Of a DNA stretch of 64,000 bases, positions 1 to 64,000 are shown in pieces. Each line of letters begins with the position of its first letter. The first letter of the stretch is position 1. The DNA is from Ancylobacter sp. SL191. GTDB lineage: Bacteria > Pseudomonadota > Alphaproteobacteria > Rhizobiales > Xanthobacteraceae. The stretch covers positions 4,253,001 through 4,317,000 of the forward strand of contig NZ_CP113056.1 of assembly GCF_026625645.1 (NCBI RefSeq). Reading direction: 5' to 3'. Under the pieces are notes generated by a model that was given only the letters and a program-made list of their open reading frames with translations, did not search any database and was not told where the DNA came from. A program made the translations under genes and the position numbers.

Positions 1-246
1 GAGCGCCTGCTGGCGCGCGGTATCAATGTACTTCCCATCATCCATCCGGCCGTACCGCATCGTTCGGCACGGCTGCGCTTCTTCATCAGCGCCACTCACG
101 AGACGGACCAGATCCGCACCGCGGTGGCGTTGGTCGTCGAGGAGATGGCGCAGTGCGACGCGCGGATGGCCGGGCTGGGCCTGACGATTTTGAGCGCCGA
201 ACAGGCGGGCTTCATGCCCGCCACGGCGCGGGAGACTGCACCATGA
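1..246 (+). CDS. Alpha-oxoamine synthase / class I-II aminotransferase-like protein, C-terminal part
   Basis: The frame is open from the first base and ends at TGA 244-246, giving the last 81 residues of a larger protein whose start lies outside the window. The segment reads LLARGINVLPIIHPAVP, then RLRFFISATHETDQI, which resembles the C-terminal small domain of BioF/KBL-type PLP enzymes (8-amino-7-oxononanoate synthase, RkpG). Its stop overlaps the ATG of the glycosyltransferase (ATGA), so the two are probably co-translated. In rhizobial rkp loci a BioF-like protein is thought to help make a lipid for capsule assembly; that role here is inferred from context. The catalytic lysine is not in the window. 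Confidence 0.7.
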   Translation, partial: ERLLARGINVLPIIHPAVPHRSARLRFFISATHETDQIRTAVALVVEEMAQCDARMAGLGLTILSAEQAGFMPATARETAP

Positions 247-1721
247 AGGTCGTTCTGGATATCACAAGGCTGCTGAGGCGCTCGAACCAGCGCACGCCGA
301 CCGGTATCGACCGCGTCGAGCTCGCCTATGCCCGCCATCTTCTGTCGAGCCCCGCTTATAAAGACAACGCCGCCTTCGTCGCCCGGCTGCGGGCCTCGAC
401 ATGGTATCTTGATGCCGACACGGTCTCGTCCTTCGTGGACACACTGGCCTTGCGCTGGAAGCTCTCCGAAGGCCGCGTCACCAAGCGCGAGCTCTTCGCC
501 ATCGAGCGCTTCCTCGGCCAGCCGACCGGCGTTCTGGCCAATCTTGAACCGCCCACTCCCCTCCGCTCCGGGCTGCCGGACATCCTCCCGCCGCTGCGCC
601 GCCTGTTTTCGCCGGTCAACCTGCTGCCGCGCCTCCTGCGCCGCCGCAATTCCGATGGTGCCGTCTATCTCAACGTCTCGCATGAGGGGCTGAATTCGAT
701 GAACGGCATGCGCTCAATGGCGCGCGGCCACCGCATGAAGCCGATGTTCCTGGTCCATGACCTCATCCCGCTGACGCACCCGGAATATGTGCGTCCTGGG
801 GACGCCGAGAAGCACGAGATGCGCATGCGCACCGTGCTGACCTCGGCCAATGCCATCGTCTGCAATTCGCGCCATACGATGGGCGAGCTCAACGCCTTCG
901 CCGAGCGATACCGCCTGCCTGTCCCGGAGACGGTGGTGAGCCCGCTCGGCATCGAGGACGAGTTCGATGACGGGCCGATGGAGAATGTCACCACCCATCC
1001 GTTCTTCCTGACCATCGGTACGATTGAACCGCGCAAGAACCACCTCGTCCTTTTGCATGCCTGGCGGGTGCTGGTCGAGAAGCTCGGCCCCAAGGCGCCC
1101 AAGCTCATCATCGTCGGCCGGCGCGGCTGGGAGAACGAGAACGTCGTCGACATCATCGAGCGCTGCCGCAAGCTGGGCGATCATGTGCTGGAATGCAACC
1201 GGCTGCCCGACGCGCATCTGCGCTGGCTGATGCGCCAATCACGCGGCGTGCTGTTCCCCTCCTTCGCGGAAGGTTTCGGATTACCTCTGTTCGAGGCGCT
1301 GGCGCTGCGGGTGCCGGTGATCTGCTCGGAACTCGACGTCTTCCGCGACATCGCCGGCGACGCCCCGCGCTATCTCGACCCGATCGACGGCCTCGGCTGG
1401 GCCCGCACCATCGAGGAATATGCCGATCCCCACTCGCCGGATCGCGCCGCGCAGTTCGCCAAGCTGGCGCAGCTCAGAGTCCCGCGCTGGCGGGATCATT
1501 TCTCGGTCATCGACCGGCTGATCGACGGCGTCGCCGAACCCTCGTCCAAGCCTGTGCCGCGGCCCGTCTCGGTCGTGACGCCGGAGCCTTCCGTGGTCGG
1601 CTGGCGGCCGGTGCCGAGCTTCGAGCGCAACAGCGCGTTGATCTTCGCCGGGGAACGGTCGACCGAGCCGGTCGGCTCCGTGTCCTTCTGCGCCGCCCAG
1701 CCGCATTCGAGCATGAGGTAA
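243..1721 (+). CDS. Glycosyltransferase family 4 (group 1)
   Basis: 492 residues, started at the ATG that overlaps the preceding stop. The fold is GT-B: a GTIEPRKNH segment opens the C-terminal nucleotide-sugar domain, and EGFGLPLFE (about residues 345-353) matches the GT4 EX7E sugar-nucleotide motif. It probably transfers a sugar from an activated donor onto a capsule or exopolysaccharide intermediate at the inner face of the membrane; donor and acceptor cannot be told. The last 75 or so residues are Pro-rich, unlike the GT domain, and their DNA overlaps the end of the convergent sulfatase gene by 226 bp. An upstream in-frame start at 153 would lie inside the previous gene and is less likely. 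Confidence 0.85.
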   Translation: MKVVLDITRLLRRSNQRTPTGIDRVELAYARHLLSSPAYKDNAAFVARLRASTWYLDADTVSSFVDTLALRWKLSEGRVTKRELFAIERFLGQPTGVLANLEPPTPLRSGLPDILPPLRRLFSPVNLLPRLLRRRNSDGAVYLNVSHEGLNSMNGMRSMARGHRMKPMFLVHDLIPLTHPEYVRPGDAEKHEMRMRTVLTSANAIVCNSRHTMGELNAFAERYRLPVPETVVSPLGIEDEFDDGPMENVTTHPFFLTIGTIEPRKNHLVLLHAWRVLVEKLGPKAPKLIIVGRRGWENENVVDIIERCRKLGDHVLECNRLPDAHLRWLMRQSRGVLFPSFAEGFGLPLFEALALRVPVICSELDVFRDIAGDAPRYLDPIDGLGWARTIEEYADPHSPDRAAQFAKLAQLRVPRWRDHFSVIDRLIDGVAEPSSKPVPRPVSVVTPEPSVVGWRPVPSFERNSALIFAGERSTEPVGSVSFCAAQPHSSMR

Positions 1722-3109
1722 TCCGTGGCCGTATCATCAGCCAACGCCTCGTGTCCGGGAAGGATGGGGGCATGATCGCCGTAAAACACCAGCAGCGAGC
1801 GGTCCGTGCGCAGATCGAGCGCCTCGACCAGCGCGCCGAGGAGAGCGTCCGCATTGGCGATGTGGCGGACATATTGCGCGATCGGATCATCCGTCTCGGC
1901 CAGCCGGCCCGGCCCGTAGGGGTCGTGCGCCTCCATGGTCACGGCCATGGCGAAAAGCGGCGTGCCGGCCTCAACCGCCTGCTCGATCTCGCGAATGAGT
2001 GTGCGAGCGACCGCCCGGTCGCTGACATAGGGTCCATAGCGATCCCCGTCGCTGTAGGCGTCCTCGGCCACGAAGCGCTCGAAGCCGAGTTGCGGGATGG
2101 CCCGGTCGCGGCGGAAGAAGCGCGGGTCGTGCGGGTGGAGGAACAGGGTGCACCAGCCGCCCACTCGCAACCGCGTGGCGAGCGAGGCCTCGGCCAGCCG
2201 GTCCGGACGCAAATAGGGGTCGAAGCGATCCATGCCCTGTGCGGCGAAGGGAATGCCCGTGAGCATCTCGACCTCGGAACGGTGCGTGTAGGCGCCGAAG
2301 CACGAAACCTCCAGACGGCCGCTGGCGAGGGCGCGCCCGCGCAGGCGGTCGAACGCCTCCAGACGAGCCGCGACACCCTGCCGTCGGATGTCGCAGAAGG
2401 ATTCCGACTGGATGACGATGACCGCACGGTAGCGGTCGCCGAGGCGCGCCGGCCCGGGATCGGAATGCGCTGCGCGGACACGCTCCGCCCGCCACAGGGC
2501 GAAGCCGCCGACCAGTGTGGTCAGCAGGCCGACATCGCGCACAAGATCGCCGGCCGGGGCGCTGCGCAGCGGCTCGAGCGCGGCAAGGCGCTGCGCCAAG
2601 GGGCCGGCGAGCAGCAGCGCAGAGAGGCCGACGCCGCCGGCCAGAATGAGCGTCTGCACGCCGTATCCGAACAGGCGCGGCTCCTGCGCGGTCCAGACCG
2701 CGATGAGAGCAACCACCGCCGCGATGAACAGGGCAATTCCCGCCGCCTCGCGCCGGCCGAGATAGAACAGCGCCGGGTGGCGCATGAGTGTCATGATGAA
2801 AGCAAGATCGCTGAACACCAGCGGCTCGCGCAAATAGCCATACTTCGCCCGCGAAATGCCGACGAAGACGGTCAGCGTGATCAGGCTGGCCGCCGCCGCG
2901 AAGAACGGGCGAGCGGCCGCGCCCAGCCACAGCAGAAACAGGCTGGCGACGATCCCCGCGGCAAACGCCGTTACCGCCATCGGGCGCGCGGCCCGGCGCG
3001 GCGACGGGAGCGCACAGCGCTCAATCCAGGCGGCAACCATCAGAACAATCCCGAACAAGGCAGCCAGAACACCCAGACTGATCATGATTTGATCCATTTT
3101 GCCCGACAC
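1496..3109 (-). CDS. Membrane sulfatase-like phosphotransferase (LTA synthase/alkaline phosphatase superfamily)
   Basis: 537 residues. The N-terminal third has about five hydrophobic membrane segments; a periplasmic alkaline-phosphatase-fold domain follows. Metal and catalytic residues of the LTA-synthase type are visible: E in QSESF, the Thr region THRSEVEMLTG, and DH in FYGDHAP. Such enzymes move phosphoglycerol or phosphoethanolamine from phospholipid onto a surface glycan. Placed against a capsule locus it may decorate the polysaccharide (inference). The final 55 or so residues are low-complexity and read antisense to the glycosyltransferase tail, so the true end of the conserved domain is near residue 480. 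Confidence 0.8.
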   Translation of the reverse strand: MSGKMDQIMISLGVLAALFGIVLMVAAWIERCALPSPRRAARPMAVTAFAAGIVASLFLLWLGAAARPFFAAAASLITLTVFVGISRAKYGYLREPLVFSDLAFIMTLMRHPALFYLGRREAAGIALFIAAVVALIAVWTAQEPRLFGYGVQTLILAGGVGLSALLLAGPLAQRLAALEPLRSAPAGDLVRDVGLLTTLVGGFALWRAERVRAAHSDPGPARLGDRYRAVIVIQSESFCDIRRQGVAARLEAFDRLRGRALASGRLEVSCFGAYTHRSEVEMLTGIPFAAQGMDRFDPYLRPDRLAEASLATRLRVGGWCTLFLHPHDPRFFRRDRAIPQLGFERFVAEDAYSDGDRYGPYVSDRAVARTLIREIEQAVEAGTPLFAMAVTMEAHDPYGPGRLAETDDPIAQYVRHIANADALLGALVEALDLRTDRSLLVFYGDHAPILPGHEALADDTATDYLMLECGWAAQKDTEPTGSVDRSPAKINALLRSKLGTGRQPTTEGSGVTTETGRGTGLDEGSATPSISRSMTEK

Positions 3110-3290
3110 CTACCGCCTTCGCAGACAAACAAAATATTACTTTTTGAAATAACATTCAACGTATTTGGAAAATATATTGCCATTTCTTATAAACAAAACT
3201 TTCAATATTGTCTCAATAATCAGCGCATTGAAGAAAAAATCTACTTTCTATTCAACACCGATGGCGGTCAAATGGAAACGGAGGCGCGTC
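3110..3290. promoter_or_regulatory. AT-rich divergent intergenic region
   Basis: Between the divergent sulfatase and export genes the sequence turns strongly AT-rich (runs such as AAATATATTGCC and TTATAAAC at about 3126-3250), in contrast to the GC-rich genes around it. It probably holds both promoters and may bind an AT-preferring silencer such as MucR/Ros. No single promoter can be assigned. GGAGGC at 3280-3285 is the ribosome binding site for the 3291 start. Confidence 0.45.
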
Positions 3291-4697
3291 ATGAGTGAAC
3301 GTCATCGCGTAGTGCCCATGCCCGCCACCGCCGCCGGAGACCACGCTGGCGGCACGGAGGCCGTGCTTCCGACCAAGGAAAAACGCCCGCGCCCCGCTGC
3401 CCGGATCGTGGCGGAAGGCGACCGCGTGGCCTCGCGGCTGCGGCTGAAGCCCGTGCGCGCGCCGCAGGCCGAGCGGCGCTTCCCCATGCCCGATGGCGAG
3501 GGAAGCAATCTCGACGCCCTACTGCCACGCCGCCGTCAGGCGAAGCGGTCGATCGGCCTGTGGGTATCGTTCTTTCTGATGGTGGCCATACCGACCGTTG
3601 CCGCAGGCATCTATTACGGCTTCTTCGTCTCGAACCAGTATGTCTCGGAATTCCGCTTCGCGGTCCGGAACCAGAGCTTTTCGCCAGCCGGGGCGACCTC
3701 CGCGAGCACGGCGCTCGGTGCCGCCGCGCGCTCCGGCATCTTCACCGACAACTTCCTCGTCGTGGACTACATCACCAGTCGCCAGGCGGTCGAAGACCTG
3801 ATGAAGACGGTCGACCTGCAGCAGGTGTACAGCCGAAACAATGCCGACTGGCTTTCGCGCCTTGGCGCCGGCGTGACGATGGAAGGACTGGTCAGTTACT
3901 GGCAGTCAATGATAACCGCGACCTTCGATATGGCGACCGGTCTTGCCCATGTGCAGGTGCGCGGCTTTACGCCGGAAGATGCGTACACGATCGCTACCAC
4001 GCTGGTGAAGCAGAGCGAGAAGCTGATCAACGACATCTCCGTGCGCTCGCGGCAGGATGCAGTGCGATTTGCCGAAGCTGATGTCTCCCGGGCCGAGCAG
4101 CGGCTGCGCGACGCGCGGACGCAGATGCACAAATTCCGCGATAGCGAACAGACCCCGGACGCTGTGAAAACCGCGGGCGGCACGCTGGATCTCGCCATGA
4201 AACTGCGCGGCGAGCTCTCCGGCCTTCAATCCCAGCTCGCCTCGCTGCGCACTTATATGGACGCGAGCGCACCCAGCGTCCGGGTCATAGAGAGCCGCAT
4301 CGCTGCTACCAGCAAGCAGATCGCCACCATCGAGCGCGAGCTCGGCAAGGGCGACCCGAACCGAAACGTGGCTTCCGGCGCCACGGGCGCTGCGGGAGGC
4401 GCGATCACAGCCGTCTCGCCCGCCATATCGGAGATGCTGTCGAACTACGAGGATGTCGATCTCAACAGGCAATTCGCCGAGAAGTATTATGAAACCACCC
4501 TCTCGGCGCTGGAGCTCGCGCGTTCCGAGGCCGCCTCGCAGCACACCTATGTCGCCACCTATGTGCAGCCGGCGCTCGCCGAGGCCAGCCAATATCCGCA
4601 GCGATTTGTCTCCATCCTGATCGTGCTGTTCTCGGCCGTGGCGATCTGGTTCATCAGCGTCATGGTCTTCTTCTCGATCCGCGACCACATCGCCTGA
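3291..4697 (+). CDS. Capsule polysaccharide export inner-membrane protein (KpsE/BexC/CtrB family)
   Basis: 468 residues from ATG 3291, which has GGAGGC at good spacing; upstream in-frame ATGs (3165, 3261) lie in AT-rich intergenic DNA. The cytoplasmic N-terminus is about 125 residues and basic. It is followed by a first membrane helix (SFFLMVAIPTVAAGIYYG), a long periplasmic part with coiled-coil stretches (about 280-360), and a second helix near the C-terminus (FVSILIVLFSAVAIWF). This is the polysaccharide co-polymerase topology that links the ABC exporter to the outer-membrane channel. It is first in the kpsE-M-T-like operon, 18 bp before the permease. Confidence 0.88.
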   Translation: MSERHRVVPMPATAAGDHAGGTEAVLPTKEKRPRPAARIVAEGDRVASRLRLKPVRAPQAERRFPMPDGEGSNLDALLPRRRQAKRSIGLWVSFFLMVAIPTVAAGIYYGFFVSNQYVSEFRFAVRNQSFSPAGATSASTALGAAARSGIFTDNFLVVDYITSRQAVEDLMKTVDLQQVYSRNNADWLSRLGAGVTMEGLVSYWQSMITATFDMATGLAHVQVRGFTPEDAYTIATTLVKQSEKLINDISVRSRQDAVRFAEADVSRAEQRLRDARTQMHKFRDSEQTPDAVKTAGGTLDLAMKLRGELSGLQSQLASLRTYMDASAPSVRVIESRIAATSKQIATIERELGKGDPNRNVASGATGAAGGAITAVSPAISEMLSNYEDVDLNRQFAEKYYETTLSALELARSEAASQHTYVATYVQPALAEASQYPQRFVSILIVLFSAVAIWFISVMVFFSIRDHIA

Positions 4698-4715
4698 CGG
4701 GACGCGAAGCCAGCC

Positions 4716-5540
4716 ATGACCTTCAGTCCCCCCTTCGATGGATCAAGCGGCCCCAACGTCCTGGAACGGTTCGCCCAAGGGTTGCGCGCGCAAGGGCGCG
4801 TCATCGTCGCGCTGATGCTACGGGAGATGCGGCTGCGCTCCGTGCAATCGCGGATGAGCTATCTTCTCGCGCTTTTCGAGCCGATCCTGCAGCTCGCGGT
4901 GATGGTCGCGATCTTCACCTTTCTCGGCCGGCAGCCGGGCTTCGGCACCAGCATGGTGCTGTTCTTCGCCACCGGTATTCTGCCTTTCTTCATGTTCACT
5001 CACGTCTCCGGTCGCACCACCGGCGCCATCCGGTCGAGCGGACTGGTCCGTGCGCTGGCGCCCGTACAGCCGCTCGACATCATCCTGGCCCGTGCGCTGC
5101 TGGAGACGGCGACGCTCTTGATCGTCGGCTCCCTGCTGTTCTGCTTCATCTATTGGACGGGTGTTCGCGAGGCCATACCGATCCGTCCGATGAACGCCAT
5201 CGAGGCCTTCGCCGCGACGGGCTTGCTGGCCATCGGGGTGGGACTGATCAATGGCGTCATCGGCGCCTTTTTCAAGCTGTGGTCGATGATCTACGCGGTC
5301 GCCTCGCGTGTTCTGCTCTTCACGTCCGGCGTGTTCTACGTCCCGGATTTCATGCCGCCGCAGGTCCGCCAGTACATCGTCTGGAACCCGGTCATGCACG
5401 CGCTCGACTGGTTCAGGACCGGATTTTACCTCACCTACCCCACAGGGCTCCTCGACCGTGGTTATCTGCTCGGATTTGGTATGGCCGCCCTGCTCATCGG
5501 CCTTGCCCTTGAGCGCGTGTACCGACCGAGGCTGGTATGA
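4716..5540 (+). CDS. ABC-2 type polysaccharide export permease (KpsM/BexB family)
   Basis: 274 residues with about six predicted membrane segments and the ABC-2 export layout of KpsM. The N-terminal amphipathic stretch (LREMRLRSVQSRMSYLLALFE split across the membrane interface) is typical, and HALDWFRTGFY near residue 230 matches the family's C-terminal signature region. It would form the inner-membrane pore through which lipid-linked capsule glycan is moved. The gene follows the kpsE-like gene by 18 bp and overlaps the ATPase gene start (ATGA at 5537), so the three are one transcription unit. Confidence 0.88.
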   Translation: MTFSPPFDGSSGPNVLERFAQGLRAQGRVIVALMLREMRLRSVQSRMSYLLALFEPILQLAVMVAIFTFLGRQPGFGTSMVLFFATGILPFFMFTHVSGRTTGAIRSSGLVRALAPVQPLDIILARALLETATLLIVGSLLFCFIYWTGVREAIPIRPMNAIEAFAATGLLAIGVGLINGVIGAFFKLWSMIYAVASRVLLFTSGVFYVPDFMPPQVRQYIVWNPVMHALDWFRTGFYLTYPTGLLDRGYLLGFGMAALLIGLALERVYRPRLV

Positions 5541-6280
5541 TCGCGGTCAGCCTCAAGGATATCTCCAAGACCTATCGCACTGCCCGGCGGCAGATCCGCG
5601 TCTTCGAGCATCTCGACGCCGCTTTCCCGCAGGGCGCCTCCGTCGGAATTCTCGGCGCACGCGCCTCGGGCAAGTCAACGCTGATCAAGTTGATCGGTGG
5701 ATCGACCTTGCCGGATCGTGGCAAAGTGCGGCGCATCGGCTCCATTTCGCCGCCTATCGCCAGTGGGCAAGCCTATCACGCGGCTCTCACCGGGCGCGAG
5801 AACCTGCATTTCGTCGCCCGGGTGAACGGGTTCGATGGCGAGGCCGCCGCCCATTTCGTGGCGAAATTCGCTGAGCTCGGCACGATCATCGATCAGCCGC
5901 TCTCGACATACACGCGCGAACGGCGCTCGCGGTTCATCTTCACCGCATCCTGGGCTCTGCCGTTCGACATCTTCATCGCCGACGAGGCCCTGTTCGGCGG
6001 CGAAGGCGCCTTCCGCGAGCGCTGCGCCGAACTGGTGCAGGCGAGACGGGAGCAATCCACGCTCATCTTTGCGACCCGCTCGCCGCAGATGATGCGTCGT
6101 TTTGCAGATATCGGCGCGGTGCTGCACGGAGGAAGGCTCTACGTCTTTCCCAATGTCGGCGACGCGATCCGAGCCTATCTCTCCATCGACAAGGCGGCCG
6201 CCGCTCATGGAGCAGACGCGCCCGACGATGAGGAGAGTGAGGAGCGTTCCATGGAGGAACCATTCGGATCTCTGACCTGA
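5537..6280 (+). CDS. ABC transporter ATP-binding protein of the capsule exporter (KpsT/BexA family), degenerate motifs
   Basis: 247 residues. Walker A is intact (GARASGKST, residues 40-48), the LTGRENL segment is present, and Walker B ends in DE (149-150). Two catalytic motifs are not canonical. The signature, normally YSSGMR in KpsT, reads YTRERR (125-130), losing its Ser-Gly. The switch histidine, in SHSP of relatives, is Arg in TRSP (R181). The acidic 25-residue tail (DDEESEE) is also extra. It would power the KpsM-like permease, but hydrolysis may be slow or need a partner. Start overlaps the permease stop. Confidence 0.85.
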   Translation: MIAVSLKDISKTYRTARRQIRVFEHLDAAFPQGASVGILGARASGKSTLIKLIGGSTLPDRGKVRRIGSISPPIASGQAYHAALTGRENLHFVARVNGFDGEAAAHFVAKFAELGTIIDQPLSTYTRERRSRFIFTASWALPFDIFIADEALFGGEGAFRERCAELVQARREQSTLIFATRSPQMMRRFADIGAVLHGGRLYVFPNVGDAIRAYLSIDKAAAAHGADAPDDEESEERSMEEPFGSLT

Positions 6281-6329
6281 AACTCGCCACCCTGTCGGAT
6301 GAAGCCCGACCCAACTTCAAGGAGACGAC

Positions 6330-6524
6330 ATGAACGACCTGCCCGAAATCAGCCGCCAGCTCGAGCGTTTCGTTGCGCGCCGTCTGGTAGAATTTGACCC
6401 CGCCGCCTGGAAGGAACTCAGCACCGAGAAGCGCCGCGAGTGCATCCAGGCTGCGCGCCGGGCGCTGAAGGCTGAGCGCCAGTTCTTCGCCCGCGAAGCG
6501 CGCGTGTCGCAGGCCGCTGAGTAA
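6330..6524 (+). CDS. Small hypothetical protein, 64 aa
   Basis: ATG at 6330 follows AAGGAGACGAC, a strong ribosome binding site. The product is charged and helical (FVARRLVEFDPAAW, RRALKAERQFF), with no signal peptide or membrane segment. It lies 49 bp after the ATPase gene, so it may be the last gene of the exporter operon. I do not recognise the family, and no function is proposed. Confidence 0.6.
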   Translation: MNDLPEISRQLERFVARRLVEFDPAAWKELSTEKRRECIQAARRALKAERQFFAREARVSQAAE

Positions 6525-6542
6525 GCTTCGCGGGTGAGTCTT

Positions 6543-6575
6543 GCCGGCGCCGGCCTGTGGCAGGGCGGCGCCGGC
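6543..6575 (+). terminator. GC hairpin after the exporter operon
   Basis: Arms GCCGGCGCC (6543-6551) and GGCGCCGGC (6567-6575) pair perfectly around a 15-base loop, 18 bases after the 64-aa gene. There is no T-run after it, so it could be a weak terminator or an mRNA 3' stabiliser. Confidence 0.35.
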
Positions 6576-6783
6576 TCGTATCGTCCGACCCGAAATATGG
6601 AATTCGAGAATAAAATTGGTCCAATAATGGTATCATATTATTGAAGTAATTCCGGCAGCTAGATAGTTGTGGTATCCAAGCAACAGCATTTCATCTTAAT
6701 TGAGCGTTATTGATCGCGACATAGAAATGCAGTCGATCATCGGCTCTACATGGGCCGGACATTACGAATGGGGATCGGGCGGT
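6576..6783. promoter_or_regulatory. AT-rich leader upstream of the export lipoprotein gene
   Basis: About 200 bp without a gene; 6590-6700 is AT-rich (AATAATGGTATCATATTATTG near 6625) like the region at 3110-3290. It probably contains the promoter of the downstream export gene. Possible in-frame starts TTG 6700 and ATG 6727 lie in it but would add residues before the lipoprotein signal peptide. Confidence 0.4.
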
Positions 6784-7938
6784 TTGATTATCCGTAGGTC
6801 AAGGGCGCGTCTCGCTGGGCTCGCCGCGTTGTGTCTGACACTTGGTGGTTGCGTCTTCTTTCCCGGGTCGGGTCCGACCACCCAGGAGGTGATGCAGCCC
6901 CGGGAGCAGCCGACGGATTACGTGATCGTCGACGTGGATGCCGAGACCGTGCGGGCCATGGGTCTGTGGCATTCCAACAGCCTCGTGCGCAGCTTCGGCG
7001 CGGCGCGGTCGGCCCCCGAAACGCGCGTGAATGTCGGTGACGTGGTCTCCATCGCCATCTGGGAAGCCAGCGGCGGCGGGCTGTTCGGCGGCCGGTCCGT
7101 GGTCGACACCGGCTCGGGCAGCGAGACCCTGCCGGCGCAGGTCGTGGGCCGCGATGGTCGTATCAAGGTACCATATGTCGGCGAGTTGTCGGTGGTCGGC
7201 AAGCGGCCGAGCGAGATCGCCAAGATCATCGAGCAGGGCCTGACCGGCAAAGCGATCGAGCCGCAGGTTCTGGTAACCCTGCCGCAGCAGGCCTCCGCCT
7301 CCGTCGTGGTCGTCGGCGACCTGACAGGCGCCGGCCGGGTGAACCTGAACGTCAAGGGTGACCGGCTGCTGGAAGTCATCGCGCAGGCGGGGGGGATCAA
7401 GGGGGCGGCGCATGAGAGTTTTGTGCGGGTGACCCGCGGCAGCCGCAGCACCACCATGCAGCTCGCCGCGATCCTTTCGCAGCCGGACGAAAACATCTAC
7501 ATGCAGCCCGGCGACACGGTCTATGTGTTTAAGAAACCTCAAACTTTCACCGCCCTTGGCGCGGTGAAGGCCGCCGGCGAAATGCCCATCGACCGCGAGG
7601 AGTTCACCGTCGCGGAGGCCATGGGTGTGTCGGGTGGTCTGGTGGACAGTCAGGCCGATCCGAGCGGCATTTTCATCTTCCGCTATGAGCAGCCGGCCGT
7701 GGTGCGGGCGTTCAATCCGGAGAGCCCGCTGCTGGCCGGCAACAGCCTCGTGCCGGTGATCTACCGCCTGAACCTGAAGGATCCCAGCGGCTACTTCATC
7801 GCGCGGGCTTTCCCGGTGCGGGTTGGCGACATCGTCTATGTCGCCAATGCCCCCGGCGTCGAGTTCACCAAGTTCCTGCGGATGGCGCAGACCATCAGCT
7901 CGGTCGTCCGCTCCAACGCCGTGGCGGTCTCCGACTGA
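6784..7938 (+). CDS. Polysaccharide export outer-membrane lipoprotein (KpsD/Wza family, SLBB domains)
   Basis: Started at TTG 6784, the protein (384 aa) begins MIIRRSRARLAGLAALCLTL and runs into the lipobox LGGC, a clean lipoprotein signal. Longer forms from TTG 6700 or ATG 6727 would put about 20-28 residues ahead of it. A polysaccharide-export domain (VNVGDVVSIAIWEASGGGLF) and SLBB beta-grasp repeats (VVVVGDLTGAGRVNL; FTALGAVKAAGEMPI) follow. It would form the channel that carries capsule across the outer membrane, completing the KpsEMT-type exporter upstream, from which it is separated by its own AT-rich leader. Confidence 0.85.
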   Translation: MIIRRSRARLAGLAALCLTLGGCVFFPGSGPTTQEVMQPREQPTDYVIVDVDAETVRAMGLWHSNSLVRSFGAARSAPETRVNVGDVVSIAIWEASGGGLFGGRSVVDTGSGSETLPAQVVGRDGRIKVPYVGELSVVGKRPSEIAKIIEQGLTGKAIEPQVLVTLPQQASASVVVVGDLTGAGRVNLNVKGDRLLEVIAQAGGIKGAAHESFVRVTRGSRSTTMQLAAILSQPDENIYMQPGDTVYVFKKPQTFTALGAVKAAGEMPIDREEFTVAEAMGVSGGLVDSQADPSGIFIFRYEQPAVVRAFNPESPLLAGNSLVPVIYRLNLKDPSGYFIARAFPVRVGDIVYVANAPGVEFTKFLRMAQTISSVVRSNAVAVSD

Positions 7939-7942
7939 CGCA

Positions 7943-7962
7943 CGCCCCGCGACAGCGGGGCG
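7943..7962 (+). terminator. Hairpin after the export lipoprotein gene
   Basis: CGCCCCGC and GCGGGGCG form an 8-bp perfect stem around GACA, 5 bases past the stop codon. The T-tract is poor (GCTTGCC), so termination strength is uncertain. Confidence 0.45.
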
Positions 7963-8036
7963 GCTTGCCTGCGGGCGCGGTTGGGGCGAGCGTGTGCACC
8001 GCCGCCGCAGCGGCGCCATGTCGACGGGAGGCCTCT

Positions 8037-8909
8037 ATGGGACACGTCATCACGGTTCCCCTGCCCGGCGGAACGGTCGAGAGCGAGATCGACGAAGCGG
8101 AGCATCATGACACCTCAACCGAGGGTCGCGTTGTTCTCCTGCCGGCCCTGAGCTCGATCTCGACGCGCGGCGAGATGCGTCCGCTCCTGGAACGCCTCGC
8201 GCCATCCCTCAACGTCGCCAGCCTCGACTGGCCGGGTTTCGGCACAAGCGCCAAGCCCCGCCGGGACTGGACGCCGGCCCTGCTCTCCGCCTTCCTCGAC
8301 CACGCGTTGGACGATCTCGGAGCGACCGCCGTGGTCGCGGCGGGGCATGCGGCGGCCTATGCGCTGGATTACGCCGCGCGCCATCCCGGCCGTCTGTCGC
8401 GGCTGGTGCTGGTCGCGCCCACCTGGCGCGGCCCGCTGCCGACCATGATGCAGGGTCCGCGGCCCTGGTTCGCCCGCATCCGCGCCGCCGTCGACGCCCC
8501 GCTCATCGGCCCCCTGCTCTACCGGCTGAACCTCAGCGGGCCGGTGATCGCCCGCATGGCGCGCCAGCATGTCTACAGCGATCCCGGCTGGCTCGTCGGC
8601 CCGCGCCTCGCGGAAAAGCATAAGGTGACCACGGCGGCGGGCGCGCGACATGGCTCGGTGCGCTTCGTCACCGGCGCGCTGGACCGTTTGGACAGCCGCG
8701 ACGCCTTCCTGGACCTCGCCCGCCGCGCCGGCGTGCCGTTGCTGGTCATCCTCGGCGAGGAAACGCCGCCACGCTCGCGGGCGGAGATGGAGGCGCTCGG
8801 CGCCCTGCCGAATGTCGAGCTGCGCCGCCTGCCCAAGGGGCGGCTCGGCGTGCACGAGGAATTCCCGGATGAGGTCGCGGCGCTCGCCCTGCCCTTCCTA
8901 ACCGGCTGA
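8037..8909 (+). CDS. Alpha/beta-hydrolase-fold protein lacking the serine nucleophile
   Basis: 290 residues from ATG 8037, preceded by GGGAGG; a longer frame from 7965 has no ribosome site. The fold signs are present: LDWPGFGTSAKP after strand 4, and VVLVAPTW-like LVLVAPTWRGP after the elbow. However, the nucleophile elbow, normally GHSxG, reads GHAAA (103-107), with Ala105 where Ser should be. Near the C-terminus, GRLGVHEEFPDEV supplies the usual histidine region. It is therefore likely a non-hydrolytic or altered member. It stands alone, convergent with the ABC exporter gene; substrate unknown. Confidence 0.7.
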   Translation: MGHVITVPLPGGTVESEIDEAEHHDTSTEGRVVLLPALSSISTRGEMRPLLERLAPSLNVASLDWPGFGTSAKPRRDWTPALLSAFLDHALDDLGATAVVAAGHAAAYALDYAARHPGRLSRLVLVAPTWRGPLPTMMQGPRPWFARIRAAVDAPLIGPLLYRLNLSGPVIARMARQHVYSDPGWLVGPRLAEKHKVTTAAGARHGSVRFVTGALDRLDSRDAFLDLARRAGVPLLVILGEETPPRSRAEMEALGALPNVELRRLPKGRLGVHEEFPDEVAALALPFLTG

Positions 8910-8922
8910 CGGATCAGACAGA

Positions 8923-10656
8923 TCACGCATCCATCGACGGGTCGGCGCCGAACTGGGCGTTGTAAAGGCGCGCATAAATCCCGCCGCGCGCCAGCAGCGC
9001 CTCATGCGGCCCCTGCTCGGCAATGCCCTCGGGCGTGACGACGACGATGCGGTCGGCGTTCTGAATGGTGGCGAGGCGGTGCGCAATGACCAATGTGGTC
9101 CGCCCGCGCGCCAGCTCGTCGAGCGAGCGCTGAATCTCCCGCTCGGTGTGGGTGTCCAGCGCCGAGGTCGCCTCGTCGAGAATGAGGATGGGCGGATCCT
9201 TCAGGAAGATACGCGCGATCGCGAGGCGCTGCTTCTGGCCACCGGAGAGCTTGACGCCGCGCTCGCCAACGAGGGTATCAAGCCCTTCCGGCAGCTCATG
9301 AATCAGCCCGTCGAGCCGGGCCCGGCTGGCCGCCTGGCGGATGTCGTCCTCATCGGCGTCGAGCCGGCCATAGGCGATGTTCTCGCGGATGGTGCCGCCG
9401 AACAGGAACACGTCCTGCTGCACGATGCCGATGTTCCGCCGCAGCGAAGCGAGCGTGATGTCCCGTATATCCGTACCGTCGATACGGATCCGGCCGCCAT
9501 CCACCTCATAGAAGCGCGGCAGGAGGGAGAGCAGCGTGGTCTTTCCGGCGCCGGAAGGGCCGACAAAAGCGATGGTTTCGCCGGCACTTATCTCAAGGTC
9601 GATGCCAGTGAGGATCGCCCGCTCCGGCGTGTAGCCGAAGCGCACGCCCTCAAAGGCAATGTCGCCGCGCAGATGGCCCACCGCCCGCGCATGGGGCCGG
9701 TCGGCGACATCCGGCTCGGTCGCCAGCAATTCCTGATAGCGGCGGAAGCCGGCAATGCCCTTCGGGTAGCTCTCCATCATCGCCGCGATCTTGTCGAGCG
9801 GCCGGTAGAAGACGGAGACCAGAAGGAGAAAACCGACGAAACCGCCGATACTTAGCGTTCCATGGACGACGAACCAGCTGCCCGCCAGCATCACCGTGAG
9901 CTGGACGAAGCGCATCGCCATATAATTGAGCGCCTGGCTGGCGGCCATGATGCGATAGGCATCCAACTTGGTATCTTTATACCGGATATTGTCGCCCGCG
10001 AAGAGCCGCCGCTCATAGGCCTCGTTGCCGAAGGCCTGCACCACGCGGATGCCGCCGATATTCTCCTCCAGCCGCACGTTGAAATCGCCGACCCGGCCGA
10101 ACTGCGCCTGCCAGTTCTGGGTCATGCGGCCGCCGTAGCGGGCGACGATGAGTGCAGTGAGGGGGACGATCAGTGCAGTGAGGAGCGCCAGTTGCGGGTG
10201 AACCCAGAGCATCAGCACGAAAGCGCCGATGAAGGTCATCACAGCGATGAACAGATCCTCCGGCCCGTGATGGGCGATCTCGCCGATCTCCTCCAGATCC
10301 TTGGTGACACGGGCCAGCAGGTGGCCGGTCTTGAAATTATCGTAGAAGCGGAAGGACAGCTTCTGCAGATGCGCGAAGGCCCGCTCGCGCATCTCCGTCT
10401 CGATGTTGATGCCGAGCACATGGCCCCAATAGGTCACCACCGCCATCAGGCCGCTATTGAGCAGGAAGATGGCGAGGAGCGCGATGGCGGCGAGCACGAT
10501 GAACTGAAGGTCGGCCTGCGGCAGCAGGACATCGACGAAGCCCTTCATCGCGATCGGGAAGCCGAGTTCCAGCACGCCGGACAGCACGGCGCAGCCGAAA
10601 TCGATCAGGAACAGCCGCGTATGCGGCCGGTAATAGGAAAAAAACGCCTTCAGCAT
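8923..10656 (-). CDS. ABC exporter half-transporter (fused membrane and ATPase domains)
   Basis: 577 residues from ATG 10656 (MLKAFFSYYRPH). Six membrane segments (about 20-310) are followed by an NBD with Walker A GPSGAGKTT, signature LSGGQKQR, Walker B ILILDEATSALD and switch VIAHR, all canonical. This is the MsbA/LmrA-type exporter layout, working as a dimer in the inner membrane; lipid or drug export is likely, the exact substrate is not shown. A further upstream frame to 10890 is GC-rich and lacks similarity to exporters, so it is not included. The gene is divergent from the DMT transporter. Confidence 0.88.
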   Translation of the reverse strand: MLKAFFSYYRPHTRLFLIDFGCAVLSGVLELGFPIAMKGFVDVLLPQADLQFIVLAAIALLAIFLLNSGLMAVVTYWGHVLGINIETEMRERAFAHLQKLSFRFYDNFKTGHLLARVTKDLEEIGEIAHHGPEDLFIAVMTFIGAFVLMLWVHPQLALLTALIVPLTALIVARYGGRMTQNWQAQFGRVGDFNVRLEENIGGIRVVQAFGNEAYERRLFAGDNIRYKDTKLDAYRIMAASQALNYMAMRFVQLTVMLAGSWFVVHGTLSIGGFVGFLLLVSVFYRPLDKIAAMMESYPKGIAGFRRYQELLATEPDVADRPHARAVGHLRGDIAFEGVRFGYTPERAILTGIDLEISAGETIAFVGPSGAGKTTLLSLLPRFYEVDGGRIRIDGTDIRDITLASLRRNIGIVQQDVFLFGGTIRENIAYGRLDADEDDIRQAASRARLDGLIHELPEGLDTLVGERGVKLSGGQKQRLAIARIFLKDPPILILDEATSALDTHTEREIQRSLDELARGRTTLVIAHRLATIQNADRIVVVTPEGIAEQGPHEALLARGGIYARLYNAQFGADPSMDA

Positions 10657-11012
10657 GCCGAGGCCCGTTCGGTACGGCGCGGGCCTGCCGCGAAAGCTGA
10701 CATGGAAGTGGGGAGCATCATCCGTCCTGCCGTCGGCGCCGGGCGCCCATGCCGCGCCGGCTGGCGGCGCGCTGTGTTCCTCCCCATGTGCCGCGAAGCG
10801 CGGCGGGCGGCAAGCACGGCGTGACGCGGATCGGCAGGCCGCCGGTGGGCGTTGCCAAATCGCCGCACGCCCCGGAGCGCCCCCTCCCAAGGGCGCGTTG
10901 CCAAATCGGCGTCATCGGCGCATGGAAGGTTTTGAGGACGGTCATCCTGCCGGGCGCCGCGGGGCTGCCGCACGCCGCGGACCGGAGCCGCCCGCTTGCC
11001 CCGCGTCCCGGA
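10657..11012. other. GC-rich divergent intergenic region
   Basis: 356 bp between two divergently transcribed transporter genes. Frames are open here on both strands because of high GC, but none has a credible start with ribosome site or protein-like composition. Promoters of both genes should lie here; I could not assign them. Confidence 0.4.
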
Positions 11013-11975
11013 ATGCCCCCGATCATGTCGTCTTCTGCCGCCGGCACTTCTGCAGCCACTCCTGCCGCCGCCCGCCCGCCGCTTTCCGCCTATGGCCATC
11101 TTCTGGCGATCTACATCGTCTGGGGCGGCGCCTATTTCGCGGTGAAGATCTGCGTCTCCGGGCCGGCGCTGGTCACCGTGTTCCAGCTCCAGTCGGTGCG
11201 CATGTGGGGCGCCTCGCTGCTGCTCGCGCTGGTGGCGCTGATGCGCTGCGGCCCGCCGCGCCGCCTGCGCCGCGCCGATCTGCTGATCTGCGCCGTGAGC
11301 GGCATCCTCATGTGGGTGGCCGGCAACGGGCTGGCGACGCTCGCCTCCAAGCACGCGACCTCGAGCTTCATCGTCATGTCGATGGGTGCTATCCCGCTCT
11401 GGAGCTGCCTCCTGGAACTGCTGATCGCCCGCCAAGTGCCGACGCTGCGGGTGGTGACGGGTCTCTGCCTCGGCCTGTTCGGGCTGTTCCTCGTGGTCTC
11501 GCCGACACTGCTGGACGCCCACAGCGCCATCATCGAGCCGGGATATGGCGGTTTCGCCGTGGCAATCCTGATCGCCGCCGGCGTGAGCTGGTCGCTCGGC
11601 ACCATCGTGCAGCGCCCGCTGATGCAGCGCATGGCGACCGAATGGGCCGCCGCGTTCCAGATGCTGTCCGCCGCGCTGGTGCTGACGCTGTTCACCGGCG
11701 TCGAGGCCGCGCCGCTGCCGCAGTCGCCGAGCCTCCCGCAATGGCTGGCCCTCGGCTTCCTCATCGTCTTCGCCTCGGTGATCGGCCTCACCTCCTATAT
11801 CCGGGTGCTGCGCGCCTTCACCCCGACCGTGGCGACCACCTTCGCCTATGTGAACCCGATCATCGGCGTGCTGCTCGGCTGGATCGTCCTCGGCGAGACG
11901 CTGGCCCCAGTGTCGCTCGCGGGCCTCGCCGTCGTGCTCGCCAGCATCGCCATCGTGCTGAGCGGACGGCGCTGA
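11013..11975 (+). CDS. DMT superfamily transporter (EamA family)
   Basis: 320 residues, about ten membrane helices in two five-helix EamA repeats (first YGHLLAIYIVWGGAYFAVK, second opening near GFAVAILIAAGVSWSLG). The second repeat ends with VNPIIGVLLGWIVLGE, a common EamA signature. It is an inner-membrane metabolite or drug exporter; the substrate cannot be predicted. ATG 11013 is chosen; ATG 11025 is possible, and no ribosome site is convincing for either. Confidence 0.8.
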   Translation: MPPIMSSSAAGTSAATPAAARPPLSAYGHLLAIYIVWGGAYFAVKICVSGPALVTVFQLQSVRMWGASLLLALVALMRCGPPRRLRRADLLICAVSGILMWVAGNGLATLASKHATSSFIVMSMGAIPLWSCLLELLIARQVPTLRVVTGLCLGLFGLFLVVSPTLLDAHSAIIEPGYGGFAVAILIAAGVSWSLGTIVQRPLMQRMATEWAAAFQMLSAALVLTLFTGVEAAPLPQSPSLPQWLALGFLIVFASVIGLTSYIRVLRAFTPTVATTFAYVNPIIGVLLGWIVLGETLAPVSLAGLAVVLASIAIVLSGRR

Positions 11976-12319
11976 TCTTCACAGCCGGCGGAAGCCTGAT
12001 CTGATCGCTTTAAACGCGATGGGGGCCGGGCCAGTACCGGGATAACGCGCGGCCAACACCCGCTTGGCGTGACACCCCCGGTACATGGAGGATGACGCAT
12101 ATAGTCTATATTCCCATCAATCCACCAATAATCAATATGACACCATCGGCAACAGGCCATTACCTCATAGATTATAGCCCGTCCATATTCTTGCTTATCG
12201 TTTGATATTTCCAGGAACAACGCGCCGGAATCGCGGTTTCTCGAACACCGCAACAACTGGTTTGACGCTAAAACTGTGCCAACTGGCGGTAATTCGAGTT
12301 CATTTTTCTGGAGAGTGCA
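11976..12319. other. Intergenic region with AT-rich core upstream of Mn catalase
   Basis: 344 bp without a gene. A segment at about 12095-12210 is AT-rich (ATATAGTCTATATTCCC; AATAATCAATATGAC). The 3' part carries a probable EcfG promoter (12214-12238), and TGGAGAG at 12310-12316 serves as ribosome binding site for the 12320 start. Confidence 0.5.
12214..12238 (+). promoter_or_regulatory. Probable EcfG promoter of the Mn catalase gene
   Basis: GGAAC (12214-12218), 16-base spacer, then GGTT (12235-12238). The -35 is exact and the -10 differs by one base from CGTT. It lies 81 bases before the catalase start. Mn catalases are common members of alphaproteobacterial general-stress regulons. Confidence 0.6.
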
Positions 12320-13198
12320 ATGTTTTATACTGACGGGAAGCTCCAATACCCCGTGCGTGTCGAGCGGCCGAACCCGGTCTTCGCGCGCGCATTGCAGCAG
12401 GCGATCGGCGGCGTCGAAGGCGAGATCCGCGTGGCCTTGCAGTACATGTTCCAGGCCTTCGGCGCCCGTGGCCCCGCCAAATACCGCGACATGCTGCTGA
12501 ACACCGCCACGGAGGAACTCGGCCATATCGAGATGCTCTCGACCGCCGTGGCGCTCAATCTCGAAAACGCGCCACTGTCGCTCCAGGAGGAAATTTCCGG
12601 CGACGCGATGGGCGGGGCGGTGCTGAACGGAATGGACTTCCGGCACATCCTCTCGACAGGTCTCGCGGCGCTGCCGTCGGACGCCAATGGCGTGCCGTTC
12701 GACTGCTCGCACGTCTATGCCTCCGGCAACATCGCCGCCGACATGTATGCCAATGTCACGGCCGAATCCTCCGGGCGCGCGCTGGCGGTGCGGCTCTACA
12801 ACATGACGGATGATCCGGGCATGAAGGACATGCTGTCCTTCCTCATCGCGCGCGACACCATGCACCAGCAGCAGTGGCTCGCCGCGATCGAGGAAATGGG
12901 CGGCGCCGCGGTGCTGCCGATCCCCAACAGCTTCCCGCAGGAGCAGGAGAACAGTGATTTCTCCTATGTCTATCTCGGCCACATGACCGACGGCTCGATC
13001 CCCACCGGTCGCTGGAGCGAGGGAGCAAGCATCGACGGCACATCCGAGTTCTCCGCCCGCGTCTCCGAGCCCCTCGGCGGCAAGCCGCAGCTCGCTCCGG
13101 CCCGCCCCGATGGCGGCGCGCAGCAGGAGCAGACCACCAAGTCGGGCATGACCGGCGTTGTTGGCGCGGTCGAAGGCTTCATCGAACGCAACGTCTGA
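12320..13198 (+). CDS. Manganese catalase
   Basis: 292 residues. It disproportionates hydrogen peroxide with a di-manganese site in a ferritin-like four-helix bundle. All five expected metal ligands are in place: E35 (VEGEIR), E66 and H69 (EELGH), E149 (TAESSG) and H182 (RDTMHQQQW), matching the known enzymes closely in position. It is cytoplasmic with no signal peptide. The C-terminal 60 residues (after SYVYLGHMTDGS) are the usual extended lobe. The gene stands alone with a probable EcfG promoter in front and a hairpin behind, which fits a stress-induced peroxide scavenger. Confidence 0.93.
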   Translation: MFYTDGKLQYPVRVERPNPVFARALQQAIGGVEGEIRVALQYMFQAFGARGPAKYRDMLLNTATEELGHIEMLSTAVALNLENAPLSLQEEISGDAMGGAVLNGMDFRHILSTGLAALPSDANGVPFDCSHVYASGNIAADMYANVTAESSGRALAVRLYNMTDDPGMKDMLSFLIARDTMHQQQWLAAIEEMGGAAVLPIPNSFPQEQENSDFSYVYLGHMTDGSIPTGRWSEGASIDGTSEFSARVSEPLGGKPQLAPARPDGGAQQEQTTKSGMTGVVGAVEGFIERNV

Positions 13199-13210
13199 AC
13201 TGGAGCGGGC

Positions 13211-13234
13211 GGGCGGTACCGTCGTCCGCCCTTT
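13211..13234 (+). terminator. Hairpin after Mn catalase
   Basis: GGGCGG (13211-13216) and CCGCCC (13226-13231) pair around a 9-base loop and are followed by TTT, 13 bases after the stop codon. Confidence 0.5.
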
Positions 13235-13554
13235 CCACCGGAGCGGAACGGAACCGCCGTCGGCATTGGCGGGCATCTGCTGCACCCGATGATCGATCCT
13301 CGCTGGGAATCATCGAGATGATCGGCTGCGCCGCGCCCGCACCATGCGAGGGCGTCGCCGGCGGCATCGGCATCTCCATGACCGGTAGCGTGGTCGCCCT
13401 GCGCGCCGTCAGCGGCTGGGCCGGCGGCGAGATGTCCTACAGGCACGGTGTCTGCGTCAGCACCCGTGTCGGCCGACCCGGATAATCCAGCGATCATGAA
13501 AGCTTGCCCTCCCGTCGTCCAAACGAGGGTCAGGCGTGAGGAAGCCACGTTGGA
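13235..13554. other. Intergenic region, no supported gene
   Basis: 320 bp between convergent genes. A 55-codon open frame starts at ATG 13318 (product starts MIGCAAPAP), but it has no ribosome site and I recognise no family. It could be a gene remnant; nothing firmer can be said. Confidence 0.35.
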
Positions 13555-13866
13555 TCAGTCGGGCGGCGGCAACATCGGCCGGACGCGCGACGTGCCGCGA
13601 CTGGCGGGCGGTTCTCCGCTTCTCCGCGCGCGATGATGGGGCAGCGCATCGAGGGCGAAGGCCACGATGCGCCCGCCATCGCCGGGATAAAGCTGCGCAC
13701 CCTCCAGCACAGCGCGCGCGAGGCGCAGGCGCAACAGCCGAGCGTCGACCCGCCGAGCGCCGTCTGCCCCCGCGCCAGCCAGCCAGGGCTCCGCCACCAG
13801 GCATTCCGTCACTTCCTGCATGCAGCGATCAAGAAGCTCCACATCGAGCGGCTCGTCGGAAGCCAT
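13555..13866 (-). CDS. Hypothetical protein, 103 aa
   Basis: ATG at 13866 is preceded on its strand by GGAGAGG at good spacing, which argues that this is a real gene. The first 75 residues look like a helical cytoplasmic domain (LLDRCMQEVTECLVAEPWL, LRLRLARAVLEG, GRIVAFALDALPH); the tail is Arg/Pro-rich and probably unstructured. No family recognised. It lies downstream of the Crp-type regulator gene on the same strand, 79 bp away. Confidence 0.55.
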   Translation of the reverse strand: MASDEPLDVELLDRCMQEVTECLVAEPWLAGAGADGARRVDARLLRLRLARAVLEGAQLYPGDGGRIVAFALDALPHHRARRSGEPPASRGTSRVRPMLPPPD

Positions 13867-13945
13867 CCACCTCTCCGGTCCAAGGATGAGCCCTTACTGT
13901 GGACCCTCAAACGGTGCCGCGAAATTACGAAGGTTAAGACTGCAG

Positions 13946-14695
13946 CTACAAATGCGGCGCCGCACCCGTTGGATAGGAGGGCGGCAGCAGCGCGGCGGCA
14001 CGCAGGTCCGGCACGCTGCGGATTTCGAGCTGACGATGGCTGAGCGTTATCAGCCCGGCCGCGCGCAGTTCCTGCAGCGTGCGGTTGACGTGAACCGGCG
14101 AAAGGCCGGTGGCGTCACCAATGTCCACCTGTGTCGCCTGAAAGTCGCAGCGGTTGCCGCTGGCGAGACCGGCGCCGCGCAGGCGCAAATGCACATTGAG
14201 GAGCAGATGAGCCAGCCGCTGGAAGGCAACGCGTTGGCCGAGACTGACCGTCCATTCGCGCTCGGCTCCGATATCCATCAGCGTCTGCACCCACAAGGCG
14301 CGGCCAATGGCCGGGTGTTCGGCAATGAGCCGCTCGGCATCCTCGCGGCGCAGCTCGGCATAGATGACGTCGGTCAGCGTTCCGATGGAATGATCCATCT
14401 GGGCGAGCCAGGGCAAATAGGAGTCGCAGATATCCCCCGGCAGCAGGAAACCGAGCAGGTGCCGCCGTCCATTGGCCAGCAGCTTGTAGCGCGACGCCCA
14501 GCCGGACAGGACGACCCGCACACCGCCGATCGCCTCTCCCTCTTGCGCGAGATCCGCCCGCGCCGGCGCGCACCGAAGCCGGGCAAGCAGCGCCGTCTCG
14601 AGCGGAGCGAGGGCCTCAAGCGGCAACCCGTTCGCCACGGCCATGCGCTGGACAAGGGCGCGGCAGGTCTGACGGAGTTGGGGCGAGATGACCAT
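13946..14695 (-). CDS. Crp/Fnr family transcriptional regulator
   Basis: 249 residues: an N-terminal cNMP-binding-type beta-roll (about 30-140, with GFLLPGDICD matching the family's PGD turn) and a C-terminal winged helix whose recognition region reads DATGLSPVHVNRTLQELRAAGL (split around residue 200). There is no Fnr-type N-terminal cysteine cluster, so it is not an oxygen-sensing iron-sulfur Fnr. Rhizobiales carry many such regulators near stress and respiratory genes. Targets and ligand are unknown; the ADH/SDR operon ends 110 bp upstream on the same strand. Confidence 0.85.
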   Translation of the reverse strand: MVISPQLRQTCRALVQRMAVANGLPLEALAPLETALLARLRCAPARADLAQEGEAIGGVRVVLSGWASRYKLLANGRRHLLGFLLPGDICDSYLPWLAQMDHSIGTLTDVIYAELRREDAERLIAEHPAIGRALWVQTLMDIGAEREWTVSLGQRVAFQRLAHLLLNVHLRLRGAGLASGNRCDFQATQVDIGDATGLSPVHVNRTLQELRAAGLITLSHRQLEIRSVPDLRAAALLPPSYPTGAAPHL

Positions 14696-14805
14696 CAGGT
14701 GTCCTCACGGTTTCAGGTTCGCGTCACCCCGCCGGACCAAGGTGCGGCACAACTATTGCGCGCTTTGCTTGAAATCGGCGGTAAGTCGACACGCCCCCGG
14801 TTGAT

Positions 14806-15126
14806 TTAGCCCGCCTCCGGGCAGACGCCGCTGGCGCATGCCTCGGAGGTGGGGCGCGGCTGACGCCCGACCTCCCCGGCCAATGCCATGAAGGCAAGCG
14901 GCGCATCCTCCCGTTGCAGGGCGGCGCGCAGGAAACGGATGGGGAAGCGGATCGCTTCCTCATTGGAATCGCTAAGTCCCGCTGGCGACGTGCCAATGCC
15001 CCGCTCGGCGCCCGCCAGTGCGTCGACCAGTTCGGCCTGCGAGGCGAGGCCTTTGGCCTTCAGCAGGTCGAGCACCGCGGCCACCGCGAGCAGCAGCCCC
15101 TCCATCTGCAGGTTGGCCGTGTTCAT
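14806..15126 (-). CDS. Hypothetical protein, 106 aa
   Basis: ATG 15126 has GGAGGAAC upstream on its strand. The protein begins with a helical segment (LLLAVAAVLDLLKAKGL) and ends with a short Cys-containing tail. No family recognised. Its ATG would overlap the original TGA of the preceding gene (ATGA) if that gene were read through its in-frame amber codon, so the pair was probably once translationally coupled. Confidence 0.6.
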   Translation of the reverse strand: MNTANLQMEGLLLAVAAVLDLLKAKGLASQAELVDALAGAERGIGTSPAGLSDSNEEAIRFPIRFLRAALQREDAPLAFMALAGEVGRQPRPTSEACASGVCPEAG

Positions 15127-15212
15127 CGCCGTTCCTCCAGCCGGCACACGGCGGCCATCGTCAGCGCCATGGCCACATAGGTCAGGCCGATGGCGCGCGG
15201 GCCGACGACCTT

Positions 15213-15581
15213 CTACCAACCGGGCGTGAGCCGCTTCGGCACGAGGCCGTAATCGACCGCCGCCGCGAAAGCTGACACCGCCAGCGCATCGCCGAGCGCG
15301 GTGCGGCCGGGATAGAGCCGGCGGGCGCTCTCGAACAGCCCCGCCCACAGAACCGAGGCGGCGTGATGGGTGAGGAAGCCGACGGCGGTGTGGGTAAATG
15401 AGAGCTCACGCGAGCGCCCGGCCGCGTCACCCCAGTACCAGTGACTGGTGGCATTGAGCGGCTGCACTGCGGCACGGTTCTCCAGCCGCGCCAGCATGGC
15501 AAGCACGCCGCTGGTCACCACGCTTGCGGCCGTGCCCGAGATCAGACTGCGGATCAAAAGGGTATGCATTGATGGTCCCAT
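15213..15581 (-). CDS. Membrane protein cut short by an in-frame amber codon
   Basis: 122 residues from ATG 15581, which is preceded by AGAGGGCC. Hydrophobic helices are visible at residues 6-30 and about 65-80. The frame stops at TAG (15213-15215) after RLTPGW. It then continues with protein-like sequence, KVVGPRAIGLTYVAMALTMA, to TGA at 15123-15125, exactly overlapping the next gene's ATG. One base change therefore seems to have removed about 29 residues and a membrane helix. A sequencing error would look the same. Family not recognised; it belongs to the ADH-SDR operon. Confidence 0.6.
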   Translation of the reverse strand: MGPSMHTLLIRSLISGTAASVVTSGVLAMLARLENRAAVQPLNATSHWYWGDAAGRSRELSFTHTAVGFLTHHAASVLWAGLFESARRLYPGRTALGDALAVSAFAAAVDYGLVPKRLTPGW

Positions 15582-15596
15582 TGATGGCCCTCTGGC

Positions 15597-16394
15597 TCAG
15601 TGGCTGCCCGAGCCGGGCTCAGCCATCTTGCGGTGCTGCTCGGCGAGCATTCCGGCCGGCGTGACAGTGGCAGCGGCAGTCATCGCCTTGTTCTTCCAGC
15701 CGCTGACGACATCCCCTTCGCCCTTCATCATCGCCGCAAAGCCGGCAGCGGCGACATCGGCCGGGTCGCCCTTGCTGCCGTCCTGACCAACCTGCGTGTC
15801 CAGCATGCCGGCGCGGGCGAAGAACTCGGTATCCGTTGGGCCGGGCATGAGGCAGGTCACGGTGACGCCGCTATCCTTCAGCTCGTTGCGCAGCGCGAAG
15901 GAGAAGGAGTTCAGGAATGCCTTGCTGCCATTGTAGACCGCCTGGAACGAGCCCGGCATGAAGCCGGCGATCGAGCCGGTGATGAGAATCCGCCCCGCGC
16001 TCTGCGCCCGCATCTGCCGGCCGACCAGCTGGATCAGCATGAGCGTGCCCGTCACATTGGTCTCGACCACGCGCCGCCAGTCGGCGGGATCCTGATCGAG
16101 GAAGCCGTGACCAAGACCGAGGCCAGCATTGGCCATGAGAAGTTCCACGGGCCGCCCACTGGCGCGGATGACCTCGACCAGATGGCCGACACCGTCGGCG
16201 GTGGACAGATCGCATTGCACGGGCGTCACCGCCGGAGCGATGGCGCGCAGTTCCCGTGCGGCCTCCTCGATGCGCGCCTCATTCGCCGCGACGATGAGTT
16301 CATAGCCGCGCTCGGCGGCGATGCGCGCGAGTTCCCGCCCGATCCCGGTCGAGGCACCGGTGATGATGGCAAGAGGGCGAGGGGTCGAAGCCAT
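15597..16394 (-). CDS. Short-chain dehydrogenase/reductase (SDR)
   Basis: 265 residues, classical SDR. The Rossmann motif TGASTGIG is at 13-20, NAG near 90, the catalytic Ser in ITGSIAG and YxxxK as YNGSK, with PGP after it. No signal peptide. NAD(P)-dependent oxidation or reduction of a small alcohol or carbonyl compound is expected; substrate unknown. It lies 10 bp after the zinc alcohol dehydrogenase gene and was probably transcribed with it. Confidence 0.88.
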   Translation of the reverse strand: MASTPRPLAIITGASTGIGRELARIAAERGYELIVAANEARIEEAARELRAIAPAVTPVQCDLSTADGVGHLVEVIRASGRPVELLMANAGLGLGHGFLDQDPADWRRVVETNVTGTLMLIQLVGRQMRAQSAGRILITGSIAGFMPGSFQAVYNGSKAFLNSFSFALRNELKDSGVTVTCLMPGPTDTEFFARAGMLDTQVGQDGSKGDPADVAAAGFAAMMKGEGDVVSGWKNKAMTAAATVTPAGMLAEQHRKMAEPGSGSH

Positions 16395-16404
16395 CGGGTA
16401 CTCC

Positions 16405-17574
16405 TCAGGGCTTGAGAACGACCTTGATGCAACCGTCCTGCTTGTCGCGGAACGTCTTGTAGAGGTCGGGCCCATCCTCCAGCCGTGCCGTATGGGTGAT
16501 GACGAAGGAGGGGTCGATCTCGCCATTGACGATGCGGTCGAGAAGCTGCGGCAGATAGTGCTGGACGGGCGTTTGGGCCATGCGGAAGCGCAGGCCGCGA
16601 TTGATCGCGGCGCCCATCGGCACCTTGTCGAGCAGGCCGCCATAGACTCCCACGATGGAGACCGTGCCGAAGTTGCGGCAGCAATGGATCGCCTGACGCA
16701 GCACATGCGGCCGGTCGGTGCCGAGATAGAGCGCGGTCTTCACGCGGTCGACCATGGAGTCGGTGCTGGCCATGCTCTCGGCCTCGGTGCCGACCGCGTC
16801 GATGCAGGCATCGGCGCCACGGCCATGGGTGAGATCGAGCACGCGCTCGTAAATGTCCTCCTCCATGAAATCGAGCGTGATGGCCCCGCTCGCTCGCGCC
16901 AGCGCGAGACGCTCGGGCACGGTGTCGATGGCGATGACGCGCTCGGCGCCAAGAATGAAGGCGGATTTGATTGCCATCTGGCCGACCGGACCGCAGCCCC
17001 AGATGGCGATGGTCTCACCGGGCTGGATGTCGCAATATTCCGCAGCCATGAAGCCGGTGGGGAAGATGTCCGAGAGGAACAGCACCTGCTCGTCGGTCAG
17101 CCCGTCCGGCACCTTGATCGGACCGACATCGGCATAGGGCACGCGCAGATACTCTGCCTGCCCGCCGGCATAACCGCCGAGGATATGCGAATAGCCGAAC
17201 AGGCCGGCGGGGCTGTTACCCCACAGCTTGGTTGCCGCCTCACGGTTCGGGTTGGAGCGCTCGCAGCCGGAGAAATAGCCGCGCTTGCAGAAGAAACACT
17301 CGCCACAGGAGATGGTGAACGGCACGACGACGCGATCGCCGACCTTCAGCTTGGTGTTGTCCTTGCCGACCTCGACCACCTCGCCCATGGTCTCGTGGCC
17401 CATGACGTCACCGCTCTCCATGCCCGGCATGATACCGTCATAGATATGCAGGTCGGAGCCGCAAATGGCGCAGGCGGTGACCTTGATAATGGCGTCGCGG
17501 CCATGTTCGATGCGGGGATCGGGCACGCTTTCACAGCGAATGTCGCTCTTGCCGTGCCAGGTCAGTGCTTTCAT
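16405..17574 (-). CDS. Zinc-dependent alcohol dehydrogenase (formaldehyde dehydrogenase-like MDR)
   Basis: 389 residues from ATG 17574 (MKALTWHGK). Catalytic zinc ligands lie in CAICGSDLH and GHE; the structural zinc loop [15 protein letters not shown] supplies four cysteines. The nucleotide site reads [10 protein letters not shown]. This matches the threonine-dehydrogenase/glutathione-independent formaldehyde dehydrogenase branch often seen in stress operons. It is first of a four-gene operon (ADH, SDR, broken membrane protein, 106-aa protein). A near-match EcfG promoter lies 34 bp upstream. Confidence 0.9.
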
Positions 17575-17607
17575 GCCAGTTGCCCTCGTCGCGGATGTCG
17601 TTGCGAC

Positions 17608-17632
17608 AATGCGCGACACGGATCACTGTTCC
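17608..17632 (-). promoter_or_regulatory. Weak EcfG-like promoter of the ADH operon
   Basis: On the minus strand, GGAAC (17632-17628), a 16-base spacer and CATT (17611-17608). The -35 and spacing are exact but the -10 has one mismatch from CGTT. It sits at the right distance from the 17574 start. Confidence 0.35.
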
Positions 17633-17741
17633 GCAGGAACACTGGTATTGAATTCGGATCTACGTATTACCTCCAGCGAATATTATTATGACACCGGCTT
17701 TACTTATCTACCTACCAGAATCGGCCGCGAACTGAGCAGGC

Positions 17742-19061
17742 TCACTCGTCATCGGCCGCCGGCAGACAGGCGGGGTCGCTCGCCGCCTGCGCCAGCGCGG
17801 CGAAACGGCTCCAGGGGCACAGGCCCGCCGGATCGGCGCCGCACGCCCCGATCTGCACGGGCGTCGTGGAGGGTGGGTTCTGCGCATCGAGCGTGGCGCC
17901 GCTGCGCAACTGATCCAGGCTCTGCACGATATAGACGAGGCGCAGCATCAGCGCGCCGGTGGGCGGCTGCCACAGCTCGAAGGCGAAGGCCCCGCCCGGT
18001 GGCAGCTGATAGGGGTGGAAGCCCGGCGGCGCCCATGTGAGATCGAGCATCCCGGCGAGCGCCAGCATCAGCGTGTCGTGGCTCGAAAAATAGGTGAAGG
18101 CCGGTCCCTGCCCCGCCGCCAGTTCGGTGAGCGCCGCGAGCACGGGCGACAGCACCGGCGTGCCACGCTTCACCGCCTGATAGGGCGGCATGAAGGCGAT
18201 GCGCTCGCTCGCGGCATGAAGGGCGTTCACCTCCATGATGGCGGCGGGTAGTGACTTGCCGGCCGCCGCGGGCAGGCGCCCCCAGCCGATGCCGTCACCC
18301 GGAAGGTCGGCCCCATATTGCATGATGAACTGCTCGGAGGTCTGGGCGGCGACGTGCAGCCCGTCAAAACCGTCCCCGTTCGCCGCCAGCGTCGCCAGTG
18401 AACAGGGCGCTGCCACGCCATGCGCCACGCAGGCTTCAGGGCGGAAGGGGCCGAGCACCGTGTCAAGCACGCCGAGCGGGCGGGCGAGCTCGCCGCGCAT
18501 CAGCTCGGCCGGCGTCACACCGGCGAGGGCGATGGAGGCGGCACGGGCCTGCGCTGCCTCATAGCCGCAGGCCGGGCCGTGATAGAGCTTGGGACGGACC
18601 TGAAGATTGGGCAGCAGGCAGCCGGGAAACATGCCGTCCATCACAGCGCCGGCGCTCAGCAAGGTGCGCTCGACACCATCGGAGATGAAGGCCACACGCG
18701 AAGCCGGAGGGCACTCCACCAGCGGGAACAGGCCGGCCTGTGCGTAATGGCGGCGGTAGAAATCGCCCATCACCCGCATCCGCGCGAAGCCGGCATCGGT
18801 GAGATGGCCCGAGGCCACGGCGGGGTCCGGCCAGCGGTCGGCGCCGAGCGCATCGAGGCAGTCGCCGGGCTTCTCGACCCCGCCGCAGCGGACGGCGATG
18901 GTAACGGCGCGCATGCCATGGCGGCTCAGAATGACCGTACCCTTGAGCTGCCAGTCGGCTCCGGGCGGATCGAGCGGCCCGGCGACGGCGGCGCCGTACA
19001 CGAAACCGGCCGCCAGCACGGCAAACAGCCGCACGCCCCACCTACGCCACGCACCCGCCAT
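17742..19061 (-). CDS. Histidine acid phosphatase (phytase/glucose-1-phosphatase type), secreted
   Basis: 439 residues with an N-terminal signal peptide (basic start, then LFAVLAAGFVYGAAVAG). The catalytic RHGxR motif is RHGMR at 47-51, carrying the nucleophile His48; the proton-donor motif is HD in SSHDTLML, about residue 330. It would hydrolyse phosphate monoesters, perhaps phytate or sugar phosphates, in the periplasm. It follows gcd on the same strand after a 58-bp gap. Linking sugar oxidation and phosphate release in one unit would suit phosphate scavenging, but that is inference. Confidence 0.85.
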   Translation of the reverse strand: MAGAWRRWGVRLFAVLAAGFVYGAAVAGPLDPPGADWQLKGTVILSRHGMRAVTIAVRCGGVEKPGDCLDALGADRWPDPAVASGHLTDAGFARMRVMGDFYRRHYAQAGLFPLVECPPASRVAFISDGVERTLLSAGAVMDGMFPGCLLPNLQVRPKLYHGPACGYEAAQARAASIALAGVTPAELMRGELARPLGVLDTVLGPFRPEACVAHGVAAPCSLATLAANGDGFDGLHVAAQTSEQFIMQYGADLPGDGIGWGRLPAAAGKSLPAAIMEVNALHAASERIAFMPPYQAVKRGTPVLSPVLAALTELAAGQGPAFTYFSSHDTLMLALAGMLDLTWAPPGFHPYQLPPGGAFAFELWQPPTGALMLRLVYIVQSLDQLRSGATLDAQNPPSTTPVQIGACGADPAGLCPWSRFAALAQAASDPACLPAADDE

Positions 19062-19119
19062 TGCCGCTCCGCTCCTCTGACCGCGCGGTATTATACGCGG
19101 CGAGGATGAAGCGGAACTG

Positions 19120-21447
19120 TCAGCGTGGCAGCGTGTAGGCGATGACGTAATCGCCCGCCTTGGTGCCGACCGAGCCATGACCGCCGGCGACCTGGACGAT
19201 GAACTGCCGCCCGTCGGCCTCATAGCTCATCGGCGTCGCCTGCCCGCCCGCCGGCAGGCGCTGCCGCCAGAGCACCTCCCCCGTCGCGACATCATAGGCG
19301 CGCAGATAATTGTCGATGGCGGCGCTGAGGAAGGCGACGCCGCCCGCTGTCACCATCGGCCCGCCAATGCCGGGCACGCCAAGCGTGATCGGCGGCAGCG
19401 GAATGGGCGCGGCGTCGCGCATCGTGCCGTTGCGCCGCATATAGGCCTTCTCCCCGGTCTTCAGATCCACGCCGCTGACATAGCCCCAGGGCGGGGCCTG
19501 GCAGGGCAGGCCGAGCGGCGAGGTGAACGGGCCCATGCGCACGCCATAATCGCCGCCCTCATTCACATTCAGCCCCGCCTCGCTGGAGTTGACCTGCTCG
19601 TCCGCGTCGATCTCCTCGGCACGGACAAGCTCCGAGGTGAAGGCGATGTAGGTCGGCATGGCGAACATCACCTGCCGCACCGGGTCGACCGCTACCGAGC
19701 CCCAGTTGAAGGTGCCGAAATTGCCGGGATAGACCAGCGAGCCCTGGAATGTCGGCGGCGTGAAGCGGCCCTCATAGCGCAATGAGTGGAACCTGATGCG
19801 GCAGGCGAGCTGGTCGAGCAAGCTCGCGCCCCACATGTCGCTCCCGCGCAGTGGTTCCGGCGCGAAGCTGAGCGATGAGACCGGCTGCGTCGGCGCGGTG
19901 AAGTCACCGGGAATATCCGCTCCGCTCGGCGCCGGCTGCTCGCTCACCGGCAGCACCGGCGTGCCGGTGCGGCGGTCGAGAACATAGATGTCTCCCTGCT
20001 TCGTGGGAATGACCACCGAGGGGATGGACTGGCCGCCGCGCGTGATGTCGATCAATACCGGCTGGGCTGGAACGTCCATGTCCCAGAGGTCGTGATGCAC
20101 GGTCTGGAACACCCAGCGCAGCCGCCCGCTCGCCACATCGAGCGCGACCACCGAAGAGGAGAAGCGCTCCACCGCCGGGCTACGGTCGATGCCGATCTGG
20201 TCCGGCGTCTTGTTGCCGAGCGGCACGTAAACCAGGCCGAGTTCGGCATCGGCGCTGAAGATCGACCAGCTGTTGGGGGAATTAGGGGTGTAGGTCTCGC
20301 CCTCCGCCAGCGGCTCCGTGCGGTCCGGGTTGCCGGAATCCCACGCCCAGAGCAGCGCCCCGCTGCGCACGTCATAGCCGCGGATGACGCCGGAGGGCGC
20401 CGCGATGGCGTAATTGTCGTTCACCGCGCCACCAATGATCAGCACGTCATTGACGATGGTCGGCGGCGAGGTGGAGTAGTAGAAGCCCGCGCGCTGATTG
20501 GGCATGTTGGCCCACAGGTTCACCACGCCATCGTCGCCAAACTCCGGGCAGATTCCACCGGTCAGGGCATCGAGCGCGATGAGCCGGGCATCCGCCGTCG
20601 GCAGATAGATACGCGCGGTACAGGCGGGCGCCGCCGCGACATCGGCCTCCGCCACTGCCCCGTCGCGGAAATAGGACACGCCGCGGCAGGTCTGATGCTG
20701 GCGCGAGGGCTCCATGCCGGCATTGGGATCGTAGCGCCAGCGCTCCTGTCCGGTCGCGGCATCGAGGGCGATGGCGAGGCTGTGCGGCGTGCAGAGGTAA
20801 AGCAGATTGCCGATCTTCAGCGGCGTGACTTGATAGGTGGTCTCCGTCACGTCGTCGGGACGACGCACATCGCCGGTCTGGTAGGTCCAGGCGACCTCAA
20901 GGCGACCGACATTCTCCGGTGTGATCTCGCGCAGCGGCGTGTAGCGCTGGCCGGCCAGCGTGCGGCCATAATGCGCCCACTCGGCCGCCGGCACGCCGCC
21001 ATCCGGCGGATCGTTCGGCTCGACGGTGGTGACGAGACGCCCTTCCAGGGTGTGCGGATCGCGCGCCAGCGCGGCGCCCGCGACACCGACGCAGGCGAGG
21101 ATCACGACACCGAGCGCGATCCGGCTCGCGTCCCAGCGGCGGCCGGACCCGACCGCCCAGGGGGTCAGCAGCCAGACGCCCATGAGCACCACGAGTCCGC
21201 CGCGCGTGCCCAGCGGCCACCAGTCGAGGCCAACTTCCCATACGGACCAGCCCAACGTCCCCGCCAGCAGAAGCGCATAGAGCAGCCGCGCCTGCGGGCG
21301 GCGGCTCATGACCAGCGCGGCACAGAGCAGAAGGCCGAAACCAAGCACGAGATAGAACCAGCTCCCACCCAGACTGATCAGCCAAATGCCGCCGCTCGTC
21401 AGGAACAGGCCGATGAGAGCAAAGACGACAATGGTGAGGATGCGCAT
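19120..21447 (-). CDS. gcd: Membrane-bound PQQ-dependent glucose dehydrogenase family protein
   Basis: 775 residues from ATG 21447. About five membrane helices occupy residues 1-120 (TIVVFALIGLFLTSGGIWLI first), then a periplasmic eight-bladed PQQ propeller begins near EWAHYGRTLAGQRYTPL. It contains repeated W-docking motifs (ERWRYD, LRWVFQ, VLWRQRLP) and the segment YVPLGNKTPD typical of Gcd. It oxidises glucose (or quinate/shikimate in sister enzymes) in the periplasm and feeds ubiquinone. PQQ synthesis genes are not in the window. A perfect EcfG promoter lies 136 bp upstream, leaving a long leader. Confidence 0.9.
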   Translation of the reverse strand: MRILTIVVFALIGLFLTSGGIWLISLGGSWFYLVLGFGLLLCAALVMSRRPQARLLYALLLAGTLGWSVWEVGLDWWPLGTRGGLVVLMGVWLLTPWAVGSGRRWDASRIALGVVILACVGVAGAALARDPHTLEGRLVTTVEPNDPPDGGVPAAEWAHYGRTLAGQRYTPLREITPENVGRLEVAWTYQTGDVRRPDDVTETTYQVTPLKIGNLLYLCTPHSLAIALDAATGQERWRYDPNAGMEPSRQHQTCRGVSYFRDGAVAEADVAAAPACTARIYLPTADARLIALDALTGGICPEFGDDGVVNLWANMPNQRAGFYYSTSPPTIVNDVLIIGGAVNDNYAIAAPSGVIRGYDVRSGALLWAWDSGNPDRTEPLAEGETYTPNSPNSWSIFSADAELGLVYVPLGNKTPDQIGIDRSPAVERFSSSVVALDVASGRLRWVFQTVHHDLWDMDVPAQPVLIDITRGGQSIPSVVIPTKQGDIYVLDRRTGTPVLPVSEQPAPSGADIPGDFTAPTQPVSSLSFAPEPLRGSDMWGASLLDQLACRIRFHSLRYEGRFTPPTFQGSLVYPGNFGTFNWGSVAVDPVRQVMFAMPTYIAFTSELVRAEEIDADEQVNSSEAGLNVNEGGDYGVRMGPFTSPLGLPCQAPPWGYVSGVDLKTGEKAYMRRNGTMRDAAPIPLPPITLGVPGIGGPMVTAGGVAFLSAAIDNYLRAYDVATGEVLWRQRLPAGGQATPMSYEADGRQFIVQVAGGHGSVGTKAGDYVIAYTLPR

Positions 21448-21582
21448 GGGCCGGTCCTTCCGTGGCGCAGGCCCGCGCCACGAGGCAGCGCGAGCGGGCA
21501 GATCACGGACGCGCTTCACGCAGGCGCTTCCGTGATCTGCCGTTAGGACATGGGGCGGATGAATGATCGGTCGTCTTCGCGT

Positions 21583-21607
21583 AACGGGCAAAGCGCCCGA
21601 GCGTTCC
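21583..21607 (-). promoter_or_regulatory. EcfG promoter of gcd
   Basis: Minus-strand GGAAC (21607-21603), 16-base spacer, CGTT (21586-21583). Exact match; the implied 5' leader before the gcd ATG is about 130 bases. Confidence 0.7.
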
Positions 21608-21684
21608 ATGCCCATTGCCGGGCCAGCGCGCGAACCGGGCGAGACGCCGCGCATTGAGGTGCATTTGCGTCAGCCGAGCGTGCG

Positions 21685-21962
21685 ATGCGTGAGGATCGAT
21701 CCACGGCGCCGGAGAGCGGCACGACGGGGCCCGTGACCGGAGCCGATCAGCTCATCGACGCCTCCACGGTGCTGGCGAGACCACCGGCGTCAACTCCTTG
21801 CTGGGGGTTAGCCCCTCCACACGGGATTCCTTTACCCAGGTGGCGATCAGCGACATAGTCGAAATCCGTTCGAGCGAACTCGCCCTTGAGCGTGGCGACC
21901 GCAAGACGCTGCCCGACCTCAAGCACCACCTCGACATGGCCAAGAAGCTGGCCGGCGACTGA
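21685..21962 (+). pseudogene. Frameshifted DUF4142-like small gene
   Basis: From ATG 21685 one frame reads through GADQLIDASTVLA; near 21775 the similarity jumps to another frame that continues ETTGVNSLLGVSPSTRD, then FTQVAISDIVEIRSSELALE and LDMAKKLAGD to TGA 21960-21962. Restoring one base gives a 92-residue protein. The second part resembles the start of the DUF4142 ferritin-like domain and is shorter than usual (about 150 aa), so the gene is probably also truncated. A one-base sequencing error is the alternative. Confidence 0.55.
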
Positions 21963-22057
21963 CCGATAAACGTTCCAAACGGAGCTCCGGCCCTTGAGCC
22001 TCGGCCCGGCTGTGCCAATCTGACCGGGCGGGGGCGCATTGTGAGCAGGGAACGTCC

Positions 22058-23392
22058 ATGTCCACCAAAAGCGACTATCCCGCCAGCGCAACGCAGGTCG
22101 CGCCGCGTCACCGCGTGGTCATCATCGGTGCCGGGTTCGGCGGTGTGCAAGTCGCGCGCGGCCTCGCTTCCGCGTCGGCGGATGTCACGCTGATCGACCA
22201 GCATAATTACCACTGCTTCCAGCCGCTGCTCTATCAGGTGGCGACCGCCGTGCTCTCGCCGGCCGACATCGCCTGGCCGATCCGGCACATCCTCGCCGGC
22301 CAGCCCAACCTCACCATGCTGATGGCCCGCGCCGAGGGGGTGGACCGCGCCGCCCGCGTGGTGAACACCAGCGAGGGGCCGATCCCCTATGACATTCTCG
22401 TCCTAGCCACCGGGGCCACCTATGCCTATTTCGGCCATGACGACTGGGCCGAGGCGGCGCCGGGGCTCAAGAACATCGAGGACGCCACGCGCCTGCGCCG
22501 GCGCATCCTGCTCGCCTTCGAGCGCGCCGAAACGACCCGCGACGAGGCGGAACGCCGCCGGCTGCTGACCTTTGCCGTCATCGGCGGCGGACCGACGGGT
22601 GTGGAAATGGCCGGCGCCATCGCCGAGGTGGCCCGGCACGCGCTGGCGCCGGATTTCCGCAATGTCGATCCGCGCACGGCGCGCATCCTGCTGATCGAGG
22701 CCGGCCCGCGCCTGCTGCCAGCCCTGCCGGAGAACCTCGCCACCTATGCCGCCCACCGCCTTGAATCGATGGGCGTGGAGGTGATGACCGGCACGCCCGT
22801 GACGTCCATCGACGCGCATCAGGTGGCGCTGGGCGACGGCACGACCATCGAGACCGCCACCACTGTCTGGGCCGCCGGGGTGAAGGCCTCCGGCGCCGGG
22901 CAGTGGCTCGGGGCCGAGACCGACCGCGCCGGGCGCTGCCTCGTCACGCCCCAGCTCACCCTGCCCGGCGATCCCGCCATCTTTGTCATTGGCGACACGG
23001 CCTCGGTGAAGGACGCCGCCGGCAAGCCGGTGCCGGGCATCGCCCCCGCCGCCAAGCAGATGGGCGCCTATGTCGCCAGGGTCATCCGCGCCCGCCTCGC
23101 CGGCAAGGCGGAGGTCGGGCCGTTCCGCTACAGCCATCAGGGCGATCTCGCCACCATCGGGCGCAATTCCGCCGTGGTGAAGCTCGGCCGGTTCGAGCTC
23201 ACGGGGTTTCTGGGCTGGGTGTTCTGGGGGATCGTCCATGTCTACTTCCTGATCGGCACGCGCAACCGCCTCGCCGTCGGCACCACCTGGCTGTGGAACT
23301 ACGTCACCAACCAGCGCGCCGCCCGGCTCATCACCGGCGACACCACGGCCGGCGAGCACAGGCCGGCGGCTCCGGTGTCTTCCCCCTCCTAG
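22058..23392 (+). CDS. Type II NADH dehydrogenase (NDH-2)
   Basis: 444 residues. An FAD-binding Rossmann motif (VIIGAGFGGVQVA, residues 20-32) and a second NADH-binding motif (VIGGGPTGVEMAG, about 177-189) mark the pyridine-nucleotide disulfide oxidoreductase fold. YHCFQPLLYQVAT matches the conserved quinone-side motif of NDH-2, and the C-terminal LGWVFWGIVHVYFLIGTRNR is the membrane-anchoring amphipathic region. It passes electrons from NADH to quinone without pumping protons. A gene of this sort beside gcd and the alternative oxidase suits an uncoupled, stress-tolerant respiratory chain. Confidence 0.9.
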   Translation: MSTKSDYPASATQVAPRHRVVIIGAGFGGVQVARGLASASADVTLIDQHNYHCFQPLLYQVATAVLSPADIAWPIRHILAGQPNLTMLMARAEGVDRAARVVNTSEGPIPYDILVLATGATYAYFGHDDWAEAAPGLKNIEDATRLRRRILLAFERAETTRDEAERRRLLTFAVIGGGPTGVEMAGAIAEVARHALAPDFRNVDPRTARILLIEAGPRLLPALPENLATYAAHRLESMGVEVMTGTPVTSIDAHQVALGDGTTIETATTVWAAGVKASGAGQWLGAETDRAGRCLVTPQLTLPGDPAIFVIGDTASVKDAAGKPVPGIAPAAKQMGAYVARVIRARLAGKAEVGPFRYSHQGDLATIGRNSAVVKLGRFELTGFLGWVFWGIVHVYFLIGTRNRLAVGTTWLWNYVTNQRAARLITGDTTAGEHRPAAPVSSPS

Positions 23393-23422
23393 CTGAACCT
23401 GAGCCCCCGCCTGAGCTCTTAT

Positions 23423-23447
23423 GGAACGGCACCCGGCCCGAAGCGTT
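23423..23447 (+). promoter_or_regulatory. EcfG promoter of the GlsB-type gene
   Basis: GGAAC (23423-23427), 16-base spacer, CGTT (23444-23447), exact match, 50 bases before the 23498 start codon. Confidence 0.75.
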
Positions 23448-23497
23448 GAACCGGGCCGCTGCTGGGCGGCGTTTCGTGTGACTGGAGGGCTAACACA

Positions 23498-23749
23498 ATG
23501 GAAGACGCACAGATCGGGTGGATCGCCGCCATCATTATCGGCGGTCTCGCCGGCTGGATCGCCTCGGCGATCATGAAGACCGGCACCGGCATTTTTCTCA
23601 ACATCGTGCTCGGCATCATCGGCGCCGCCGTGGCGAGCTTCCTGTTCGGCTTCTTCGGCATCGGCTTCGGCGGGTGGATCGGTTATCTCGTGGCCGGTGT
23701 CATCGGTGCCTGCATCCTGATCGGGCTGGTGCGGGCGATCCGAAGCTAG
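23498..23749 (+). CDS. GlsB/YeaQ/YmgE family stress-response membrane protein
   Basis: 83 residues, preceded by GGAGGG. Three hydrophobic segments with glycine-zipper spacing are visible (IIGGLAGWIASAIMKTG, NIVLGIIGAAVASFLFG, IGYLVAGVIGACILIGLV), the standard pattern of this transglycosylase-associated family of small inner-membrane proteins. The molecular role is unsettled; induction by acid or osmotic stress is the usual finding. The exact EcfG promoter ahead supports stress control here. Confidence 0.9.
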   Translation: MEDAQIGWIAAIIIGGLAGWIASAIMKTGTGIFLNIVLGIIGAAVASFLFGFFGIGFGGWIGYLVAGVIGACILIGLVRAIRS

Positions 23750-23755
23750 CCGGCC

Positions 23756-23935
23756 ATGGCGCTCGGCTACCACGCATCGCACGAGCAGTTCGCCCCGGCA
23801 AACGGCGCGCCGGCATCATCGCGGCGGGCACGTGGGTTCCGCGACATCTACCTTCACAATGTCGGAGTAAACCAGCGCGCCTTCATCGATGATTTCGGCG
23901 CGAAGGTGCTGCCGCATTTTCCCTCGGCAGCCTGA
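23756..23935 (+). pseudogene. Internally deleted LLM-class flavin oxidoreductase gene
   Basis: A 59-codon frame joins a typical N-terminus, MALGYHASHEQFAP, directly to a typical C-terminus, RDIYLHNVGVNQRAF followed by GAKVLP. These resemble the two ends of the TIGR03885-type flavin-dependent oxidoreductases, normally around 320 residues, so some 260 residues are missing while the frame is kept. The middle joint (ANGAPASSRRARGF) is not family-like. Relatives often neighbour GH13 glucosidase genes, as here. It may still be translated but cannot be an enzyme. Confidence 0.6.
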
Positions 23936-23959
23936 CGCGCCGCATACAGGAGAGCCGAC

Positions 23960-25558
<1,599 letters not shown>

Positions 25559-25621
25559 GGCCTATTGAAGCAAGGGGCACCGCGACTATGCTACCGGCGC
25601 TCTGACCGGGACTTATCGCGC

Positions 25622-26185
25622 ATGCCCCTCGATTTGACCGCCGCCGCCCTGATCCCGATCGACATGCAGAAGGGCTTCGACGACCCGAAGTGGCCGCCGC
25701 GCTGGAACACGGCCTCGGACGATCATGGTCGCGCGCTAATCGCGGCGTGGCGGGAAGCGGGGCGGCCGATCTTCCATGTGCGCCATGACTCGGTGGAGGA
25801 AGGCTCAACGCTCCGCCCCGACCATCCCGGCAATGCGCTGCGCGACGGCTTCACCCCCGTGGGCGACGAGCCGCTGATCACCAAATCGGTCAACGCGGCC
25901 TTCATCGGCACCGATCTCGATTTGCGCCTGCGCCGGGCAGGGATTTCCACCCTCGTGCTCTTCGGCATCTCCACCGATATGTGCGTGTCGACCACCACGC
26001 GCGTGGGCGCGAATCTCGGCTATCGGGTCATTCTGGTCGAGGATGCCTGCGACTGCTTCGACCTGCCGAACCCGCACGGGGGCGTCATCCCCGCCCGCAC
26101 GGTCCACGACATCCACGTGGCGACCCTGCGCTACGAATTCGCCACGGTCGCCACGACGGCCGAGGTGCTGGCGGCGCTGGGTTAG
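25622..26185 (+). CDS. Isochorismatase-like cysteine hydrolase
   Basis: 187 residues from ATG 25622; a longer form from 25565 lacks a ribosome site. The catalytic triad of the family is visible: D14 (IPIDMQKGF), K88 (LITKSVNAAF) and C121 (FGISTDMCVSTT), with the conserved cis-peptide region before the cysteine. These enzymes split amide or ester bonds of small molecules (nicotinamide, ureidoacrylate, isochorismate); substrate not predicted. The stop overlaps the end of the convergent GH13 gene by 4 bp. Confidence 0.85.
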   Translation: MPLDLTAAALIPIDMQKGFDDPKWPPRWNTASDDHGRALIAAWREAGRPIFHVRHDSVEEGSTLRPDHPGNALRDGFTPVGDEPLITKSVNAAFIGTDLDLRLRRAGISTLVLFGISTDMCVSTTTRVGANLGYRVILVEDACDCFDLPNPHGGVIPARTVHDIHVATLRYEFATVATTAEVLAALG

Positions 26186-27849
26186 AGCTCGCTGCGGCGA
26201 AAGGCATAGTCGAGCCCGCCAACGCGGAACCAGCGATAGCCATAGGGCTCCAGCGTGATGACGTGACGCCCTTGGTCGTTCGCCTCGCTATGGTCGTCCG
26301 AGAGCAGGTTCACCAGCCGGTCGGGCTCGCCCGTCGGCGGCTCCAGCGGGAAATCGACCTCCTGCCCTTCCGCGTGGAAATTATGCAGGAACAGCACCGT
26401 GTTGTTCCGCCAGGTGTAGCGCAGCGCCAGCACGGACTTGTGGCCGACATCCATGATCTCGACGTCGCCCCAGCCGATCTCCTGCGTCTCCTGACGCATG
26501 CGGATCATGCGTTCCATCCAGTTCAGCAGCGAGCCCGGATCGCGGCGCTGCTCGGCGACATTGACCTGCTCGAAGCCATAGGCGCCCGCGTCGATCGCCG
26601 GCAGGAAGGTCTTCGGGTTCGGGCTGAAGCCGCCTTGCGGCTCGTTGGACCACTGCATGGGCGTGCGCGCGCACTGCCGCTCCGGCAGAGCAAGATCATC
26701 GCCCATGCCGATCTCATCGCCATAGCGCAGCACCGGCGTGCCCGGCAGGCTCAGCAGCAGGCTGTAGGCCAGTTCGAGCCGTCGCCGGTCACCCTGAAGC
26801 ATGGGCGCGAGACGCCGACGGATGCCCCGGTCATAGAGCTGCATGGAGGCGTCCGGCCCGAAGGCGTCGAACACCGACTGGCGCTGCTCCGGGGTTAGCC
26901 GGCCGAGATCGAGCTCGTCATGATTGCGCAGGAACAGGCCCCATTGCGCGGTCGCGTAGTCCGGCCGCGTCGCTTTCAGCGCCTTGGCCAGCGGGCGCGT
27001 ATCGGACGACGCCAGTGCATAGAACAGCGACTGGTTGACCTGGAAATTGAACATCATGTGCATCCGGTCGCCATCGGCGCCGAAATATTTCATGTCGTCC
27101 TCGGGCAGGATGTTGGCCTCGGCGAGGATGATGGCGTCGCCGCGCCGCCATTGCAGGAACTCGCGGAAGGTCCGCAGCATGTCGAAATGCTCGGTGGGCG
27201 GCCCGACAATGTCCGCGCCCTTCTCGGCAATGACGAAGGGCACCGCGTCCATGCGGAAACCGGAAACGCCGAGCTGCAGCCAGAACCCCATGATGCGCAG
27301 GATCTCCGCCTGCACATCGGGATTGGCCGTGTTGAGGTCCGGCTGGAAATCATAGAAGCGGTGGAAATAGTAGGCGCCGGCCTTCTTGTCATAGGTCCAG
27401 GTAGTCTTCTGAACGCCGGGAAACACCATGCCTTCATTGGCATTCCTCGGCTTCTTCTTCGACCAAACATACCAGTCGCGATAGGGCGAATTGGGGTCCG
27501 AGCGGGCCGACTGGAACCACGGATGCTGGTTCGACGTGTGATTGACCACGAGGTCGATCAGCACCCGCATGCCCCGCTGATGAGCGGCGTGGGTGAATTC
27601 CACGAAGTCGCCCAACGTGCCGTAGCGCGGGTCGACGCTGTAATAGTCGGCGACATCATAGCCGTCGTCGCGGCCGGGCGAGGTCTGGAACGGCATCAGC
27701 CAGACGGCGGTGACGCCGAGGCCGTGCAGATAATCCAGCCGGCGCATGAGGCCGCGAAAATCGCCGACCCCGTCACCGTTCGCATCCATGAAGCTCTCGA
27801 CGGAGAGGCAATAGACGATGGCGTTCTTGTACCAGAGGTCGGTGATCAC
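26182..27849 (-). CDS. GH13 trehalose synthase-like / alpha-amylase family enzyme
   Basis: 555 residues. GH13 motifs: DLVVNHTS (99-106), GFRMDAVPF with nucleophile D201, AEANILP with acid/base E244, and NHDE (309-312). The start WYKNAIVYCLSVESFMDANGDGVGDF and the WSKKKPRNANEGMVFP-type segment group it with trehalose synthase (maltose alpha-glucosyltransferase) relatives. The maltokinase domain of fused TreS is absent. A role in trehalose or maltose interconversion would suit osmotic and desiccation stress. An exact EcfG promoter lies 30 bp upstream of ATG. Confidence 0.85.
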   Translation of the reverse strand: MITDLWYKNAIVYCLSVESFMDANGDGVGDFRGLMRRLDYLHGLGVTAVWLMPFQTSPGRDDGYDVADYYSVDPRYGTLGDFVEFTHAAHQRGMRVLIDLVVNHTSNQHPWFQSARSDPNSPYRDWYVWSKKKPRNANEGMVFPGVQKTTWTYDKKAGAYYFHRFYDFQPDLNTANPDVQAEILRIMGFWLQLGVSGFRMDAVPFVIAEKGADIVGPPTEHFDMLRTFREFLQWRRGDAIILAEANILPEDDMKYFGADGDRMHMMFNFQVNQSLFYALASSDTRPLAKALKATRPDYATAQWGLFLRNHDELDLGRLTPEQRQSVFDAFGPDASMQLYDRGIRRRLAPMLQGDRRRLELAYSLLLSLPGTPVLRYGDEIGMGDDLALPERQCARTPMQWSNEPQGGFSPNPKTFLPAIDAGAYGFEQVNVAEQRRDPGSLLNWMERMIRMRQETQEIGWGDVEIMDVGHKSVLALRYTWRNNTVLFLHNFHAEGQEVDFPLEPPTGEPDRLVNLLSDDHSEANDQGRHVITLEPYGYRWFRVGGLDYAFRRSEL

Positions 27850-27878
27850 ACAGCGCTTCTCCGCGGGGGCGAGAGCGC

Positions 27879-27903
27879 AACGCTCTGGAAGAGCGCCCGT
27901 TCC
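27879..27903 (-). promoter_or_regulatory. EcfG promoter of the TreS-like gene
   Basis: Minus-strand GGAAC (27903-27899), 16-base spacer, CGTT (27882-27879), exact match; a short leader of about 25 bases to the 27849 start is implied. Confidence 0.72.
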
Positions 27904-27921
27904 ACCGGGAATCCCACTCCT

Positions 27922-28179
27922 TCAGCTTTCGCCGAGAAGCTTCCGGTACTCCTCGCCCAGCGCCTCGATGGTCCCGGCAGCGAAAGGCCACTCGCCATCG
28001 ACGACACCCTGGCGAATCTCATTGGCAAGAATCGGCCAGAACCGCTCCACCAGGTCGGCCACCCGCCTCTCCGCGATGCCATGGGCGCGCAGATCAAGAG
28101 CGCACATTTCGCGCGCGGTCTGTTCGGTGCGTTTCAACCTGCCCCTCGACGCCTCGGGCGGCCGCGGGCTAACCCGCAC
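27922..28179 (-). CDS. Hypothetical protein, 85 aa
   Basis: GTG 28179 follows GGAAAGG by 8 bases, better supported than ATG 28107. The conserved-looking half is RRVADLVERFWPILANEIR then AFAAGTIEALGEEYRKLL-like helices. No membrane segment. No family recognised. It lies between the PilZ-like gene and the TreS-like gene on the same strand. Confidence 0.5.
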   Translation of the reverse strand: MRVSPRPPEASRGRLKRTEQTAREMCALDLRAHGIAERRVADLVERFWPILANEIRQGVVDGEWPFAAGTIEALGEEYRKLLGES

Positions 28180-28196
28180 GCCGCCAGCCTTTCCGG

Positions 28197-28475
28197 CTAT
28201 TCCTCGTTGAGAAAGGAGATGTCGCCCACGCTACGGAACTTCAAGCCTTCAGCGGACATATCCAGCACCTCAATGGGCATCCAGCGGCCGCTTTCCAGGA
28301 CCAGTGTTGCCCGGCGGGCGCTGCGCGCCTCCACCATCTGGGCCAGTTCCGCCCGTACATCACCCGTCGCGACGCGGCTCTCATGGACGTGGTCGAGCAC
28401 GTAGCTGTAGCTCGCTGTCGATGAGCCCGACATGCTCGTGCGCAGCCAGCCACGCCCTTTGAATGTTCGTGTCAT
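28197..28475 (-). CDS. Short PilZ-like protein, apparently truncated
   Basis: 92 residues from ATG 28475. After an N-terminal helix, SARRATLVLESGRWMPIEVLDMSAEG resembles the first half of a PilZ domain (RxxxR-type start, then DxSxxG), which in full-length members binds cyclic di-GMP. The frame stops after about 15 more residues, where PilZ domains usually run on for 50. It may be a degenerate or non-binding member. The promoter lies in 28476-28746, where I found no EcfG motif. Confidence 0.5.
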   Translation of the reverse strand: MTRTFKGRGWLRTSMSGSSTASYSYVLDHVHESRVATGDVRAELAQMVEARSARRATLVLESGRWMPIEVLDMSAEGLKFRSVGDISFLNEE

Positions 28476-28746
28476 TCCACCATCCCGACCCGTTGGCGCC
28501 GACCGGCCCGCCACGTGGCAAACCATGGTTCCCGCGCCCATTCCGCAGGTCTTCCGAGGAGCCCTAGGATCCGCCCTTCAGTACTAATACGTACGAAAAG
28601 CCGGAAGGATCGCCGCGGCCTGGATTTATTTGCCGGCTTTTGTCACCGGATCGCCGAACCCGGGCGCACATGCCGCGTTGCCTAGGGAGTGCGCCCGCCG
28701 CTGGCCGGTGGGTGCCGTGTGCAGCCACGCATGGATTGACGCGACA

Positions 28747-30042
28747 GTGAGCCGTATCCTCGTCATCGGTGCGACCGGCCTGATCGGGTCCGGCATCGTG
28801 GCGCGCCTTGCCCACGAGGGGCATCAGATCATCGGTGTGGCGCGTGACATTTACGGCGCAGCGGAGCGGCTGCCCGTGGCCCAGTGGCACGACCTCGACC
28901 TGGCCCAAGCGGGGAGTGACCAGTGGAGAGAGCTGCTCGCCGGCGTCAGTGTCGTCGTCAATTGCGCGGGCGCACTGCAGAGCGGACCGGCGGACAATCT
29001 CCGAGGCACCCACATACGCGGTCTCGCGGCGCTGGTTGCCGCCTGCGAGGCCCAGAATGTACATCGGCTGGTGCATTTCTCGGCCATGGGAGTCAACCGC
29101 GCAACGCCCAGCGAATTCTCGCGCACCAAGCGCGAGGGCGAGGCTGCGCTGACTGCCAGCGCTCTCGATTGGATCATCCTGCGCCCCTCCGTCGTGCTCG
29201 GCGCACCCGTCTACGGCGCAAGCGCGCTGATCCGTGGTCTCTCCGCTCTGCCATTGCTGCCAGTGATGCCGGGAACAGGGCTGCTACAGCCGGTGGCGCT
29301 GGAAGATGTGGTCGAGACCGTGGCCATCCTCTCTCGGCCCGAGGCGCCAGCGCGGGTTGCGCTCGATCTTGCCGGACCGGACCGACTGAGTTTCAGCGAT
29401 CTTGTTCGCCTCTACCGAGGGTGGCTCGGACTGCGTCCTGCGCGCGAGGTGACGCTTCCCTTCTTTCTCGCTGGGGCAATCTATCGGCTGGGCGATCTCG
29501 TCTCCTGGCTGGGCTGGCGGCCGCCGGTGCGCTCGACCGCCCGCCAGGAGATCGCCCGCGGCGCGGTGGGCGACACGACGGACTGGCGGCGCGTCACCGG
29601 AATCGTGCCCCGCGCCATTCCCGCCACCCTCCATATGCGCCCGGCCAGTGTGCAGGACGGCTGGTTCGCCCGTCTTTATCTGCTGAAGCCCGTGGTCCTC
29701 GTGGGCCTCGTGCTGTTCTGGATCGGTTCGGGGATCGCTTCGCTTGGCCCCGGCTATCGCGGTGGGCTCGCCATGCTCGCCGATAGCGGGCTGGGCGCCC
29801 TCGCGCCGGTCACCGTGATCGCCGGAGGGCTCGCCGATCTACTGGTGGGCGCTGGCATTGCGATGCGCCGGACGGCTCGGCCGGCCCTGCTGGCGGGTAT
29901 CTTCGTCGCTCTGCTCTATGCCCTCTCGGGAACACTGCTCACGCCGGCACTCTGGCTCGACCCGCTCGCGCCTTTGCTGAAGATCGCGCCCATCACCGCG
30001 CTGATGCTGGTCGCCCTCGCCACGCTGGAAGACCGCGCATGA
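28747..30042 (+). CDS. NAD(P)-binding SDR fused to a DoxX-like membrane domain
   Basis: 431 residues from GTG 28747 (VSRILVIGATGLIGSGIV), a TTG at 28630 being poorly supported. The N-terminal 270 residues are an atypical/extended SDR of the NmrA/complex-I-subunit type, with GATGLIG at 8-14. The last 140 carry about four membrane helices (LVLFWIGSGIASLG; LLVGAGIAMRRT; ALLYALSGTLL), a DoxX-like domain. This fusion is known in Proteobacteria, but its substrate is not. The stop overlaps the start of the DUF2269 gene (ATGA), so the two probably act together in the inner membrane. Confidence 0.78.
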   Translation: MSRILVIGATGLIGSGIVARLAHEGHQIIGVARDIYGAAERLPVAQWHDLDLAQAGSDQWRELLAGVSVVVNCAGALQSGPADNLRGTHIRGLAALVAACEAQNVHRLVHFSAMGVNRATPSEFSRTKREGEAALTASALDWIILRPSVVLGAPVYGASALIRGLSALPLLPVMPGTGLLQPVALEDVVETVAILSRPEAPARVALDLAGPDRLSFSDLVRLYRGWLGLRPAREVTLPFFLAGAIYRLGDLVSWLGWRPPVRSTARQEIARGAVGDTTDWRRVTGIVPRAIPATLHMRPASVQDGWFARLYLLKPVVLVGLVLFWIGSGIASLGPGYRGGLAMLADSGLGALAPVTVIAGGLADLLVGAGIAMRRTARPALLAGIFVALLYALSGTLLTPALWLDPLAPLLKIAPITALMLVALATLEDRA

Positions 30043-30515
30043 CCTATCTGATCCTAAAATATCTGCATCTCATCGGCGCCATCGTGCTCATCGGCACCGG
30101 TGCCGGCATTGCCTTCTTCATGGTGATGGCCCACCGCACCGGGAATGCGACCAAGATCGCCGGTGTCGCGCGCATCGTGGTGAGGGCGGACTTCCTGTTC
30201 ACCGCCACGGCCGTGGTCGCGCAACCCATCACCGGTGTTCTGCTGGCGCGCGAGGTCGGCTACCCGCTCACCGAAAGCTGGATCGTGCTGTCGGTCATTC
30301 TCTATCTGGTGATCGGCGCGTTCTGGGTGCCGGTCTTGGTCATTCAAATGCGGGTGCGCGACATGGCGGAAGCGGCCGACACGATGCATCAGCCGCTTCC
30401 ACCTCAGTATCATCGTCTGTTCTGGATATGGTTTGCCTTTGGCTTCCCGGCTTTCGGCGCCATCCTCGCCATTCTCTGGCTGATGATCGCTCGCCCTCAG
30501 TTCAGCCTGTTCTAG
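30039..30515 (+). CDS. DUF2269 family membrane protein
   Basis: 158 residues with four membrane helices (LHLIGAIVLIGTGAGIAFFMVM first; FPAFGAILAILWLMIA last) and the family's N-terminal KYLHLIG motif with a conserved His. The function of DUF2269 is unknown; it usually pairs with the SDR-DoxX fusion gene, as here. Its TAG stop (30513-30515) lies inside a CTAG palindrome shared with the stop of the convergent small gene. Confidence 0.82.
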   Translation: MTYLILKYLHLIGAIVLIGTGAGIAFFMVMAHRTGNATKIAGVARIVVRADFLFTATAVVAQPITGVLLAREVGYPLTESWIVLSVILYLVIGAFWVPVLVIQMRVRDMAEAADTMHQPLPPQYHRLFWIWFAFGFPAFGAILAILWLMIARPQFSLF

Positions 30516-30673
30516 GCCTCCAGGGGAACCCGTTCGATAACGGCATGAGTAGGCCCGGAAAGGCTGCCCCGCGGATTCTCATCCTCCAGCAAAAAGAAGG
30601 AGGAGATGAACCAGACAAGGGCGATCACGGCGATTGCCCCAAGCGCCAGCCGCAGAAGCCACTGGCCCCGCAT
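30512..30673 (-). CDS. Small single-pass membrane protein, 53 aa
   Basis: ATG at 30673 overlaps the stop of the upstream gene (TGATG), so it is probably translated by coupling. One membrane helix, LALGAIAVIALVWFISSFFLL, is followed by an acidic patch (EDEN) and a short soluble tail. No family recognised. Its stop TAG (30514-30512) shares CTAG with that of the convergent DUF2269 gene. It belongs to the EcfG-controlled unit starting at 30983. Confidence 0.6.
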   Translation of the reverse strand: MRGQWLLRLALGAIAVIALVWFISSFFLLEDENPRGSLSGPTHAVIERVPLEA

Positions 30674-30933
30674 CAGTAGCGCCTCCCGTGCGCCCAGAGA
30701 GCGCCCGCGAGGAAGCCGGCTGCCGCGGCGAGAACCATGCCGGGGAGCGGGTCGACATGAGCGGCAACAGCCTCGTTGCCGCTGCGATAAGCGCTCTTGC
30801 CGCGCTCACCAAGGTCGGCGGCATAGCCCTGGGCGGTTTCCACAGCAGCCTGCACCTTGCGGGTGGCGGACTCCGAGTCAGCCGAGCCCGGCATCGTGTC
30901 GGCCTTGGAGGGAAGATCGTCGTTCATTGCCAT
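30673..30933 (-). CDS. DUF883/ElaB-YqjD-like small membrane-anchored protein
   Basis: 86 residues; AAAGGAGATACCC stands before ATG 30933. The soluble helical part is followed by one C-terminal membrane segment, DPLPGMVLAAAAGFLAGALW, ending in HGRR, as in the stationary-phase ElaB/YqjD proteins that tether ribosomes to the membrane in E. coli; function here is inference. An exact EcfG promoter is 26 bp upstream, consistent with stationary-phase or stress expression. Confidence 0.7.
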   Translation of the reverse strand: MAMNDDLPSKADTMPGSADSESATRKVQAAVETAQGYAADLGERGKSAYRSGNEAVAAHVDPLPGMVLAAAAGFLAGALWAHGRRY

Positions 30934-30958
30934 GGGTATCTCCTTTGTCTCGAAAGGG

Positions 30959-30983
30959 AACGCGCCCGATCGGACACGGTTCC
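30959..30983 (-). promoter_or_regulatory. EcfG promoter of the DUF883-like operon
   Basis: Minus-strand GGAAC (30983-30979), 16-base spacer, CGTT (30962-30959), exact match, just ahead of the ribosome site of 30933. Confidence 0.78.
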
Positions 30984-31003
30984 GGTGGTGGCGGCGCCGC
31001 GCG

Positions 31004-31591
31004 CTAAAGGGCGCCTTCGGCCCGCCGCTCCATCAGTTCCGTGGTGGTGAGCGTCTCGATTTGTCGGGAAAAGCGCCGGCGATAAATTGCCAGCGCCGCC
31101 TCATGCCCCTCGTCCGAGGACGAGCACACCGCATCCGCGACAAGCAGGACGCGGTAACCCCGGTCGACGGCGTCCGTCACAGTGGAGAGCACGCACATGT
31201 CGGTCTCCGCGCCGGTGATCACCAGCGTGTCCGTGCCAGAGCCATTGAGAAGTGGCGCGAGTCCGGGTGCCGAGAACGCAGAGAAACGCCATTTGTCGAC
31301 GACCTGAGCGGGCGGAGTAAGCGCCGCAAGCCCCGGCACGAGATCGAGCAGCCGCGTATCCATCTTCTCCAGCGTGAGGCCAGACCACCGCTGATAATAG
31401 CCGCGCCAGGTTCCGATCTCTTCGTCCGGGTGCCGCGCCGGGATGAAACGGGTGAAGACGGTGGCAGCCCCGAACGCAGCCGACACTGCCGTGACGTTCG
31501 GCAAGGCTCGTTCCATCCAAGGCGTCGGCCAAGGCCCTTCCGGCGCGAAAAGCTTCTGCATGTCGAGGCAGAGGTGCGCAACGGCCACCAT
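31004..31591 (-). CDS. Isochorismatase-like cysteine hydrolase
   Basis: 195 residues. The triad D10 (LCLDMQKLF), K100 (VVDKWRFSAF) and C133 (GAETDMCVLST) is intact. Its loops differ from the 25622 paralogue (extra WRGYYQRWSGLT at about 62-73), so the two probably have different substrates. The gene is 14 bp after the DUF2934 gene and is probably co-transcribed from that gene's EcfG promoter. Confidence 0.85.
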   Translation of the reverse strand: MVAVAHLCLDMQKLFAPEGPWPTPWMERALPNVTAVSAAFGAATVFTRFIPARHPDEEIGTWRGYYQRWSGLTLEKMDTRLLDLVPGLAALTPPAQVVDKWRFSAFSAPGLAPLLNGSGTDTLVITGAETDMCVLSTVTDAVDRGYRVLLVADAVCSSSDEGHEAALAIYRRRFSRQIETLTTTELMERRAEGAL

Positions 31592-31605
31592 TTCCGCCGC
31601 GCCGG

Positions 31606-32067
31606 TCAGACGCCGGGGCGCCGATGGCGCGCCCCGGCGTTCCCGCTCATCGCGCCTTCCGGATCCCCCGCCGGCGAACCCTCGCCCCGGCGCGACGGCG
31701 GCACTTCCAGCGTGCGGCGGATGCTGGCGATTTCACTGACCGGCTCCACCTCGCCGCCGGTGATGCCGACATTGGGTTCGGCGTTGGCCGGATTCGGGCT
31801 GGGGGGCGCGATGTGATCGGGTTCGTCGGGATAGTCCAATGCGCCCGGGGGCATGGGCACGGGCGGCGCCTCGGCCGCGTCGGAGGAACGCAAGCTGCCG
31901 TTCCCGGTATTATCATCCCGCATACCCGCCTGCTCCTGCTCGGCGCCCGCGCCGTCATGCGCGCGCTCGGCCCGCAGCCAGTGATCGTGCTCGCGGCCCG
32001 CCGGCTGCCCGTCGCTTTCCCAGAGCCGGTAGGCATGTTCACGGATACGTTGCTCACGTTCGTTCAT
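31606..32067 (-). CDS. DUF2934 domain protein
   Basis: 153 residues; ATG 32067 follows GGGAGAACACC. The first 32 residues match DUF2934 (REQRIREHAYRLWESDGQP, then HDHWLRAE). The rest is Pro/Ala/Glu-rich and probably disordered. DUF2934 proteins are small, of unknown function, and common in Rhizobiales stress regulons. It is first in a two-gene unit with the cysteine hydrolase, and divergent from the topoisomerase gene, each with its own EcfG promoter. Confidence 0.8.
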   Translation of the reverse strand: MNEREQRIREHAYRLWESDGQPAGREHDHWLRAERAHDGAGAEQEQAGMRDDNTGNGSLRSSDAAEAPPVPMPPGALDYPDEPDHIAPPSPNPANAEPNVGITGGEVEPVSEIASIRRTLEVPPSRRGEGSPAGDPEGAMSGNAGARHRRPGV

Positions 32068-32094
32068 GGTGTTCTCCCGTATTGGTGCGATCCC

Positions 32095-32119
32095 AACGCC
32101 GGGAGCTGGCGGACGTTCC
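32095..32119 (-). promoter_or_regulatory. EcfG promoter of the DUF2934 gene
   Basis: Minus-strand GGAAC (32119-32115), 16-base spacer, CGTT (32098-32095), exact match, 28 bases ahead of ATG 32067. Confidence 0.78.
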
Positions 32120-32155
32120 GGCCCCAGCCGACCCGCAAAGGCGGAACGCGCCGGG

Positions 32156-32180
32156 GGAACGCCCTAGGGAACGCGACGTT
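32156..32180 (+). promoter_or_regulatory. EcfG promoter of topoisomerase IB
   Basis: GGAAC (32156-32160), 16-base spacer, CGTT (32177-32180), exact match, 62 bases before ATG 32243. It stands back to back with the DUF2934 promoter. Confidence 0.75.
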
Positions 32181-32242
32181 GATGGACAGCGCGGCGGCCA
32201 AGCGGCGCCCGCCGACGGACCGGCGGCACGGAGAGTGCTCCC

Positions 32243-33349
32243 ATGCCCAGCAAGACCGAACTGCGCCGGCTCGCCCGGCGCTTCGACCTCACCATCGTCG
32301 GCTGCCCCGCCCTCACCCTCCGCCGCCGCAAGGCGGGACGTGGCTTCAGCTACACAGATGCCGAGGGACACCCGATCAAAGACCCGGAAACACTTCGCCG
32401 GCTGAAGAGCCTCGCCGTGCCGCCGGCCTATCGCAATGTGATGTTCGCCACCGATCCGCGCGCCCACCTCCAGGCGATCGGCGAGGACACGGCCGGACGG
32501 CTGCAATATCGCTATCATCCCGACTGGACCCGCGTGCGTGAGGCAGTGAAGGCGCAGAAGCTCGCCGACCTCGCCGAAGCCCTCCCCGCCATCAACCGCG
32601 CGGTACAGCGCGCGCTCAGACGCCCCGAACCCGATCGGCGGCTGGCGCTGGCGGCGGCGGTGCAACTCGTCGCGCTCACCGCGATCCGCGCGGGCTCGGA
32701 CGCTTATGCCGAGGAACACGGCACGCGCGGCGCGACGACGCTGCTCAAGACCCATGCGCGGATCGAGGAGGATCGCATCGCCCTGTGCTTCAAAGGCAAG
32801 GGAGGTAAGATAATAGTGAAAGAAACACGCCACGCCGCGCTCGCCGAAGCGCTGCGGCGGATGCGCGAAATGCCTGGCCGGCGCTTGTTCAAATACCGCG
32901 ACGCCAAGGGCGCCATCCACCCCATCCGCGCCTCGGATGTGAACGCTTTCCTGAAGGGCATCGGCCGCAGCCGTATCTCGCTGAAGGATTTCCGCACGCT
33001 GACCGCCTCCATGGGCGTGCTGGACCGGCTGGCGAAGGAGACACCCGAGACCAGCGCCGCCAAGCGCCGCAAGCAGATCAATGCCGCCGTTTCCCCGCTG
33101 GCGGAAGAACTCGCCAATACGCTCACCGTCTGCCGCACCAGCTATGTGCATGACACGGTAATCTCCGCCTTTGAGGCGGGGAAGCTGACGACCACGGCCC
33201 TGCGCGCCCGCTCGGCCACCGCGAAAGCGGCGCTGCTCGCGGAACTCTTGGGCAGCGGCGCGCGAAAGCGGATCAAGGCCGCGAAGGTCGAGGCCGGCGC
33301 CGTGCGCCAGGAAGGGCCTGTTCTGGGTGGCACCGCCCCCGCCGCGTGA
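32243..33349 (+). CDS. DNA topoisomerase IB (poxvirus-like)
   Basis: 368 residues. The N-terminal domain carries the poxvirus/bacterial TopIB start (GFSYTDAEGHPIKDPETL, LAVPPAYRNV), and the catalytic domain shows AIRAGSDAYAEE, GKGGK, KDFRT and the nucleophile Tyr in CRTSYVHDTVI (about residue 300). It relaxes supercoils by nicking and resealing one strand through a 3'-phosphotyrosyl link, without ATP. Such enzymes are not essential in bacteria and are often stress-linked; its EcfG promoter agrees. The C-terminal 40 residues are Ala/Lys-rich and may aid DNA binding. Confidence 0.92.
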   Translation: MPSKTELRRLARRFDLTIVGCPALTLRRRKAGRGFSYTDAEGHPIKDPETLRRLKSLAVPPAYRNVMFATDPRAHLQAIGEDTAGRLQYRYHPDWTRVREAVKAQKLADLAEALPAINRAVQRALRRPEPDRRLALAAAVQLVALTAIRAGSDAYAEEHGTRGATTLLKTHARIEEDRIALCFKGKGGKIIVKETRHAALAEALRRMREMPGRRLFKYRDAKGAIHPIRASDVNAFLKGIGRSRISLKDFRTLTASMGVLDRLAKETPETSAAKRRKQINAAVSPLAEELANTLTVCRTSYVHDTVISAFEAGKLTTTALRARSATAKAALLAELLGSGARKRIKAAKVEAGAVRQEGPVLGGTAPAA

Positions 33350-33352
33350 AAC

Positions 33353-33913
33353 TCAGGGCCGGATGCGCCCGACCTCGCGCAGCGTAGTGCCCTCCTTCCG
33401 CAACACGACACCTTCGCCCGAGGCCGGCACCATGCCGGTCAGCGCGGTGATGTTGACCTGATGGCTGACCACCACGAGCGCGCCGGGCCCGTTCCACGCC
33501 ATGAGCCGGCGCCGGGCGGCCGCGGTCTGCTCGGGTTCGTCCGCACGGTCCTGGAAGAAGGAATCGAAGGGCGGCGCCGGCGTTACCCGGCCGGGAAAGG
33601 CCAGCTCCGCCGTCTCCAGCGCCCGACACCAGCGGGATGATAATACCTCTCCGACCGTCACACCCTCACGACGGAAGACGGCACCGATACGAGCCGCCTG
33701 CGCGCGGCCGGCGGCGTCGAGGTTGCGCTGGGTGGCGCACTCGCCGAGCCGGAAGTTCGGCGGATCGCCCACGCCCGGCGCGATCGCGTGGCGGAATAAC
33801 ACAATACCGCCCTCCCGCAGCGCCTGCCACGCCGCGGCCTCATCCGCCCGCGCCGGCGCGAGGCCAAGCAGGGCTAAGCATCCGAAAAGGCCGATAAAGA
33901 GCCGACGCCGCAT
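33353..33913 (-). CDS. Histidine phosphatase superfamily protein, exported
   Basis: 186 residues from ATG 33913 (GGGAG at good spacing), with a signal peptide (MRRRLFIGLFGCLALLGLA, cleavage near PARADE). The catalytic RHG-like motif reads LFRHAI: the Arg-His pair is kept, the Gly is Ala. The second His is in VVVSHQVNI. These short periplasmic branch-1 members are seen in Rhizobiales; substrate unknown. It is convergent with the topoisomerase gene, 3 bp apart. Confidence 0.78.
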   Translation of the reverse strand: MRRRLFIGLFGCLALLGLAPARADEAAAWQALREGGIVLFRHAIAPGVGDPPNFRLGECATQRNLDAAGRAQAARIGAVFRREGVTVGEVLSSRWCRALETAELAFPGRVTPAPPFDSFFQDRADEPEQTAAARRRLMAWNGPGALVVVSHQVNITALTGMVPASGEGVVLRKEGTTLREVGRIRP

Positions 33914-34211
33914 GGTCACTCCCGGTTTTCCAGAAGGATTGGTGACATTTTTACGTAACGTCACCACCGGCCGATCACATCAGAGAAACGGCGCCGCCGG
34001 TTGTTTGATGCATCCGCATCAGGGACAGCGAGTCCTCGCACGCCTGCATTTTGTCGAGGAGGCATACACATCACGCAAGCAATTTAATACCTCCGCACAC
34101 GCCCGGCGGGGTAGCTCCGCCGGGTAGAAATGGCCGCGCCAGAGAGAATACGTCCAGCCGGAGACACCCATTCGGATTGTCGCCATGCCCGTTTCCCCAG
34201 GGGGTGAGCCC
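33914..34211. other. Intergenic region with two inverted repeats
   Basis: 298 bp without a gene. GGTGAC (33941-33946) and GTCACC (33960-33965) form an inverted repeat just upstream of the phosphatase gene, a possible operator. CCCGGCGG (34102-34109) and CCGCCGGG (34117-34124) form a hairpin that could end transcription of the DUF2934 gene, though no T-run follows on either strand. Confidence 0.4.
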
Positions 34212-34790
34212 TCAGGCCGGCGCCTTCTTGGGAGCCGCCTTCTTCGGACCCGTCTTCTTCGCGGCCGACGCCGCCGGAGCGGCCTTGGCGGGAGCAGGCG
34301 CCGTCTTCGGCGGGGCAGCAGCCGGCTTGGCCGCCGGCTTCGCCTCGGCCTTGGGAGCGGGCGTGGACGCCGCCTTGACGGGCGTCTGGGTGGCCTTGGC
34401 GGGCGCAGCGGCCGGTTTGGCCACCGGCTTCACGGCGGGTTTCGCAGCCGCCTTGGTGGCGGGCTTTGCCGCCTTGGCGGCCCTCGGCGAGGACGTCTCG
34501 ACATGGGGCGCCGGGATATCGCCGCCCGCCTCAGTCCCAGGGAAATGAGGAGCCTGCTGCTCGCCCTGATCGGTCAACGTGGGAAATTCCCCCGTATTAA
34601 CAAGCGCTTCAATCGGCTCCGCATCCGGCTCCGGCGCGTCGACCGCATGCAGCGCCGTCTGCTGGCTGTCCTCAATGGCGATCATTTCCTTGGCGGCGAA
34701 CCAGTGATGTTCGGAGCGGCCATCGGGCCGGCCCTCTTCTTCCCACAAGCGATGCGCCCTCTCGCGGATGCGGTGTTCACGCTCGTCCAT
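34212..34790 (-). CDS. DUF2934 protein with histone H1-like Lys/Ala/Pro tail
   Basis: 192 residues; ATG 34790 follows GGGAGG. Residues 1-34 are a DUF2934 domain (REHRIRERAHRLWEEEGRP) very like that of 31606-32067. An acidic linker (35-100) leads to a 90-residue tail made almost only of Ala, Lys and Pro (repeats of the AAKPA/APAKA kind), the composition of histone H1 tails and of bacterial H1-like nucleoid proteins. It may bind DNA without sequence preference (inference). Exact EcfG promoter upstream. Confidence 0.78.
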   Translation of the reverse strand: MDEREHRIRERAHRLWEEEGRPDGRSEHHWFAAKEMIAIEDSQQTALHAVDAPEPDAEPIEALVNTGEFPTLTDQGEQQAPHFPGTEAGGDIPAPHVETSSPRAAKAAKPATKAAAKPAVKPVAKPAAAPAKATQTPVKAASTPAPKAEAKPAAKPAAAPPKTAPAPAKAAPAASAAKKTGPKKAAPKKAPA

Positions 34791-34816
34791 CTTGTCCTCC
34801 CATGCGGTGATCCAAC

Positions 34817-34841
34817 AACGTCGCCCCCCAGGTCGCGTTCC
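34817..34841 (-). promoter_or_regulatory. EcfG promoter of the H1-tailed DUF2934 gene
   Basis: Minus-strand GGAAC (34841-34837), 16-base spacer, CGTT (34820-34817), exact match, 27 bases before ATG 34790. Confidence 0.78.
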
Positions 34842-34860
34842 CCACAGGATGCGACGCTAG

Positions 34861-34886
34861 GGAACTCTCGCGCGCCTCAAACCGTT
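34861..34886 (+). promoter_or_regulatory. EcfG promoter ahead of the small gene and cox operon
   Basis: GGAAC (34861-34865), 17-base spacer, CGTT (34883-34886). It is divergent from the promoter at 34817-34841 and about 27 bases before ATG 34914. Confidence 0.7.
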
Positions 34887-34913
34887 GATCCGCATACAGC
34901 GGGAGATATGGCG

Positions 34914-35162
34914 ATGCGCGACGACGGAAATCCGGCCGAGATGTTTCGGGTGCGGGGAACCGAGGCCAACTGGTTTGTGGAGCAGAATGGTACCACCGGT
35001 ATGTCCTACGCCAGCAAGGAAGCCGCTTTCGAGGCGGCGGTCGGCGCGGCGTCAAACGCGGTACGAGAGGGACGCCACGTCGTCATCGACGTGCCGGCTC
35101 CCAAGGTGACTGAATCGACGCTGGGCGTCGAGGGTGCGAACGGCCGCAGTTCCTCATCCTGA
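34914..35162 (+). CDS. Small DUF2188-like protein, 82 aa
   Basis: ATG 34914 is 8 bases after GGGAG; ATG 34908, two codons earlier, is too close to that site. The pattern GTEANWFVEQNGTTGMS, then SKEAAFEAAVGAASNAVREG, then HVVIDV resembles DUF2188, a short beta-beta-alpha-beta domain of unknown function; the match is a judgement by eye. The last 20 residues are Ser/Gly-rich. It leads the cox genes by 16 bp and has its own EcfG promoter. Confidence 0.6.
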   Translation: MRDDGNPAEMFRVRGTEANWFVEQNGTTGMSYASKEAAFEAAVGAASNAVREGRHVVIDVPAPKVTESTLGVEGANGRSSSS

Positions 35163-35178
35163 CCCCGGATCACGGGGG

Positions 35179-36198
35179 GTGAGAGTAGAAAAACACCGAA
35201 GGACGACCCGGCACGGGTGGCTTGCGGCCGCGCTTTTGGTGAGCGGCTGCACCGGCCCGCAATCGGCGCTCGACCCGGCGGGCTCCAGCGCGGCGACCAT
35301 TGCCGAGATCTTCTGGGTGATGCTAACCGGCGCGGCCGTGATCTGGGTCATCGTGCTCGGCGCCATCGTGTTCGGCGCCCGCCTGCAGAAGCGCCCCATC
35401 TCCGACCGCACGGGAGTTCGGCTAATCCTTTGGGCCGGCGCGGTTTTTCCCACACTTGTGCTGACCGCGCTGCTCATTTACGGGCTGCGGCTGATGCCCA
35501 CACTGCGCCCCGCCGAGGCCGATTTTCGCATCCACATCGTGGGCGAGCAGTTCTGGTGGCGCGTCACCTACCATCTGCCGGACCGCGCACCGATCATCAG
35601 CGCCAACGAGGTCCGGCTACCGGTCGGCGCCTCCGTCGCCTTTACCCTCGATACCGCCGACGTCATCCATTCCTTTTGGATCCCCGCGCTCGGGGGCAAG
35701 CTGGACCTTATTCCCGGTCGCACCAACCGGCTGGTGCTCGACGCGATCAAGGTAGGAATATACCGCGGCGTCTGCGCAGAATTCTGCGGCGAATCACACA
35801 GCTTCATGGGATTCGCCGTCCATGTGATGGAGCCGGACGCCTTCGCCCGCTGGGTGGAGCGTGAGGCCAGTGTGGTGGACGATCAGGCCAGTCAGGTGGC
35901 CAGTGAGACCGATCAGGCCGATGTGGCGCGCGGGCGGGATGCCTTCCTCGCCAATGGCTGCGGCGGCTGCCACACGGTGAGGGGCACGCCGGCCGCCGGT
36001 GAGATCGGACCCGATCTCACCCATGTCGCCGGCCGCTCGACCCTCGGCGCCCATGTGCTGACCAACACGCCGGAGAACCGGGCGCTGTTCATTGCCGATG
36101 TGGAGCGGGTGAAGCCGGGGGCGCGGATGCCCTCCTACGGCGCTCTGCCGCCCGACGAACTCGCCGCCATCACCGCCTATCTGGGGAGCCTGAAATGA
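35179..36198 (+). CDS. Cytochrome c oxidase subunit II with fused cytochrome c domain
   Basis: 339 residues from GTG 35179; a GTG at 35134 would lie inside the previous gene. A lipoprotein-type signal (LAAALLVSGC) is followed by two membrane helices. The CuA domain has its ligands: H in VIHSFW and the CAEFCGESHSFM cluster. A C-terminal class I cytochrome c with CGGCH (about residue 270) makes it caa3-like. It takes electrons from cytochrome c and passes them to subunit I. First enzyme gene of the operon; its stop overlaps the next start (ATGA). Confidence 0.92.
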   Translation: MRVEKHRRTTRHGWLAAALLVSGCTGPQSALDPAGSSAATIAEIFWVMLTGAAVIWVIVLGAIVFGARLQKRPISDRTGVRLILWAGAVFPTLVLTALLIYGLRLMPTLRPAEADFRIHIVGEQFWWRVTYHLPDRAPIISANEVRLPVGASVAFTLDTADVIHSFWIPALGGKLDLIPGRTNRLVLDAIKVGIYRGVCAEFCGESHSFMGFAVHVMEPDAFARWVEREASVVDDQASQVASETDQADVARGRDAFLANGCGGCHTVRGTPAAGEIGPDLTHVAGRSTLGAHVLTNTPENRALFIADVERVKPGARMPSYGALPPDELAAITAYLGSLK

Positions 36199-38720
36199 AC
36201 GCGGACCCGCAGGAGCGGCGCGACAGCGAGGATCTGCCGGATGCGCAGGAACAGCGGCTGCGCCGGGTATGGGCGTTCTCGGCGGGCTGGCGGTACTTTT
36301 CCAACGTCAACAACCAGGTCGTCGGCCTCTGGTACACCGGGACGGCCTTCGCCTTCTTCCTGTTCGCCGGCGTGCTGGCGCTGATCATGCGCACGCAGCT
36401 CGCCGTGCCGGGCAACGACCTCGTCTCGGCCGATACCTACAACCAGCTTTTCACGCTGCACGGCACGATGATGATGTTCCTCTTCGCCGTCCCGATCTTC
36501 GAGGCGGTGGCGATCCTCATCCTGCCGCAGATGCTGGCGGCGCGCGACCTGCCCTTCCCACGCCTCTCCGCCTTCGGCTTCTGGTGCTTCCTGATCGGCG
36601 GCTGCTTCGTCGCCGGCTCGATCTTCTTCGATGCCGCGCCCAATGGCGGCTGGTTCATGTACCCGCCGCTCGCCACCGATACCAAGCAGAGCGGCATCGG
36701 CGCCGACATCTGGCTGCTCGGCCTGTCCTTCATCGAGATCGCCTCCATCGCCGCGGCGGTGGAACTGATCGTCGGCGTGCTGAAGTGCCGCCCGCCGGGC
36801 ATGCGCATCAACCTGATGCCGCTCTATTGCTGGTATGTGCTGATCGTCGGCGGGATGATCCTGTTCGCCTTCCCGCCGCTGATCGCCGGCGACATCCTGT
36901 TCGAGGCCGAACGGCTGCTCGGCTGGCCGTTCTTCGACGCGACGCGGGGCGGCGACCCGGTGCTGTGGCAGCACCTGTTCTGGATCTTCGGCCACCCGGA
37001 GGTCTACATCATCTTCCTGCCCTCCATCGCGCTGCTCGCGATGATCGTGCCGACCTTCGCCCAGCGCCCGATCCTTGGCTATGGATGGATCGTGCTGGCG
37101 GCGGTGGGCACCGGCTTCCTGAGCTTCGGGCTGTGGGCGCACCACATGTACACGATCGGCATGCCGGCCGTGTCGCAGGGCTTCTTCTCGGCGGCCTCCG
37201 AGGCGGTGGCCATCCCGACCGGCGTGCAGATCTTCGTCTTCGCCGCGACGCTGCTGGCGGGGAAAGTGATCTTCGCCATCCCCATGCTGTTCGCCACCGG
37301 GGCGCTCGCCATCTTCGTCTTTGGCGGGCTGACGGGGGTGATGGTGGCGCTCGCCCCCTTCGACTGGCAGGCGCATGACAGCTATTTCGTCGTCGCCCAC
37401 CTGCACTACACGCTGATTGGCGGCATGTTCTTCCCGCTGATCGCCGGCGTGTACTATTTCTTCCCCTTCGTGACCGGGCGGATGCTGTCCGAGCGGCTGG
37501 GGCGCTGGTCGTTCTGGCTGATGTTCGCCGGTTTCAACATTTCCTTCCTGCCGATGCACATCACCGGGCTGCGCGGGATGCCACGCCGCGTTTTCACTTA
37601 CCCTGAAGGGCTCGGCTGGGACTGGCTGAATATGGTCTCCACCCTCGGCGCCTTCACCATGGCGGCGGGTGTTGCGGTGCTGCTCGTCGACGTATTCAGG
37701 CCCGGCAAGCCGAAGGCGCCGCGCAATCCCTGGAAGGCCGGCACGCTGGAATGGGTAGCGGGCGATCCGTCCGAGCCATGGGGCATACGTTCCGTGCCCG
37801 TCATCTCCAGCCGCTACCCGCTCTGGGAGCAGGAGCACCTGCTGCGCGACATCGACGAGGGCCGGTTCTTCCTGCCGGACGCCCGCGAGGGCAAGCGCGA
37901 GACGCTGGTGACGGATGTGCTCGACGCCGAGCCCCTGCAGGTGCTGCGCATTCCCGGCGACAGCTTCAAACCGATGATCGCCGCCTTCCTCATCGGCGGC
38001 AGCTTCATCTTCGCCACCTTCCACTGGTGGATGCCCGCCCTCGTCTCCGGCCTGGCGGGCATCGCCGCCATCATGGTTTGGCTGTGGACCGGAACCGCGA
38101 TAATCCCGGACCAGCCCTCCAAGGACGCCGGCATGGGGCAGGAGCTGAAGCTCTACGCCTCAGGTTCCCAGTCGGTCGGCTGGTGGGCGATGTTCATCAC
38201 CATGGTCGGTGACAGCACCGCCTTCATCAGCCTGATCTTCGGCTATTTCTACTACTGGACCATCCATGACGTGTTCCCGCCCGCGCACGCGAACGGGCCC
38301 GGCGTGCTGTTCCCGGCGCTCGGCGTCGGCGCGAGCCTTCTCGCCTGGGGGCTGATGGTGCTAGCGCGGCGGGCCAATGACGCCGACCGGCCGGGCCGGC
38401 TGCGCGTGCTGCTGGCTCTGGCGGCCGTCTCGGCGCTGGCGGGAGGCGCCGGCCTGCTGCTCGGGCCATGGACCACCGCGCTTGAACCCACACGGCATGC
38501 CTATGACGCCATCGTCTGGGTGCTGGTGATCTGGGCGGCGCTGCACAATGTCGTCGGCGTGCTCATGCAGGGTTACTGCCTCGCCGGCAGCTTGGCCGGC
38601 AAGCTGACCCGCACGCACGACATCGATATCCAGAACGTGGTGCTCTACTGGCACTTCGCCGCCCTCACCGCCTTCGCGACCGGGGCCGTCATCGCCCTGT
38701 TCCCGCTGGCCGCGAACTAG
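36195..38720 (+). CDS. Cytochrome c oxidase subunit I-III fusion
   Basis: 841 residues. Part one (about 1-560) is subunit I with heme and CuB ligands: HGTMMMF (heme a), GHPEVY (CuB His, the D-channel Glu and the cross-linked Tyr of the A1 type), HHMYT (CuB) and VAHLHYTLIGG (heme a3 and a). Part two (about 600-841) is subunit III, with FWWMPALVSG and VGDSTAFISLIFGYFYYW. Twelve plus about seven membrane helices are expected. It is the oxygen-reducing, proton-pumping core of an alternative aa3-type oxidase, comparable to coxN/coxO-type clusters of Rhizobiales. Confidence 0.93.
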   Translation: MNADPQERRDSEDLPDAQEQRLRRVWAFSAGWRYFSNVNNQVVGLWYTGTAFAFFLFAGVLALIMRTQLAVPGNDLVSADTYNQLFTLHGTMMMFLFAVPIFEAVAILILPQMLAARDLPFPRLSAFGFWCFLIGGCFVAGSIFFDAAPNGGWFMYPPLATDTKQSGIGADIWLLGLSFIEIASIAAAVELIVGVLKCRPPGMRINLMPLYCWYVLIVGGMILFAFPPLIAGDILFEAERLLGWPFFDATRGGDPVLWQHLFWIFGHPEVYIIFLPSIALLAMIVPTFAQRPILGYGWIVLAAVGTGFLSFGLWAHHMYTIGMPAVSQGFFSAASEAVAIPTGVQIFVFAATLLAGKVIFAIPMLFATGALAIFVFGGLTGVMVALAPFDWQAHDSYFVVAHLHYTLIGGMFFPLIAGVYYFFPFVTGRMLSERLGRWSFWLMFAGFNISFLPMHITGLRGMPRRVFTYPEGLGWDWLNMVSTLGAFTMAAGVAVLLVDVFRPGKPKAPRNPWKAGTLEWVAGDPSEPWGIRSVPVISSRYPLWEQEHLLRDIDEGRFFLPDAREGKRETLVTDVLDAEPLQVLRIPGDSFKPMIAAFLIGGSFIFATFHWWMPALVSGLAGIAAIMVWLWTGTAIIPDQPSKDAGMGQELKLYASGSQSVGWWAMFITMVGDSTAFISLIFGYFYYWTIHDVFPPAHANGPGVLFPALGVGASLLAWGLMVLARRANDADRPGRLRVLLALAAVSALAGGAGLLLGPWTTALEPTRHAYDAIVWVLVIWAALHNVVGVLMQGYCLAGSLAGKLTRTHDIDIQNVVLYWHFAALTAFATGAVIALFPLAAN

Positions 38721-38731
38721 GGAGGGCGCGG

Positions 38732-39100
38732 ATGCTGCTGTGGCGCGACAAGGCCAATCTCTGGACGCTGATCCTGCCGCCCACCGTCTGGGCTGTTCAT
38801 TTCACCTTCAGCTATGTGGCGGCGGCGGTCGCCTGCGCGCGCGACCCGCAGACCGATCTCAACGGCGTGCAGATCGCCGTCGGGCTCGCCACGCTGGTCG
38901 CGCTCGCCGCCATCCTGCTCTCGGGCTGGCAGGCGGTGCGGCACTGGGGCTTCGGCTCGGACCTGCCGCCGCACGACCAGGCGACGGATGAGGACCGCCA
39001 GCGTTTTCTCGGCCTCTCCACCCTGCTGGTCAGCGCGCTCAGCGCCATCGCGGTGGTGTTCGCCGCTTTTCCCGTCATTTTCATCACGGATTGCCGCTGA
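38732..39100 (+). CDS. Small membrane protein of the cox operon, 122 aa
   Basis: Three hydrophobic segments (LILPPTVWAVHFTFSYVAAAV; IAVGLATLVALAAILLSG; LLVSALSAIAVVFAAFPVIF). I do not recognise a named family, but a protein of this size between the CoxI-III fusion and CtaG recurs in such clusters and may help assembly (inference). GGAGGG before the ATG; its TGA overlaps the start of the next gene (TGATG). Confidence 0.65.
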   Translation: MLLWRDKANLWTLILPPTVWAVHFTFSYVAAAVACARDPQTDLNGVQIAVGLATLVALAAILLSGWQAVRHWGFGSDLPPHDQATDEDRQRFLGLSTLLVSALSAIAVVFAAFPVIFITDCR

Positions 39101-39747
39101 TGCGCGATGCCGCCCTCCTCCTCGGCGCGATCCTGCTCGGCCTCATCTGGGGTGGGCCGCTGCCGGCGCTCGCCGCGCATTCCTTCACCGCGCATATGAC
39201 GATGCATATGGGCGTGGTCGCCATCTGCGCGCCGCTGATCGCGCTCGGCATCGCCGGCGGCCCGCTCGACCCCTCGCCGCGCCACCCGCTGCTGTTCGGC
39301 CCGCTCATCGCCGCCATGCTGGAATTCGTCGTCGTCTGGGGCTGGCACCTGCCGGTGCTGCATGGCGCGGCGCGCAGCCGCACGCTGCTGCTGGTGCTCG
39401 AACAGGGCTCGTTCTTCGCGGTCGGCGTGCTGGTCTGGGTCGCCTGCTTCGGCTTCGGGCGGGACAGCCGCACCGGGCGCAGCCTGCTGGGCACGCTCGG
39501 CCTGCTCATCACCTCCATGCACATGACGCTGCTCGGCGCGCTCATCGCCTTTGCCGGGCGTCCGCTCTACCGCCATGCCGGTCATGTCGGCGACACCGCC
39601 GCGCAGGTCGCCGACCAGCAAATCGGGGGCATCGTCATGCTGCTGATCGGCGGGTTGGCCTATCTGATCGGCGGTCTCGTGCTGATGGCTCGGGTGCTGC
39701 TGGCCGAGCCGGACCCGCCCTCCGGGCGGCGGGAGGTGGCGCGATGA
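39100..39747 (+). CDS. Cytochrome c oxidase assembly protein, caa3-type CtaG family
   Basis: 215 residues with six or so membrane helices. Family histidines are visible: HSFTAHMTMHMGVV near residue 27, WGWHLPVLHG near 83, and SMHMTLLGAL near 140. This CtaG family (unrelated to the Cox11-type CtaG) is tied to copper insertion or assembly of caa3 oxidases. ATG 39100 overlaps the previous stop, and its own stop overlaps the cytochrome gene start. Confidence 0.82.
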   Translation: MRDAALLLGAILLGLIWGGPLPALAAHSFTAHMTMHMGVVAICAPLIALGIAGGPLDPSPRHPLLFGPLIAAMLEFVVVWGWHLPVLHGAARSRTLLLVLEQGSFFAVGVLVWVACFGFGRDSRTGRSLLGTLGLLITSMHMTLLGALIAFAGRPLYRHAGHVGDTAAQVADQQIGGIVMLLIGGLAYLIGGLVLMARVLLAEPDPPSGRREVAR

Positions 39748-40817
39748 GGCTACCCTTCCGGCTTCCCGAACTGACCTGGCGCCGCCTGTTCCTCACGCTG
39801 GCGGGCCTCGCCCTGTTCAGCGTGCTGGTGGCGTGGTCCGGCCTCGTCAATGTCGGCGCCAGCACCGGCCATTGGGCGATCACCAATTGGGGGCTGCACT
39901 GGGTGATGGGTAACTATACCCGCACCTATGCGCGGCTGGAGGAGCAGCCGCCGGCCGATCTCGATGACCCCGCGCGGGTGCGCCGCGCCGCCGGCCATTT
40001 CGAGACCGCCTGCGCCTTCTGCCACGGCTCGCCGGCGCATGAGGGGCCGATCCTGCCCGCCAACATGACGCCGCGCCCGCCGGCGCTCGACGGCTCGGCA
40101 CAGATATGGAGCCCGCGCGAGCTCTCCCGCATCATCCGCCACGGCATCAAATATACCGGCATGCCGGCCTGGGTCGCGCTGGAGCGGGAGGACGAGGTGT
40201 GGGCAATGGTCGCCTTCGTGCGCGCCTTGCCGCAGATGAGCCCGGACGCCTACCGCGCCATGGCGATCGGCCCGGCCGTGCCGGACGATCCAGTGCTTCA
40301 GGGCTGCGCCCGCTGCCACGGGACGGAGGGCGCCTCGGTGGAGGGCGCCGTCCCGGTGCTGGCCGGCCAGAGCGCGGCCTATCTGACGGCGAGCCTGCGC
40401 GCCTTCGCGACGGGATCGCGCCACAGCGGCTACATGCAATTCGCCGTGGACGGGCTTGAGGACACCGCGCTCGCCCGCATGGCGACCCATTATGCCGGGA
40501 TTGACGCCGGGGTTGCGGGCCTCTCCGAGAACGCCCCGGCGGGTGACGCGCGGGGCGCGCGGATCGCCCGCGAAGGGTTGCCGCTGGCGGATGTGCCGGC
40601 CTGCCAGAGCTGCCACGGCGCGAGCGCTGGCCGCAACCCGGCCTATCCGCGCCTTGCCGGGCAGGATGCGACCTATCTCGCCGACCAGCTGCGCGCCTTC
40701 AAGGCGGGCGTGCGCGGCGGCACCGCCTATGGCGACATCATGCGCAAGATCGCCGAGCGGCTGGAGGATGAGGACATCGAGGCGGTGGCCGAGGCTTATT
40801 CGACGGTTCGCCCCTAA
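39744..40817 (+). CDS. Triheme membrane-anchored cytochrome c
   Basis: 357 residues. An N-terminal membrane helix (LFLTLAGLALFSVLVAW) anchors the protein. Three heme c sites follow: CAFCH (90-94), CARCH (188-192) and CQSCH (287-291), each in its own class I domain; domains two and three resemble cytochrome c553/c4 pairs (LAGQSAAYLTASLRAF and LAGQDATYLADQLRAF repeats). It could deliver electrons from a dehydrogenase or the bc1 complex to the caa3-like oxidase encoded just upstream. Start overlaps the ctaG-like stop (ATGA). Confidence 0.88.
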   Translation: MRLPFRLPELTWRRLFLTLAGLALFSVLVAWSGLVNVGASTGHWAITNWGLHWVMGNYTRTYARLEEQPPADLDDPARVRRAAGHFETACAFCHGSPAHEGPILPANMTPRPPALDGSAQIWSPRELSRIIRHGIKYTGMPAWVALEREDEVWAMVAFVRALPQMSPDAYRAMAIGPAVPDDPVLQGCARCHGTEGASVEGAVPVLAGQSAAYLTASLRAFATGSRHSGYMQFAVDGLEDTALARMATHYAGIDAGVAGLSENAPAGDARGARIAREGLPLADVPACQSCHGASAGRNPAYPRLAGQDATYLADQLRAFKAGVRGGTAYGDIMRKIAERLEDEDIEAVAEAYSTVRP

Positions 40818-40818
40818 G

Positions 40819-40844
40819 AAAAAACCGGCGCCCGAGGGCGCCGG
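40819..40844 (-). terminator. Intrinsic terminator of the DUF892 gene
   Basis: CCGGCGCC (40825-40832) and GGCGCCGG (40837-40844) pair around CGAG. A run of six A at 40819-40824 reads as a U-tract on the minus strand, so it terminates the ferritin-like gene; it may also slow transcripts from the cox operon. Confidence 0.8.
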
Positions 40845-40879
40845 CTAAAGATGGGTCCGGGGATCGTCGGCCTGGTCGC

Positions 40880-41377
40880 TCAGGCGGCCTTCAGCGCCTT
40901 GCTGTTGGCGACCTGGTCGGCGAGCTTGGAGAGCAGCGCGTCGGTCTTCGTTTCTTCCTGCAGCGTGGCGTCGAGCAGGGTCACCGCGTCCTTGAGGCCG
41001 AGCACCTGCGCCCAGCGCTTCAGCGTGCCGTAGCGGCTGATCTCATAGTGCTCCACCGCCTGCGCGGCGGCGGCGAGGCCCGCGTCCAGAGCCGGCTGGC
41101 CCTTGAACTCGTCCATGATCTCCTCGCCCTCTTCGAGAATGCCCTCGATCGCGGCGCAGGTCTTGCCCTGCGGGCGCTTGCCGATCAGCTCGAAGACCTG
41201 CTGAAGGCGCTCGATCTGGCCTTCGGTCTCGTCGCGGTGCTGCTCGAAGGCCTTCTTGACCTCCGGCGACTGGGCGGCGCGGGCCATCTTCGGCAGCGCC
41301 TTCAGAATCTTGCGCTCGGCGTAATAGATGTCCTTGAGCGTCTCGTGAAACAGGGTGTCGAGCGTCTTCTCCGCCAT
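40880..41377 (-). CDS. DUF892 ferritin-like protein (YciE/YciF family)
   Basis: 165 residues from ATG 41377 (MAEKTLDTLFHETLKDIYYAE split across the first helix). The four-helix bundle has the family's metal-type carboxylates and His: YYAERK, EQHRDETEGQ, and AVEHYEISRYG. YciF-type proteins are dimers with a possible di-iron site, induced by osmotic and general stress. An exact EcfG promoter lies 41 bp upstream and a strong terminator follows, so it is a single-gene stress unit. Confidence 0.9.
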   Translation of the reverse strand: MAEKTLDTLFHETLKDIYYAERKILKALPKMARAAQSPEVKKAFEQHRDETEGQIERLQQVFELIGKRPQGKTCAAIEGILEEGEEIMDEFKGQPALDAGLAAAAQAVEHYEISRYGTLKRWAQVLGLKDAVTLLDATLQEETKTDALLSKLADQVANSKALKAA

Positions 41378-41417
41378 GTCCGTCTCCAGTTCGTTTGGTC
41401 CCCTCAAGCGAGCAGAC

Positions 41418-41442
41418 AACGGGCGGGACGTGGCTTCGTTCC
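41418..41442 (-). promoter_or_regulatory. EcfG promoter of the DUF892 gene
   Basis: Minus-strand GGAAC (41442-41438), 16-base spacer, CGTT (41421-41418), exact match. Confidence 0.8.
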
Positions 41443-41451
41443 GCGGAAATC

Positions 41452-42465
41452 TCAGGCACGCGGGCCCCGCCAGCCGCGCCGCGCCCGCCAGAAAACCGTG
41501 CTGTCGGCATAGCCCAGCGCCTCGGCCACACGGGCGAGGCTGGAGCCGCCCTCCACCAGCTGCTCGGCGATGGAGCGGCGCTGCTCGCGCACCAGATCGC
41601 GCAGGCTCACCCCCTCCTCGGACAGGCGGCGCTGAAGGGTGCGGGGCGACAGGCCGAGCTCGGCGGCGACCGAGGTGAGGGTCAGCGGCTTGTGGCCGAG
41701 ATAGATGCCGATGACCCCGCGCACCTGATCGGCGAGCCCCGGCGCGCGCTGCGCCTTGCCGCCGAGATCGGTCGCGTGCCGCTCCAATATGGCGATGAGG
41801 TCATGGTCCTCGGCGCGGTAGAGCCGGTCGGCATCGGCCTTGGTCATCAGCATGCGGTTCGCCGACTGGCCGAACAGGATCGGGCAGCGCAGCAGCCGTT
41901 GCAGCGGGGCGGGATCGACCGGGGCGCCGTGCTCGAGATGCACCTCGAGCGGATTCCAGCCGGCGGAAAAGCAGCTGCGCACCATCTGGCAGGTCGCCGC
42001 CACCGAGAACTCGCTGTCCTGCCGGCGCGGCCAAAGGCGCGGGTCTTCCAGCCGGTAGCTCCAGACCAGCCGGTCGCCCTCCTCCATCAGGCCGATGGCG
42101 GTCGCGCCCTGCACCACCGCCACATGCTTGGCCATGCGCGCCAGCGCGGCGCGGATGGTGCCGGAGAGCGAGAACAACATGCCGATGGGGCCGATATCGG
42201 CGGGCCGGAAGGCGGCGCCGAGCCGCGCGCCGAAACAGGGATCGCCGGTATGCACCGCCGCGTCCTCGAACACGGCGAGATAGCGCGCCATGGGGATAAG
42301 GGCGTAAGAATCCTCAAGCTGCGAGCGCAACAGCCCATGGCCGGCGAGGATCATGTCCGCCTTGCCGGTCAACCGGTCGAGCGGGCCCATCAGACTGAGC
42401 AGCACGGAGGCCCGAATTGAAGCGATTTCAGGCACGCGCACGGTCAAATTCGGTGCATTTGCCAT
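41452..42465 (-). CDS. AraC family transcriptional regulator (arabinose-binding-like N-domain)
   Basis: 337 residues from ATG 42465, behind GGGAG; ATG 42486 is possible. The N-terminal 200 residues match the Arabinose_bd domain of the OruR/ArgR-like group. The C-terminal AraC DNA-binding domain has both helix-turn-helices (LTLTSVAAELGLSPRTLQRRL and SSLARVAEALGYADSTVFWRA). Its position, divergent from the permease and amine oxidase genes, suggests that it controls them and senses an amine or amino acid (inference). Confidence 0.87.
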   Translation of the reverse strand: MANAPNLTVRVPEIASIRASVLLSLMGPLDRLTGKADMILAGHGLLRSQLEDSYALIPMARYLAVFEDAAVHTGDPCFGARLGAAFRPADIGPIGMLFSLSGTIRAALARMAKHVAVVQGATAIGLMEEGDRLVWSYRLEDPRLWPRRQDSEFSVAATCQMVRSCFSAGWNPLEVHLEHGAPVDPAPLQRLLRCPILFGQSANRMLMTKADADRLYRAEDHDLIAILERHATDLGGKAQRAPGLADQVRGVIGIYLGHKPLTLTSVAAELGLSPRTLQRRLSEEGVSLRDLVREQRRSIAEQLVEGGSSLARVAEALGYADSTVFWRARRGWRGPRA

Positions 42466-42569
42466 TGAGGGCGGCTCCCGCGCCATCGCTGGCGCAAACT
42501 ATCGAAATCTCGGCATATCCAGCAATTTCAGGACCACCCGGCACCCTCGATATTCCCCCGAGGAAATAA

Positions 42570-44093
42570 ATGCCTCAACCAGAGGGGGTCTCCATGTCCT
42601 TGAACGATGCAGTGCCACATGCCGTCAGCGGCGGCGCGTTGCCGCTTGCGACCGACGCCCTTTTGACCGACGCCCTTGCCCCGAAGGCGCTGGCGAAGAA
42701 TTCCGTCGGCCTCGCCCATATCGTGTTCTTCGTGGTGGCGGCCGCCGCGCCGCTGACCGCCGTGGTCGGCGCCTCGCCGGCCGCCTTCGCCTTCGGCAAC
42801 GGGCCGGGCGTGCCCGGCGCCTTCGTGCTGGCGGGGCTGCTCTACCTCGTCTTTTCGGTCGGCTTCACCGCCATGAGCCGCCATGTCGGCGGCGCCGGCG
42901 CCTTCTACACCTATATCGCGCAGGGCATCGGCAAGCCGGCCGGCGTCGGCGGGGCGATGATGGCGCTGGTCACCTACAGTGCGGTGCAGATCGCGGTCTA
43001 CGCGCTGTTCGGCGTGTTCGTCGCCGGGGCGCTGGCGCCCTTCGGCATCGAGCTGCCCTGGTGGATCTGGGCCTATGTGGCGCTGATCGCGGTGATGGCC
43101 TGCGGCCAGCGCAATATCGCCTTTTCCGGCGCCATTCTCGGCGTGTGCATGCTGGCGGAGATCGCCATCCTGCTGCTGCTCGACATCGGCATCGTGTTGA
43201 AGGGCGGCGGGCCGGAGGGCTTCACCTTCTCCGCCTTCGCGCCGTCCACCGTCTTCGCGCCGGGGCTGGGCGTGGCGCTGGTCTTCGTCATCGGCTCCTT
43301 CATCGGCTTCGAGGCCACCGCCATCTTCGGCGAGGAAGCCGAGAACCCGGAGAAGACCATTCCCCGCGCCACCTATGTCGCGGTGCTGCTGATCACCCTG
43401 TTTTACGCCTTCTCGACCTGGGCGGCCGTGCAGTTCTACGGCCCCTCGCAGGTGCAGGCCGTCGCCGAGAAGGGGCTGGAGGCCTTCTACTTCACCGCCG
43501 CGGCCGAGGTGCTGGGCGGCTGGTCGGTGGAGGTGATGAACCTCCTGCTCATCACCTCGCTGTTTGCCTGCATCCTCTCCTTCCACAACACGCTCAACCG
43601 CTATTTCTTCGCACTCGGCCGCGAGGGGCTGGCGCTGCGGGCGCTCGGCAAGGTGCATGACGTGCATGGCTCGCCGCACATCGCCGGCTATGTGCAGAGC
43701 GCGGTGGCGGCGGTGATCCTCGCTTTGTTCATCGCGGCGGGCGCCGACCCCTACACCACCGTGTTCTCCTTCATGTCGGCGCTGGCCGTGCTCGGCATCC
43801 TCGCCGTGCAGGTGCTGGTGTCGCTGGCGGTGATCCGCTTCTTCCGGGTCACCCCCACCCGGCACGGCGTTTGGACGACGCTCATCGCCCCCGTTCTCGG
43901 CCTCATCGGGCTCGCCGGCGCGCTGGTGCTGGTGACGGTGAACCTGTCGCTGCTGACCGGCAGCGAGAGCCCGCTGGTGATGGCCTTCCCCTATGGGCTG
44001 GCCGTGGTGTTCCTGCTCGGCGCCGGCTTCGCGCTGTATCTGCGCCAGCGCCGGCCGGAGCTTTATGCCAGCCTCGGGGAGGTGTTCGCGTGA
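42570..44093 (+). CDS. APC superfamily amino acid/amine permease
   Basis: 507 residues, about 12 membrane helices. GSFIGFEATAIFGEEAENPEKTIPRATY is the typical helix 6 and following loop of the APC family. ATG 42570 (after GAGGA) and ATG 42594 (after GAGGGGG) both have good ribosome sites; the longer form is given. It shares an operon with a 71-aa protein and a copper amine oxidase, so uptake of a primary amine is the likely job. Confidence 0.88.
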   Translation: MPQPEGVSMSLNDAVPHAVSGGALPLATDALLTDALAPKALAKNSVGLAHIVFFVVAAAAPLTAVVGASPAAFAFGNGPGVPGAFVLAGLLYLVFSVGFTAMSRHVGGAGAFYTYIAQGIGKPAGVGGAMMALVTYSAVQIAVYALFGVFVAGALAPFGIELPWWIWAYVALIAVMACGQRNIAFSGAILGVCMLAEIAILLLLDIGIVLKGGGPEGFTFSAFAPSTVFAPGLGVALVFVIGSFIGFEATAIFGEEAENPEKTIPRATYVAVLLITLFYAFSTWAAVQFYGPSQVQAVAEKGLEAFYFTAAAEVLGGWSVEVMNLLLITSLFACILSFHNTLNRYFFALGREGLALRALGKVHDVHGSPHIAGYVQSAVAAVILALFIAAGADPYTTVFSFMSALAVLGILAVQVLVSLAVIRFFRVTPTRHGVWTTLIAPVLGLIGLAGALVLVTVNLSLLTGSESPLVMAFPYGLAVVFLLGAGFALYLRQRRPELYASLGEVFA

Positions 44094-44305
44094 GCACGCT
44101 CAGCCTCTCCCCCCATACGCACGCTGCCGCGCCGGCACCGGGCCTCGCCCGCGATCTCACCCGCGCCGCCCTCGCCGGAGCGATGGTCGCCCTGCTGATC
44201 GTCGCCAGCATCCAGAGCCACGCGCTGTGCGACCTGTTCTGCCTCCATGAGGTGCTGGGCGCGCCGATGGACGCGGTGCTCTGCACCGCCGCCGCGCAGC
44301 CCTGA
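44090..44305 (+). CDS. Small membrane protein, 71 aa
   Basis: GTG 44090 overlaps the permease stop (GTGA). One membrane helix, AALAGAMVALLIVASIQS, is followed by three cysteines (LCDLFCLHEV; VLC). No family recognised. Its coupling between the permease and amine oxidase genes suggests a role in the same pathway, possibly metal or cofactor related, but nothing shows it directly. Confidence 0.5.
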   Translation: MSTLSLSPHTHAAAPAPGLARDLTRAALAGAMVALLIVASIQSHALCDLFCLHEVLGAPMDAVLCTAAAQP

Positions 44306-44399
44306 TCCCGTGACCCGGCGGGCACCGCGCCCGCCGCACCCCATCCCGGCGGCGGGGCTCTCGCCCCGCCTGTTTCCTCATCCGTTCGGGAGGTCCACC

Positions 44400-46403
44400 A
44401 TGGACGCCAAAGTCGACATCACCCACCCGCTCGACCCGCTGAGCACCGCCGAGATCGAACAGGCGGTCGCCATCCTCACCGCCGCCAAGGGACTCGGGGC
44501 CTATCACCGCTTCCCCATCGTCCGGCTGGAAGAACCCGCCAAGGCCGAGCTTGCCGCCTGGCGCGCGGGCGGCGCCCTCCCCCGCCTCGCCTTCCTGCTG
44601 GTGCTGGAGGTGACGACGGGCACGGCGAGCGAGGCGATCGTCGATCTCGCCACCGCGCATGTCGTGTCCTTCACCACGCTGCCGAACGACCAGCCGCCCT
44701 ATGGCCAGCCGCCGATCATGATCGAGGAATTCATCCGCGCCGAGGAGATCGTGAAGGCCGATGCCGGCTGGCGCGCGGCGGTGGCCAAGCGCGGCATCAC
44801 CGAGGCCGATATCCCGCTGGTGCAGATCGACCCCTTCTCCTCCGGCTATTTCGGCCGCGATTTCGAGAAGGGCCGGCGCATCGTGCGCGCGGTCTCCTAT
44901 TGGCGCGAGGACATCCGCGACAATGGCTACGCCCACCCGATCGAGGGCGTGGTGGCGGTGGTCGATCTCATCGCCAACAAGGTGGTGGATCTGGTGGACG
45001 AGGAGAAGATCGTCCCCGTGCCGAAGAAGAAGCGCAATTACGGCCGCGAGGCCTTCCCCGATGTGCGCACCGACATCAAGCCGCTCGACATCGTGCAGCG
45101 GCAGGGGCCGAGCTTCACCGTCGATGGCTGGCGCGTGGAGTGGCAGAACTGGAGCTTCCGCGTCGGCTTCACCCCGCGCGAGGGGCTGGTGCTGCACGAA
45201 CTGGCGATCAAGGATGGTGGGCGGGTGCGCCCGGTAATCTTCCGTGCCAGCGTGACCGAGATGGTCGTGCCCTATGCCGACCCGACCGCCAACCACTATT
45301 GGAAGAGCGCCTTCGACGCCGGCGAATACGGCCTCGGGCGCCTCGCCAACCAGCTGGAACTCGGTTGCGACTGTCTCGGCCATATCCACTATTTCGACGT
45401 GCCGGCCGCCGACGATCTCGGCCAGCCCTTCCTCATGAAGAACGCCATCTGCATGCATGAGGAGGACTATGGCACGCTGTGGAAGCATTATGAGTTCCGC
45501 AACGGCATCTATGAGACACGGCGCTCGCGGCGGCTGGTCATCTCCTTCTTCGCCACCGTCGGCAATTACGATTATGGCTTCTACTGGTATCTCTATCAGG
45601 ACGGCACGATCCAGCTCGAAGCCAAGCTCACCGGCATCATCCAGACCGCGGCGGTGACGCCGGGCGAGGTCTATCCGTGGGGCGGCATGGTGGATGAGGG
45701 GCTGGGCGGGCCGACGCACCAGCATTTCTTCAACGCCCGCCTGCACATGGACATTGACGGCGGCGGCAACACCGTGACCGAGCACGAATTCGCCCCCCGC
45801 CCCTGGGGCGACGACAACCCCTATGGCAACGTCTTCGACACCAAGACCCGCACCCTGAAGCGCGAACTCGACAGCCCCGCGGTGGCCAATGGCGAGACCG
45901 GCCGCTACTGGAAGGTGGCGAACCCGTCTGCGGTGAACAGCGTCGGCAAGGCGCCCGGCTACAAGCTGGTGGTGACGCCCACCCCGGTGATGCTGGCGCA
46001 GGAGGGCTCGACCGTCGCCCGGCGCGGCGGCTTTGCCAAGAAGCACATCTGGGTCACCGCCTTCGATAGCTCCGAGAAGTATGCCTCCGGCGACTACCCG
46101 AATGTGAATGCGGGCGGGGGCGGCCTGCCGGCCTATGTGGCGCAGAACCGGCCGATCGAGAATGCCGATGTCGTGCTCTGGCACAGCTTCGGCCACACCC
46201 ATGTGTGCAAGCCCGAGGACTTCCCGATCATGCCGGTGGAATATGCCGGCTTCCTCCTGAAGCCCAACGGCTTCTTCGCCGGCAACATCGCCATGAACCT
46301 GCCGCCGGAGAAGAACGCCCATTCGCGCGACAACCGCGAGGCGTGGGAAGACGAGGGCGGGAAGGAAGGCGGCGGCAAGACGGGCGGCTCCTGCTGCCAT
46401 TGA
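44400..46403 (+). CDS. Copper-containing primary-amine oxidase
   Basis: 667 residues; GGGAGG precedes ATG 44400. The TPQ cofactor motif N-Y-D-Y is present, with Tyr390 as the precursor (TVGNYDYGF). Copper ligands are H440 and H442 (THQHFF) and the later His in HSFGHTHVCKPED. The catalytic Asp lies in KSAFDAGEYG. It oxidises primary amines to aldehydes, releasing ammonia and hydrogen peroxide. There is no signal peptide, so it acts in the cytoplasm on amine brought in by the neighbouring permease. Confidence 0.95.
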   Translation: MDAKVDITHPLDPLSTAEIEQAVAILTAAKGLGAYHRFPIVRLEEPAKAELAAWRAGGALPRLAFLLVLEVTTGTASEAIVDLATAHVVSFTTLPNDQPPYGQPPIMIEEFIRAEEIVKADAGWRAAVAKRGITEADIPLVQIDPFSSGYFGRDFEKGRRIVRAVSYWREDIRDNGYAHPIEGVVAVVDLIANKVVDLVDEEKIVPVPKKKRNYGREAFPDVRTDIKPLDIVQRQGPSFTVDGWRVEWQNWSFRVGFTPREGLVLHELAIKDGGRVRPVIFRASVTEMVVPYADPTANHYWKSAFDAGEYGLGRLANQLELGCDCLGHIHYFDVPAADDLGQPFLMKNAICMHEEDYGTLWKHYEFRNGIYETRRSRRLVISFFATVGNYDYGFYWYLYQDGTIQLEAKLTGIIQTAAVTPGEVYPWGGMVDEGLGGPTHQHFFNARLHMDIDGGGNTVTEHEFAPRPWGDDNPYGNVFDTKTRTLKRELDSPAVANGETGRYWKVANPSAVNSVGKAPGYKLVVTPTPVMLAQEGSTVARRGGFAKKHIWVTAFDSSEKYASGDYPNVNAGGGGLPAYVAQNRPIENADVVLWHSFGHTHVCKPEDFPIMPVEYAGFLLKPNGFFAGNIAMNLPPEKNAHSRDNREAWEDEGGKEGGGKTGGSCCH

Positions 46404-46420
46404 GGCGGGGATGTGCAGCC

Positions 46421-46505
46421 GTCATGGCCGGGCTTGGCCCGGCCATCCACGACTTTCCCCTCGCGCCCGAAGGCGTGGATCCCCGGGTCAAGCCCGGGGA
46501 TGACG
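46421..46505. repeat. BIME-like pair of REP palindromes
   Basis: Two hairpins face each other between convergent genes. The first is ATGGCCGGGC (46424-46433)/GCCCGGCCAT (46437-46446). The second is ATCCCCGGG (46479-46487)/CCCGGGGAT (46493-46501). The outer flanks GTC...CCAC and GTGG...GAC are inverted copies of each other. The arrangement is like the extragenic palindromes scattered through Bradyrhizobium and related genomes, and may also end both transcripts. Confidence 0.75.
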
Positions 46506-46543
46506 TTGTGCAGGATGGAGGACGCCGCACAGCGACGCCGGGC

Positions 46544-47962
46544 TCACCCCCGTCGCACGGTGGCGTAGAAGCTCTCGGCCATCTCGCTGTCGTTCAGGGT
46601 AAAGCGGTGGTCGACCGGGGGCTGGGCGCGCTGTTCGCAGTCGAGGCGCGGGCAGATGCGGCAGCCGACGCCGATCGGCACGGTCTGCGAGGGGTCTGCG
46701 AGGTTCATGCCGTCGGAATAGACCATCTGGTGGGCGTGGCTGATGTGGCAGCCCAGCCCGATGGCGAGGTGGCGGCGCGGCGCGTTGTGGCGGTAGCCGC
46801 CCTTGGTGATCGACTTGGCGATGCAGAAATAGCGCTGGCCCTCCGGCATCTGGCTGAGCTGCACATTGATGCGCTCGGGATGCAGAAACGCCGCGTAGAC
46901 ATTCCAGCGCGGGCAGGCGCCGGAATGGCGGGAAATATGGATTCCCGACAGCGAGAAGCGCTTGGAGATGTTGCCGGCGATGTCGGTGCGCACGAGGTGC
47001 AGCGGGATGCCGCTCAGGCCCGGCCGCTGCAACGTCGTCATGCGGTGGCACACTTGCTCGAAGGAGGTGCGGAAGCGCCGCTCGATGCGCTCGATGTCGT
47101 AGCGCGTCTCGGTGCAGGCGCGCAGGAACGGCTCATAGGGCATGATGAGCGCGGCGGCGAAATAGCTCGCCAGCGCGTTGCGGGTGAGGATCGGCGCGTC
47201 GGCGGCGAGGTTGCCGCTCTCGATGAGCTGGTCGATCTCGCGCGAGGCGGCGAGCAGGCCGAGCTGGTGCGCCACCGCGAACAGCGCCGATTCCGGCGGT
47301 AGCACCTCGGCGGTGATGAGCTCGCGCGTGTTGGCGTCGTGCCGGCGAGCGATGCCGGCGGGCAGCGAGGCGGAGCGCCAGTTCAGCCCGAACACGTTGA
47401 ACAGATAGGTCTTCAGCCCGTATTCGAAGGAATCGGCCGCGAAATCGATGTCGTGGCGCACCCGCTCGGCCGCCGCCTCCAGCGTCGGGAAATAGTTGGC
47501 GTGCTCCTGGATGAAGTCGGACACCGCGTCGGTGGCGGGGTGATAGCCGATCTCCTCGGCGTCCGGCACGCCGGCGGCGCCGGTGCGGCGGGCCTCGCGC
47601 AGCGTCTTGAACTGGTCGTAGAGCCGCACCACGGCGCGCCCCACCGCCGGGTTTGAACTGGCGAGGTCGCGTATGTCCTGATTGGTCAGGGCCGCATCGG
47701 TGAACAGATCATCGCTGAACAGCTCCATCAGATCGCCGACGAGGCGGGATTCGTCGCTCTCCACCAGCTCGCCCGGCTCGATGCCGAAATAGCCGGCGAG
47801 CTTCATCAAGAGCGGCACGGTGATGCGGCGGCGGTTGTGCTCGATCAGGTTGAGATAGCTCGCGGAAATGCCCAGCGCGCTGGCGAGGTCCGCCTGCGAG
47901 ATGCGCTTTGTGCGCCGCAGCCGCTGCACCCGGCTGCCAATGCGCGGTTCGGTGGCGAGCAT
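46544..47962 (-). CDS. XRE-family ScfR/RamB-type regulator of acetate metabolism
   Basis: 472 residues. An N-terminal helix-turn-helix (KRISQADLASALGISASYLNLIE over about residues 19-41) is followed by an IrrE-like central part (FAVAHQLGLLAASREID region) and the C-terminal ScfR domain with clustered cysteines (GVGCRICPRLDCEQR). Such short-chain fatty-acid regulators (RamB, MccR, PrpR kin) sense acyl-CoA and control the glyoxylate shunt or related routes. It is divergent from the small gene and aceA; TTTACA/TGTAAA palindromes lie between. Confidence 0.88.
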   Translation of the reverse strand: MLATEPRIGSRVQRLRRTKRISQADLASALGISASYLNLIEHNRRRITVPLLMKLAGYFGIEPGELVESDESRLVGDLMELFSDDLFTDAALTNQDIRDLASSNPAVGRAVVRLYDQFKTLREARRTGAAGVPDAEEIGYHPATDAVSDFIQEHANYFPTLEAAAERVRHDIDFAADSFEYGLKTYLFNVFGLNWRSASLPAGIARRHDANTRELITAEVLPPESALFAVAHQLGLLAASREIDQLIESGNLAADAPILTRNALASYFAAALIMPYEPFLRACTETRYDIERIERRFRTSFEQVCHRMTTLQRPGLSGIPLHLVRTDIAGNISKRFSLSGIHISRHSGACPRWNVYAAFLHPERINVQLSQMPEGQRYFCIAKSITKGGYRHNAPRRHLAIGLGCHISHAHQMVYSDGMNLADPSQTVPIGVGCRICPRLDCEQRAQPPVDHRFTLNDSEMAESFYATVRRG

Positions 47963-47983
47963 GGTCCCCGTTCCTTTGCTCGG

Positions 47984-48013
47984 TTTACAAAATAGGCCTG
48001 TAAACTTTACAAG
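47984..48013. promoter_or_regulatory. Candidate operator for the ScfR-type regulator
   Basis: TTTACA (47984-47989) and TGTAAA (47999-48004) are inverted repeats. The latter also pairs with TTTACA (48006-48011) as the near-perfect palindrome TGTAAACTTTACA. It lies 22 bp before the regulator ATG, in an AT-rich divergent region, where autoregulation and control of aceA would be expected. Confidence 0.6.
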
Positions 48014-48107
48014 CCTTATCAGCTTAACACACTCATATTGCTATATTTATTGCCCCTCCATGTCGAGTGTGAAAGATTTACATCACACCCAGACGGGAGG
48101 AATTGAC

Positions 48108-48335
48108 ATGCAACGCCACCAGCACAACAGCGACGAGGAATTCGTCACCATCGTCGGCGGCACCGCCGAGGAGATCAGCCGGACCTTCCGCGAGCAGGGA
48201 CTGGCCGAGCAGGATTACAGCATCGTCCACCGCATTGGCCGCCACCGCCTCGCGCTGGCGCCCGGCCAGGATCCGGTGTCGCTGTTCGACGGCCGCGCCT
48301 TGGTGGCCGCGACCTATACCCGCCGGGCCCGCTAG
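48108..48335 (+). CDS. Small protein upstream of isocitrate lyase, 75 aa
   Basis: GGGAGG lies 8 bases before ATG 48108. The product is hydrophilic, beginning [18 protein letters not shown], then a helix ([13 protein letters not shown]) and a beta-like C-terminal half. No family recognised. Its place between the candidate ScfR operator and aceA suggests that it is induced with the glyoxylate shunt. Confidence 0.6.
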
Positions 48336-48413
48336 TTCCGCCATGGCTGCTCGGCCGCGTTTCCGCCCGATCCGCTTTGATGACGCGCGAAGCGGTCGCC
48401 CCGGCGGAGCCCC

Positions 48414-48450
48414 GGGCGCGGGGGTCGTCCCCTCCACAACCCCCGCGCCC
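48414..48450 (+). terminator. Strong hairpin between the small gene and aceA
   Basis: GGGCGCGGGGGT (48414-48425) and ACCCCCGCGCCC (48439-48450) give a perfect 12-bp stem with a 13-base loop; the downstream tract is only CCCCTTTCC. It may partly terminate, or stabilise the upstream RNA. Confidence 0.5.
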
Positions 48451-48490
48451 GCCTCGCCCCTTTCCTCACCTTCAACAGCAGGCCATTCCC

Positions 48491-49789
48491 ATGCTGGACA
48501 CTCGCCGCGACACCCCGAGCAACCCCTTCCCCGCGCCGCACTGGGCGCCGGAACGCTGGAACGGCATCAGCCGCAGCTACGGGCCCGCTGACGTCAACCG
48601 TCTCTCCGGCTCGCTGCGCCTTGAGCACACCCTCGCCCAGCACGGCGCCCGCCGCCTGTGGGAGCTGCTGCAGAGCCAGGATTTCGTGCCGACGCTCGGC
48701 ACCTATACCGGCGCGCAGGCGATCCAGCAGGTGAAGGCCGGGCTGGAGGCGATCTATCTCTCCGGCTGGCAGGTCGCCGCCGACGCCAATTCCTCCGGCG
48801 ACATGTACCCGGACCAGAGCCTCTACCCGGTCGACAGCGTCCCCGCCGTGGTCCGCCGCCTCAACAAGGCGCTGGCGCGCGCCGACCAGATCCAGACCAT
48901 GGAGCAGGCCGACGGGGTTGCCGGGCCGCACCATGATTACTTCGTGCCGATCATCGCCGATGCCGAGGCCGGCTTCGGTGGCCCGCTCAACGCCTATGAG
49001 CTGACCAAGGCGCTGATCGAGGCCGGCGCGGCGGCCGTGCATTTCGAGGACCAGCTGGCCTCGGAGAAGAAGTGCGGCCATCTCGGCGGCAAGGTGCTGG
49101 TGCCTACCCGCCAGTTCATCCGCACGCTGAACGCCGCGCGCCTCGCTGCCGACGTGCTGGGCGTGCCGACCGTGCTGATGGCGCGCACCGATGCCGAATC
49201 CGCCCGCCTCATCACCTCGGACATTGACGAGACCGACCGGCCCTTCATCACCGGCGAGCGCACCCCGGAAGGCTTCTACCGCTACAAGGGCGGCTTCGAG
49301 GCCGGCATCGCCCGCGCCGTCGCCTACGCGCCCTATGCCGACCTGTTGTGGTGCGAGACCTCGACGCCGAGCCTGGAGGATGCCCGCCGCTTCGCCGACG
49401 GCGTTCACAAGGTCCATCCCGGCAAGATGCTCGCCTATAATTGCTCGCCCTCCTTCAACTGGGCCAAGCACATGGACAAGGCGCAGATGAAGGCGTTCCA
49501 GCGCGAGCTGGGGGCGATGGGCTACCGCTACCAGTTCATCACGCTGGCCGGCTTCCACAACCAGTGCTTCACCACCTTCGAGCTGGCGCGGCGCTACCGG
49601 CAGGACGGCATGGCCGCCTATTCGCAGCTGCAGGAAGCCGAGTTCGCGGCGGAAAAGGACGGCTTCACCGCCACGCGCCACCAGCGCGAGGTCGGCACCT
49701 CCTACTTCGACGCCATCGCCACCGTGCTCAGCGAGGGCCTGAGCTCGACCACGGCGATGAAGGAATCCACCGAGACCGCCCAGTTCTGA
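48491..49789 (+). CDS. aceA: Isocitrate lyase
   Basis: 432 residues from ATG 48491; a longer frame from 48377 adds only Pro/Ser-rich residues. The catalytic loop KKCGH is at 193-197 with the active Cys195, after the metal-site region [21 protein letters not shown] and [10 protein letters not shown] are further family signatures. It splits isocitrate into succinate and glyoxylate, the first step of the glyoxylate shunt, and pairs with the malate synthase gene downstream. Confidence 0.96.
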
Positions 49790-49827
49790 ACCGGTCCATC
49801 CCGCCTCGCGCAAGGCTGACATGCGAC

Positions 49828-49865
49828 AGGCGCCCCCGACAGCACCTTGCCGGGGGCGCCTCTCC
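49828..49865 (+). terminator. Terminator after isocitrate lyase
   Basis: AGGCGCCCCCG (49828-49838) pairs with CGGGGGCGCCT (49851-49861) over 11 bp with a 12-base loop; the tail is TCTCC. It suggests that malate synthase has its own promoter in 49866-49970. Confidence 0.6.
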
Positions 49866-49970
49866 GACTATGTGCGATATTGCACCGCACCCTAACTCGC
49901 CGCATAGCAAAATCCGGCCGACGTCTGTTCTCGGCGTCGGTCCCAAACTCGGAACGGGAGGGAACCGTCC

Positions 49971-52148
49971 ATGAGCTATTCCGACGTCGCCAATCTGAAA
50001 GTGGACAGCGCGCTGGTCGATTTCATCGAGCGCGAAGCGATCCCCGGCACCGGGGTAGACGCAGCCGCCTTCTGGAAAGGCTTCGCCGCGCTCGTGGCCG
50101 AATTCGCCCCGCGCAACGCCGCTTTGCTCGCCAAGCGCGACGAGTTGCAGAAGCAGATCGACGCCTGGCACCTCGCGCACAAGAACAAGCCGGTCGACCC
50201 CGTCGCCTATGAGGTGTTCCTCGCCGAGATCGGCTATCTGCTGCCCGAGCCCGAGCCGTTCGAGGTCGCGACCGTGCGCGTCGATGACGAGCTCGCCCGC
50301 ATTCCCGGCCCGCAGCTTGTCGTGCCCGTCACCAATGCGCGCTACGCGCTGAACGCCGCCAATGCGCGCTGGGGCAGCCTGTATGACGCGCTCTACGGCA
50401 CCGACGCGCTGCCCGAGGACAATGGCGCCAGCCGCGCCAACGGCTTCAACGCGGTGCGCGCCCAGCGCGTGATCGAGCGTGCCCGCGCCTTCCTCGATGA
50501 GAGCGTGCCGCTCGCCGGCGCCAGCCATGCCGATGTGACCGCCTACCGCGTCGCCGGCGCGGCGCTGGAGGTCGTGCTGGCTTCGGGTGCGGTCACCGAG
50601 CTGAAGGATGCCACGCAGTTCGCCGGTTATCGCGGCGCGGCGGACGCTCCCGCCTCCGTGCTGCTGGTCAATCACGGCCTGCATATCGACATCGTGATCG
50701 ACCGCGCCCACCGCATCGGCGCGAGCGACCCGGCCGGCATCGCCGACATCGTGATCGAGGCGGCGGTGACCACCATCGTCGATTGCGAGGACAGCGTCGC
50801 GGCGGTGGATGCGCAGGACAAGGTGCTGGTCTATCGCAACTGGCTCGGCCTCATGAAGGGCACGCTCAGCGCCGATGTCGCCAAGGGCAAGGAAATCATC
50901 GAACGCCGCCTCGCGGGCGACCGCAGCTATGCCGCGCCCCATGGCGGCAGCCTCACCTTGCACGGGCGCAGCCTCATGCTGGTGCGCAATGTCGGCCAGC
51001 ACATGATGACCGACGCGGTGCTGGATGCCGCCGGCCACGAGACGCCTGAGTCGATCCTCGACGCGGCGGTGACGACGCTGATCGCGCTGCACGACCTCAA
51101 GGGCGAGAGCGCGGTGAAGAACAGCCGCACCGGCTCGGTCTATATCGTCAAGCCGAAGATGCACGGGCCGGAAGAAGTCGAGCTCGCCGTCGACCTGTTC
51201 GCCCGCGTCGAACAGATGCTGGGGCTCGACTCCAACACGCTGAAGATCGGCATCATGGACGAGGAGCGCCGCACCAGCGTGAACCTCGCCGCCTCGATCC
51301 GCGCGGCGCGCGAGCGGGTGGTGTTCATCAACACCGGCTTCCTCGACCGCACCGGCGACGAGATCCACACCTCGATGCAGGTCGGGCCGATGGTGCGCAA
51401 GAACGAGATGCGCGCGCAGGCCTGGATCAAGGCCTATGAGGACAACAATGTCGATGCGGGCCTTGCCGCCCATCTCGACGGCCATGGCCAGATCGGCAAG
51501 GGCATGTGGGCGATGCCCGACCGCATGGCGGACATGCTCGCGCAGAAGGTCGCCCACCCGCTCGCCGGCGCCAACACCGCCTGGGTGCCCTCGCCGACGG
51601 CGGCGACGCTGCATGCGCTGCACTATCACAAGGTCGACGTGTTCGCCCGGCAGGACGAACTGCGCGCCCGCACCCCGGCCGCGCGCCGCGATATCCTGAC
51701 CATCCCGGTGGTCGATCGCGGCAATTGGGAGCCGGCGGCGGTGCAGCAGGAGCTGGACAACAACATCCAGGGCATTCTCGGCTATGTCGTGCGCTGGATC
51801 GACCAGGGCGTCGGCTGCTCCAAGGTGCCGGACATCCATGATGTCGGGCTGATGGAAGACCGCGCGACGCTGCGCATCTCCTCCCAGCATGTCGCCAACT
51901 GGCTGCTGCACGGCGTCGTCACCGAGGAGCAGGTGGAGGAAACCTTCCGCCGCATGGCGCAGGTGGTCGACCAGCAAAACGCCGGCGATCCCCACTACAC
52001 GCCGATGGCGCCGGCCTGTGACGGCTTCGCCTTCCGCGCCGCGCGCGACCTCGTCTTCGAGGGGCTGACGCAGCCGAACGGCTATACCGAGTTCATCCTG
52101 ACCCAGCGCCGCCGGCAGGCCAAGCAGGCGCAGGCCGCCGCCGCCTGA
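49971..52148 (+). CDS. glcB: Malate synthase G
   Basis: 725 residues, the size of isoform G. Family stretches: [15 protein letters not shown] (catalytic Asp and acid region), [15 protein letters not shown], and [21 protein letters not shown]. It joins acetyl-CoA and glyoxylate into malate, closing the glyoxylate shunt opened by aceA. It follows aceA by 181 bp with a terminator-like hairpin between. GGGAGGGAACC precedes the ATG. Confidence 0.95.
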
Positions 52149-52190
52149 CGGCGCATGGACAGGCGGGACACCGCGCAAGACCACCACTCG

Positions 52191-52224
52191 AAAGGCCGCT
52201 CCGGGAAACCGGGGCGGCCTTTTC
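52191..52224 (+). terminator. Intrinsic terminator after malate synthase G
   Basis: AAGGCCGC-T-CCGG, a GAAA tetraloop, then CCGG-G-GCGGCCTT, followed by TTCC: a 13-bp stem including one G-T pair and a short U-tract. Confidence 0.85.
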
Positions 52225-52387
52225 CTTGGCAGGCCAGGCACCGCTTCGCCACAATCGGCCACCGCCAGCGTCCACTACCGCACGCTTCGGGCGCGATTTC
52301 GGCCGCGGGATACCTTCCGTAAGGTCACATTGCCGGCGCAAAGCACGGGCCTGATTGAGGAAATTCCTCGGATGGCGGACCTTTTCC

Positions 52388-53680
52388 ATGGCTTCTTCGC
52401 TGCGTGCCGGCGTTGCCGGGCTCGATGTGACCCTGCGCGTCACGCTCGGCGTTCTGGCGCTCGCGTCCGGCGTCTACACCTATCTCGGCGTGCGCGACCT
52501 GCTGGACGGCTCGCCGGTCATCACCGTCTTCGCCGCGCTGATCTATTCGACCGCCGTGTCGGTGGCGATCTACGCCTTCTGGACCATGCTGCTCACCTTC
52601 CTGCCGCATGTGCGCGACACGGCGAGCCGGGTCTGGCTGGCGGCCGCCATGGTGCTGGGCTCGCTGATGATCGTCGCCATGTCGTCCTGGCTCAACGCGG
52701 CGGCGCTGGCCGGCTCGGCAGCCATCGAGCAGCATCTCGCCGTGACGCTGCAGGACTACACGCGCGATCTCGACGCGGCGCATAACCGCGCGCTCGGGGC
52801 GCAGAGCCTCACCCCGGACATCCAGCTTGCCTCCACCCGCTTTGCCCGCCTCGCCGAGGCCGAGCGCTCCGGGGCGCTCACCGGCACGGGCGGTTCGGGC
52901 ACGGTGGTGCAGTTGCTCACCCAGATGTCCAACCAGCTCGACGATCTCGGCCGCCAGCTCACCGAGAGCAGCGAGCGCACCCGCCAGCTCTATGCCGAGG
53001 GCAGCGCACAGATCGCCAAGATGCGCGAGATGGTCTCCGGCAGCGGGCCGATCAAGGAGCGGGGCGACACCTTCGGCGCGGAGGCGCTGCGGCTCGTCGG
53101 CACCATCGCGGCGATGGAGCAGAGCTCCATGGCGCCGGCGGTAAAGCGGGCGGCGGACGACATGGCGCGCGGCTTCATCGCCCCGGCGGCGGACGGACGA
53201 AATGCCGACCTCGCCGGCCGGCAGAACGCCGTCGTCGGCAATGTCGAGCGGGCCGTCGCCGTGCAGGCGCGCGCGCTGGCGCAGGCGGCGGACGACATCA
53301 TCGGCGCGGGACCGGTCGAGCCCGCGCGCTTCCAGCCCCTCTCCACCGCCGAGGCGGTGCTGCGCTATGCCGGCGACTTCCTGCCGAGCTGGGCCGGCGC
53401 CATTTCCATCGACCTTTTGCCCGCCGTGCTGGTGCTGGCGCTCTGCGTCGTCCACGCCGCGCTGCGCCGCGAGGACACGCCGGCCGATGCCGAGACCATG
53501 ACCGCCGCCCAGCTCATCACCGCCATGCGGCTGCTACGCGAGGTGAAGAACGAGGAAGCCGTCGCGGGGGCCGAAGCGGCGACGCCGGATCGCGAGGTTG
53601 AGCTTGCGGAGGCCGAAGCGGCGCTCGTCCCCTCCACCGTGACGCCCCTGCAACCCGGCCGTGGGACGCGCAAGGAGTGA
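52388..53680 (+). CDS. Membrane protein with central coiled coil, unknown function
   Basis: 430 residues from ATG 52388. Three membrane helices lie in residues 15-110 (LGVLALASGVYTYLG; YSTAVSVAIYAFWTMLLTF; WLAAAMVLGSLMIVAM). A helical region of about 200 residues follows (QLLTQMSNQLDDLGRQLTESSE). A last helix near 345 (SIDLLPAVLVLALCVVHA) leads to an acidic, cytoplasmic tail. No family recognised. It overlaps the next gene (GTGA), so the two gene products probably work together. Confidence 0.7.
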   Translation: MASSLRAGVAGLDVTLRVTLGVLALASGVYTYLGVRDLLDGSPVITVFAALIYSTAVSVAIYAFWTMLLTFLPHVRDTASRVWLAAAMVLGSLMIVAMSSWLNAAALAGSAAIEQHLAVTLQDYTRDLDAAHNRALGAQSLTPDIQLASTRFARLAEAERSGALTGTGGSGTVVQLLTQMSNQLDDLGRQLTESSERTRQLYAEGSAQIAKMREMVSGSGPIKERGDTFGAEALRLVGTIAAMEQSSMAPAVKRAADDMARGFIAPAADGRNADLAGRQNAVVGNVERAVAVQARALAQAADDIIGAGPVEPARFQPLSTAEAVLRYAGDFLPSWAGAISIDLLPAVLVLALCVVHAALRREDTPADAETMTAAQLITAMRLLREVKNEEAVAGAEAATPDREVELAEAEAALVPSTVTPLQPGRGTRKE

Positions 53681-54483
53681 GCGCGCAAGGAATGAGCGCG
53701 GCCGAGACGGCATCTGCCCCGCTCTGGCGGCGCCTTCTCGGCGCGCGGCCGGACGAGACGGTGCTGCGCGCGGTGTTCCGCACGCTCATCGTGCTCAGCC
53801 TCGCGGTGATCGGCTGGGACGCCTATGACCGCGCGGAGCAGGCCGCCAACGCCCCGCCGCCCGCTCTGCTGCCGGGCGAGCAGCCGGACGCGCCGCCCTT
53901 CCTGCCCTCGGCGCGTCCCGGCGTCGATCCCGCGCAGGAGGAACGCACCCGTCCGGCGCCGCAGGCCGATCTGCGTAAGGCGATGACGCTGGAACTCGTG
54001 GCCGGCGGGCGGCTGGAGGCGCGCGGCACCATCACGCCCGGCACGGCGGAACGCTTCGCCGCCGAGGTGGAGAAGCGCGGCGCCTATGTGACCACCGTCG
54101 TGCTGAACTCGCCCGGCGGCTCGGTAAGCGACGCGCTCGCTATGGGGCGGCTGATCCGCGAGAAAGGATTCGCCACGGAAGTGCCGGCGGACGCGCATTG
54201 CGCCTCCTCCTGCCCGCTGGTCTTCGCCGGCGGGGTGCGTCGGCTCGCCAAGGCGGGGGCGTCGATCGGCGTGCATCAGGTCTTCGCCGTCTCAACTGGC
54301 GGCAACGCCGCCGATACGGGGATGGCAAGCGCGCAGCGCGTCTCCGCCGAATGCCAGCGCCATCTGGTGGCGATGGGGGTCGATCCGCGCGTGTGGATCC
54401 ACGCCATGGAGACCCCGCCGGAGCGGCTGTTCTACTTCTCGCCGGCGGAACTCACCGACCTCAAGCTCGCCATCGGGGCATGA
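53677..54483 (+). CDS. ClpP/crotonase-fold membrane-anchored putative protease
   Basis: 268 residues from GTG 53677, overlapping the previous stop; ATG 53692 is an alternative (a near-repeat GCGCAAGGARTGAGCGCG covers both). One N-terminal membrane helix (TLIVLSLAVIGWDAY) and a Pro-rich linker precede a periplasmic ClpP-like domain with VVLNSPGGSVSDALAMGRLI, the possible nucleophile in AHCASSCPLVFAGG, and GVHQVF as a His-containing motif. This resembles periplasmic ClpP-like proteins of alphaproteobacteria. Whether it is proteolytic is not shown. Confidence 0.72.
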   Translation: MSAQGMSAAETASAPLWRRLLGARPDETVLRAVFRTLIVLSLAVIGWDAYDRAEQAANAPPPALLPGEQPDAPPFLPSARPGVDPAQEERTRPAPQADLRKAMTLELVAGGRLEARGTITPGTAERFAAEVEKRGAYVTTVVLNSPGGSVSDALAMGRLIREKGFATEVPADAHCASSCPLVFAGGVRRLAKAGASIGVHQVFAVSTGGNAADTGMASAQRVSAECQRHLVAMGVDPRVWIHAMETPPERLFYFSPAELTDLKLAIGA

Positions 54484-54602
54484 GCGGACGCCTACGGATG
54501 GACCAAATCCTGATGGACGCTCCCGACGCCACGTAACATAGTGCCGGCAAGGCCCGTATTCTCTGGTGGCCGCCATCCCGGTGGCCCGTTGCGGCGCGTC
54601 CC

Positions 54603-56978
54603 ATGAGCGTTTTCGTGCGTTTCCGCCTCCTGCCCGCTTTGCTCGTCCTCTCCCTGCTGACGGCGATGAGCCTGCCCGCGCGCGCGCAGACTGCCGCGCC
54701 GGCGCAGGGCACCGCCCCCGCAACGGCGCCGCTGCCGATCAGCCCGCAGCAATTCGACCAGCTCGTCGACGCCCTCTCCAAGGCGGTGGCGGAACGGCTG
54801 AAGGCGGAAGGGACGGCGCCCACCGCCGGCATCGCCGCGAAACCCGCATCGAGTGCCGCCGCACCGGCGCACAACGCCGCGCCGAGCCCGGCGGCACCCA
54901 CGGCCAGCGGCACGGCGCCCGGCACCCCGCCCATGACCATGAACATGGAGATGGAGGAGCCGTTCAGCGAGGTGTTCATCGATGTGGTGGAGAAGGGAGA
55001 GGACGCGCTGCAGCAGTTCCCGGCCCTGGTGGAACACACCGCCCGCATCCCGATGATCCTCGGGCCAGAGCTGAATGGCGGGCGCGAGCCCGGCCGCTAT
55101 TTGCTGCTGCTGCTGGCCTGCGTCGCCGCCGCGCTCGGCACTGAGGCGCTGCTGCGCCTCGCCCTGCGCCCGGCGCGCCGCTACCTCGCCGGTCGCATTG
55201 AGGGCACTGCCTCGATCTGGGCGCTGGCGGCGCTGATCGGGCTCGACATTCTCGTGCTCACCGGCATGTGGCTGGTCACCCACGGTTTCGTGGTGAGCCT
55301 GTTCGCCGGCACCGAGCCGCAGGCGCGCTTCGGCTACCTCGTGCTGACCAGCGTGTTCTACTGGCGGCTCTACCTGCTGGTCTTCCGCATCGCCCTGCGC
55401 CCCAATCTGCCGCAGGCGCGGCTCGCCGCCATCAGCGATGCCGAGGCGCTCAAGGTCTACCGCTGGACGGCGGTGGTCATCCTCACCGCCATCGTGCTCG
55501 CCGACATACGGCGCATCCTCGAAGGCATGCAGTCGCCGCCGCTGGTGATTGCCTGCGCCATGCTGGTGAACACGGCGCTGCTGACCGGCCTGCTGATCGC
55601 CACCGCCGTCGCCATTCGCGAGCCCGTCGCCAAATGGATGCACGGGCTGACCCAGTCCGGCCAGCCCGGACCGATGGTGTCGATCCTCGCGCGCTGGTGG
55701 CTGGCGCTGGCCATTCCGATCTTCCTCCTGCTCGGCATGGCCCGCGTCTATGGCGCGCTGACCTCGCTCGAGGGCATCCACCTCGCCATCCTCATGACCA
55801 TGGATGTGCTGATCGGTCTCATCGCCATCGAATCCTTCATGGACAAGATCTGCCGGATGATGCGGGTGCAGACCGCAGCCGCCGAGGCCGAGGGCGAGCC
55901 GCCAGCATTGGGCGAGCGGTCGGAGGCGCGCGAGCGGCTGGTCGAGGCGATCATGCGCTGCATCCGCATCGCCGTGCTGCTGGTGGCGACCTCGCTCACC
56001 GTGCGCATCTGGCTGGTCTATGGCATCGGCATGATGGACAACAGCCGCTACAACGCCTTTGCCAGCGCCGCCCTGCCGGCCGGTGGGATCCTGCTCGGCG
56101 CCTATTGCGCGTGGCAGGCGGTCGAGTACGTCACCAGCTTGCACGCCGGCAAGCGGCCGTCCTCCGGCGGCTTCGAGGCCGAGGACAGCGCCGAGGCCCC
56201 GGCCTCGCGCATGAGCACGCTGATGCCGCTGCTGCGGGTGACGTTGACCCTCGTCATCATCATCCTCGCCGGCCTGACGCTGCTGAGCCAGATCGGCATC
56301 GACGTGACGCCGCTGATCGCCGGCGCCTCCATCATCGGCCTCGCCATCTCCTTCGGCAGCCAGACGCTGGTGAAGGACATCGTCTCCGGCGTGTTCTATC
56401 TGGTGGACGATGCCTTCCGCGTCGGCGAGTACATCGACTGCGGCCGCGCCAAAGGCACGGTGGAAGGCTTCACCCTGCGCTCGCTCAAGCTGCGCCACCA
56501 GAACGGGCAGATCTACACCGTCCCCTTCGGCCAGCTCGGGCAGGTGACGAATTTCAGCCGCGACTGGACGACGATGAAGTTCAACCTGCGCTTCGCCCGC
56601 GACACCGATCTCGAAAAACTCCGCAAGACGGTGAAGAAGATCGGCCTCGAAATGGCCGAAGACCCCGAGCTGAAGGACGAGTTCCTGATGCCGCTGAAGA
56701 TGCAGGGCGTGGCCGATATCGACGACACCGCCCTGATCGTGCGCTTCAAATTCACCGTGCGGCCGAACAAGCCGACCGTGGTGCGGCGCGAGGCGATCAA
56801 GCGGATGATCTTCCAGCTGCCGCAGCAGGGCATCGAATTCGCCAGCAACACGGTGGCGGTGCAGGGTCTCGGTGATGCCGGCGCCGCGGGCGCGGGCGCG
56901 GCGGTCGCGGCCAGCGCGCGGGCCAAGGCGGCGAACGACCTTCTGCAGCAGATGGAGAGCGAGGCGGCGGCCAGCTAG
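54603..56978 (+). CDS. MscS-type mechanosensitive channel, large
   Basis: 791 residues. A signal peptide (FRLLPALLVLSLLTAMSLPARAQ over two hydrophobic stretches) and a Pro/Ala-rich periplasmic part precede about ten membrane helices. The pore and beta domain of MscS follow at about 530-640: LSQIGIDVTPLIAGASIIGLAI, then GSQTLVKDIVSGVFYLVDDAF and VGEYIDCG. The C-terminal 100 residues form the cytoplasmic vestibule. It releases solutes when the membrane is stretched, like MscK/YnaI-size relatives. Confidence 0.9.
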   Translation: MSVFVRFRLLPALLVLSLLTAMSLPARAQTAAPAQGTAPATAPLPISPQQFDQLVDALSKAVAERLKAEGTAPTAGIAAKPASSAAAPAHNAAPSPAAPTASGTAPGTPPMTMNMEMEEPFSEVFIDVVEKGEDALQQFPALVEHTARIPMILGPELNGGREPGRYLLLLLACVAAALGTEALLRLALRPARRYLAGRIEGTASIWALAALIGLDILVLTGMWLVTHGFVVSLFAGTEPQARFGYLVLTSVFYWRLYLLVFRIALRPNLPQARLAAISDAEALKVYRWTAVVILTAIVLADIRRILEGMQSPPLVIACAMLVNTALLTGLLIATAVAIREPVAKWMHGLTQSGQPGPMVSILARWWLALAIPIFLLLGMARVYGALTSLEGIHLAILMTMDVLIGLIAIESFMDKICRMMRVQTAAAEAEGEPPALGERSEARERLVEAIMRCIRIAVLLVATSLTVRIWLVYGIGMMDNSRYNAFASAALPAGGILLGAYCAWQAVEYVTSLHAGKRPSSGGFEAEDSAEAPASRMSTLMPLLRVTLTLVIIILAGLTLLSQIGIDVTPLIAGASIIGLAISFGSQTLVKDIVSGVFYLVDDAFRVGEYIDCGRAKGTVEGFTLRSLKLRHQNGQIYTVPFGQLGQVTNFSRDWTTMKFNLRFARDTDLEKLRKTVKKIGLEMAEDPELKDEFLMPLKMQGVADIDDTALIVRFKFTVRPNKPTVVRREAIKRMIFQLPQQGIEFASNTVAVQGLGDAGAAGAGAAVAASARAKAANDLLQQMESEAAAS

Positions 56979-56980
56979 CC

Positions 56981-57592
56981 TCAGGCGTCCGGCGGCGCCC
57001 AATGGGTGGTGAGCGCCGCCACATCCGGGCGCGGGCGCTCCGCGGGCGGCTCCTTCGCCGTGCCGATGTGCAGGATGCCCGCCACCCGCTCGCCCTCGCC
57101 GACGCCGAGCAGGCGCACGGCGTGCCCGTGCGTCGCCGCCCAGCCGGTGACCCAGATGCCGGCATAGCCGAGCGCATGGGCGGCGTTGAGCAGATTGAGG
57201 CACACAGCGCCAGCGGACAATTCCTGCTCGATGAGCGGGATCGAGGCATGCGCCACCGGCCGGCTCACCACCACCACGGCGAGCGGGGCGGGGAACAGCC
57301 GGCCCATGATGGCGGCGAATTTCTCGCGCTTCTCCTCGGGCATGTGGCCATTGGCCTCCCGGTAGGCCTGCGCCAGCCGCGCGCCGAGCGCCGCGCGCGC
57401 CTCGCCTTCGATGAGGATGAACCGCCAGGGGGTGAGCATCCCATGGTCCGGCACGCGGGCGGCAAGGGTGAGCAGCGTCGCGCGCTCCTCGCCCGTCGGG
57501 CCCGGCTCGATCAGCCCGGCTGATGGCACCGAGCGGCGCGCGGCAAGGGCCGCCAGAACGGCGGCGCGGGTCTCAGGGGCTGTCGATGTCAT
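56981..57592 (-). CDS. Nitroreductase family protein
   Basis: 203 residues from ATG 57592. The FMN-binding nitroreductase fold is marked by RRSVPS near the start, LTLAARVPDHGMLTPWRFILIEG, and GYAGIWVTGWAATHG in the second half; it is YdjA-like in size. It would reduce nitro compounds or quinones with NAD(P)H as a dimer in the cytoplasm. Its end is 2 bp from the end of the convergent MscS gene. Confidence 0.87.
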   Translation of the reverse strand: MTSTAPETRAAVLAALAARRSVPSAGLIEPGPTGEERATLLTLAARVPDHGMLTPWRFILIEGEARAALGARLAQAYREANGHMPEEKREKFAAIMGRLFPAPLAVVVVSRPVAHASIPLIEQELSAGAVCLNLLNAAHALGYAGIWVTGWAATHGHAVRLLGVGEGERVAGILHIGTAKEPPAERPRPDVAALTTHWAPPDA

Positions 57593-57755
57593 CGGAGCTT
57601 TCCACAATCCAGCCGCGCCCTAGATGCCCGGACGCAGGAAATTCACGCCGACCCGCCGCCCTAGGGGCGACTCGGCCGGAATTTTGGTCGACAATATCCC
57701 ATGGCCGACCCGAACCACGCCAACATAAGCGGGTACGGCCCCCAAGGAGCAAGAG

Positions 57756-58073
57756 ATGAGCATCAACGGCGAAATCCCCGTGCGTGACAACCGCGCCGCC
57801 GACCGTTTCGAGATCGAGCAGGACGGCCACCTCGCCGTCGCCCAGTATATTCTGGCCCCGGACCACATCATCTTCACCCATACGGAAGTGCCGCCGGAAC
57901 TCGGCGGGCGCGGCATCGCCACGCGCCTCGTCGAGGCGGGCCTCGCCAGCGCGCGCCAGCGCGGCCTCTCCGTGGTGCCGCGCTGCTCAGTCTTCGGCCG
58001 CTACATGATGAAGCGCCCGGAGACGCACGACCTGATGGCGCCGGAGATCCGCGCGACGCTCGGCCTCGCCTGA
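57756..58073 (+). CDS. GNAT-like N-acetyltransferase (GCN5-related, YjdJ-type small)
   Basis: 105 residues; AAGGAG precedes the ATG. The protein is a minimal GNAT: AQYILAPDHIIFTHTEVPPELGGRGIATRLVEAGL spans strands 4 and 5 with the acetyl-CoA loop GGRGIATR, and SVVPRCSVFGRYMMKRPE matches the CXXXXXXY-type end of the small YidJ/AtAct group. Substrate unknown. It stands alone. Confidence 0.85.
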   Translation: MSINGEIPVRDNRAADRFEIEQDGHLAVAQYILAPDHIIFTHTEVPPELGGRGIATRLVEAGLASARQRGLSVVPRCSVFGRYMMKRPETHDLMAPEIRATLGLA

Positions 58074-58264
58074 CACCGGCCGCGCCGGACGCCGGGGCAC
58101 GCTGGGGGCGGGTGACATCCGCGCCACAGCTCCGGGGAAAACCTGCCGCTTCATACCCTTCATTAACGCTGTGCTCCTAACCATGGAGCACGGCCGAAGG
58201 GGGCGCCCGCCCGCCCTTCGCGGCCGGTGCACCACGGTATTCAGCGGCAAAGGTTCTGGCGTCC

Positions 58265-61057
58265 ATGCGTACCCCGGCGCGTCCGTCCGACACGAACGAG
58301 AGCAAGCCTTCCGAGGCCAGCGAGAGCGCGCCGCGCGTCCTCTCGCGGGCCAACCCCAAGCCCGTCTTCGCCCCGCCCCCGCCAAAGGGCGCCAAGGGGG
58401 TGAACACGGCCGTGCCGGTGCCGGCCCGCGTTCTGGTGCCGAGCTGGTTGCAGCCCTTCACCCTGCCGTCCAACACCCGTTTCACCCGCACGCCGGATTA
58501 TCTGCTGCGCAAGCCCGCGCCGGAGCCGGTGAAGGCCGAACCCTCGCTGGAGAGCGCCGCGCTCGACACCACGGCGCTGGTGCCGCCGCGCCCCTCGCAG
58601 ACGCCGGTGCTGCGCGTGCCGCCGCGCAAGCCGCCGCTGGGCGCGATTCCCAAGCCGCTGATCGCCGCCGACGCGCGCCGCGCGCTCGCCGCGCAGGAAG
58701 ACGCGCTGCGCCAGGCCGCCGGGCAGGCGGCGGAGAAGGCGGCCGGGCAGGCGGCCGAGCACGCTGCGGAAACGGCGATCGAGGCCGCCATCCCGGCGTT
58801 GCAGGTGATCGAGACCCTCGCGCCGGTCGCGGTCGCCGTGCCGGTGGCCACGCCGGTCGTCGCTGCGCCTGCCGTCCCCGCGCCCGCCGCCGAGCTGACG
58901 CCGCCGCTGGCCGCCAATGATCGCGCCGCCACCGCGCCGCGCCCGTCGCCCGTCACCGCGCCGTCCTCGATCCGCCAGATCGCCGGCATGATCCAGCTCG
59001 GCTGGGACGTGCCGCCGGTCGGCTCGACGCAGCAGGATGTCGCGCCGAGCGAGGATGTCTGGTTGGAGGACGCCGAAGCGTTCGAGGCCCTGCCCTTCGC
59101 CGACGCCTATGAGGCGCCCGAGGCGGCGGACCACGCGGCCCCATTGCCGGAACTGCTGGCCGCACCCGTGAATGCCGCCGCCGACGAAGCCGTCTGGGGT
59201 TCCCTCGCCGGCTTTGACGAGCTGATCGAGGACAGCCTCGGCGACGCGACCTCCGACGACGCCACGCCCGAGGAAACCTCCGTCGAGGAAGCCGTCTCCG
59301 AGGATGCCCCCGCCGAGTGGACGGCCTCCGTGCTGCCGAGCCTCGGTGGCTATACTGTCGCGCCGGCGGAAGTCTCGTTCTCCTGGCCGAGCTTCGCTCT
59401 GGTGCCCGCCGCCGAGCCCACGCCGCCGCCGGCCCCCGCCCCGGTCGTCGCCGCCCCTGTTGCCGTTATCGCGCCGGTCGCGCCCGCCCCGGTGGCTGCG
59501 CGTCCCGCACCGACGCCGCGCCCGGCGGCGCTGCCCGATAGCGACACCTATGAACTGCCCCCGCTCGACCTGCTGGCCGAGCCGCCGGAGACCGAGCCGG
59601 ACTATGAGCTGTCGGAAGAATTCCTCGACCGCAATTCGGTGAAGCTGCAGCAGGTGCTGCATGATTTCGGCGTGCGCGGCGAGATCATCGACGCCAATCC
59701 CGGCCCGGTGGTCACGCTCTATGAGCTGGAGCCGGCGCCCGGCATCAAGTCCAGCCGCGTCATCGGCCTGTCCGCCGACATCGCCCGCTCGATGAGCGCG
59801 GTTTCCGCCCGCGTTGCCGTGGTGGAAGGGCGCAATGTCATCGGCATCGAACTGCCGAACCAGCGCCGCGAGACGGTGTGGCTGCGCGAGATGCTGGCGA
59901 GCCATGAATATGAGGCGGCCAAGGCCAAGCTCGCCATCGCGCTCGGCAAGACCATTGGCGGCGAGGCGGTGATTGTCGACCTCGCCCGCATGCCGCATCT
60001 GCTGGTCGCCGGCACCACCGGATCGGGCAAGTCGGTCGCCATCAACACAATGATCCTGAGCCTGCTCTACCGGCACCGCCCGGACCAGTGCCGGTTGATC
60101 ATGATCGACCCGAAGATGCTGGAACTCTCGGTCTATGAGGGCATCCCGCATCTGCTCACCCCCGTCGTCACCGACCCGAAGAAGGCGATCGTCGCCCTCA
60201 AATGGGCGGTGCGCGAGATGGAGGAGCGCTACCGCAAGATGAGCCGCCTCGGCGTGCGCAACATTGATGGTTTCAACGCCCGCGTCGCGGAAGCGGCCGG
60301 CAAGGGCGAGATCATCACCCGCACGGTGCAGAAGGGTTTTGACCGCGAGACCGGGGAGATCATCGAGGAGGAGGAGATCATGGATCTCGCTCCCCTGCCC
60401 TACATCGTCATCGTCGTCGACGAGATGGCCGACCTGATGATGGTCGCCGGCAAGGAGATCGAGGGCGCGATCCAGCGCCTCGCCCAGATGGCCCGCGCCG
60501 CCGGTATCCACCTCATCATGGCGACGCAGCGCCCGAGCGTCGATGTCATCACCGGCACCATCAAGGCGAACTTCCCGACCCGCATCTCTTTCCAGGTGAC
60601 GAGCAAGATCGACTCGCGGACCATTCTCGGCGAGATGGGCGCCGAGCAGCTGCTCGGCCAGGGCGACATGCTCTACATGGCCGGCGGCGGGCGCATCTCG
60701 CGCGTCCACGGCCCCTTCGTCTCCGACCAGGAAGTCGAGCGCGTGGTCGAGCACCTGAAGTGCCAGGCGCGGCCGGAATATCTCGACGAGGTGACGGCCG
60801 AGGAAGAGGACGAGCCGATCCCGGACGATGCCGCCGTGTTCGACAAGAGCGCGATGGGGGAGGAGCCGGGCGAGGTCTATGATCAGGCGGTAGCCGTGGT
60901 GCTGCGCGACAAGAAGGCGTCGACCTCCTACATCCAGCGCCGCCTGCAGATCGGCTATAACCGCGCCGCTTCCATCATGGAGCGGATGGAGAATGAGGGC
61001 ATCGTCGGCCCGGCCAACCATGCCGGCAAGCGCGAGATCCTCCGCGAGAACCGCTGA
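58265..61057 (+). CDS. ftsK: DNA translocase FtsK, form without N-terminal membrane domain
   Basis: 930 residues. The motor is complete: alpha domain, RecA-like beta domain with Walker A TGSGKS (about 585-590) and Walker [13 protein letters not shown] (about 713-724), and [16 protein letters not shown]; the C-terminal gamma winged helix ([21 protein letters not shown]) would read KOPS sites. The first 440 residues are Pro/Ala/Glu-rich and disordered; the four membrane helices of classical FtsK are not seen. It moves chromosome ends to dif at division. A second full-length FtsK may exist elsewhere (inference). Confidence 0.9.
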
Positions 61058-61070
61058 TTTCAAGAAGCGC

Positions 61071-61091
61071 TGAACGCGGCGTCCGCGTTCA
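61071..61091. terminator. Hairpin between convergent genes
   Basis: TGAACGCGG (61071-61079) and CCGCGTTCA (61083-61091) form a perfect 9-bp stem with a 3-base loop, overlapping the minus-strand gene's stop codon. No clear T-run on either side. Confidence 0.4.
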
Positions 61092-61463
61092 CGCCATGAT
61101 CGCCGCCCAGATCGCCAGCAGCGCGCCCATCACCACCACCGCGCCGGCCAGCACATAGGCGGCGCGGCGGTTGCCGCCCCGGCCATGGCGGGGCGCGGCG
61201 GGGGCGCCCGGCATCTGGCCGGGAAGGCTGTCCTGCGCCTCGTCATTATAGGGCCGGCCTTCCTCGCCGGTATCGCCCGGCGGCGGCTCGCGCCCGGCCC
61301 CGCCTTCGGTGGCGCGGGCGAGCGCCACGCGCTCGGCGGTCGGCGGCGTGCCGGCTGCCTCGTCATCCGTGCCAAGCGGCGCCGCCGCCGGGTCGGAGAA
61401 CGGCACCTTGTCGCCGGCCTTGCCCCGGTCGATATCCGCGCGCAGTCGATCCGCCGTCGTCAT
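61089..61463 (-). CDS. Small hypothetical protein with C-terminal membrane helix, EcfG-type promoter
   Basis: 124 residues from ATG 61463. The N-terminus (TTADRLRADIDRGKAGDKV) is helical and charged and the middle is Pro/Gly/Glu-rich. One membrane helix, AAYVLAGAVVVMGALLAIWA, ends the protein, so it is anchored with the bulk in the cytoplasm. No family recognised. Its exact EcfG promoter 32 bp upstream marks it as a probable stress-response protein like the DUF883 and GlsB types. Confidence 0.65.
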   Translation of the reverse strand: MTTADRLRADIDRGKAGDKVPFSDPAAAPLGTDDEAAGTPPTAERVALARATEGGAGREPPPGDTGEEGRPYNDEAQDSLPGQMPGAPAAPRHGRGGNRRAAYVLAGAVVVMGALLAIWAAIMA

Positions 61464-61494
61464 ATCTGTCCCGCCTGCTGTGGTTCCCAAGGGT

Positions 61495-61519
61495 AACGGC
61501 CCGTTGCTGCCGCGGTTCC
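61495..61519 (-). promoter_or_regulatory. EcfG promoter of the 61463 gene
   Basis: Minus-strand GGAAC (61519-61515), 16-base spacer, CGTT (61498-61495), exact match. Confidence 0.75.
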
Positions 61520-61680
61520 TCCGGGCGTTTTCGCCCATGACCCGCCGGCAATGTGCAGAAATGCGGGCACAGAGGCGCGCCGACGCCCCTTTCGCAATGC
61601 AGCGCGGGAGATTAGGTGTGGGGGCAATCCGCCGCCGGCCCGGTCCGGCTCCCGACGCGATCGTGCCGAGAGGACAGATC

Positions 61681-63138
61681 ATGCTCACCGTCTCCTATCC
61701 CGACGTCCAGCTTTTCATTGATGGCCAGTGGCGGGGAGGCAGCGGGCACGGGGACAAGCCGGCGACGCAGCCCATCGTCAACCCGGCGACCGAGGAAGTC
61801 ATCGGCACGCTCGCTCATGCCAGCAAGGCCGATCTCGACGCGGCGCTCGCCGCCGCCGAGAAGGGCTTCGCCACCTGGCGCCACACCGCCCCGCATGAGC
61901 GCTACAAGCTGATGCGCAAGGCCGCCGAGCTGCTGCGCGAGCGGGCGGAAGAGATTTCCCGCATCATGACGCTGGAGCAGGGCAAGCCGGTCGCGGAAGC
62001 CCGCGTCGAGACGCTCGCCGCCGCCGACATCATCGACTGGTTCGCCGAGGAAGCCCGCCGCCAGTATGGCCGCCTGATCCCCGCGCGCGGCGCCGGCATC
62101 CAGCAGATTGTCCACCGCGAGCCGGTCGGCGTCGTCGCCGCCTTCACGCCGTGGAACTTCCCGATCAACCAGGCGGTCCGCAAGGTCTCGGCCGCGCTCG
62201 CCGCCGGCTGCGCGGTGATCCTCAAGGGCCCGGAAGAGACGCCGGCGAGCTGCGCCGCCCTCATCAAGGCCTATGAGGATGCCGGCCTGCCCAAGGGCGT
62301 GGTCAACCTCGTCTTCGGCATTCCCTCGGAGATTTCCGAGTACCTGATCCCGCACCCGGTGGTGAAGAAGATCTCGTTCACCGGCTCCACCGTGGTCGGC
62401 AAGCAGCTCGCCGCGCTGGCGGGCCTGCACATGAAGCGCGTCACCATGGAGCTCGGCGGCCACGCCCCGGCCGTGGTGTTCGAGGATGCCGATGTCGAGG
62501 TGGCGGTGAAGCTGCTCTCGAGCGCGAAGTTCCGCAATGCCGGCCAGGTCTGCGTCTCCCCGACCCGCTTCCTCGTGCATCAGGACATCTATGAGCGCTT
62601 CGTCGACGGCTTCACCGAGGCGGTGAAGACCGTGAAGGTCGGCAACGGGCTCGATGAGAGCGTGCGCATGGGCCCGCTGGCCAATGCCCGCCGCGTCGAG
62701 GCCATGGAGGCGCTGACCGCCGACGCCGTGGCCAAGGGCGCGACGCTGCGCACCGGCGGCGCGCGTATCGGCAATAAGGGCTATTTCTTCCAGCCGACCG
62801 TGCTGACCGACCTGCCGGCCGATGCCCGCATCCTCAATGAGGAGCCCTTCGGCCCGGTCGTGCCGATCCAGCCCTTCTCCTCCATGGAGGCGGTGATCGC
62901 CGAGTCCAACCGCCTGCCCTATGGGCTCGCGGCTTACGCCTACACCACCTCCGGCCAGCGCGCCGACGAGTTCGCCCGCCGGGTGGAGAGCGGCATGGTG
63001 TCGATCAACCATCACGGCCTCGCCCTCCCCGAAGTGCCGTTCGGCGGCATCAAGGATTCGGGCTACGGCTCGGAAGGCGGCATCGAGGGCATGGAAGCCT
63101 ATGTGAACACCAAGTTCGTCACCCAGCTCGGGGTCTGA
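61681..63138 (+). CDS. NAD(P)-dependent aldehyde dehydrogenase, succinate-semialdehyde dehydrogenase type
   Basis: 485 residues from ATG 61681, behind GAGGAC. ALDH motifs: PWNFPINQAVRKV, catalytic Glu in MELGGHAPAVVFE and catalytic Cys in NAGQVCVSPTRF, about residue 285; the end PFGGIKDSGYGSEGG is typical of succinate-semialdehyde and glutarate-semialdehyde dehydrogenases. It would oxidise the semialdehyde to succinate. Exact substrate is uncertain within the family. Confidence 0.88.
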   Translation: MLTVSYPDVQLFIDGQWRGGSGHGDKPATQPIVNPATEEVIGTLAHASKADLDAALAAAEKGFATWRHTAPHERYKLMRKAAELLRERAEEISRIMTLEQGKPVAEARVETLAAADIIDWFAEEARRQYGRLIPARGAGIQQIVHREPVGVVAAFTPWNFPINQAVRKVSAALAAGCAVILKGPEETPASCAALIKAYEDAGLPKGVVNLVFGIPSEISEYLIPHPVVKKISFTGSTVVGKQLAALAGLHMKRVTMELGGHAPAVVFEDADVEVAVKLLSSAKFRNAGQVCVSPTRFLVHQDIYERFVDGFTEAVKTVKVGNGLDESVRMGPLANARRVEAMEALTADAVAKGATLRTGGARIGNKGYFFQPTVLTDLPADARILNEEPFGPVVPIQPFSSMEAVIAESNRLPYGLAAYAYTTSGQRADEFARRVESGMVSINHHGLALPEVPFGGIKDSGYGSEGGIEGMEAYVNTKFVTQLGV

Positions 63139-63224
63139 TCCCGCGCCGACGTTACGAAAAGCAGGCTCGGCAGCGGGTGCGGTATGGGGTAACAAGGTAA
63201 TGCCCCGCCGCACCCGCTGTGTTC

Positions 63225-64000
63225 ATGGACCTCACCGTCTTCCTCGTGATGCTCGTCTCCGCCGCCACCCAGGCGGGCTGGAACGTCATCCTCAAGATCC
63301 GGCTCGATCCGTTCGGCGCGCTGGTGCTGGTCGGCATCTGCGGGGGCGTCGCCGCTTTGCCCTTCGCGTTGTGGTTCGGCCTGCCGGGCCTCGACGTGCT
63401 GCCCTGGATCGGGCTCTCGGTCTGCTGCCACCTGTCCTATTACGCCTTCATAATCGGCGCCTATAGCCGGGCCGATCTCGGCATGGCCTACCCGGTCGCG
63501 CGCGGCAGCGCCCTGTTGATGACCGCCGGCATCTCCATCTTCATCATGGGCGAGGCGATCTCGCCGGTCGGCATGGTCGGCATCCTGCTTCTCGCCTCCA
63601 GCATCCTCATCGTCGGCCGCCACGCTTTCGATCGCCATGCGCTCGGCCAGCGGCTCGAAGGGCGCGCGCTGCTGCTGGCGCTCGGCTCGGGCGTCGCGGC
63701 CACCGCCTTCACCATCGTCGACGGCACCGCCGCACGAGTGACCGAGCAGGCCAATCTCTACACAACCTGGCTGTTCGTGGCGGATGCGGTGGTCATCACC
63801 ATCCTCCTGCTGTCGTGGAAGGGCCGGCGGGCGGTGGCGCCCCTGCTCACCTTCCTGCCCTGGGGGCTTCTGGGCGGGGCGATGCTGTTCGTGAGCTACT
63901 GGCTCTCGGTCTGGGCAATGACGCAGGCGCCCATCGGGCTGGTGACGGCGGTGCGCGAATCCAGCGTGCTGTTCGGCGCCATTCTCTCGGTGACGCTGCT
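63225..64000 (+). CDS. DMT superfamily transporter (EamA-like), 3' end outside window
   Basis: 258 codons are seen from ATG 63225 and the frame is open to the window end. About eight membrane helices are visible, starting DLTVFLVMLVSAATQAGWNVILK, and repeat two (LLGGAMLFVSYWLSVWAM, then TAVRESSVLFGAILS) matches EamA-type exporters. The substrate is not predicted. Confidence 0.8.
   Translation, partial: MDLTVFLVMLVSAATQAGWNVILKIRLDPFGALVLVGICGGVAALPFALWFGLPGLDVLPWIGLSVCCHLSYYAFIIGAYSRADLGMAYPVARGSALLMTAGISIFIMGEAISPVGMVGILLLASSILIVGRHAFDRHALGQRLEGRALLLALGSGVAATAFTIVDGTAARVTEQANLYTTWLFVADAVVITILLLSWKGRRAVAPLLTFLPWGLLGGAMLFVSYWLSVWAMTQAPIGLVTAVRESSVLFGAILSVTL

What the first reader, a model, noticed from the sequence alone, without database searches (positions are those of the whole stretch)
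12214..61519. Dense EcfG (general stress sigma) regulon in one region
Seen: exact GGAAC-N16/17-CGTT motifs lie upstream of ten transcription units, at 21583-21607, 23423-23447, 27879-27903, 30959-30983, 32095-32119, 32156-32180, 34817-34841, 34861-34886, 41418-41442 and 61495-61519. Near matches lie at 12214-12238 and 17608-17632. Each points toward a gene start at plausible distance, and eight of the ten exact sites lie within 20 kb (21.6-41.4 kb). Known: this is the promoter of the alphaproteobacterial sigma factor EcfG, controlled by PhyR-NepR. By simple base-count odds, about one exact match would be expected in 64 kb on both strands, far fewer in intergenic DNA. Inferred: a physical stress-gene cluster combining peroxide defence, sugar metabolism, DNA topology and respiration.
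Basis: partly seen in the sequence, partly recalled or inferred. Interest (0 to 1): 0.72.

Follow-up and report, generated by a model that had tools for sequence, protein, structure and literature searches.

The report
Stress-response promoter island in Ancylobacter chromosome
A 30,000-base stretch of a bacterial chromosome packs together about a fifth of the promoters that look switched on by its general stress regulator, in front of protective genes that differ between close relatives, which suggests that such genes collect in one place together with their own switches.

Summary
All ten exact GGAAC-N16/17-CGTT sites exist (0.61 expected). Nine of ten, not eight, lie within 20 kb. The single-contig 4.65-Mb genome has 67 matches (reversed control 39); 10 lie in this 1.4% of it, and the densest 20 kb is here (0 of 4000 random placements). 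All ten point at a start codon 21-135 bp away; one heads an unlisted 84-aa frame before a caa3-type oxidase operon.

The genome (Ancylobacter, GTDB sense) has an ecfG-nepR/phyR/kinase locus with its own sites. In congeners the motif follows the genes: 60 of 82 orthologs of site genes keep it, 2 of 120 of other genes. The near match before Mn-catalase is supported, that before the alcohol dehydrogenase is not. The 61.5-kb site lies outside the island.

Against the sister genome, five segments of the island are missing from the matching stretch, while the flanks align collinearly (95% and 88%). Best reading: an EcfG-regulon island that gains and loses promoter-plus-gene modules. Regulator and promoter are well known; I found no description of such islands in nine paper searches. 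No expression data.

The parts
21583..21607 (-). EcfG-type promoter, 135 bp before the PQQ-dependent membrane glucose/quinate dehydrogenase gene 19120-21447
   Evidence: 12 orthologs: 6 exact, 11 with one mismatch allowed; gene is TIGR03074 over cut-off
23423..23447 (+). EcfG-type promoter, 50 bp before 23498-23749 (transglycosylase-associated small membrane protein)
   Evidence: exact in 4 of 4 orthologs
27879..27903 (-). EcfG-type promoter, 29 bp before 26182-27849 (trehalose-synthase-like GH13)
   Evidence: exact in 14 of 14 orthologs; TIGR02456 619 bits, below its cut-off of 678
30959..30983 (-). EcfG-type promoter, 31 bp before 30673-30927 (84 aa, no Pfam)
   Evidence: 2 of 2 orthologs
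32095..32119 (-). EcfG-type promoter, 27 bp before 31606-32067 (DUF2934 protein a), with isochorismatase-like 31004-31591 behind it
   Evidence: 6 of 6 orthologs
32156..32180 (+). EcfG-type promoter, 62 bp before 32243-33349 (topoisomerase IB), divergent from the previous site
   Evidence: 13 of 16 orthologs exact, 15 of 16 with one mismatch allowed
34817..34841 (-). EcfG-type promoter, 26 bp before 34212-34790 (DUF2934 protein b)
   Evidence: 1 of 1 ortholog
34861..34886 (+). EcfG-type promoter (17-bp spacer), 21 bp before small ORF 34908-35162
   Evidence: 5 of 10 orthologs of the small ORF; AAAAC in place of GGAAC in sister genome G035
34908..35162 (+). 84-aa reading frame, no Pfam family; beside the caa3 operon in 8 of the 10 congeners where it was found
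35239..40817 (+). caa3-type oxidase operon: COX2-cytochrome c, COX1, 38732-39100 (no Pfam), CtaG, cytochrome c
   Evidence: no COX1 above 40% identity in sister G035; segment missing there
41418..41442 (-). EcfG-type promoter, 40 bp before 40880-41377 (DUF892 family)
   Evidence: 8 of 15 orthologs exact, the other 7 differ only in the first base of the -10 box
12214..12238 (+). Probable EcfG-type promoter with -10 GGTT, 81 bp before the manganese catalase gene 12320-13198
   Evidence: both orthologs found carry GGAAC-N16-TGTT or -GGTT 109-111 bp upstream
17608..17632 (-). Near match before alcohol dehydrogenase 16405-17574; not supported
   Evidence: 0 of 4 orthologs even with one mismatch
11976..41451 (.). 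The island, between the EamA transporter gene 11013-11975 and the AraC-type regulator 41452-42465. Segments with no blastn alignment in the matching stretch of sister G035: 11976-17755, 19103-21900, 28640-30547, 30987-31626, 34903-40808
61495..61519 (-). EcfG-type promoter, 31 bp before 61089-61463 (124 aa, no Pfam); outside the island
   Evidence: kept in sister G035, no exact site in G025

Best explanation
The ten motifs are promoters of the general stress sigma factor EcfG (ECF15), and 11976-41451 is an EcfG-regulon island. Under stress, PhyR sequesters NepR, EcfG is freed, and RNA polymerase starts at nine promoters within 20 kb, plus a probable one before Mn-catalase. This turns on catalase, trehalose/maltose enzymes, topoisomerase IB, a caa3-type oxidase, a DUF892 protein, DUF2934 proteins and small proteins together. 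The island is dense because EcfG-controlled modules, each with its own promoter, have collected at this locus and are gained and lost there; the modules sit in other orders and places in congeners. Shown: motif positions, statistics, linkage of motif and gene across species, presence of the regulators, segments missing in the sister. Inferred: transcription, stress induction, each gene's role, and the gain and loss history.
For: Ten exact sites against 0.61 expected; 67 in the genome, with the densest 20 kb here. EcfG-like sigma, NepR, PhyR and HWE kinase at 190-193 kb of the contig, with sites facing nepR-ecfG and phyR. Exact motif in 60 of 82 orthologs of site genes, 2 of 120 of other genes, reversed control 0 of 202. 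Around topoisomerase IB in 15 other Ancylobacter genomes, 26 further sites in 286 kb against about 4.2 expected, control 3. Topoisomerase IB loci of other genera: 75 motif against 16 control matches in 51 alphaproteobacterial loci; 3 against 5 in 20 other loci, or 7 against 6 in 23 when three left-out loci are added. Five segments missing in the sister inside aligned flanks. Four plasmid loci of other Alphaproteobacteria also show an excess of GGAAC-N16/17-NGTT sites.
Against: No expression data. No exact site in 3 of 16 TopoIB orthologs, 5 of 10 small-ORF orthologs, 6 of 12 PQQ dehydrogenase orthologs and 7 of 15 DUF892 orthologs (of these the TopoIB, PQQ and DUF892 ones are mostly one base off). 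In other genera only 14 of 51 TopoIB loci have an exact site within 350 bp upstream (control 2). Orthologs are related by descent, so the Fisher value (5e-30) overstates independence. No empty site was found, so accretion is not proved. One paralogous pair (DUF2934 a and b) could have added a site by local duplication.
Confidence: 0.82

Rival explanations
1. The promoters are real EcfG promoters, but the dense grouping is an old static neighbourhood of a few gene pairs (TopoIB/DUF2934, the two GH13 genes, DUF892), inherited whole, with losses elsewhere and no accretion.
For: TopoIB-DUF2934 divergent pairs, the GH13 pair and the caa3 operon recur as units in congeners. Seven of the nine island sites also stand in sister G035. 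G035 keeps a CCGTT box but AAAAC where this genome has the 34861 site, which fits loss of the oxidase module there.
Against: In G010 the TopoIB, GH13 and caa3 units lie 0.6 to 3.3 Mb apart, whereas TopoIB and caa3 are neighbours in G007, G008, G024 and G026. Five segments are missing from the matching stretch of the sister.
Confidence: 0.3
2. Some or all motifs serve another ECF sigma factor (for example an ECF26-type factor with overlapping specificity) rather than EcfG.
For: In S. meliloti, RpoE6 (ECF26) shares 27 of its 40 targets with RpoE2 (PMC6180224, passages). The other ECF sigma factors of this genome were not counted.
Against: GGAAC-N16-CGTT is the EcfG motif in R. etli and Sphingopyxis (PMC3892343, PMC7083833, passages); it stands in front of nepR-ecfG and phyR here; and the ECF26 consensus is given as GGAATA/GT.
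Confidence: 0.08
3. Chance or composition: G+C-rich intergenic DNA throws up the motif.
For: 39 reversed-control matches occur in the genome, so a good part of the 57 matches outside the window may be chance; 11 of those 57 lie inside called genes.
Against: 0 of 100 shuffles reach 10, 0 exact reversed-control matches in the window, and ortholog linkage.
Confidence: 0.01

Closest known systems
EcfG (ECF15)/PhyR/NepR general stress response regulon of Alphaproteobacteria
   Same: Same promoter, same regulators at one locus, overlapping target genes (topoisomerase IB in S. melonis, treS in B. diazoefficiens; passages).
   Different: The papers I saw passages of give the regulon as a gene list; here 10 of 49 upstream-type exact sites of the genome (with the small-ORF site counted) sit in one 64-kb window.
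[quoted passage not shown]
   Same: Many stress genes packed into one locus (tLST: search listing and start of abstract only, PMC8290217).
   Different: tLST is reported mainly from beta- and gamma-proteobacteria. Here no integrase, transposase or tRNA was found, and one sigma-factor promoter type unites the genes.
Stress-gene neighbourhoods on alphaproteobacterial plasmids (Ensifer adhaerens pCTYH.Ch1_2, Phyllobacterium zundukense p_unnamed1)
   Same: Ensifer: ferritin-like (DUF892 hit), TopoIB, DUF2934, CsbD, PRC-barrel and general stress protein genes, with 16 GGAAC-N16/17-NGTT sites in 24.5 kb (control 6). Phyllobacterium: DUF892, isochorismatase, catalase and cytochrome oxidase genes, with 10 sites in 24.5 kb (control 3).
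   Different: Plasmid-borne; only 6 and 0 exact CGTT boxes; the Ensifer stretch has its own sigma-70 family factor, a PAS-domain protein and a response regulator; Phyllobacterium shows no annotated TopoIB.

Membership tests
EcfG (ECF15) promoter | -35 GGAAC, 16-17 bp spacer, -10 CGTT | tested here: met
   10 exact sites
EcfG (ECF15) promoter | Position shortly before a start codon, in the right direction | tested here: met
   21-135 bp for 10 of 10
EcfG (ECF15) promoter | Motif kept before orthologous genes | tested here: met
   60 of 82 against 2 of 120; beyond the genus only 14 of 51 TopoIB loci
EcfG (ECF15) promoter | EcfG-dependent transcription start | not testable with these tools
   No expression data held
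PhyR-NepR-EcfG system | ecfG next to nepR, divergent from phyR, kinase nearby, sites before both units | tested here: met
   L055: EcfG-like sigma 12154-12708, NepR 12705-12947, PhyR 13149-13952, HWE kinase 13965-15284; sites at 13021 (-) and 13086 (+)
Mobile genomic island | Integrase or transposase, tRNA attachment site, odd composition | tested here: not met
   No tRNA in the window; no integrase or transposase family among the called island genes (the AraC-type gene at the edge has a sub-cut-off hit to a transposase HTH model); G+C 0.65-0.69 against 0.64-0.71 elsewhere in the window
Variable (gain/loss) locus | Gene content differs between close relatives inside conserved flanks | tested here: met
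   Five segments missing from the matching stretch of G035; different content again in G029
Variable (gain/loss) locus | An empty site with joined flanks in a relative | tested here: inconclusive
   Both flank genes were found in six of 30 genomes: together round an island in three (G000, G035, G029), apart in G021, G005 and G004

The most novel reading that the evidence does not exclude
EcfG islands are a recurring form of genome organisation in Alphaproteobacteria: stress genes travel as promoter-plus-gene cassettes and settle beside other such cassettes, on chromosomes and megaplasmids, so that the sigma factor's regulon evolves by physical accretion at a few hot spots rather than by promoter birth at scattered genes.
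Probability: 0.4. Interest if true: 0.62.

Novelty: new variant of a known kind. Interest (0 to 1): 0.45.

Why it matters
The EcfG regulon is usually described gene by gene from mutant transcriptomes. A locus where a fifth of the likely promoters lie together, and where modules differ between sister genomes while carrying their promoters, gives a direct way to ask how a stress regulon gains and loses members. It also points to uncharacterised proteins (DUF2934, 34908-35162, 30673-30927) as stress genes worth testing, and to plasmid loci that can be compared with it.

Tried and rejected
Rejected: chance or composition. Rejected: the near match at 17608 as an EcfG promoter (0 of 4 orthologs). 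Its CATT box alone would not exclude it, since the S. melonis TopoIB site also ends in CATT. Rejected: the 61495 site as part of the island, since 41452-61088 has no site and holds an amino-acid permease, amine oxidase, isocitrate lyase, malate synthase, mechanosensitive channel and FtsK genes (seven genes of that stretch scanned). Rejected: a classical mobile island. No Rfam family reached its cut-off in the window. Positions around the two boxes gave only weak preferences (39 sites outside the window). Paper searches for a description of clustered EcfG targets listed none that I recognised as such from titles and starts of abstracts; the lists were capped, and papers outside the held library were not seen.

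Errors and dropped rows. In one search I set the small ORF one base out of frame; corrected. In one search, best hits under 40% identity or 50% coverage were dropped; no row was dropped for a cut upstream region. Orthologs were taken from the fetched stretches only, which were chosen because they hold relatives of TopoIB, the GH13 gene, COX1 or the PQQ dehydrogenase. The kept sites have constant boxes by definition, so only the variety of their spacers is an observation. Of these, L095 has 2 motif and 0 control matches and L133 has 2 and 1, so the non-alphaproteobacterial count becomes 7 against 6 in 23 loci with L095, L129 and L133 added. The expected 4.2 uses a density of 72 per 4.9 Mb that I set by eye. 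The match list for G032 and that were cut and were not used in the simulations; the length of G011 was entered as a round 4.0 Mb.
Full report
Observation. The window is 4253001-4317000 of a single-contig genome of 4,654,763 bp. That genome has 67 matches, against 39 for the reversed pattern. So a good part of all matches may be chance, but not those here: 10 of 67 fall in 1.4% of the genome, 9 of them within 19.9 kb. After merging sites closer than 250 bp (64 left), 7 remain in one 20-kb stretch, a number that none of 4000 random placements reached anywhere. A second cluster, 6 matches at 182-194 kb, is the regulator locus.

What the sites point at. With a simple codon-usage gene caller, 39 of the 57 matches outside the window and 9 of 10 inside it lie within 250 bp upstream of a start in the right direction; 11 outside lie inside genes and 7 are elsewhere. 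The tenth window site, 34861-34886, is 21 bp before an 84-aa reading frame (34908-35162) that the caller missed. Relatives of that frame were found in ten other Ancylobacter genomes, in eight of them beside the caa3 oxidase operon. Gene families.

Regulators. One NepR match was found in the genome. Its locus holds an EcfG-like sigma factor overlapping nepR, a divergent phyR and an HWE kinase, with one exact site facing nepR-ecfG and one facing phyR. This is the layout described in PMC8103513 (passages). Further EcfG paralogs were not searched for.

Who it is. The nearest of the 30 genomes searched is G035 (topoisomerase IB 89%, GH13 98%).

Comparative test. For 37 window genes (10 with a site, 27 without) I took the best hit in fetched stretches of other Ancylobacter genomes and looked 300 bp upstream. 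Site genes: 60 of 82 orthologs have an exact motif. Other genes: 2 of 120. Reversed pattern: 0 of 202. By gene: transglycosylase-associated 4/4, trehalose-synthase-like GH13 14/14, 30673-30927 2/2, DUF2934a 6/6, TopoIB 13/16, DUF2934b 1/1, DUF892 8/15, PQQ dehydrogenase 6/12, small ORF 5/10, 61089-61463 1/2. With one mismatch allowed within 200 bp (eleven genes tested), DUF892 becomes 15/15, PQQ dehydrogenase 11/12 and TopoIB 15/16, while seven of the eight genes without an exact site together give 2 of 52. All seven DUF892 differences, and most PQQ ones, are in the first base of the -10 box. Flexibility of that box is documented in Sphingopyxis (PMC7083833, section 10). The eighth such gene is Mn-catalase: both orthologs have such a site, so that near match is supported; the alcohol dehydrogenase has none in 4. 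Among the kept exact sites the 16-17 bp between the boxes differ widely.

Island structure. Between the EamA gene (ends 11975) and the AraC-type gene (starts 41452) this genome has 29.5 kb, sister G035 14.0 kb and G029 10.9 kb. Against G035 the right flank aligns collinearly at 95% for 23 kb and the left at 88% for 11 kb; shared blocks inside range from 77 to 94%. Five segments of this genome find no alignment in that stretch of G035: catalase to alcohol dehydrogenase, PQQ dehydrogenase (G035 has 0.7 kb of unaligned DNA there), the SDR/DoxX-DUF2269 pair, isochorismatase 2, and the oxidase operon. At the start of the oxidase segment G035 keeps the CCGTT box but has AAAAC in place of GGAAC, which fits loss of the operon there and decay of its promoter; gain here is not excluded. 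In other congeners the modules lie elsewhere: in G010 at 1.05, 3.77 and 4.36 Mb; in G007, G008, G024 and G026 TopoIB and the oxidase are neighbours; in G009 and G036 TopoIB is near Mn-catalase. Around TopoIB in 15 congeners (G000 and G035 left out) there are 26 further sites in 286 kb, about six times the genome density, and 3 control matches. These genomes are related, so the formal P value (7e-13) is only a guide.

Beyond the genus. In 51 TopoIB loci of other alphaproteobacterial genera the motif occurs 75 times and the control 16; but only 14 of the 51 have an exact site within 350 bp upstream of TopoIB itself (control 2). In 20 loci of other groups the counts are 3 and 5, or 7 and 6 in 23 loci with three that I had left out. 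A Hyphomicrobiales MAG locus (L089) has 9 exact sites in 20.9 kb. TopoIB and DUF892 relatives occur in 310 and 316 plasmid records; I fetched four by hand from the 35 rows listed. Their GGAAC-N16/17-NGTT counts against the reversed control are 10 and 3 (Phyllobacterium), 16 and 6 (Ensifer), 11 and 4 (Rhizobium CCGE532), 8 and 0 (Tistrella); exact CGTT sites are 0, 6, 3 and 1. The Ensifer and Phyllobacterium stretches hold gene kinds most like those of the window.

Mechanism. Shown: sites, positions, conservation, regulators. Inferred from the known system: stress phosphorylates PhyR, which takes NepR from EcfG, and EcfG-polymerase starts at these promoters. TopoIB is an EcfG-dependent gene with a GGAAC site in S. 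melonis (PMC6599016, passages); treS is in the EcfG regulon of B. diazoefficiens (PMC8092242, passages). The likely joint output is peroxide removal, trehalose or maltose turnover, relief of supercoiling and an alternative oxidase; each role is read from the family name only.

Novelty. Promoter, regulators and target types are known. A regulon island with module turnover was not found in nine paper searches (listings; passages of six papers), which covers only the held open library. I file it as a new variant of a known kind of locus.

Noticed in passing
window 34908-35162: Unlisted 84-aa small protein gene without Pfam family, with relatives in ten other Ancylobacter genomes, in eight of them beside the caa3 operon.
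   Followed up: partly
L214 (Ensifer adhaerens pCTYH.Ch1_2 252771-277253): Plasmid stretch of stress genes with 16 GGAAC-N16/17-NGTT sites (control 6) and its own sigma-70 family factor, PAS-domain protein and response regulator.
   Followed up: partly
L089: Nine exact EcfG-type sites in 20.9 kb around TopoIB in a Hyphomicrobiales MAG.
   Followed up: no
L193 (G027): Eight exact sites in 10.6 kb around TopoIB, with partly different neighbours from those in the window: another island in the genus.
   Followed up: partly
window 17742-21447: A histidine acid phosphatase (phytase-like) beside a PQQ glucose/quinate dehydrogenase: a pairing that would fit phosphate mobilisation.
   Followed up: no
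G000 191414-191439 (L055 13415-13440), inside phyR: An exact motif inside the phyR coding sequence, antisense, kept in G035 and G032; probably coding constraint.
   Followed up: no
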